Below, piece after piece: positions 1 through 22,414 of a stretch of DNA of 22,414 bases; within the stretch, counting starts at the first letter, position 1; each line of letters begins with the position of its first letter. This DNA is from a virus, in the IMG/VR virus record IMGVR_UViG_3300025849_000249, positions 1 through 22,414 of that record; one strand, written 5' to 3'. The position numbers were made by a program, and so were the translations under genes. The notes under the pieces were generated by a model that worked only from the letters and a program-made list of their open reading frames with translations, ran no database searches and was not told the DNA's origin.

Positions 1-300
1 GTATTACGGTAATAGCTAACAGATCAATTCTCTTCTAGGGGGTAGGGGGTTGATTTGTTTTTTATTACCATCCTTATCTCTAATCTATTAATCTAGTTGT
101 ATTATGATACTCAAATGAATGAATAATAAGTCATTAAAGTATAAAAAAGACATTAATGAGTGCTTTTATCGTAACATATTTAATGTTTTATTTGTTACAA
201 GAAATGGGCAAAATTATTTATTATATAAAAAAAATAAAAAGAAATATTTGTTTTTTATTATTTCTTTGTGTTTATTTGAATAAACAAACATAAAAACACC
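1..300. other. Gene-free leader upstream of the rightward gene chain
   Basis: No open reading frame of useful length starts here on either strand. The stretch is very AT-rich except for two adjacent five-G runs, GGGGGTAGGGGG, at 38-49. Its right end carries a candidate promoter and a palindrome just before the first gene; these are listed separately. The left edge is cut by the window, so the function of the first 100 bases cannot be judged. Confidence 0.6.
247..286 (+). promoter_or_regulatory. Candidate Bacteroidota-type promoter overlapped by a palindrome
   Basis: TTTG at 247-250 is followed after 20 bases by TTTATTTG at 271-278, one mismatch from the Bacteroidota -7 consensus TAnnTTTG. 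A near-perfect inverted repeat, TGTTTATT-TG-AATAAACA (269-286), overlaps the -7 box, and the start codon follows at 301. The placement suggests an operator at which a repressor would block the promoter. No regulator gene was recognised in the window, so this is inference from position and symmetry. Confidence 0.4.
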
Positions 301-1014
301 ATGAAAAAATGTAATAAATGCCAAAAAAATAAAGAATTTAATGATTTTTACAAACGTGAGGGAAAGGGATATCCCGATGGACATATGACTTCTTGTAAAG
401 ATTGCTACAAAAAATCTTCTAAATTATATAAGAAAAGAACCAACTATTCTGAATATTATTATGAAAATAATAAAGAAAAATTTATAGAAAAAAGCAAAAT
501 TCAATACATTAAAAATAAAAATAATACTGAATGGGTTAAATCAAAAAAAGAAAAAGATAAAATTTGGCAAGAAAACAATAAAGAACACATAAAAAAAGTA
601 GCAAAAAAACTTAAAGAAAAATATAAAAATGATCCAATTTATTTATCTAAAATGAATGATGAAATGTGGGCAAGAATAGCCAAAACTAAGATGCACGTAA
701 CTAATTCAGTTAGATTTAAAAAAAGAAAATATTCAACACCAAGACACAACCCAAATTTTAGTAAAGAAATTACTATTGAGTTTTTACAAAAATTAAGGAA
801 AAAACAAAAAAGTAAATGTCATTGGCTTGGTATTGATATTGATTTTACTAGACAAGATTTTCTTAAATCACCAAGTATAGACAGATTAGATAATAATAGA
901 GGATATTATCAAGACAATGTTGTATTAACTACCTTATTTGCTAATTACGCTAGAAATCGTGCTTCAGTAGAAGAAATGAAAAATTTTGTGTCAGAAAATT
1001 TAATTATAGCGTAA
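301..1014 (+). CDS. HNH-like (endonuclease VII-type) nuclease with N-terminal zinc ribbon
   Basis: This 237-residue, lysine-rich protein has two parts. The N-terminus carries a CxxC...CxxC zinc ribbon (C4, C7, C32, C35). The C-terminus has KCHWLG (172-177) followed by SIDRLDNNRGYYQDNV (192-207) and an RN-containing helix. That arrangement is seen in phage His-Me-finger/HNH endonucleases of the endonuclease VII-like type, where the motif is usually P-S-[LI]-D-R-[IL]-D-x2-[KR]-G-Y-x2-[DE]-N-[VI]. The middle (about 40-150) is highly charged and probably helical, perhaps a DNA-binding spacer. It is the first gene of a rightward chain and its stop overlaps the next start (TAATG). It may be a free-standing homing-type nuclease or a recombination nuclease. 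The nuclease family is fairly sure; the biological role is not known. Confidence 0.75.
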   Translation: MKKCNKCQKNKEFNDFYKREGKGYPDGHMTSCKDCYKKSSKLYKKRTNYSEYYYENNKEKFIEKSKIQYIKNKNNTEWVKSKKEKDKIWQENNKEHIKKVAKKLKEKYKNDPIYLSKMNDEMWARIAKTKMHVTNSVRFKKRKYSTPRHNPNFSKEITIEFLQKLRKKQKSKCHWLGIDIDFTRQDFLKSPSIDRLDNNRGYYQDNVVLTTLFANYARNRASVEEMKNFVSENLIIA

Positions 1015-1256
1015 TGGAAAACAAAGAAAAATCAATATACACGTTAAAATCTATTGCTAGATGGATGGAAAAATCTAGTATAGAATATACAGAGGAAACT
1101 TTAAAAATTGCTCTGAATGATGTTTTAATCTATTATTCTCTATACTTAAAAGAGAATCAATATTATTGTGAAATGTGTTCTAGAGAAATATCTAAAGGAG
1201 ATCACAATTTTTCAGACATATGTGGAAATTGCTTAGAAAACGAAGTGGATTTATGA
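1014..1256 (+). CDS. Small zinc-ribbon protein
   Basis: This 80-residue protein has a helical N-terminal part followed by a C-terminal zinc ribbon, C52xxC55 and C70xxC73, with 14 residues between the pairs. Its ATG overlaps the previous stop codon by one base and its own stop overlaps the next start as ATGA, so the three genes are almost certainly translationally coupled. The zinc-binding fold is inferred from cysteine spacing alone. It could bind nucleic acid or a host protein; no family was recognised. Confidence 0.65.
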   Translation: MENKEKSIYTLKSIARWMEKSSIEYTEETLKIALNDVLIYYSLYLKENQYYCEMCSREISKGDHNFSDICGNCLENEVDL

Positions 1257-1417
1257 AAAAATATATAATTGAATCAGACACACCTTTATTAGATTTTACT
1301 CTAGAATATCCTAGAATATCAATTGATGTAGAATATGCTGCAACTTTGAGTAATTTTGAGTTGTTATCATATTTAGACGAAGAATTTATGTTTTACCATG
1401 AAAGGATTGATAGATGA
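1253..1417 (+). CDS. Small acidic protein of unknown function
   Basis: This is a 54-residue acidic, aromatic-rich protein beginning MKKYIIESD. The frame is open from 1220, but the ATG at 1253 is chosen because it forms an ATGA overlap with the upstream stop, the pattern seen through this gene chain. It ends in a second ATGA overlap with the next gene. No domain is recognised. Position between zinc-ribbon miniproteins suggests an accessory early protein. Confidence 0.6.
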   Translation: MKKYIIESDTPLLDFTLEYPRISIDVEYAATLSNFELLSYLDEEFMFYHERIDR

Positions 1418-1548
1418 AATTAGAAGGATTAGAAGTGCTGAAAAAAAGCATTATTAAGCAAATTGAATACGACAATGTCAAAATTGTCCGTATGGAGCAA
1501 AAGCTAAAAGAAATTGAAAAGAAAATATTTGAAATAAAAAACCAATGA
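1414..1548 (+). CDS. Short coiled-coil protein
   Basis: A 44-residue gene, MKLEGLEVL...EIKNQ, joined by ATGA overlaps to the genes on both sides (start at 1414, stop at 1546-1548). The sequence is rich in K, E, I and L, with hydrophobic residues spaced as in a single amphipathic helix or coiled coil over residues 5-42. No family is recognised. The two overlapping junctions are the main evidence that it is translated. Confidence 0.6.
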   Translation: MKLEGLEVLKKSIIKQIEYDNVKIVRMEQKLKEIEKKIFEIKNQ

Positions 1549-1697
1549 TAAAGAAAGAATGGCTATTTATGGAGACCAAGCCTAAAAAAGAAGACATTAT
1601 TTGGTCTTGCTCTATATGTGGGTCACTAAATAACATAAACAACATACAATGTGGCAAATGCCAAAAAATACAAGAACCAACAGACACAAAATATTAA
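1545..1697 (+). CDS. RanBP2-type zinc-finger miniprotein
   Basis: This is a 50-residue protein starting in an ATGA overlap with the preceding gene. Residues 20-39 fit the RanBP2 zinc-finger pattern W-x-C-x2-C-x3-N-x6-C-x2-C exactly, with W20, C22, C25, N29, C36 and C39. Members of this fold bind single-stranded RNA or ubiquitin in eukaryotes, and related single fingers occur in bacterial and phage proteins. Apart from the finger there is only a short basic N-terminus and a short tail. Which ligand it binds cannot be told from the sequence. Confidence 0.65.
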   Translation: MIKKEWLFMETKPKKEDIIWSCSICGSLNNINNIQCGKCQKIQEPTDTKY

Positions 1698-1737
1698 TAT
1701 GAATATATGAATATAATCGCCTTAATAAATTAAGCCA

Positions 1738-1917
1738 ATGAAAATTCTAACTCCAAAAGAAAAAGCAATAGACATTATACATAAAATTTCAAAAGTAAAT
1801 GTAGAATGCTCTAAATCACTAGCAATTGTCGTTGTAAATGAAATTATAAAACAAAACGACAACACAAACTATTGGGAGAAAGTTAAATCAGAAATAATAG
1901 TATTAAACGAGCAATAG
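1738..1917 (+). CDS. Small conserved-looking phage protein (TPKEKA type)
   Basis: This is a 59-residue protein starting MKILTPKEKAIDI and ending in a YWEKVKSEI helix. The layout of a TPKEKA-like N-terminus, a central helix ending in a (D/N)EII motif and a YW..VK..I C-terminus is one I recognise as recurring in small hypothetical proteins of Bacteroidota phages. That is recollection, not a search. Function is unknown. A 40-base gap separates it from the zinc-finger gene, and the next gene follows after three bases. Confidence 0.65.
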   Translation: MKILTPKEKAIDIIHKISKVNVECSKSLAIVVVNEIIKQNDNTNYWEKVKSEIIVLNEQ

Positions 1918-1920
1918 CCA

Positions 1921-2103
1921 ATGATAACCTACTTAACATCCCTCTGCGTTATTTTCTTTACCTCAACGGTAATTCTTTGCCTTGTAAACTACAAAATAAA
2001 TAAGACCCTCAAGAGAACTAACGAAGAGGCTCAATATTGGTGTGAGTTGTATATTAATACAAGCAAAGACAATAGAAAAGACGAATACGATGATGTTATT
2101 TGA
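1921..2103 (+). CDS. Small single-span membrane protein
   Basis: This is a 60-residue protein. Residues 2-24 form one hydrophobic span (TYLTSLCVIFFTSTVILCLV), followed by a basic turn (KINKTLKR) and a charged tail, which suggests a short N-terminus outside and the tail in the cytoplasm. It starts three bases after the previous stop and is last in the rightward chain. It ends head-to-head with the leftward nuclease gene, overlapping it by 8 bases. Function is unknown. Confidence 0.6.
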   Translation: MITYLTSLCVIFFTSTVILCLVNYKINKTLKRTNEEAQYWCELYINTSKDNRKDEYDDVI

Positions 2104-2620
2104 TTCTAGTAGTAATGTCGCTTATTCTTAGGCTATAGCAATCAGCCTTTACAATGTAGTTGTTATCCTTACTCAAAGGATCAACCTTTCCTTTTTTACA
2201 TAACGTTGCCTTATCAAAGAAATCCTTTCTACGCATAAACCCCAATAGCCATCCCTTAGTGCAATCATCATGCACCATAGCAAAATAATAGTAATCACAC
2301 TTCTGACTAGCATTTGAACAAGCAACGCTAACAATATACTCCTCTCTTGGAGGAAAGTTGATTTTTTTAGTTTTAACCTCAATAGTTTTATCATTTATAA
2401 TCAAATCCCAATCATAGCTGGATTCATCGACAATTAAAGAATTAAATTGGTCTTCAGTTAAACTACTAAGCCTATTCTTATAAAACTTCAAAATCATCAC
2501 CTCACCAATTGCCCCATATAACTGACTAGCACCATTAGTGATTGAGTTGTTAAGATTAATGAAATCATAACGACCTCTAGCCTTAACTAAATCCTCCTCT
2601 GTAATAGCAACCTCATACAT
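2096..2620 (-). CDS. PD-(D/E)XK-type nuclease-like protein
   Basis: This 174-residue protein has a restriction-endonuclease-like core: E40 in GAIGEVMI, D72 in YDWDLII, then E81-V-K83 in TIEVKT. The order E...D...ExK matches the PD-(D/E)XK active site. Phage proteins with this layout act as nucleases on phage or host DNA or as Holliday junction resolvase-like enzymes; the substrate cannot be assigned here. It lies downstream of a small gene at 2815-2651 and faces the rightward chain convergently, with an 8-base overlap and no obvious terminator between. Fold assignment is moderate; catalytic activity is inference. Confidence 0.65.
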   Translation of the reverse strand: MYEVAITEEDLVKARGRYDFINLNNSITNGASQLYGAIGEVMILKFYKNRLSSLTEDQFNSLIVDESSYDWDLIINDKTIEVKTKKINFPPREEYIVSVACSNASQKCDYYYFAMVHDDCTKGWLLGFMRRKDFFDKATLCKKGKVDPLSKDNNYIVKADCYSLRISDITTRIK

Positions 2621-2650
2621 TATATAATCATTTGGTTATCAGCAAGTTAA

Positions 2651-2815
2651 CTAGCTACCACAAGCCTCGCACTCGGGATCATCAATAGAGCAAATACTTG
2701 TCCCATTGACTTCCATCTGAATAGAATGAATCCTATATCGAATATCAGCATCGTGAAACATATCTCCCGTTAGAGAACTCTCTAATTCTTTGATTTGGTC
2801 TAATTTTTCTTGCAT
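2651..2815 (-). CDS. Small coiled-coil protein with cysteine-rich tail
   Basis: This is a 54-residue protein, MQEKLDQIKELESSL..., with an N-terminal amphipathic helix and a C-terminal C-x6-C-x2-C cluster ending CEACGS. The frame stays open to a TTG at 2854, but the ATG at 2815 is preferred because no other gene here needs a rare start. The three cysteines could join a metal site, possibly in a dimer. It sits 30 bases upstream of the PD-(D/E)XK gene and is probably co-transcribed with it. No family is recognised. Confidence 0.55.
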   Translation of the reverse strand: MQEKLDQIKELESSLTGDMFHDADIRYRIHSIQMEVNGTSICSIDDPECEACGS

Positions 2816-3293
2816 CTCACAAAAATAACCACTTACCTTCTTGAAAGCAAACAAATTCTTTAAATTTTATGAAAAAAATTTTGGTGTTGAGAAGATTGAA
2901 ATCGATTTGAGAGAAAACTGCTTATGGTGATACCCACACCTAAAAATCAATAAATTGCCGTCAAAGCCATGGTAATCGATAGGGGAGGGGATGTACTTAA
3001 CATAATGAATGTTATATAACAAATATTTAACGGTTGTTAGGTCGTTTGTTTGTGTTCCTTTTGTGAATATTTCTGTTTGTTCTAATACACTAAACCCTAT
3101 CAAACCAATTAAAAGTAAATCAATCAAACCAATTACAAACCAAAACAAACCAAAGAACAAATTAAACTCAATCAATCAATCAATGCTATTTAAACGCGTT
3201 CTAATCAATTCAATTACTTTAATAGTGCAATCATATCAAACACAAACTAAACGTCTTATACAGCCTTATAATAGATAACACCCGTATAGGCAT
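2816..3293. other. Intergenic region with simple repeats
   Basis: This 480-base stretch has no convincing gene. It contains a low-complexity AACCAA-rich segment (about 3087-3184), a 13-base direct repeat ATCAAACCAATTA at 3099-3111 and 3123-3135, a (CAAT)4 tract at 3169-3184, and GGGGAGGGG at 2982-2990. A leftward frame at 3175-2867 is open but has no ATG and starts only at a TTG inside the CAAT tract. The promoter for the leftward pair at 2815-2096 probably lies here but was not pinned down. Confidence 0.5.
3099..3184. repeat. Direct repeat and (CAAT)4 microsatellite
   Basis: ATCAAACCAATTA occurs at 3099-3111 and again at 3123-3135. The same AACCAA-rich texture continues to an uninterrupted CAATCAATCAATCAAT tract at 3169-3184. 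Such tetranucleotide tracts can change length by slippage. No coding frame depends clearly on this one. Confidence 0.6.
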
Positions 3294-3320
3294 AAAAAAA
3301 GCCACCTTAAAAGGTAGCTT
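3294..3320 (-). terminator. Rho-independent terminator of the 5493-3340 operon
   Basis: On the minus strand AGCTACCTT-TT-AAGGTGGCT forms a nine-pair stem with one G-T wobble (3319 to 3300), followed at once by six T (3299 to 3294). It lies 20 bases beyond the stop of the last gene of the leftward accessory operon. The opposite orientation lacks a comparable T run, so termination is expected for leftward transcription only. Confidence 0.85.
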
Positions 3321-3339
3321 AATTAATTAGCTTGTTTAT

Positions 3340-3525
3340 TTATTTAATAATTATTTTATTATTAACATTTAATCCGTAAACCATTCTAATTATTATTTCA
3401 TTCGATTGATTAAGATGATTAATTGACCAATGTTTACAATTATCTAAGCTTTCAAACTCTTTGATAAATATATAACCATTGTTGTAAATCATATATTTCA
3501 ATTTGTTATTTGTTTCTTGTTTCAT
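3340..3525 (-). CDS. Small protein of unknown function, last in operon
   Basis: This is a 61-residue protein, MKQETNNKLKYMIY..., rich in N, I and K with alternating hydrophobic residues suggesting a small alpha/beta fold. Its start overlaps the stop of the upstream gene (ATGA), and a strong terminator follows its stop by 20 bases. No family is recognised. Confidence 0.6.
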   Translation of the reverse strand: MKQETNNKLKYMIYNNGYIFIKEFESLDNCKHWSINHLNQSNEIIIRMVYGLNVNNKIIIK

Positions 3526-3878
3526 GTTTTTTTAATTAATGTAAATATTAATATTAAATCATTATCAGTCATTTCATCCAATGACACAACATTTGTACCT
3601 TTCTTTATTTCGATGTAGTTTAGACCGTTGTCACTGTATTGAACACCTTTGTAAACAGTTACTTTGACCATACCAAAACGAGCGCTATTGATATATTTAA
3701 TACCAATAAAAGATCCGTCTTTTTGTTCATTAAAATCTAGATGAAAGATTAAAGTATCGTCATTTGATTGGTCAAAGCTTATTTCTGTTCGCCTTGTTAA
3801 TGCTTCTTTGCTTTCTTTCTTTAATAAATAGAAAGCCAGCAAAGCGCATAAAACAAATAAGGATAATAAAGCTATCAT
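3522..3878 (-). CDS. Membrane-anchored small protein
   Basis: This is a 118-residue protein with a hydrophobic segment at residues 2-19 (IALLSLFVLCALLAFYLL) followed by KKESK. That pattern fits an uncleaved signal anchor. The remainder is a soluble domain with beta-rich texture and no recognised motif. The start touches the stop of the cysteine-rich protein upstream and the stop overlaps the next start, so it belongs to the same translationally coupled operon. Function is unknown; possibilities include an envelope or superinfection-exclusion role, which is only a guess from topology. Confidence 0.65.
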   Translation of the reverse strand: MIALLSLFVLCALLAFYLLKKESKEALTRRTEISFDQSNDDTLIFHLDFNEQKDGSFIGIKYINSARFGMVKVTVYKGVQYSDNGLNYIEIKKGTNVVSLDEMTDNDLILIFTLIKKT

Positions 3879-4624
3879 TAATGAATGTTTATTTTAACAT
3901 CTTTTACCCCTTTGCCGTCATTACCCGAACAAAGAGAACACAAAGAACAAACGGACTTAAAGCCAGCTTCTTTGCTTGCTGGACATTGCACAGCCTCAGT
4001 AATTAATTCGCCTTTATAACTGATAAATGATCTGTAATTATATACATCCTTTGCGGTCTTTGCTTGCTGGTCATTATGTACGGAAGCCATAAAAAACGGT
4101 GCAAACTCTTTGCGCTTTCTAAATTGGTGTGTGTATCCCGTCCAATTCTTTGCAACCATTGAAACACTTTCAACCAATTCAAGCGGATGTAAGGACGGCT
4201 CACCATATGAGCCAAAACGCACAAACCTATTAAAAGACATTTTTAACAAATCTCTTTTATGATTGTTATTGTATGGTGTTAAGTTTTCAATATTGCCGTC
4301 TATCTCTTTACATATACTTTTTAACATAGACACAAAACCGCTAAACTGCATAAATTTATGAGTATAACACAAACCAACTTTGCCCGATGTATTTACGGAA
4401 AAAGGACAATCTAAACAATTAGATTTATCAAGTGAAAAAAAATGCTTAAAATCAATTTTGAAAGAATGTCTTAAAGATGTATTAATGTATCTAAACTGAT
4501 CAAGGCTAAACGTATAAGACTGAACTATTTTATCTTTGTCGTTTGATATCTTTTTATTGCTTGTTTTGCCTAATCTAAATACGTGTAAACAATCATTTTT
4601 AGTAAAATATATTTTTTGTTTCAT
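3878..4624 (-). CDS. Cysteine-rich phage protein of uncharacterised family (possible metal or Fe-S protein)
   Basis: This 248-residue protein has two cysteine clusters: C70, C73 and C86 in CLDCPFS...GLCY, and C214, C226, C229 and C232 in CPASKEA...CSLCSLC. Between them is RFGSYGEPSLHP (136-147) and WTGYTHQFR (161-169). I recognise this combination (CxxCPFS...CY, R-x-G-x-YG-[DE]-P, TGYTHQ, CPAS-E...CxxCxxC) as a widespread uncharacterised phage/plasmid family. The cysteine spacing and the YGEP motif recall radical-SAM-like relatives such as the Gp37/Gp68 type, but no canonical CxxxCxxC is present. It is the longest gene of the accessory operon. The function is unknown; metal binding is inferred from cysteine spacing. 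Confidence 0.65.
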   Translation of the reverse strand: MKQKIYFTKNDCLHVFRLGKTSNKKISNDKDKIVQSYTFSLDQFRYINTSLRHSFKIDFKHFFSLDKSNCLDCPFSVNTSGKVGLCYTHKFMQFSGFVSMLKSICKEIDGNIENLTPYNNNHKRDLLKMSFNRFVRFGSYGEPSLHPLELVESVSMVAKNWTGYTHQFRKRKEFAPFFMASVHNDQQAKTAKDVYNYRSFISYKGELITEAVQCPASKEAGFKSVCSLCSLCSGNDGKGVKDVKINIH

Positions 4625-4629
4625 GATTT

Positions 4630-4734
4630 CTATTTTTTACGTTTTTTATAATAATTCTTATTATTGTTTTCCTCTTTACGTGCTAAATATTCAAGCGTAA
4701 TGATGAATATTGCAAATAGTATATATAATATCAT
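4630..4734 (-). CDS. Very small membrane protein with basic tail
   Basis: A 34-residue gene, MILYILFAIFIITLEYLARKE..., has one membrane span at residues 1-18 and a strongly basic lysine- and asparagine-rich tail. Its ATG overlaps the stop of the preceding small membrane gene (ATGA). The overlap and the consistent span-plus-basic-tail design support translation. The long frame to 4995 that contains it is probably accidental. Confidence 0.5.
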   Translation of the reverse strand: MILYILFAIFIITLEYLARKEENNNKNYYKKRKK

Positions 4735-4862
4735 AATGACCCGTTTAAAAGACCGTAAATGAGCGCAGCGCATAGGGTTACAATCAATGTGCAACCGATG
4801 GTAAAACAAACCACATTTGTAATGGTTTCTATCTTGTTTGAAGTAAATAATAATTCTTTCAT
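4731..4862 (-). CDS. Very small membrane protein
   Basis: This is a 43-residue gene, MKELLFTSNKIETITN..., with a hydrophobic segment at about residues 14-40 (VVCFTIGCTLIVTLCAALIYG). The stop forms an ATGA overlap with the next tiny membrane gene, making a coupled pair. It follows an 80-base leader that contains a small hairpin. Function is unknown. The overlapping pair is reminiscent of paired small membrane proteins of phages, but no family was recognised. Confidence 0.55.
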   Translation of the reverse strand: MKELLFTSNKIETITNVVCFTIGCTLIVTLCAALIYGLLNGSL

Positions 4863-4942
4863 GGTGTATAAAATTTATGTTTAAAATTTGATAAAGACAC
4901 GGCAATAAATCACCGTGTTTCGGGAATTTATCCCTCATCAGT

Positions 4943-5155
4943 TTACCTATTTCTACAATTAAACCCATCGTATAATTCCGCGTATCCATTACCATAAAAA
5001 ATATCGGGCGTATTGGATAAATTTAATTTTTTAATAATATTATTTAGCTGGTCGATATACCAAACATTATCACTTGCTTTATAATTTCGAGTCATTACTT
5101 CATTTACTGATTTTAAAATTATTGCTTTTTCCATCCGTGTTAATTCGTTTTTCAT
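4943..5155 (-). CDS. Small protein of unknown function
   Basis: This is a 70-residue protein beginning MKNELTRMEKAIIL, with a helical N-terminal half and a short aromatic C-terminal part ending YDGFNCRNR. The ATG at 5155 is used; an internal ATG at residue 8 is an alternative start. It lies 20 bases after the preceding gene. No domain is recognised. Downstream, 4903-4923 can form a small hairpin (ACACGG...CCGTGT) before the next gene. Confidence 0.55.
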   Translation of the reverse strand: MKNELTRMEKAIILKSVNEVMTRNYKASDNVWYIDQLNNIIKKLNLSNTPDIFYGNGYAELYDGFNCRNR

Positions 5156-5175
5156 AATCTTGTTTTTTAGGTTAA

Positions 5176-5493
5176 TTAATAATTAAGTGGTTTTGCTGAA
5201 TATTCAGCGCATTTTAAAATACCTTTCTTTTCATAGCTTTCATCGTATTCAACAAAAACTATTTTATCTTTCTTAAAATATGCATATGTGCCAATATCGT
5301 TGTAATCAGTAGCGCAATATTTGCGCTCAAATCTGCAAAAGCTATCTTTTAAAAACTCTTTTTTGCTAGTTAATGTCTTATAGATGATGTCATTTTTTAA
5401 CACGTCTTGTATTTTAATTGGATATCTCATAATGCTATTAATTTTAGTATTTGCTAATTTTGTTAGTATTTCGGCACATTCGCTGCGCTCCAT
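5176..5493 (-). CDS. Protein of unknown function, first gene of the accessory operon
   Basis: This 105-residue protein has a helical N-terminus (MERSECAEILTKLAN) and a more beta-like middle with YFKKDKIVFVEYDE. It is the first gene of the leftward operon that ends at the terminator at 3320-3294, and it is adjacent to the candidate origin region. A promoter must lie in 5494-5700, but no good TAnnTTTG match was found there. No family is recognised. Confidence 0.6.
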   Translation of the reverse strand: MERSECAEILTKLANTKINSIMRYPIKIQDVLKNDIIYKTLTSKKEFLKDSFCRFERKYCATDYNDIGTYAYFKKDKIVFVEYDESYEKKGILKCAEYSAKPLNY

Positions 5494-5554
5494 ATGTAAG
5501 ATTACGAATTACATAATTAATATGCAACTATTGCAGCCAACAATTAAGAAAAAG

Positions 5555-5704
5555 TTTTCCACAATTGAAATATATATTTAATGTGGATAACTCTTTATAA
5601 ATCAATGACATGTAAAAGAACGTGCGCACGTGATAAGAAATAAAAATAACAATAACAAATATTTTTTTAAAAAGTTTTCAACAATGACATATTAGTTATC
5701 AACA
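5555..5704. promoter_or_regulatory. Cluster of DnaA-box-like sites
   Basis: TGTGGATAA at 5582-5590 is the exact complement of the consensus DnaA box TTATCCACA. Nearby are TTTTCCACA (5555-5563), TTTTCAACA (5675-5683) and TTATCAACA (5696-5704), which differ from the consensus by one or two bases. Two of these sit in a 17-base direct repeat, AAAAAGTTTTC(C/A)ACAAT, at 5549-5565 and 5669-5685. Binding by host DnaA is inferred. Confidence 0.5.
5620..5631. promoter_or_regulatory. 12-base GC-rich palindrome
   Basis: ACGTGCGCACGT is a perfect 12-base palindrome in a stretch that is otherwise almost all A and T. It lies between the DnaA-like sites and upstream of the leftward accessory operon (first start at 5493), so it may be an operator or origin element. 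No protein can be assigned. Confidence 0.45.
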
Positions 5705-5730
5705 TCTGCCAAAACCCAAATCTCAGAATA

Positions 5731-5978
5731 AATTTGGTCTAAAAATTTGGTCTGAACTTAATCTGAATTTGGTCTACAATTTGGTCTGAATATTTATAAT
5801 AAATATTTTATAATAAAAATTATTTTTAAAAAAAATAAATAATTATTTTAAATAAATAAGAAATAAAACTGAGTGATTTGTTGAGGATATTCTGAGCAAA
5901 AACATCTCATTATTTAGTGGAGATTACCAGCAGATGTGTATGGAATTATCCCTTAGAATGTGGCTATAAATTTGGTCT
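5731..5978 (+). repeat. Iteron-like direct repeats AATTTGGTCT
   Basis: Exact copies of AATTTGGTCT lie at 5731-5740, 5744-5753, 5766-5775, 5778-5787 and 5969-5978, all in the same orientation. The first four are spaced 13, 22 and 12 bases apart; the AT tract follows. The core TTGGTCT also recurs through the coding regions of the window, so the iterons share their sequence with a genome-wide motif. Confidence 0.7.
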
Positions 5979-6045
5979 AAATTTCCTACAGAATACACGG
6001 AGAATTGTGTCTAGAAATTAATTAGATTTATTTTTAAAATAATAA

Positions 6046-6069
6046 AGGGAAACCAATTACGATTTCCCT
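6046..6069 (-). terminator. Probable terminator of the long replication operon
   Basis: On the minus strand AGGGAAA and TTTCCCT form a seven-pair stem around a ten-base loop (6069 to 6046), followed by TTATTATTTT. It is about 150 bases beyond the stop of the last gene of the leftward operon (6221). The T tract is interrupted by A, so the call is less certain than the one at 3294-3320. Confidence 0.55.
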
Positions 6070-6220
6070 CTAAATATTCAATGCATTTGTGTAGCATTAT
6101 TGTCTTAAAATTTTAGTGGTTTTTGTAGAGGTATTCCTTAATTCGGAAACCCGTTTGAAAGTGAGGTAAAAATATTCTCATTTAGAAAATGAACCACGGT
6201 ATCCCCCCACCGTATCCCTC

Positions 6221-6448
6221 TTAGTACTGAAGGATGTTCTCGCAATCTAAATTCATTGGATAAGGTATTCCATAGGTCTTTGTATACCTACCGTACTTAT
6301 GCCAACAATCCAATGAGTCTAGATGGTCTATGTGCTTGTCATATAGCTTGTCGTGATCATAACAGAACACACCCCTAATGGTACGACAGAACATGATTAA
6401 GTTCTTGCCATACCTTCTCTTATCTATTAAGAAATAATTCTTAATCAT
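6221..6448 (-). CDS. Small protein of unknown function
   Basis: This is a 75-residue basic, aromatic- and histidine-rich protein, MIKNYFLIDKRRYGKN..., with HIDHLDSLDCWHKYGRYTK near the C-terminus. The frame is open to 6478, but the ATG at 6448 is chosen because it overlaps the upstream stop (ATGATTAA), as is usual in this operon. It is the last gene before the terminator. No family is recognised. Confidence 0.55.
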   Translation of the reverse strand: MIKNYFLIDKRRYGKNLIMFCRTIRGVFCYDHDKLYDKHIDHLDSLDCWHKYGRYTKTYGIPYPMNLDCENILQY

Positions 6449-6698
6449 AATTGTATCTATTATCAATGAAATAATCATTAGCAGCCTTCATCTCATCTTC
6501 AGCATCAGCTAGGTTTCTTATAGCCTCCATTGCATTCTTATAGAAGTCATCAGTAGAGTGATCACCAATACCAACGGGATTATTAGACATTATATCTAAG
6601 GTAACCAATGCCTTATTTTTCTTTGCGTTTGATTCCGCAATTAACATATGATACAATCTACGATTAAATTGTTTCTTGTCGTTCTTTTTCTCTTTCAT
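6441..6698 (-). CDS. Conserved small phage protein (NPVGIGDH motif)
   Basis: This is an 85-residue protein with a basic N-terminus, then NNPVGIGDHS (about 39-48) and a helix LADAEDEMKAANDYF. The combination N-P-V-G-[IV]-G-[DE]-H followed by an acidic A-x-A-E-D helix recurs in small hypothetical proteins of many tailed phages, including T4-like ones, by my recollection of the family. Function there is not established. It overlaps its upstream neighbour by 35 bases and its downstream neighbour by 8. Confidence 0.65.
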   Translation of the reverse strand: MKEKKNDKKQFNRRLYHMLIAESNAKKNKALVTLDIMSNNPVGIGDHSTDDFYKNAMEAIRNLADAEDEMKAANDYFIDNRYNYD

Positions 6699-6996
6699 TT
6701 GATTTTTTAATTTTATAATTGTTTCTAAATCTTGAGTCTCTAGAAGAACACCAATCTAAAACATTATTGGAGAACACCCAATCATAATTAACCGTAATAA
6801 CGTCTCTAGAGTAACTATTAACAATGCTATCAACTTGCCTAGAACTAGGATATTTACTCTTATCCACCCTTCTAAGCTTATGAATGCGATTTTGGTTATC
6901 GGTTCTACACTTAACAGAGCAATATTTCCTTGCTCTACCATTTATTCCCTCTTCCTTACTTTTTTCAAAGTCTTTATTGCAATTTGCACAAATCAT
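6664..6996 (-). CDS. Zinc-finger protein
   Basis: This 110-residue basic protein begins with a four-cysteine finger: C3-x2-C6 (ICANCNKDF) and C26-x3-C30 (KYCSVKC). That spacing is typical of small MYM- or DUF2116-like treble-clef fingers. The remainder is rich in R, K and S and ends in a charged helix. Its ATG overlaps the stop of a 21-codon frame upstream. Nucleic-acid binding is likely from composition; nothing more specific can be said. Confidence 0.6.
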   Translation of the reverse strand: MICANCNKDFEKSKEEGINGRARKYCSVKCRTDNQNRIHKLRRVDKSKYPSSRQVDSIVNSYSRDVITVNYDWVFSNNVLDWCSSRDSRFRNNYKIKKSNEREKERQETI

Positions 6997-7058
6997 TTAG
7001 TCTTAGGTTTTGGATTAAACGATTCAAACAATTCTTTTAATATTTGGTCTGTATCCAT
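6993..7058 (-). CDS. Possible 21-residue microprotein
   Basis: ATG at 7058 opens a 21-codon frame, MDTDQILKELFESFNPKPKT plus K, whose stop overlaps the next start (AAATGA). It has an acidic amphipathic helix and a basic proline tail. The overlap is the only support. It could instead be a leader peptide that couples translation of the zinc-finger gene. Confidence 0.35.
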   Translation of the reverse strand: MDTDQILKELFESFNPKPKTK

Positions 7059-7090
7059 ATCATGTATTTAAGTATTAATAATACTCAAAT

Positions 7091-7459
7091 CTAAAAACCA
7101 TGTCTGACAAATCCAAAATTATCTTTAAAAATATTATATTTTGATTTATAATTCTTTTTTACTGAAAAATGATTAATACCCTCAACTGCCTCAATGGGTA
7201 GCACATACCAAGAATTAAATATTTTAAAATAAATAGCAAACCAATCCACCTCATCTTTTGTGTAATCAATTTTAACATGACATTGATTGTCTTTCTTTTT
7301 CAGATACTCTGTAGACTTCACTTGGACGCGATGTAAGACATTATCTACATCAATGATTAAATCATACCTTGTGTAATGTGAAAATGGCTTAGAAACGATG
7401 TATCCCTTCTCCATGCAATGCGTAGCGAATAAAGACTCGGAATACTCTCCTAATTTCAT
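7091..7459 (-). CDS. PD-(D/E)XK endonuclease-like protein
   Basis: This 122-residue protein matches the short PD-(D/E)XK family in which the last motif is Q-V-K: GEYSE near the N-terminus (E5, E8), YDLIID with D33, then RVQVKST with Q46 and K48. Relatives resemble archaeal Holliday junction resolvases and intron-encoded endonucleases, and fold as a minimal restriction-enzyme core. In this operon, with ERF, exonuclease and helicase genes, a junction-resolving or nicking role is plausible but inferred. Its start overlaps the stop of the upstream glycosyltransferase as ATGA. All active-site positions appear intact for the QVK subtype. Confidence 0.7.
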   Translation of the reverse strand: MKLGEYSESLFATHCMEKGYIVSKPFSHYTRYDLIIDVDNVLHRVQVKSTEYLKKKDNQCHVKIDYTKDEVDWFAIYFKIFNSWYVLPIEAVEGINHFSVKKNYKSKYNIFKDNFGFVRHGF

Positions 7460-8502
7460 AAAATACTTAGTCTTGCTTGATTTTCTTTATCAATCCTATA
7501 CATATCTCTAACATACTCACCCAATTCCTTTCCAAGGGATTCTCTTAGAGATTTATCAAGGCTTAGTTCTAGTATTGATTCCACCCATTCATCTCCATTT
7601 GAGCATAAATCAATGTTTGCTCCCGTTCTTGAGAATGTTACCATATCTGATCCAATAAATGGTAGCCATTTTGCACCAGCCTCTAGCACTTTTAACTCGC
7701 TTTTGCATCTGTTGAAATCATTATCAAGTAATGGGGCAATAACTATGTCCATTTGATCAAAGAATCTAGCATATTGATTTACTCTAACACCACCCGAAAT
7801 AAATACGTTTTTGTTTTTACCATCGTCAGTAAATATTCCTAATTGATGATGCCACACTTTTTTAGCATAAGGAGTAACAAAGTCAGCACCCGATAATTGG
7901 AGAACCATATTTCTACGAAAAATCTTATTATTATTAAGCCTTCTAAATGGTATTTTCATTTGGTCTAAATCACCATAATGAGTTGTGCTACCAGCATAGC
8001 CAATTACCGTTTTATTTCTGTTTTTGGATTTAAGTTTCCTATCTGCCCATTGTGGGTCGTTTAGATCAATAGCATTCTTAGCTACAATCACGGGTTTGTT
8101 GGTGAAATGATCCTCTATTATTGCTTTTAAATATTCTGTACTAGTCCATACATAATCAGCAAAGGCTATGTTCATTAGGAAGTTGTTCTTCCACTCATTA
8201 TAATCTACATCATCCCTCCAAACAATAGGATGGTTTTCGGGCAGTTCCCATAGATCATCAACATCAATAATCACCTTAATGCCTTCTGCTTTTACCTTCT
8301 CAATAAGACCAAAATCAGCATCACCATATCCAATACTTCTATTGTAAACAAAATAGTCATACCCATCAATGACTACATCATTAGTGAAATTCTCTATAAA
8401 GTCGCAATGGTGTCCTTCCTTCTGTAGATATTCAAAAGGCTTTTTTAATCTGTGATAACTTATAGCATTATACTCAGACTTAACGCAAACTAAAAATCGC
8501 AT
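7456..8502 (-). CDS. Glycosyltransferase, GT-B fold, group 1/GT4-like
   Basis: This 348-residue protein resembles phage GT-B glycosyltransferases. The N-terminal half includes SYHRLKKP and a VIIDVDDLWELPENHP segment typical of this phage group. The C-terminal nucleotide-sugar-binding half has VIGYAGSTTHYGDL (about 168-181), then DIVIAPLLDN and SELKVLEAGA (about 276-285), where the glutamate corresponds to the conserved GT4 position binding the donor. Donor and acceptor are unknown: DNA bases, tail proteins and cell-surface glycans are all possible. It begins 23 bases inside a tiny membrane gene and is coupled to the downstream nuclease by ATGA. Confidence 0.75.
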   Translation of the reverse strand: MRFLVCVKSEYNAISYHRLKKPFEYLQKEGHHCDFIENFTNDVVIDGYDYFVYNRSIGYGDADFGLIEKVKAEGIKVIIDVDDLWELPENHPIVWRDDVDYNEWKNNFLMNIAFADYVWTSTEYLKAIIEDHFTNKPVIVAKNAIDLNDPQWADRKLKSKNRNKTVIGYAGSTTHYGDLDQMKIPFRRLNNNKIFRRNMVLQLSGADFVTPYAKKVWHHQLGIFTDDGKNKNVFISGGVRVNQYARFFDQMDIVIAPLLDNDFNRCKSELKVLEAGAKWLPFIGSDMVTFSRTGANIDLCSNGDEWVESILELSLDKSLRESLGKELGEYVRDMYRIDKENQARLSIL

Positions 8503-8602
8503 ATTTAATTGATAGTATTATAAATGATATTACAATTAAAACAGAAAGTATGTGCAATAGAAATAAAAATAAATTTGCCCTCTCTGTTTTTCCAAACTTC
8601 AT
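8480..8602 (-). CDS. Tiny single-span membrane protein, holin candidate
   Basis: A 40-residue gene follows the amidase stop by two bases and overlaps the following glycosyltransferase start by 23 bases. The sequence is MKFGKTERAN, then a hydrophobic span over about residues 11-33 (LFLFLLHILSVLIVISFIIL), then KYAIFSLR. A basic N-terminus, one span and position directly after the endolysin-type amidase make it a candidate holin or other lysis accessory. At 40 residues it is shorter than most known holins. Translation is inferred from spacing and clear membrane design. Confidence 0.55.
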   Translation of the reverse strand: MKFGKTERANLFLFLLHILSVLIVISFIILSIKYAIFSLR

Positions 8603-8604
8603 TA

Positions 8605-9168
8605 CTAAAAATTATCGGCAAGTCCATTGCCCTTCATATAATCTTGAAATAATTTCCAAGGGAAACCATCTCCAACATCAAACTTACCTTTATTCTGACC
8701 TCTAACGTGATCACCACTAACATCTGAATGTCTGACAATATTCTCTAGACTTATATCATATTCCTTAGACCACTTCCTACACAACCAAATCAAAGAATCA
8801 AATTGCCTTGAGCCTACCCAATCAGTATTCATTACCGTGTTTTTAAAGGATTCGAATTGGTTATTAGCGTAACTATGCCTAACTAGTAATTCAACACCTA
8901 AGAATGTGTTGTTTAGATTTAACTCACCCTTCCATTCACTCTTACCAGCATGATAAGCCTTATAGTTCTCTTTTTGTGCTAACTCAATTCTACCATCAAC
9001 ATGAATAAATGCGTGAACACTTAATCCTATATCTTGCAAGAACTCTGATGCAGATTTACCACTAAACTTCTCAGACATAGAGTGAATAACAATACCATTC
9101 GTTTTCTTTCTAAGAGTATTTGGTCTAAAAACCCTTACTGATGGTGTTACTTTGGGTGCTTTAATCAT
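8605..9168 (-). CDS. N-acetylmuramoyl-L-alanine amidase (amidase_2 / T7 lysozyme type)
   Basis: This 187-residue zinc amidase is expected to cleave the bond between N-acetylmuramic acid and L-alanine in peptidoglycan. The family landmarks are all visible: IVIHS with first zinc ligand H29, HAFIHVDG (52-59), AYHAGKSEW (71-79), LGVELLV with E93, RHSDV with second zinc ligand H147, and the closing KFDVGDGFPW with D164 as likely third ligand. No signal peptide is seen, so export would depend on a holin. Length is usual for a single-domain phage endolysin. It sits between two tiny genes and close to the lytic transglycosylase, forming a small lysis group inside the replication operon. Confidence 0.9.
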   Translation of the reverse strand: MIKAPKVTPSVRVFRPNTLRKKTNGIVIHSMSEKFSGKSASEFLQDIGLSVHAFIHVDGRIELAQKENYKAYHAGKSEWKGELNLNNTFLGVELLVRHSYANNQFESFKNTVMNTDWVGSRQFDSLIWLCRKWSKEYDISLENIVRHSDVSGDHVRGQNKGKFDVGDGFPWKLFQDYMKGNGLADNF

Positions 9169-9364
9169 TAATCTTTGATAGTAATTTAAAAAGTGGACTA
9201 ATTGGATTCTTTACTCTATATATATACCTAACATTTTCATGGTCAATATATAGCCTAAAAAACTCATTAAAGTCTTCTATTTTGGCAGTTTTAGGTAGTT
9301 CTGATAGATTATCAACCAAAACACCGTCTACACCCCTTGGTGGATAAAATCCTATGCTATTCAT
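9161..9364 (-). CDS. Small protein of unknown function
   Basis: This is a 67-residue protein, MNSIGFYPPRGVDGVLVDNL..., probably a small beta-rich domain followed by a helix. It overlaps both neighbours by eight bases, including the amidase start. Location between transglycosylase and amidase suggests possible participation in lysis or regulation, but it has no membrane span and no recognised motif. Confidence 0.6.
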   Translation of the reverse strand: MNSIGFYPPRGVDGVLVDNLSELPKTAKIEDFNEFFRLYIDHENVRYIYRVKNPISPLFKLLSKIND

Positions 9365-9548
9365 TATCTATTATTTTATTAATTTGGTCTTCAACAAAAG
9401 CCTCAGAATACTTATTATTTATCTTAACTAAAACACCTAACAATGTATCCATAATAGCTACGTTTGCATCATCAACACAATTAACACATGACCAATACTC
9501 TCTTATTTCTTCTATTATAATTAAATTATTTTCAAATGGATTGTGCAT
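9357..9548 (-). CDS. Small acidic protein of unknown function
   Basis: This is a 63-residue protein, MHNPFENNLIIIEEI..., acidic and helical, with a CVNC pair near residue 21. It overlaps the end of the transglycosylase gene by 17 bases and the next gene by eight. No family recognised; no membrane segment. Confidence 0.55.
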   Translation of the reverse strand: MHNPFENNLIIIEEIREYWSCVNCVDDANVAIMDTLLGVLVKINNKYSEAFVEDQINKIIDNE

Positions 9549-10011
9549 TTTTTAAATTGTTTTTAACTTTTGCCCAATATTGGATTGTTGCTTTCTTCTT
9601 ATATCCGTAAGTTCCTCCATTCCAATTCCTAGCAATTGTTTCATCGCTAGACTCTTGATGATGAAATTCCTTCCAAATATAATACATCTCCACGGATTTG
9701 GTCGCACTCCACCTATCCGAGTATGAATAACGTAACATACTACCTTGTTTTTCTAAAATTCTATTGATTTCCTTTACCATAACTCTACGAATTTGGAGTA
9801 ACCCTATGCTTGGGGTATCCATATGAGTATCACCAACCGCCAAAGAGTCCCCATTTGACTCAACAAGGATTATACTCTCAAGTAAGTGATCAACTGAGTC
9901 TATTTGCTGGTATTTTTCAATGGTTATGGTGTATTCGCAGAGATTGTTTATGGTGGCATTAGGTGCTACTATAGCACTCATTAACGCCATTATGCTTAAT
10001 AATGTTTTCAT
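9532..10011 (-). CDS. Exported lytic transglycosylase (SLT, lysozyme-like)
   Basis: This 159-residue protein starts with a signal-peptide-like segment, MKTLLSIMALMSAIVAPNA, and then a lysozyme-like domain. The likely catalytic glutamate is E51 in IILVESNGD, followed by PSIGLLQI (67-74) and, near the end, IARNWNGGTYGYKKKAT (126-142), the pattern of phage and bacterial SLT proteins. Such enzymes cut the glycan strand of peptidoglycan with formation of an anhydro sugar. The leader suggests host-Sec export, unlike the amidase. It starts two bases after the helicase stop. It may help lysis or DNA entry; the first fits its neighbours better. Confidence 0.8.
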   Translation of the reverse strand: MKTLLSIMALMSAIVAPNATINNLCEYTITIEKYQQIDSVDHLLESIILVESNGDSLAVGDTHMDTPSIGLLQIRRVMVKEINRILEKQGSMLRYSYSDRWSATKSVEMYYIWKEFHHQESSDETIARNWNGGTYGYKKKATIQYWAKVKNNLKNAQSI

Positions 10012-10013
10012 AA

Positions 10014-11036
10014 TTAAAATAATTCATTCTTATGCGTTTTTTTAATTGAGTCTTCAAAGATATCGATTCCATTTAAAAAGTATCTGTTTTTGGAGAGATT
10101 ATAATCCAATTTTATATATCCATTCTTAAAAACATCGAAATCCTTTACCTTTTGAGTCTTTATCATTACACTTTTATTTTCCTCTTCACTCTTTCTGTAA
10201 GGTCGCCAAACAGAAGAAACCGTGTCAGAGCCATCTGTTATTGATCCACCACCTTTTATCTTATACATATCGGGTTCGGGGTAATTACCCGTCTCGTCAA
10301 TTTGCGGAGTTAGCTGATGATAAACCACATGATGGCTTACATTAAATTGCTTGGCAAACACCTCTTGTCTCTTAATAAACGATGTCAGATATTGTAAATC
10401 ATTCATTGTAGTAGGCTTACTCACCTTTAAGAAAGGATCAATAACCGTTATGTTTACTTTATTAATCTTTATTAACGTCTTAAACTGATTCTCAATGCTT
10501 TCTATGTCGTGATTTGAGGGGTATACATAAAACAATCTATCATTGAATTGCTCTATCATCCTATCACATTTCACTTTAGTGGAGTACTTTGGATCGCACC
10601 CCAGCATTGTCTTAACCCAATCCTTAACAAACTTATGTCTAGGATAGTTCTCGGGTGAGAATACGGCTACTTTGGCATTTGGGTCTTGTAGTAGCTTGAT
10701 TAGAATTAAGAAATACAACCAAGAAGACTTTCCTTCATTTGAATATCCCGTCCAACTATTTACCCATCCATATTTCCACTTAAACATTCTATCATATTCC
10801 TTGATATGTGTTGTCTCAGCATTGCTACCTTGATTCAGCCAATCCCAAAAATCAGATTTATCATCATTAACACCATCTAAGTCCGTTAATGAATTACTTT
10901 CTACATATTGAGAAAGACTCCTCTTCATTGATTGAATCGTCATTACAATCTCCTTTTTGGTCTTCTGAGGTAGATTGGTCTTTATCACCACCACATTGTG
11001 GAGATGATCTATATTCTCTAGAAAGCTATCAATCAT
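10014..11036 (-). CDS. DnaB/Twinkle-like replicative helicase (RecA-fold ATPase)
   Basis: This 340-residue ATPase carries Walker A GYSNEGKSS (97-105), with K103 and S104, an SPENYPRHK segment (127-135) typical of Twinkle and phage DnaB-like helicases, and Walker B ITVIDPF with D200. It also has a sensor-like VVYHQLTP (237-244) and the GGGSITDGSD loop (262-271). Family members form hexameric rings that unwind DNA at the phage fork. There is no N-terminal zinc finger or TOPRIM primase domain; the first 80 residues are helical and acidic, so a separate primase (host or outside this window) is implied. It overlaps the upstream small gene by four bases and is followed at once by the transglycosylase. 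Confidence 0.85.
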   Translation of the reverse strand: MIDSFLENIDHLHNVVVIKTNLPQKTKKEIVMTIQSMKRSLSQYVESNSLTDLDGVNDDKSDFWDWLNQGSNAETTHIKEYDRMFKWKYGWVNSWTGYSNEGKSSWLYFLILIKLLQDPNAKVAVFSPENYPRHKFVKDWVKTMLGCDPKYSTKVKCDRMIEQFNDRLFYVYPSNHDIESIENQFKTLIKINKVNITVIDPFLKVSKPTTMNDLQYLTSFIKRQEVFAKQFNVSHHVVYHQLTPQIDETGNYPEPDMYKIKGGGSITDGSDTVSSVWRPYRKSEEENKSVMIKTQKVKDFDVFKNGYIKLDYNLSKNRYFLNGIDIFEDSIKKTHKNELF

Positions 11037-11314
11037 GATTGAAGTTCTCTATAGAACTTAACTACATTCTTTGCTGATCTATTTGCTCTAACACCCGTAG
11101 ACTTCTTTCGGGTCATCCTAGTGACTTTTGCCCTATAGGCAGAATAAGACGCTGGAAGATAACACTTGGTCTTAGCCATCCAATCATATCTATTCATGTG
11201 GTAAGCCTCCTCCAATGTATCGTACTGATGTATTCTTTTATGTATTAGGCTATCAAATAAAATCAATGATGCCTTTGTTGGTTGGTGTTTTTGTTTAAAA
11301 CTTTGTTCGGTCAT
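11033..11314 (-). CDS. Basic protein of unknown function
   Basis: This is a 93-residue strongly basic protein, MTEQSFKQKHQPTKAS..., with a Y-rich middle and a basic run TRMTRKKSTGVRANRSAKN. High charge and position directly before the helicase suggest a DNA-binding replication accessory such as a helicase loader, but no loader motif is visible. It overlaps the upstream gene by 20 bases and the helicase by four. Confidence 0.55.
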   Translation of the reverse strand: MTEQSFKQKHQPTKASLILFDSLIHKRIHQYDTLEEAYHMNRYDWMAKTKCYLPASYSAYRAKVTRMTRKKSTGVRANRSAKNVVKFYRELQS

Positions 11315-11504
11315 AAATGTAATCTTTAACTTTTTCTAAATCTTTCTTGTCCGTAATCTTAATACTTTCAGCTGAATTAACAAAAATTTGTTTACAATTT
11401 GTTACTTTATTTATTGCGAATATCTCATTACCCTCTAAAACTAGGTTAACAAAGCTATCCTCTTTGAAATGTTTAAAGTAATGTTCAATCAGTTTTTTTG
11501 TCAT
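11295..11504 (-). CDS. Small protein of unknown function
   Basis: This 69-residue protein begins MTKKLIEHYFKHF and is a mixture of helix and strands with no recognised motif. The frame is open to 11558, but starting at 11504 reduces the overlap with the HNH gene to 20 bases and matches operon habit. It overlaps the following basic gene by 20 bases. Confidence 0.55.
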   Translation of the reverse strand: MTKKLIEHYFKHFKEDSFVNLVLEGNEIFAINKVTNCKQIFVNSAESIKITDKKDLEKVKDYIYDRTKF

Positions 11505-11847
11505 GTGTTTTGTTTTTGTGGCAAGGTTTGCACAACACTTGCAGTCCATCTTTCTCAACGAATAACCTATTACAGAACACGGCTAAATCATCAAATGACT
11601 TTAGCGTTCCGCAAGGTATTATATGGTCTATATCAATCTCTTTACGCAAGAACCAATCATTACAATCAGCGCATTGATATTCCCATCTTGATCTACTCTT
11701 ATAAGTAATAGGTCTTCTATTATCCTTAGCAGCCTCATTGTGAGGTTTCCAGCCTCTCATGTATCTATTCCTTAGTAATGATCTAATCCATCCAAAGAAA
11801 GCAGCCTCAGTCATTGTGCCGTTATTCCTTGTCTTAGGAGTTTTCAT
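11485..11847 (-). CDS. HNH endonuclease
   Basis: This is a 120-residue HNH nuclease. A zinc-binding pair C59xxC62 is followed by IDIDHIIPCG (71-80), with catalytic H75, an asparagine-containing middle, and LQVLCKPCHKNKT (102-114), which supplies C106, C109 and the last histidine H110. The N-terminus is basic (RNRYMRGWKP). Such small HNH enzymes act as homing or packaging-associated nucleases in phages. Here it lies far from where terminase genes would be and inside the recombination operon, so a homing or recombination role is more likely. Its start overlaps the preceding 50-codon gene as ATGA. Confidence 0.85.
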   Translation of the reverse strand: MKTPKTRNNGTMTEAAFFGWIRSLLRNRYMRGWKPHNEAAKDNRRPITYKSRSRWEYQCADCNDWFLRKEIDIDHIIPCGTLKSFDDLAVFCNRLFVEKDGLQVLCKPCHKNKTHDKKTD

Positions 11848-11996
11848 CTAATAACCTTAAAGAATAACTCTAAGTGAAATTTCTTAAAAAAACTATCGTA
11901 GCTAATTCCTAGCAATACCTTTCCTCTAATACTCAACAAGTCCATTCCGTAGAAATCCTCATCGTTAAAATAAAATGTCAATAAATCTATTCTCAT
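11844..11996 (-). CDS. Small protein of unknown function between glycosyltransferase and HNH genes
   Basis: This 50-residue gene fills what would otherwise be a 145-base gap. It starts in an ATGA overlap with the glycosyltransferase stop (11996) and ends in an ATGA overlap with the HNH start (11844-11847). The sequence, MRIDLLTFYFNDEDFYG..., is rich in F, L and Y, with a hydrophobic basic C-terminus (FFKKFHLELFFKVIR). The two perfect junctions argue strongly for a real gene. No family is recognised. Confidence 0.7.
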   Translation of the reverse strand: MRIDLLTFYFNDEDFYGMDLLSIRGKVLLGISYDSFFKKFHLELFFKVIR

Positions 11997-12745
11997 TTGT
12001 ACACTTTGTTTAGGTTAATAATATGTTCACTTGTGTATCTATCATCCCACTTAATCAATGGTAATCCAAAATCAGATACACCATCATGGATTGCTTTACC
12101 CTTTCTTTTTTTCCATTTGGTCGAAATATCTTCTCCGTTAGGCATTCTCTCATTCAAATGATTAATATAATAATCACAAGTCTCCTCCCAATGCTCCACA
12201 GATATTCCCTTACCAAAATGCTTAACCGTTCCACCAATCATTTGTAATTGATCAATACCCAATGGAACACGATTATTAAAGTGTACTCTAGAATTTGGTC
12301 TGAATAACATTGGAATATCCCTATACTCACATCCAATATATTCTCTATCAATAAATGGTTTATCTACATCATTGGGAGTTATGTATACATCGAACAATCT
12401 AAAGAAATAACTGAAATTAGAACCCCAATTAATCTCATCAAAATAAAAATGTTCATCAGCATCAAAATACAACATCCAATCAATATCCTCCTCCTTACGC
12501 ATTGCATAATCATATAGGTCTTGCCTTTGAGTTGTCTCAAGCGTTTTGCGGACTTCTGAGCGACTTTCCCACTTATCACTTGTGATTACACGTTTAACTA
12601 GCTTATGCTCGCTTAGAATGTCTCTAGTACCGTCTGTTGAGCAATCATCGAATGCTATTACACAATCAAAATGATATGATAATCTATCTAATGTAGATTT
12701 AAGTATTACCTCTTCATTTCTAACTCTTGTTATAGCTACTTTCAT
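11993..12745 (-). CDS. Family 2 glycosyltransferase (GT-A fold)
   Basis: This 250-residue protein has the GT2 layout. The N-terminal MKVAITRVRNEE is the nucleotide-binding strand, VIAFDDCSTDGTRD (29-42) is the first aspartate motif, and WMLYFDADEHF (90-100) contains the metal-binding D95-x-D97. The C-terminal half (RPNSRVHFNNRVP, then HWEE) resembles the acceptor side of phage GT2 enzymes. It would transfer a sugar from a nucleotide sugar to an unknown acceptor. It overlaps the upstream GT4-like gene by four bases, so the two likely act in sequence. DNA modification and modification of phage or host surface are both possible. Confidence 0.8.
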   Translation of the reverse strand: MKVAITRVRNEEVILKSTLDRLSYHFDCVIAFDDCSTDGTRDILSEHKLVKRVITSDKWESRSEVRKTLETTQRQDLYDYAMRKEEDIDWMLYFDADEHFYFDEINWGSNFSYFFRLFDVYITPNDVDKPFIDREYIGCEYRDIPMLFRPNSRVHFNNRVPLGIDQLQMIGGTVKHFGKGISVEHWEETCDYYINHLNERMPNGEDISTKWKKRKGKAIHDGVSDFGLPLIKWDDRYTSEHIINLNKVYK

Positions 12746-13605
12746 TGTAATATTTGATTTACTATTTTTTTAGCATCAAAGTAATCCTCTGCTATACTTC
12801 TGTAGTAATCTGTATTTGGTCTATATAGTTTCTCAATTCCATTAAGAATTTTATCTTTATTGAATGATTTATTAAATCTCCTACCCGATAAATTGTTTCT
12901 TAGCATCTCACCTATATTCTCTCTAGTAACAATACTATCGTACTTATCACCGTTGTATCCTCTAGCATCATAAACAATAACACATCTACCACAAGCCAAT
13001 GACTCATAAGCTGATCTACCTAGACCAACGCATATGTCTGCCTCATTAAACGTATCATTGCTTATGGCTAATCTAGCATCTCTTGTTGGAGGTATGCATT
13101 CAGTTTCAAATCCCAAAGACTTTACGTTCTCTTGAGCGTTTATGTTCTGACACAATGCAAATATCTTTTGAGGTGTTTCGTTTAATTCTTTGGTAGGATA
13201 ACAAACATCCAAATCAACGGGATTTAGTATTACATCACTTTTATATCCCATCAGTAATAGATGGTATTGAATTTCATTTGAAATAGAAATGTATCTATCA
13301 GCACCTTTAATTGGTTGTTCTAAATGCGGAGCAATACCATGACACATCATAATAAGCTTTGAGTACTTAGCCTTCTCCAAGACAATCTTTACACAAGTAT
13401 TATGATTAGCAATAACCAAATCATACGTTACATTGGGAATGGTTGTGTATACTGAACCAAATCTTTGAGTCCCAACACCACCAACATCAATAGAAAAGAC
13501 ATCTACAGAATGCCCTAACTTCTTTAAAGTAGAGTAAACCGTAAATGTCCAATTCTCAGAACCACCAAAAGTATTTAAATGATTATTTGTTAATAATATT
13601 TTCAT
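12742..13605 (-). CDS. Glycosyltransferase, GT-B fold, GT4-like
   Basis: This 287-residue protein begins MKILLTNNHLNTFGGSE, the glycine-rich acceptor-side loop of GT4 enzymes. HGIAPHL and DRYISISNEIQYHL follow. The donor-binding region has ICVGLGRSAYESLACGRCVIVYD (about 191-213), with the conserved E in AYESLACG. At 287 residues it is somewhat shorter than usual GT4 proteins, but both half-domains are recognisable. It overlaps the RecB-like nuclease upstream by four bases and the GT2 gene downstream by four. Acceptor unknown. Confidence 0.75.
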   Translation of the reverse strand: MKILLTNNHLNTFGGSENWTFTVYSTLKKLGHSVDVFSIDVGGVGTQRFGSVYTTIPNVTYDLVIANHNTCVKIVLEKAKYSKLIMMCHGIAPHLEQPIKGADRYISISNEIQYHLLLMGYKSDVILNPVDLDVCYPTKELNETPQKIFALCQNINAQENVKSLGFETECIPPTRDARLAISNDTFNEADICVGLGRSAYESLACGRCVIVYDARGYNGDKYDSIVTRENIGEMLRNNLSGRRFNKSFNKDKILNGIEKLYRPNTDYYRSIAEDYFDAKKIVNQILQ

Positions 13606-14354
13606 ATCCTATGGACTAAATCATACCCAACACCATCATCACCCCTTTTAATTCTATCAATGGCTATATCCATTTTGGCTCTTCCTCTGTCAATCGCTTG
13701 ATCCGATAAGCCGAATACTTGGGTCGTGTACGGAAAGGTTTTTTCAATAGCAATAAAATAAAAATCAGAGGGATTAATACCGAGGACATCCGAATAAAAA
13801 ACTGCTTGTAAATCATAATTATATGTGTTAACATCAAACTTAAATTTAGTAACATCTTGGCAAGTTTTAAAATCAACCACGTAAACTATCTTTGAATCAT
13901 ATGAGTAATACTTATCGGGTCTTATTCTGAAATCTAATCCATCTTTCTTAGCGAAAAAAGAATACTCAGCATAAGAACTATAATTCTCTTCTAAATCTCT
14001 ATAGAATAAATTACTATTCAAGGTTTCATACATAAGACTAACCTTCTTGTAATCCACTTTAGTTATTGCATTTTCATTATCAGCTATAAACTCTTTGTAT
14101 AGCTTTGTTCTCTTGTTTGAGCATTCATCGGGAATGACAGAATATTTATTCTTAAATTCCTCAACACCATACTCACACATATCGTGAAAATGTGATCCAA
14201 AAACTAAAGCATCATTTGATTCTAGTGGAACACTTGCTCTTTTTATAGAGTGTTTATACACTCCTTTTAAATAGGACGAAGATATAATCTCCGTCCCAAC
14301 TGAATGATACATCTTGTTAGACATATCTTTCTCTACTCTAACAATTTCAAACAT
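13602..14354 (-). CDS. PD-(D/E)XK exonuclease (RecB/RecE-like)
   Basis: This 250-residue protein shows the RecB-nuclease arrangement. H55 and H57 lie in FGSHFHDMCE, RPD with D147 in FRIRPDKYY, D161-F-K163 in YVVDFKTCQD, and the supporting YDLQAVFY motif (180-187) with Q183. Relatives include phage exonucleases of the DUF3799/RecE type, which resect double-stranded ends to supply single strands for annealing. The ERF annealing gene is two genes upstream, so the two should form a recombination pair. It overlaps its neighbours by one base upstream and four downstream. Active-site residues are intact. Confidence 0.8.
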   Translation of the reverse strand: MFEIVRVEKDMSNKMYHSVGTEIISSSYLKGVYKHSIKRASVPLESNDALVFGSHFHDMCEYGVEEFKNKYSVIPDECSNKRTKLYKEFIADNENAITKVDYKKVSLMYETLNSNLFYRDLEENYSSYAEYSFFAKKDGLDFRIRPDKYYSYDSKIVYVVDFKTCQDVTKFKFDVNTYNYDLQAVFYSDVLGINPSDFYFIAIEKTFPYTTQVFGLSDQAIDRGRAKMDIAIDRIKRGDDGVGYDLVHRI

Positions 14355-14593
14355 TAAAAAGGCATTGTTTCTTGCTGAACGTATTTCTTACCGTTAGCAA
14401 CATAAACAACCGTCTCACCTTTCTTCTTGTTACCATGTGAAATAGAAATTGCTTTCCAATTCTCATTGTCATCAGTATGATCTAAGTCATCATTTACCCA
14501 TACTGCTACATCTAAATACTTACCCTTGTAAGCATTATCCTTTAAGGCTTCTAATGCCTCAAGATTCAATTTTGCAAAATATAAATCTGCCAT
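14354..14593 (-). CDS. Small protein with SSB-like C-terminal tip
   Basis: This is a 79-residue protein, MADLYFAKLNLEALE..., with a small predicted beta-rich core (LDVAVWVNDD, WKAISISHG, ETVVYVANGKKYV) and the terminal sequence QETMPF. Ending in an acidic residue followed by a hydrophobic residue, P and F is characteristic of single-stranded DNA-binding proteins, whose tips recruit other replication proteins. Placed between ERF and the exonuclease, a single-strand-binding role is plausible, but the OB fold cannot be confirmed by eye. Confidence 0.6.
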   Translation of the reverse strand: MADLYFAKLNLEALEALKDNAYKGKYLDVAVWVNDDLDHTDDNENWKAISISHGNKKKGETVVYVANGKKYVQQETMPF

Positions 14594-14595
14594 AA

Positions 14596-15132
14596 TTATA
14601 AGGTTATTTTAAGTGATTTTAATTTATTTATTTGAACTTGGTCTAACTCAAAGTTTCTCAAGTTGTCTTTAACTATTTCGGGATTTGCTTTGTAAGCACT
14701 AATTGCTTTGTCAAATCTATCCTTTGATAGTTTTTCCTTTTTTGGTCTACTTGTTACGGGTTTTGTACCAGCACCTATAGTAAGGTTAGCATCGTCATCT
14801 ACGGATTGTAATCCCAATAATGAACCCAATGTATACCTTCTGTAATATGTTACCGCAGAACCCATTTTTTGTGGATCAAGTATTTCGGGTAACTTCATAC
14901 AACTTACAACAAACTCACCCGTATCTACACAAACCATTTTACTATACACCAATGATTCTTCAATTGGTTGTAATAGCAGTAGTCTATGCTTTTGGAGTAA
15001 GGGTTGTAGTTGATGTATTAAAGAATTAATATCAAAGTATTTACTCTTATAAAACGGGTTTTTAGCATCTTTGCTAATAGCACCTATCTCATTCTGAAGA
15101 GCAAATAGCTTTTCATTTACTGATTTATTCAT
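14596..15132 (-). CDS. erf: ERF-family single-strand annealing protein
   Basis: This 178-residue protein is an ERF recombinase. KNPFYKSKYFDINSLIHQL (24-42) is the family N-terminal signature and MGSAVTYYRRYTLGSLLGL, then DDDAN (about 90-117), is the second. ERF proteins form rings on single-stranded DNA and anneal complementary strands, working with an exonuclease such as the one two genes downstream. The C-terminal third is basic and more variable, as usual. It is the first gene of the long leftward operon and lies 35-66 bases downstream of a candidate promoter. Confidence 0.9.
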   Translation of the reverse strand: MNKSVNEKLFALQNEIGAISKDAKNPFYKSKYFDINSLIHQLQPLLQKHRLLLLQPIEESLVYSKMVCVDTGEFVVSCMKLPEILDPQKMGSAVTYYRRYTLGSLLGLQSVDDDANLTIGAGTKPVTSRPKKEKLSKDRFDKAISAYKANPEIVKDNLRNFELDQVQINKLKSLKITL

Positions 15133-15166
15133 ACGTGTTTGTTTTATGTGAAAAATATTTCAGCTA

Positions 15167-15198
15167 CAAGTCTAATAAAGACTATCTAAAATTCCAAA
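15167..15198 (-). promoter_or_regulatory. Candidate promoter of the replication/recombination operon
   Basis: On the minus strand TTTG (15198 to 15195) is followed after 20 bases by TAGACTTG (15174 to 15167), one mismatch from the Bacteroidota -7 box TAnnTTTG. The ERF start at 15132 would leave a leader of about 25-30 bases. The -7 box overlaps a weak AGTCT-AATAA-AGACT hairpin (15169-15183). It lies between the tail operon and the replication operon, where an independent promoter is expected. Confidence 0.5.
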
Positions 15199-15201
15199 TA
15201 A

Positions 15202-17751
15202 TTATGAAATAGTTTCAATATGAGATGTATTTTTACTACTATATCTTATTTTAGTGACGAAATCAGATATGGTTATTGATGAATTATCTAATAAATCATC
15301 TCCCGTAAAATCAACTCTTGCCATTCTGAAATTAAAAACAACCTTTAATGGGAAAAACTTACCTTGAGAGCCATTTAGTCCGTTATCTACAACCAATAAA
15401 TCACCATATTTCATATTCCCATAGTGTGTACCCTCAATTCTTCGTACGGGTTTGTAATATAAATACATATAAGACATAGCTAAATGCATTTGTAGTGTTT
15501 TATCACTATAAACTCCATCACTCCAATTTAACCATGATTTTAATGGCTGATCTGTATTAGCTAAAAATAAAGCATAAGTTGAGTTTGTTATATCATCATC
15601 AAAAGCAATTAACCTATTACCCCCCGTATTACTTATTTTTGATCCAAAGTTTACGGTTTTGTTTTCAATAAAATTATAATTATTAGGACTTTCAACAATA
15701 TAATCAACCGTATCATATGAACTTACTGCTTGCTTACCCGAACTTGGGTTTGATGGTAATGGAATTAATTCTATGTCAGAATAAGTGACATCATAATAAT
15801 AAGCATATGGAGCAGTTTGAGGCTGAGATGCGCCACCACCACTTGATTTTAAAACTGCAAATGCACCGTAGAGAGGTAAGGTAACATTAACATTAATAAA
15901 TGATGGTTTAAAAAATATTTCGTATGTTTTCCATCTATTAACACTACCCTTGCCTTCAATAGTTACATAATTCATACTATAGCTAGTATCTGCTGCTGCT
16001 TCTGCATCAGTTAACCACGCATCTTCTACACTTTGAGTACCTTCTTTAGTGTAGTAATGATAAACATTGCCATTATCAATTCTAGTTAATCTAGGGGATA
16101 TCAATACCCTTAACTCATCATTACTTGTTACTCCAGCAGCCAAAACTCTCATCTTAAACTTTAACTTAAATGCTGGCAATGAGTTATTTGTTGTAATATT
16201 TGTTTTGTCTTCACCATTAATTAAATGTGGATCATCAGACTCACCATTTATAACTGCACCCGTTGATGCTAAATCAATCTCCATGTAGGATTGATAATCA
16301 CTTTGCCCTTCAATCGGTATATTTGGATCAGAATATTTAAAAACAACTACTTCTGTAGCATCCGCATCATTACTAGTCCAATCATTAAATCCATTACTAG
16401 TTGTATCTATTATTTCATCTAAACCAAATGTACCTATTAACCCATTACTATTAGATTCATCTTTTATTGTTACTCTTTTTAATGGGAATTGCAAGGTCAT
16501 GTTTGCAGCACCATCAATTTGCTTATATGGTACATCATCACTATAAAAACTAGATGATATATCTGTATTCCTAACACTTGTTGAGTAACTTTGGTTAGTA
16601 GTTGATTCATCGATCCAACTAGATGTTTTTATACAATCATTTTTGGTAGTTGCAAGAGTTAAATCAGAGGGTTTTACAATACACCATTTCGCATCTCTTT
16701 GATATATAATTAACCCTAAACCCGTTAATATATCCTCAAGAACCTTAGTCATTGTTTTTGATCTTCCCTCCTCAACTAAGTAAGTGTGATGATGTATTCT
16801 ATTATATCTATCAAAATCATCGTAATCCGTTTGACTTGTAGATTTCATGTTTACGGCATAGTATACGTGATTTGAAATAGTAGTTAATCCCGTAAAATAA
16901 AGCATCTTTTCTATTACTCTATTAAACTGCTGATAACCCCATCTATCAACTTGATAAGTTGCACTAGCATCCAAAAATCTTGCACATTCGGGTTGTGTTA
17001 TATAACTTAATTCTTTTAATAAATGCAAGCCATCATATGCCTTAATGGTTATATTATAGGGTGCAGAAATAAATGGTTCTGATATGTACTGAGAACCCAC
17101 CCAACCTTGCCAAAATATACTTGAATTTTTATATAATAATACTTGAAACGTATCGTTTTCAGCTAAGAATAAATCATCATAATTGTCTGAATCATTTACC
17201 TTAACAAAATCAATATCTAAATAACTTGCCCTAATTGGTTTAAAAATATCATCACCCTCATAGGTTAGTTTTATAGGTTCTCCCGATCCCGTTAATTCTT
17301 GTGTTACATCTAATAGAGCAGCAGAATTATTTGCTACTTGTACTGCTATTCTTTGTACAATATTAGTACCCGTTGGTGCAGTATTGGTAGTTCCTCCATT
17401 TATTCCAACATAATAATCATACCCAATTACTTGTGAGGGTATTCCTTCAAGAACACCCGATACCAAAATACCATTAGGTGTAGTACCACCACTAGCTATG
17501 GCTGTAGTTGCTATACCCGTACTTGGCATACTACTGCTTACAGATGCTTTTGATCTTACAACTTCACCCGATACAACTCTTACGGGATCAAATTGATTTA
17601 TAGTTTCACCACTATTATTAATTGCTCCAATAGTAACATTATTAGTTGTTGTTTCTACTACTTTTTTATTTATCTCTAGTCTATAATCATTAAATTCTCC
17701 TTCTATAACATCATCAAATTCTAATGTGTATTTATTTCTATATATTGCCAT
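15202..17751 (-). CDS. Large tail-tip / baseplate-type protein
   Basis: This 849-residue protein is directly downstream of the tape measure gene, the usual place for distal tail and tail-tip proteins. After about 35 residues there is a Ser/Thr/Gly-rich module (about 38-150: SGETINQFDPVRVVSG, GILVSGVLEGIP, YYVGINGGTT, PTGTNIVQRIAV) that resembles the small beta-barrel modules of phage tail fibres. The following part (LTYEGDDIFKPIRAS, FWQGWVGSQYISEP, ITIKAYDGLHLL) resembles large tail proteins common in Bacteroidota phages. The C-terminal half is beta-rich, without collagen repeats. It probably forms the tail tip that contacts the receptor. Exact equivalence to Dit or Tal is not established. 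Confidence 0.7.
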   Translation of the reverse strand: MAIYRNKYTLEFDDVIEGEFNDYRLEINKKVVETTTNNVTIGAINNSGETINQFDPVRVVSGEVVRSKASVSSSMPSTGIATTAIASGGTTPNGILVSGVLEGIPSQVIGYDYYVGINGGTTNTAPTGTNIVQRIAVQVANNSAALLDVTQELTGSGEPIKLTYEGDDIFKPIRASYLDIDFVKVNDSDNYDDLFLAENDTFQVLLYKNSSIFWQGWVGSQYISEPFISAPYNITIKAYDGLHLLKELSYITQPECARFLDASATYQVDRWGYQQFNRVIEKMLYFTGLTTISNHVYYAVNMKSTSQTDYDDFDRYNRIHHHTYLVEEGRSKTMTKVLEDILTGLGLIIYQRDAKWCIVKPSDLTLATTKNDCIKTSSWIDESTTNQSYSTSVRNTDISSSFYSDDVPYKQIDGAANMTLQFPLKRVTIKDESNSNGLIGTFGLDEIIDTTSNGFNDWTSNDADATEVVVFKYSDPNIPIEGQSDYQSYMEIDLASTGAVINGESDDPHLINGEDKTNITTNNSLPAFKLKFKMRVLAAGVTSNDELRVLISPRLTRIDNGNVYHYYTKEGTQSVEDAWLTDAEAAADTSYSMNYVTIEGKGSVNRWKTYEIFFKPSFINVNVTLPLYGAFAVLKSSGGGASQPQTAPYAYYYDVTYSDIELIPLPSNPSSGKQAVSSYDTVDYIVESPNNYNFIENKTVNFGSKISNTGGNRLIAFDDDITNSTYALFLANTDQPLKSWLNWSDGVYSDKTLQMHLAMSYMYLYYKPVRRIEGTHYGNMKYGDLLVVDNGLNGSQGKFFPLKVVFNFRMARVDFTGDDLLDNSSITISDFVTKIRYSSKNTSHIETIS

Positions 17752-17754
17752 ACT

Positions 17755-19932
17755 TTATCCCCCTATTGCATTTGTAAAATTATTTTGTCTACCCACCACA
17801 CTAACTAAATCAGCACCATTTATCCTAAATGTTTGTTCTCCTTGAATTGCTTTAAGAAAACTAGCCATGCTATTACCATTGCTACCATCATTTGCACCCC
17901 CTCCCGTTGCACTTTCTCTTGCTGCTGCACTTCTCTTTACTTTTTGTAATTGTCCCTTACCTATTGCTATTAAAGCACTACCTCCAGCTATCATTGCAAG
18001 TGCTGCTGGAACATTACCTTTTATAGCTTCTTCAAACCCTTTACTAGCTAATAAAGCACCCGTTCCTAAAGAAAATAATGCTTGTCCTAAACCAACTATT
18101 ATTCCAGCAAAAGCAGCCATTGTTTTTTCTTTTTGCTCTTCTTTACTAATAGTATCATCGGGAGGAGTTAATATTTCTGACCAAACATCAGCCATAGCAT
18201 CTGTTATTGGTCTTAAAATATCAATAATTGTAAGACCACCTTCTTTCATTTTTTCACCAGCTTTCTTTAAATCTTCTTTACCACTTATCCCAATAGATGA
18301 AATTCTGTCACTATTTTTACGAAGAATACCATCTATGGTGCTTTGTTTTATTTCAAGACCCATCTTTTTAAGATTATCTTGCGCCACATCAGACCCCATT
18401 ACGTGACCCGTCTTCATATTTACTTGTTTTGAAAGTATATCAACTGAACCCGTTGTAGCTCCCGTTGGAGGTGGCTTAATCCTATTAGATAAATTAACTA
18501 GAATCTCATAAAACTTTTTTATTTCAGCTAATTTATCTAACGATGTTCCCGTAAGATCATTTCTTTTCAATTCTAAATCATATAGTAAGGCTTGCTCATG
18601 AGCCATCCCTCCAAGTTCAATTGCGCTTAATTGACTTAATGAATTTAATTCCTCTTTAAGTTTCTTTTTATTATCTATAAGGTCTATTTCTGATTCTATG
18701 CCTTTTAAAATCCCATCTTTTATTGTTTTTTCTTCTTTAAGTTGATCAGCCACTTTAACATCAAGCACCCTCTTTATATCGGTCAAACGCAATATATCCT
18801 TAGAGATATTTTTTGTTTCAATACCGACATCGTTCATTTTTTTCTTTAGTTCATTAGCATTTTTAATTAGTTTATTTAATACAAGTAAGTCTGTAATTTC
18901 TTCTTTTGTTAGTATTCTTTGTTGACTTTTAATTAGCGTTTCACCAACGGGAATTTTTCTAACCGCTTCTTCAGCTTCTTTTGTTTGCTTTGGAGTTTTT
19001 TTCTCAACTTTAGGAGTAGCATCTGCTATTAATTCAGTTAAAGTATACTTTTCTTTAAGGAGTTTTAATTCTTCCTTAAGTCTACCGCTTCTTTGTAACG
19101 CACTTTCCTCGGTAAGTTTATCACCTTTAAGTAATTCTTTAAATCTTACAAAAGCCTTAAATAATTTACTTATTGCTGATAGTGTTGCTACTATAGCTGG
19201 TATAACTACCGTACCCATTGATTCAGAAAAAGTAATCCAAGCAGCATCAAATTGCTTTAATTGACCTTGATAGGTATCTAATCCTCTAGCTGCATCTCCA
19301 ATAATACCCGAATCAGTCATGGCTTGCATTATTATATTAAGCCTTGCTTGTGTTTTTATTACCTCGCTAGTGTTTTGTACGGTTGAGGTTAAACCCATCC
19401 TATACAATTCTAATTGTAAAGCTGATTGTTTTAAGTTAATACCAAATTGATCTAAAACTTCGGGAGAACCAGCTAATGCGGATAAAAATCTTTTTTGTGC
19501 ATTTGAATCTGCTATACCAAAAAATGAGGCTAAATCTAAAGACAATGTCTGCATTTTAACAGACATATTAGCAGCCTCTTTACTTACAAAACCTAATCCA
19601 CTAAAGAATGCGTTAAAAGAAACCGCTCCTTTTTTGAGTTGTGTCTCATTTCTATTAAGTGAGTCAGCTAATTTACCTAACTCAGTTTCAACAGAACTAG
19701 ATATTCCAGCAAAAGACCTAGCAAAACTACGCTCAACGGTTTCCATCTCACCAGCAGCATCGGCAAATTGTTTTGATAATTGAAATATTTGTTGACCAAC
19801 AAAAGCAGTTGAAAAAGCACCAATAGTTCTGTTTAATGTCTTAAAACCCGATTGTACTTTCTTTATTCCTTTCTGAAATTGTTCCGCTCTGAGTGAAACG
19901 AAAACTGATAATTTATTGTCTCCTAATGCCAT
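17755..19932 (-). CDS. Tail tape measure protein
   Basis: This 725-residue protein sets tail length and occupies the tail-tube lumen. The N-terminus (LSVFVSLRAEQFQKGIKKVQSGFKTL) and the long alanine- and serine-rich helical part up to about 250 match the tape-measure pattern. A charged coiled-coil section (about 270-480) follows, then a hydrophobic glycine/alanine region (about 608-660: GIIVGLGQALFSLGTGALL, ALAMIAGGSALIAIG), probably the part inserted into the host membrane during DNA entry. At about 1.5 angstroms per residue, the tail would be around 110 nm. The gene follows the chaperone pair and precedes the tip gene, the standard siphovirus order. Confidence 0.9.
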   Translation of the reverse strand: MALGDNKLSVFVSLRAEQFQKGIKKVQSGFKTLNRTIGAFSTAFVGQQIFQLSKQFADAAGEMETVERSFARSFAGISSSVETELGKLADSLNRNETQLKKGAVSFNAFFSGLGFVSKEAANMSVKMQTLSLDLASFFGIADSNAQKRFLSALAGSPEVLDQFGINLKQSALQLELYRMGLTSTVQNTSEVIKTQARLNIIMQAMTDSGIIGDAARGLDTYQGQLKQFDAAWITFSESMGTVVIPAIVATLSAISKLFKAFVRFKELLKGDKLTEESALQRSGRLKEELKLLKEKYTLTELIADATPKVEKKTPKQTKEAEEAVRKIPVGETLIKSQQRILTKEEITDLLVLNKLIKNANELKKKMNDVGIETKNISKDILRLTDIKRVLDVKVADQLKEEKTIKDGILKGIESEIDLIDNKKKLKEELNSLSQLSAIELGGMAHEQALLYDLELKRNDLTGTSLDKLAEIKKFYEILVNLSNRIKPPPTGATTGSVDILSKQVNMKTGHVMGSDVAQDNLKKMGLEIKQSTIDGILRKNSDRISSIGISGKEDLKKAGEKMKEGGLTIIDILRPITDAMADVWSEILTPPDDTISKEEQKEKTMAAFAGIIVGLGQALFSLGTGALLASKGFEEAIKGNVPAALAMIAGGSALIAIGKGQLQKVKRSAAARESATGGGANDGSNGNSMASFLKAIQGEQTFRINGADLVSVVGRQNNFTNAIGG

Positions 19933-19951
19933 AACACAAATTTAACTAATA

Positions 19952-20269
19952 TTATATAGGTAATTTTACTGCCTTGCCAATAATAGATTTTATCTCTTCG
20001 TGAGTAGGTAGAGGGGTTTTCTTTTCGTCAGCATTGTCGTGAGGAAGTTTAAATAGGTCTTTTGGAGATATTCTTTTCTTGTTACCAAAAGAGCAATTGA
20101 TAGTCAAAGTAGCTAAGTACCTTGTTCTATCCCAATGCTGATTATGATTATGAACCCATGACTCAATAGACCTTAAAAAGTCTGACCAAGTCATGTTCCA
20201 AAAGATATCGGGAGATATTCCTAGAGTACCAATTGCTTGGTCTAGTATATCATCCCATGTAACTAATTT
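19952..20269 (-). CDS. Tail assembly chaperone, T domain reached by -1 frameshift
   Basis: The -1 frame relative to the upstream chaperone gene is open from the A9 run (20275-20267) to a stop at 19952, adding 105 residues. It begins KLVTWDDILDQAIGTLGISP and continues FWNMTWSDF (codons 20203 onward), matching the W-x-x-[IL]-[LF]-x2-A-x-G-x-L-x-[IL]-x-P-x2-F-W-x-[ML]-T pattern of phage tail assembly chaperones. The first ATG in this frame is only at 20194, after that motif. Starting there would remove the conserved segment, which argues that the part is made only as a gpG-T-type fusion of about 233 residues. Confidence 0.75.
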   Translation of the reverse strand, partial: KLVTWDDILDQAIGTLGISPDIFWNMTWSDFLRSIESWVHNHNQHWDRTRYLATLTINCSFGNKKRISPKDLFKLPHDNADEKKTPLPTHEEIKSIIGKAVKLPI

Positions 20270-20652
20270 TTTTTTGAATCGCTTTTGTTGGATTCTACAA
20301 CATTTCTAGATAATCCGTTGTTCTTGTCGTTCTTTAAATCTCTAGAACCTATCATTGTATTCATCACTTTTGCGGAATCATCCTCTGAGATATCCATTGC
20401 CCAATCGTAGAACTCATGAATAGTGTAATCTATAGAAACACTACTCTTCTCATCATATGCCACGCATCCAGCATACAATAGCCAACAGAATGCTTTAGCT
20501 TGTTTTTTACCATTAAAGGCTTCTTCTATTTGAGATAATTCAACATCCATACCTTCACAAAATATTGCATAAGTATTCATATTGAAGACTAGTCCTCTTT
20601 TTTTTCCACCAATGTCTATTAGACAAGTGCCTCTGTGTTTGTTTGTTGCCAT
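20263..20652 (-). CDS. Tail assembly chaperone, gpG-like
   Basis: This 129-residue acidic protein (MATNKHRGTCLIDIGG...) lies between the tail tube gene and the tape measure, where lambda-type phages carry gene G. It has a helical core (MNTYAIFCEGMDVELSQIEEAF, FCWLLYAGCVAY) and a polar C-terminus ending SDSKKN. The last codons are read through a run of nine A, giving AAA AAA AAT TAG in frame zero. A -1 slip at A-AAA-AAA would bypass the stop and add the downstream T domain. The short and fused forms together are expected to coat the tape measure and recruit tail tube protein. Confidence 0.8.
   Translation of the reverse strand: MATNKHRGTCLIDIGGKKRGLVFNMNTYAIFCEGMDVELSQIEEAFNGKKQAKAFCWLLYAGCVAYDEKSSVSIDYTIHEFYDWAMDISEDDSAKVMNTMIGSRDLKNDKNNGLSRNVVESNKSDSKKN
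20267..20275 (-). promoter_or_regulatory. Slippery A9 run for programmed -1 frameshift
   Basis: Nine consecutive A on the minus strand (20275 to 20267) contain the heptamer A-AAA-AAA in the correct phase for -1 slippage, three to four codons before the frame-zero stop (20265-20263). The -1 frame immediately encodes the conserved tail-chaperone motif. No strong downstream pseudoknot was evident by eye. Confidence 0.7.
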
Positions 20653-20675
20653 AAAATTATTGTTTAATTAATGAT

Positions 20676-21149
20676 TTAAGGTGTTGCAAATGTTGGAGGA
20701 TTTGAAGTTCCTAAAGCAAGTACTCCACTTCCAACTAGATTACCACTAAAACTAACCGGTTGTTCTACCTCTGCACTTTGGTCTAAAGAACTTATGTATG
20801 CGAAACCATACCAAAAGTTACCTCCTTGTCCCCAAGCTACTTTTAGTTTTGCTCTTTGAGAAAAATATGTCCACAAGGTAAGTATACCCGTATTAGTTTG
20901 AGCAGTACCCGATGCTTCTGCGGTAAGTGAAAGATCAACCATACTTTCAAAGTCTATACTCCAACTCTTCTGACCACCGATTACTTCAGTCCATCCCTCA
21001 CTTGACTTTGTAGATATATCGGGGTTTTCTCCCGAAATAGATAAACTTGAAGACTTTGATAATGCTACAGCTATCCAAGTATCAGCAGTTGCGGATGCAT
21101 CGTTATTAGGTACATATAAAGTTAGTTCAGTTCCGTTGATTACACTCAT
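20676..21149 (-). CDS. Major tail tube protein (TP901-1-like)
   Basis: This 157-residue protein has the features of a siphovirus tail tube subunit. It starts MSVINGTELTLYV, then SSSLSISGENPDIST (33-47), which corresponds to the beta-strand and loop of the tube fold, SWSIDFE (62-68), a QRAKLKVAW strand, and the C-terminal PVSFSGNLVGSG. Hexamer rings of such subunits stack into the tail tube around the tape measure. It is related along its length to the next upstream gene (21744-21193). A TAnnTTTG-like box lies just upstream, in keeping with high expression. Confidence 0.75.
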   Translation of the reverse strand: MSVINGTELTLYVPNNDASATADTWIAVALSKSSSLSISGENPDISTKSSEGWTEVIGGQKSWSIDFESMVDLSLTAEASGTAQTNTGILTLWTYFSQRAKLKVAWGQGGNFWYGFAYISSLDQSAEVEQPVSFSGNLVGSGVLALGTSNPPTFATP

Positions 21150-21165
21150 TTTTTAATATTTTACT

Positions 21166-21173
21166 CAAAGATA
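21166..21173 (-). promoter_or_regulatory. Possible -7 box upstream of the tail tube gene
   Basis: TATCTTTG on the minus strand (21173 to 21166) exactly fits TAnnTTTG, and the start codon at 21149 follows about 17 bases later. No TTTG was found at the expected -33 distance, so this could be chance. A separate promoter for the abundant tail tube gene would be reasonable. Confidence 0.3.
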
Positions 21174-21192
21174 AATAAAAAAAAGAATATTA

Positions 21193-21744
21193 TTACTCAG
21201 TAACCCCCGTAATATTAAAATCTGCGTTATAAGAGAGAACATCCTCATTGTTTGCTATTACCTCATATTGATTAACATAGCAATATCCACTAAAATAAGC
21301 AACTCCATCACTTACTAAATCAAACTTTAATTTAGTTCTTTCTATTAGGTATTGGTCTAAAACAGATGAAACGCTTTGTATTTTAGGAGCATTCTCCCAA
21401 TTAATATTATAAGAATCCCAATAATGATTTGTTTCTTCCCAAAAAAGACCCTCTGATTTAATCTCTAATAATCCATCAGCAGAAAAACTACCCGATCTTA
21501 TTCCCATCATTATATCCCTCCATCCCGAATGGGCAGTCTGATATAAAGTTTGATCCCAAGTGAAATTAGATGACTCCCAATTTGTATTTGCAGCCTCCCA
21601 ATAGTAACTAGTATCAGATGATACTATGATCGGTATTTTAGTAGATATGTCATGTGTTTCACCACTAAATGATATATTATTGGATTTTGAAAGTAGAAGT
21701 TGATCGTCATCAAGATATAAAACAAATAAACTTCCATTAAGCAT
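21193..21744 (-). CDS. Tail-tube-like protein with tryptophan-heptad insertions
   Basis: This 183-residue protein shares the tail-tube framework with its downstream neighbour: LSKSNNISFSGETHDIST (18-35) aligns with LSKSSSLSISGENPDIST, and ERTKLKF plus NADFNITG at the end match QRAKLKV and SGNLVGSG. It also contains two insertions with tryptophan every seventh residue, W49-W56-W63 (WEAANTN-WESSNFT-WDQ) and W102-W109-W116 (WEETNHY-WDSYNIN-WEN). It may be a second tube protein, a specialised ring at one end of the tail, or a surface-exposed minor subunit. It overlaps the tail terminator gene upstream by eight bases. Confidence 0.65.
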   Translation of the reverse strand: MLNGSLFVLYLDDDQLLLSKSNNISFSGETHDISTKIPIIVSSDTSYYWEAANTNWESSNFTWDQTLYQTAHSGWRDIMMGIRSGSFSADGLLEIKSEGLFWEETNHYWDSYNINWENAPKIQSVSSVLDQYLIERTKLKFDLVSDGVAYFSGYCYVNQYEVIANNEDVLSYNADFNITGVTE

Positions 21745-22165
21745 TACTTATCACATTTGCCTCAAACACTAATATTTTAGTAAAATATTCGTATTGCCCA
21801 TCATCATCATCTAAATACCGTTGGGTGGTCTGTTTAAATATATACATTGTGTCAGCACCAAAATCTGATGTAGCATTTCTAACTCTTATCTGTTGGAGTA
21901 TTAAATTGGATATATCATCGCAATCATCTTGCCCTCCATAGTTTAATGGGTATTTGGTGTGTACTTGGACTTGCACCTCATACACACCCCCAAATCTATC
22001 TTTCAACGGATCGTCAACCAATCCCGTTGCTTGTACAACAATGAAGGGATATGTAGTTTGGTCTGTAGCTTTAGCCACTACGGGGACTGCACTAGCATCA
22101 TAGATTATATTATCATCTAATAACCCATAAATATATGCCCTTACATCTTTAGTACTATCATTCAT
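21737..22165 (-). CDS. Tail terminator / completion protein (DUF3168-like)
   Basis: This 142-residue protein begins with a helix (MNDSTKDVRAYIYGLL), followed by VPVVAKATDQTTYPFIVVQ, YEVQVQVHTKY and a later YEYFTKILVFEA strand. This is the order of the small tail-completion family that includes DUF3168 proteins and gpU-type terminators, which cap the tail tube where it meets the head. Gene order (terminator, tube, chaperones, tape measure) fits. It overlaps the upstream and downstream genes by eight bases each. Confidence 0.7.
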   Translation of the reverse strand: MNDSTKDVRAYIYGLLDDNIIYDASAVPVVAKATDQTTYPFIVVQATGLVDDPLKDRFGGVYEVQVQVHTKYPLNYGGQDDCDDISNLILQQIRVRNATSDFGADTMYIFKQTTQRYLDDDDGQYEYFTKILVFEANVISNA

Positions 22166-22412
22166 ATTCTTCTAAACCGTCTAGATATTTATCAAAGAGA
22201 ACCAAAAAACTTGGCTTTATCCTAAGATGCTTTATATCTTTTATGTTGATTTTATCCTTAATTACACTAAACTCATCTGATTTAGCATAGAAGTCGTTTA
22301 AATCCTTATTTACAGAGGCTATAACGTCTTCGTTTGTCTCGGATAGTGTTAGTGTACCATTCTCCTCTAAAGTGCCGTAAACCTCAAGCATTTGCTTCTT
22401 AGCATCCACCAT
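22158..22412 (-). CDS. Small protein of unknown function at window edge
   Basis: This 84-residue acidic protein starts MVDAKKQMLEVYGTLEENG, with the ATG only two bases from the window end, so an upstream start cannot be excluded. It lies just upstream of the tail terminator gene, in the head-to-tail joining zone, but shows no recognisable connector motif. It may be a head completion or minor structural protein; this rests only on location. Confidence 0.5.
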   Translation of the reverse strand: MVDAKKQMLEVYGTLEENGTLTLSETNEDVIASVNKDLNDFYAKSDEFSVIKDKINIKDIKHLRIKPSFLVLFDKYLDGLEEYE

Positions 22413-22414
22413 TG

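Follow-up and report, generated by a model that had tools for sequence, protein, structure and literature searches.

Restriction-site avoidance is well known, whereas the near-complete loss of many asymmetric words of four to five bases is not. The viral DNA analyzed here, a whole IMG/VR record that is itself a fragment of 22,414 bases (hereafter the window), lacks many such words, which raises the question of what removed them and whether one recognition motif or several lie behind the loss.

Words missing from the window

A preliminary description reported that CCTG and CAGG are absent where about 60 copies would be expected. Exact counting gave zero for each word, versus a combined expectation of 60.6 by base composition and 43.7 under a maximal-order Markov model. 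Dinucleotide-preserving shuffles contained 77.7 ± 8.0 copies (minimum 58 in 200 shuffles), and synonymous-codon shuffling of the 19.7 kb of coding sequence gave 47.9 ± 5.7 (minimum 30 in 500). Thus, the Markov and codon-shuffled controls that the description had proposed for k-mer counts do not reproduce the zeros, and the depletion of CCTG exceeds what composition and codon usage produce, as in restriction-site avoidance. The claim that CCAG occurs only as CCAGC and CTGG only as GCTGG also held (17 of 17 and 9 of 9, or 26 of 26 CCAG over both strands). CCAGA, CCAGT, and CCAGG each count zero; for CCAG[AGT] as a class, 60.5 ± 7.0 copies were found in dinucleotide-preserving shuffles and 48.4 ± 5.6 under synonymous-codon shuffling. 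GGCC, likewise described as absent, was counted zero times (expected 19.5 and 7.9), and the described over-use of CCCG/CGGG amounts to 69 copies versus 24.5. Further words not included in that description are absent (AGCCC, GGWCC, and CCCGC) or scarce (GAGCT, 1; CAGTG, 1; ACAGT, 2; ACAGC, 4). Word elimination in the window is confirmed by these counts. Positions of the features discussed below are collected in Table 1.

The missing words shape codon choice, as had been proposed. In the window's coding sequence, proline before a codon that starts with G is encoded by CCC 23 times, CCA 5 times, CCG once, and CCT never, so that CCC is preferred in this context but not before A (CCC 4, CCT 20, CCA 32, CCG 3). 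Read in the mRNA sense, coding sequence contains neither CCTG nor CAGG. Selection at the RNA level is rejected because both orientations are empty, and the clearing of both strands indicates that the pressure acts on double-stranded DNA.

Table 1 Coordinates of features in the window
Feature	Position	Strand	Remark
Whole window	1..22414		CCTG/CAGG and CCAG[AGT]/[ACT]CTGG missing from both strands; no GGCC, GGWCC, or AGCCC; CCGG, GAGCT, CAGTG nearly absent
HNH / endonuclease VII-like gene	301..1014	+	Specific to the window among fetched family contigs
ORF with possible PD-(D/E)XK signature EVKTKK (by eye)	2096..2620	-	Relatives in two type A contigs only
PD-(D/E)XK endonuclease-like gene (PDDEXK_5)	7091..7459	-	Present in all types
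DnaB-like helicase gene	10014..11036	-	Marker for fetching relatives and sorting lineages
HNH endonuclease-like gene	11485..11847	-	Present in all types
Only CCGG in the window	20756..20759		Word count

Sets of missing words in related and unrelated contigs

About 50 related IMG/VR contigs were collected for comparison, with the DnaB-like helicase gene as the main marker; contigs inside one lineage are related and not independent of each other. The eliminated word set is lineage-specific, and the family contigs fall into discrete types. Type A, which includes the window, lacks CCTG, CCAG[AGT], and CCGG and keeps CCAGC. Type C lacks CCAG, CCTG, and GGTC, while type D lacks CCAG, CCTG[ACG], and GGTC; both keep CCGG. 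Type B, represented by one contig, lacks GCCC and CCCG. The sister lineages that carry these different sets are similar in GC content. The asymmetric words that are eliminated are contiguous, 4–5 bp in length, and without orientation preference, which matches the sites of Type IIS/IIT systems. Few gapped (bipartite) words, the kind of site used by Type I systems, are depleted, among them CAGN8TTG (4 versus 57 in pooled type A). Palindromic sites (GGCC, GGWCC, AGATCT, and GCATGC) have also been lost from family genomes, and such loss is the usual signature of restriction. The isolates P12024S and JQ lack GGCC and CCGG as well, but the asymmetric words have not been lost from them. The PDDEXK_5 gene of the window differs from that of contig L064 at eight bases, two of which turn an arginine CGG into AGA and remove one CCGG; this site was recoded between lineages through a double synonymous change.

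Comparison with 238 contigs outside the family revealed that unrelated viral contigs avoid the same words, both singly and jointly, as is seen in restriction avoidance. Ten words (CCTG, CCAG, CCAGA, CCAGT, CCAGC, CCTGC, ACAGC, CAGTG, GAGCT, and AGCCC) are each eliminated in these contigs while sister words are kept. One contig whose terminase matches the family only weakly (L222) has lost nearly the window's combination, with CCTG at 0/47, CCAGA at 0/26, ACAGC at 0/21, CAGTG at 0/16, and GAGCT at 0/14, and keeps CCAGC and CCAGT. The preliminary description had considered that more than one system, or else an asymmetric recognition of an unusual kind, might be involved. Because each component word is lost alone elsewhere, several superimposed asymmetric specificities are favored over one odd motif, and a single degenerate or palindromic motif is rejected. 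The loss of single words from unrelated viruses points to several bacterial DNA-cutting defences, the targets of which were previously thought to be rarely avoided by phages.

Probable host restriction and alternative agents

We consider it likely that the missing words are sites of several superimposed host restriction systems with short asymmetric targets (Type IIS/IIT-like, perhaps some Type III) and palindromic ones. Loss on both strands, recurrence of the same words in unrelated contigs, and discordance with phage nuclease alleles (see below) fit host-imposed selection and favor the earlier suggestion that a sequence-specific defence, restriction or some other, is being evaded. From these observations we infer that the agent is restriction, that its origin is host-encoded, and that the systems are mostly Type IIS/IIT-like. 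The analysis suggests a model in which several distinct host systems would act on unmodified double-stranded DNA at asymmetric sites (CCTG, CCAGA, CCAGT, GAGCT, CAGTG, ACAGC, and AGCCC) and palindromic sites (GGCC, CCGG, and GGWCC). No methyltransferase turned up in the portions of the phage that were read, and the phage would purge these sites mostly through synonymous change. CCTG plus CCAG[AGT] would represent independent specificities overlaid on each other rather than one motif, and phage lineages facing different host repertoires would arrive at different discrete word sets. The simultaneous action of many asymmetric systems is unusual and counts against this explanation.

A further point against it is that we know of no described enzyme that recognizes bare CCTG, CCAG, or GGTC; the BsrI site ACTGG corresponds to CCAGT. 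Literature on the asymmetric words yielded only CCAGA, which in Neisseria is the target of a Type II m5C methyltransferase (PMC7046676). MnlI cuts CCTC (PMC4081073), and GAGG/CCTC is the site of a Type IIS system in H. pylori (PMC3936762). The sites of these asymmetric Type II systems resemble the eliminated words in being asymmetric and 4–5 bp long, and CCAGA is itself among those words. In a survey of prokaryotic viruses (Rusinov et al. 2018), nearly all avoided sites belonged to orthodox Type II systems; Type I and IIG sites were not avoided, and Type III sites only in very rare cases (PMC6286503), a pattern that counts against the explanation proposed here. As in such avoidance, short words have almost vanished from the double-stranded DNA of the window, together with the palindromes GGCC, CCGG, and GGWCC; unlike the surveyed cases, several asymmetric 4–5-mers are erased together in lineage-specific sets. 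Pelagiphage lineages are depleted of GANTC, which is methylated in the host (PMC9516812). There, too, a motif methylated by the host varies in density from one marine phage lineage to another, but that motif is single and palindromic, whereas the window family has lost many asymmetric words.

Type III systems with switchable recognition domains are unlikely to explain most of the asymmetric words. Several Type III sites have a CAG core, and this core is common to many eliminated words. The sites are asymmetric and 4–6 bp in length (PMC3936762), and the recognition domains of these systems diversify. In another group of contigs, from which ACAG has been lost, residual sites are strand-skewed, 162 versus 30 (a raw skew, before any correction for the unselected baseline). 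However, Type III enzymes as a rule cut only where two sites lie head to head, which makes it sufficient to clear a single strand (PMC6286503). This rule does not predict what the window family displays: the words are gone from both strands, and the sites that remain in type A have no consistent strand skew. In addition, GCCC, CCCG, and CCGG contain no adenine.

It is very improbable that the missing words are targets at which phage endonucleases cleave the DNA of the host or of rivals while sparing the phage, which lacks them. The window does encode HNH and PD-(D/E)XK-like proteins, and the lack of a detected methyltransferase would suit self-sparing. However, the window's PDDEXK_5 allele is common to type D contigs (99% protein identity), HNH alleles are exchanged between types A and C (95–96% identity), and nuclease alleles among type A members differ by 17–39%. 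Because the alleles cross types while the word sets do not, these two shared genes are rejected as determinants of the sets. Unrelated phages eliminate the same words, and one or two nucleases would not account for ten or more unrelated words. The endonuclease VII-like gene is not the determinant of the shared set, since no other fetched family contig carries it. The ORF with the possible PD-(D/E)XK signature had no match in Pfam, PHROG, or PADLOC. This evidence covers the nucleases encoded in the contigs examined.

LpnPI has the specificity CmCDG, and one modification-dependent MspJI/LpnPI-like enzyme could in principle select against CCAG, CCGG, and CCTG together. In type A, CCTG, CCGG, and most CCAG are missing and CCCG is tolerated, but this type retains CCAGC, types C and D retain CCGG, and other phages have lost either CCTG or CCAG by itself; CCDG words are thus not avoided together, and we give this explanation almost no credence. 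Mutational bias or host-like composition without selection, suggested by the low GC and skewed base composition of the genome, is similarly implausible given the codon-shuffle and dinucleotide controls and the different sets in sister lineages of similar GC; deamination of methylated cytosine is rejected because neither of the words it would make from CCTG is in excess (CTTG 1.13, TCTG 0.93) and CCCG is raised 2.68-fold.

Probable hosts and their possible defences

The host of the window virus is probably a marine flavobacterium. In the host search, a glycosyltransferase alignment revealed no relative among genome contigs, and an Erf alignment matched contigs of metagenome-assembled genomes, mostly short, that lack the same avoidance. 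If restriction is the agent, the still unknown asymmetric restriction specificities of uncultured bacteria could be read directly from phage genomes. The set of words a virus has eliminated would then serve as a fingerprint that groups viruses by the host defences they have met, and would give testable predictions on host methylomes. More speculatively, aquatic flavobacteria might possess widespread, undescribed, diversifying defences that are directed at very short asymmetric targets around CCNG or CAG and purge every phage site. Their specificities could then be read from word elimination in phages without any host; the targets on this reading are CCTG, CCAG, CCAGA, CCAGT, CCAGC, CCTGC, ACAGC, CAGTG, and ACAG.

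Words missing from the window

The window record (22,414 bases, 31.9% GC) is classed as linear in IMG/VR, a class that often represents a fragment. Its gene content is that of a tailed phage: tail genes, an Erf recombinase, a helicase, an exonuclease, several glycosyltransferases, and nuclease-like genes of the HNH and PD-(D/E)XK kinds. At the protein level, the closest isolates are Nonlabens phage P12024S (48% for Erf) and Tenacibaculum phage JQ (32% for the helicase), which suggests that the host is likely a marine flavobacterium.

Exact counting confirmed the claim of the preliminary description that CCTG and CAGG are absent from the whole window (0 and 0). Base composition predicts 60.6 such sites, close to the 60 estimated earlier, and dinucleotide shuffles predict 77.7±8.0. 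Synonymous-codon shuffles did not reproduce the depletion: 500 shuffles of the 19.7 kb of window coding sequence gave 47.9±5.7 sites, with a minimum of 30. The reported confinement of CCAG to CCAGC and of CTGG to GCTGG also held (17 of 17 and 9 of 9), and CCAG[AGT] is absent compared with 60.5 and 48.4 in dinucleotide and synonymous-codon shuffles, respectively. GGCC, likewise described as missing, has a count of 0; CCGG occurs once. Other lost words include GGWCC, AGCCC, GAGCT, CAGTG, and CCCGC, together with much of ACAGC and ACAGT. The proposed effect on codon choice is evident in proline codons preceding G, which are CCC in 23 cases, CCA in 5, CCG in 1, and CCT in none. In the mRNA sense, neither CCTG nor CAGG occurs in the coding sequence of the window, which indicates that the constraint acts on double-stranded DNA.

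Word sets within and outside the family

Scans with the window's tail protein, helicase, HNH, and glycosyltransferase yielded about 50 related contigs, which sort into discrete types by the words eliminated. Type A, which includes the window, lacks CCTG, CCAG[AGT], and CCGG; a subgroup (L024, L025, L028, and L029) retains ACAGT, and L025 retains CCAGT too. In pooled type A contigs, which overlap and are not independent, CCTG occurs 6 times against 627 expected and CCAGA 0 times against 191. Type C lacks CCAG, CCTG, and GGTC (0/394) and retains CCGG and CCCG, while type D lacks CCAG, CCTG[ACG], and GGTC and retains CCTGT, CCGG, and CCCG. Type B, a single contig (L004), lacks GCCC, CCCG, most CCGG, CCTG[AC], and CCAGT. 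GGCC, GAGCT, CAGTG, ACAGC, and GGACC are scarce in nearly all family contigs, as is AGCCC in most. Types A, C, and D also have few or no copies of many palindromic 6-mers (in type A, AGATCT 0/182, GCATGC 0/42, GGATCC 0/41, GTGCAC 0/32). Losses in P12024S and JQ concern mainly palindromic words, such as GGCC and CCGG, and GATC in JQ. The JQ record (L038) has 0 GATC against 125, counted on both strands, and carries two annotated DNA methyltransferases.

Among 132 viral contigs picked by two arbitrary 14-mers, a sample that is not fully random, a palindromic 4-mer was eliminated in 60 and a non-palindromic 4-mer in 7. Recurrent non-palindromic 5-mers included CAGTG (9 contigs), CCAGA (6), ACAGC (5), CCAGT (4), and GAGCT (3). 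One viral contig, L222, matches the window family in the terminase region alone (28% over 108 residues). It lacks CCTG (0/47), CCAGA (0/26), ACAGC (0/21), CAGTG (0/16), and GAGCT (0/14) and retains CCAGC (34), CCAGT (37), and ACAGT (27), nearly the pattern of L025. The L222 terminase shares 56% identity with the protein from Nonlabens phage P12024L, and the contig is therefore probably a flavophage as well. Relatives of this terminase, which are not independent, frequently lose CCAG (12 contigs), CAGTG (10), CCTG (8), CCAGA (7), and GAGCT (6), in varied combinations.

In 238 contigs outside the family, which are fragments and partly redundant, each of ten test words was eliminated with its sister words kept: CCTG in 5, CCAG in 10, CCAGA in 4, CCAGT in 2, CCAGC in 2, CCTGC in 2, ACAGC in 7, CAGTG in 28, GAGCT in 15, and AGCCC in 10 (words and elimination thresholds were set after the data were seen). 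Elimination of GGTC alone was not found among these 238. Because each word is lost singly outside the family, the window's odd word set is best read as the sum of separate specificities.

Contigs L088-L127 encode proteins about 30% identical to the window's glycosyltransferase and are otherwise unrelated; they often lack ACAG/CTGT (e.g., 0/28, 2/68), CCGG, and GGCC; their residual ACAG sites are distributed 162 vs 30 between strands.

Phage genes and word sets

Reading or scanning ORFs of the window and of a 30.9-kb type D contig, both incomplete genomes, revealed no recognisable DNA methyltransferase. The two nuclease genes common to all types, HNH and PD-(D/E)XK, have alleles that do not track the word set. 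For PD-(D/E)XK, the protein of the window shares 99% identity with copies from type D vs 65% with some copies from other type A contigs. For HNH, type A contigs L151 and L023 show 95-96% identity to copies from type C vs 82-84% to the one in the window. The PD-(D/E)XK genes of the window and type D contig L064 have 8 base differences in 369; one pair of these changes an Arg codon from CGG to AGA, removing one CCGG, a word tolerated by type D and not by type A. The type A set persists in contigs whose tail genes differ strongly.

Types B and D encode a second candidate PD-(D/E)XK-like protein, with an SVEVKY motif, between an amidase-like gene and a glycosyltransferase. It has no match in Pfam or PADLOC, and no counterpart was seen at the corresponding place in the window.

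Glycosyltransferase genes of the window and second possible PD-(D/E)XK-like proteins
Feature	Contig	Coordinates	Strand	Remark
Glycosyltransferase gene	window	7456-8502	-	
Glycosyltransferase gene	window	11993-12745	-	found only in types A and B
Glycosyltransferase gene	window	12742-13605	-	found only in types A and B
Second possible PD-(D/E)XK-like protein	L034	10226-10669		motif by eye
Second possible PD-(D/E)XK-like protein	L004	13970-14407		motif by eye
Second possible PD-(D/E)XK-like protein	L149	4455-4898		motif by eye

Host restriction as a probable source of word loss

The word loss is best explained by prolonged selection from several host restriction systems that recognize short asymmetric sites, together with systems recognizing palindromes. 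Being contiguous, 4-5 bp long, and cleared from both strands, the asymmetric words are in keeping with Type IIS/IIT-like enzymes. Comparable specificities include CCAGA, a Type II m5C specificity reported from Neisseria (PMC7046676), and GAGG/CCTC, a Type IIS specificity of H. pylori (PMC3936762); CCTC is cut by MnlI (PMC4081073). A sea-ice Polaribacter MAG has methylation at CCWGG and CCGG, and its enzymes include homologues of systems for GGCC and AAGACC (Type III) (PMC12570018), which is consistent with the palindromic part of the lost words.

Type III systems likewise have asymmetric sites of 4-6 bp, but their head-to-head requirement means that clearing one strand would suffice (PMC6286503), which is not the pattern in the window family. 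They may contribute in the ACAG-losing contig group, where residual sites are skewed to one strand. Deamination is refuted as a cause, since CCCG is raised rather than CTTG or TCTG.

Restriction-site avoidance is already well known, and GANTC density varies between pelagiphage lineages (PMC9516812). In the closest survey, nearly all avoidance concerned sites of orthodox Type II enzymes; Type I and IIG sites showed none, and Type III sites only very rarely any, a result with which single asymmetric Type II cases are compatible (PMC6286503). Here, many asymmetric 4-5-mers are nearly completely lost. This extent is unusual, as are the discrete, lineage-specific word sets and the recurrence and separability of the words across unrelated viruses.

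CAG(N8)TTG, which may be a bipartite site of Type I-like form, occurs 4 times in the pooled type A contigs, which are redundant, where 57 copies would be expected.

Follow-up and report, generated by a model that had tools for sequence, protein, structure and literature searches.

Origins of iteron plasmids combine direct iterons, phased with the DNA helix, with DnaA sites and a neighbouring AT-rich region, and the origin of phage lambda, which lies inside the O gene, has iterons plus an AT-rich region, its iterons being inverted repeats that bind O dimers (PMC5043065). In phage NrS-1, a primase-polymerase reads the 8-nt sequence TTTGGTTA, which has been suggested to serve as an origin (PMC8718748, PMC7102993). 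The stretch analysed here, a 22,414-base virus record (the window, to whose full length all counts given for it refer), contains an intergenic desert that is very probably a theta-type phage replication origin used by host DnaA together with a putative phage iteron-binding protein. A sequence-only reading of this DNA had placed a candidate phage origin at 5549-5978; the anatomy of the region (its sites and their order) and its conservation in relatives support that proposal, and it is from these that we infer an origin.

The window is best explained as coming from a tailed phage with a flavobacterium-like host, that is, a marine, flavobacterial-type virus. The closest cultured relatives of its helicase belong mostly to Tenacibaculum and Flavobacterium phages, at 24-32% identity, and the nearest of these, Tenacibaculum phage JQ (32%), has no iteron array of the kind described below. 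Cultured-phage records searched with the window gave zero DNA matches, a plasmid collection gave a single, chance-like match of 38 bp, and an Rfam search reported nothing. Since cultured phages have no DNA match and only distant helicase kin, a conserved and bounded origin would make a test object for flavobacterial phage replication.

The desert occupies 727 bp (5494-6220), the length given before, and separates two minus-strand gene series. The left-hand series begins at 5493. The right-hand genes form a single long minus-strand series that terminates at 6221 and includes tail genes, ERF, a PDDEXK nuclease, glycosyltransferases, HNH, a DnaB-like helicase, lysis-type genes, PDDEXK_5 and a zinc finger; this layout bears out the earlier statement that the operon with the helicase and recombination genes ends next to the origin region. 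The DnaB-like helicase (340 aa; 10014-11036, minus strand) is likely to be the helicase loaded at the origin. A terminator-like hairpin (6043-6072, minus strand), absent from the earlier account, would stop the right-hand operon ahead of the origin. Two other observations on the proteins are recorded here. The PDDEXK_5 protein (7091-7459) is 99% identical to that of a sister-clade contig, L039, and only 64-80% identical to those of L007, L009, L010 and L022, several otherwise nearer relatives, a pattern suggestive of recent exchange of the gene. In L134 (G003), positions 3116-3532 of the minus strand encode a 138-aa phage protein that matches the C-terminal domain of RNA polymerase alpha (Pfam PF03118, E 1.9e-16).

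DnaA boxes, a feature expected of an iteron-type theta origin, are present on the left of the unit. A DnaA-box-like site, TTTTCCACA (5555-5563, plus strand), and an exact DnaA box, TTATCCACA (5582-5590, minus strand; TGTGGATAA on the plus strand), form the left and right halves of an inverted pair, and two further DnaA-box-like sites, TTTTCAACA (5675-5683) and TTATCAACA (5696-5704), both on the plus strand, form a direct pair 21 bp apart. These four are the only TTWTCMACA sites in the whole 22.4 kb and all lie inside about 150 bp; Markov-1 simulations of the window gave a mean of 2.3 such sites, and four within 156 bp in 0 of 400 runs. The exact box and the three near matches had been picked out by the sequence-only reading, as had a 17-base direct repeat (5549-5565 and 5669-5685, 94% identical), and all stand at the positions given here. 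Each of the ten contigs in which the spacing was measured has the two boxes of the inverted pair exactly 27 bp apart, with intervening DNA that varies; a recognisable inverted pair was not found in L016, L039 or clade D. Between the two pairs lies an overlooked feature, the 12-bp, GC-rich, alternating perfect palindrome ACGTGCGCACGT (5620-5631). It is the only one of its kind in the window, where 0.15 GC-rich perfect palindromes of 12 bp would be expected in 22 kb, and it is unchanged in 15 viral stretches; in other relatives shorter or different CG-alternating tracts replace it.

The iteron array (5731-5787, plus strand) follows. Its four exact TTTGGTCT cores, at 5733, 5746, 5768 and 5780, are the four phased iterons reported earlier, and the array proves more regular than was then noted: a degenerate unit, CTTAATCT, occupies the 22-bp gap at 5757, where relatives have an intact CTTGGTCT or TTTGGTCT, and the real array therefore consists of five units spaced 13, 11, 11 and 12 bp apart. 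Direct repeats in tandem, spaced roughly one helical turn apart, are thus represented by five units (one degenerate) here and by arrays of several units in relatives. None of 500 simulated deserts packed a GC-containing 8-mer four times, without mismatch, into 60 bp. The array adjoins some 80 bases of almost pure A/T (5788-5867), again as first described, which we presume to be the unwinding element; by computation no other 80-bp segment of the window is as unstable as this tract (z 4.7). In five of six relatives (G001, G004, G005, G010 and L161) the least stable 80-bp segment likewise adjoins the array; in the sixth, G003, whose contig ends inside the tract, that segment lies away from the array. 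The single distal iteron, AATTTGGTCT (5969-5978, plus strand; core 5971-5978), also stands as reported. Its position, measured from the first iteron, is conserved at about +226 to +239 in clade A, at +170 to +179 in clade C and at +221/222 in two clade B contigs.

Relatives were found by protein and pattern scans and range from 98% DNA identity to 72% helicase protein identity. The order of elements is kept in about 20 related viral contigs, even where flanking genes differ, and iterons, DnaA boxes and AT tract all recur among them; lack of iterons in close relatives had been named in advance as grounds for abandoning the origin. In some relatives, matching DNA on either side runs out near the unit. 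G004/L010 and L020 lose homology to the window at 5535; L008/L009 are unmatched from 5858 rightwards until 6243, yet retain the distal iteron, which in L009 has the window's own offset of +238 although the DNA preceding it is unrelated. The left-hand gene is swapped among relatives while the origin unit stays. The iteron word differs by clade, while the array holds its position and its phasing of mostly 9-15 bp and the AT tract persists: clade B arrays have TTTGGTCT with TTTGGACT, clade C arrays TTTGCCCC and TTTGCTCC (the latter also being the distal iteron), and clade D arrays TTTGGACT and TTTGCCCT. A clear inverted DnaA pair is missing from clade D and from L016/L039, which makes the iterons and AT tract the more constant component of the unit. 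A three-iteron scan was run over viral contigs and genomes; outside this phage family the matching loci examined were simple tandem repeats, and L036 was a false positive in GC-rich coding DNA.

These features suggest how such an origin might work. Host DnaA would bind the inverted box pair (5555, 5582) and the direct pair (5675, 5696), and a phage initiator would bind the phased direct iterons at 5731-5787; jointly they would wrap and melt the adjoining AT tract at 5788-5867, onto which the phage DnaB-like helicase could be loaded. The distal iteron at 5969 may assist by looping or may limit firing. Among the proteins of the window that were scanned, no known Rep family was recognised, and the zinc-finger protein at 6664-6996 is a candidate initiator only (its structure model is poor, pTM 0.31). 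GC skew in the window tracks gene strand and makes no turn at the site, and in the 31-kb relative G001 it is monotonic, again with no turn there; the skew is a coding-strand effect only and uninformative as to where replication starts.

The unit is flanked by one operon's terminator-like hairpin and by the beginning of the next operon, a location that would also suit a transcription control region, in which the iterons would be operators of a phage repressor or activator for the operon from 5493, and the DnaA-like sites, together with the AT tract, parts of its promoter. DnaA can act as a transcription regulator, and given this position a promoter for the left operon is to be expected somewhere in the desert. 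We nevertheless consider this reading unlikely. No Bacteroidetes -33/-7 promoter was found in the window's unit, relatives having only scattered, chance-like matches, and sigma-70-type matches are no more numerous than in shuffles; the left-hand gene is exchanged between relatives, yet the unit remains; and an operator needs neither a peak of instability nor a fixed spacing of the DnaA pair.

Much less probable again is a site for DnaA titration or replication interference, at which the box cluster would sequester host DnaA and replication would not start: the four boxes are clustered and are the only ones in the window, but four are few for a sink, and the array and AT tract are retained in relatives without a clear inverted pair (L016, L039 and clade D). 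Slightly more remote still is a structural DNA site, for packaging (pac/cos) or otherwise, which would likewise be intergenic, conserved and built of short repeated sites; in G003, however, the terminase genes lie about 5 kb from the array, and packaging sites are not characterised by DnaA boxes or a melting tract. Operator region, DnaA sink and packaging site each explain fewer of the features than does a replication origin.

Beyond the origin, the iteron word recurs along the genome with strand polarity, a new observation that the sequence-only reading does not contain. Of all 8-mers in the window, TTTGGTCT shows the strongest over-representation, with 17 copies on the plus strand versus 0.9 expected, and one on the other strand. 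Outside the origin there are 12 plus-strand copies, starting at 1600 (1600-1607), 2794, 7043, 7959, 9119, 9383, 10956, 12294, 12815, 14741, 20777 and 22057, and one on the minus strand, at 8306, versus 0.8 expected. Whole contigs of the clade give strand counts, array included, of 15:0, 14:0, 14:1, 11:0, 11:0 and 9:0, against 0-1 for a reversed-word control. In-gene copies use all three frames and number 23 in the window, L161 and G003 taken together (L161 and G003 share a source sample and may represent pieces of related genomes), versus a mean of 5.7 and a maximum of 11 in 200 synonymous-codon shuffles. This shuffle test and the window's own count are the firmest evidence for the scatter. 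Because nearly all genes are on the minus strand, genome polarity and antisense-to-transcription polarity coincide; the window's site at 1600 lies inside a plus-strand ORF and retains the genome polarity, and in L301 one word within a plus gene shows the opposite polarity.

In clades B, C and D, TTTGGTCT has 0 plus-strand copies outside the origin versus 3.3 expected, and it is TTTGCTCY words that are scattered, with the same polarity: TTTGCTCC in clade C (12 versus 3.3), matching the array words and the distal iteron, and TTTGCTCT in clade D (15 versus 3.2), which has no match in the clade D array. In clade B, where the array is mostly TTTGGTCT and no TTTGGTCT is scattered, the enrichment of TTTGCTCY is weak, as was that of TTCGGGA, tried as a clade B word and set aside. 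The clade D mismatch and the clade B array without scatter mean that word and iteron co-vary only partially. The positions of scattered sites turn over between clades, and switching of the word at orthologous sites was not seen bar one case (20777 in the window versus L298). Inside clade A, conservation of single sites is slightly above background (best P 0.013, a weak result, the relatives not being independent). Because words and clade groupings were picked with the data in view, and because contigs of one clade are not independent of each other, raw P values overstate the case.

Most simply, the scattered words would be further binding sites for the same putative iteron-binding protein. A broader proposal, which we hold only tentatively and think rather improbable, is that an origin-binding protein reads the word both at the origin and at strand-polar sites about every 1-2 kb, that word and protein co-evolve by clade, and that the sites act in replication, for example in strand-specific helicase loading or priming on a one-directional fork. 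If the origin protein does read the scattered word, the phage would have a replication signal dispersed along its genome, and both the direction of the fork and the specificity of the initiator could then be tested from sequence. Two adjacent glycosyltransferase genes (11993-13605) are present in the scatter-bearing G004, L007, L009, L046, L161 and the window and absent in G001, G005, L016 and L039; only contigs covering the region were compared and these were among many genes looked at, so the correlation may be due to chance. An unrelated viral locus, L092, has a strand-polar 8-mer of its own (ATACGAAC/GTTCGTAT, 8:0 versus 0.12 expected), and over-represented 8-mers of this kind are therefore not unique to the present phage. 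Xanthomonas phage CP1 served as a background genome only.

To the left of the desert, at 4890-4947 on the minus strand, the leader of a small ORF contains a hammerhead-ribozyme-like element, GGTAAA-CTGATGA-GGGATAAATTCCC-GAA-ACACGG...CCGTGT-C-TTTATC. Hammerheads are known in phage intergenic regions (PMC3088659). A strict scan returned six contigs of the family, whose stems differ, and no match in 1.8 Mb of shuffled sequence; in other relatives the CTGANGA and GAAA core is retained but the stems have changed. Rfam did not report the element, and its minimum-energy fold pairs differently. A 121-aa ORF (4630-4995) overlaps this leader; it is doubtful because relatives conserve the DNA but no long open frame, and it is probably not a gene.

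How do these words and sites compare with those of described systems? TTTGGTCT and the NrS-1 sequence have TTTGGT in common, a resemblance that may be chance; NrS-1 has two copies of its sequence, one per strand. No primase-polymerase was found among the window's scanned proteins, and none was obvious in the ORF lists of G001, G003 and L161 (fragment contigs, ORFs partly scanned), so that the similarity might at most serve as a lead. Chi- and KOPS-type words are short, over-represented and strand-polar, with positions that are not conserved, and are tied to the chromosomes and enzymes of the host. TTTGGTCT is like them in being short, over-represented and strand-polar and in the turnover of its positions; it was not enriched as a host Chi in one Lutibacter genome (157 versus 200 for the reversed control), although Lutibacter may not be the host.

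In satellite phage P4, short type I iterons at ori and crr, the second set lying away from the first, are read by a phage protein, and the initiator is a single alpha primase-helicase. Short iterons and a distant second set are found here also, but no alpha primase-helicase was found in the window. Lambda ori is alike in being a phage origin with an iteron array adjoining an AT-rich region; to our knowledge, however, it lacks a DnaA-box cluster, and features of lambda-type O/P origins are not shared, the origin proposed here being intergenic and its repeats direct. Plasmid iterons are longer, about 17-22 bp, than the 8-bp cores at 11-13 bp spacing in the window, which has no recognised adjacent Rep gene and, unlike iteron plasmids, a word that recurs genome-wide. 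In its direct, helix-phased iterons, its DnaA sites and its AT-rich neighbour, the locus nonetheless resembles the iteron origins of plasmids P1, F, RK2, R6K and pSC101 (PMC5043065).
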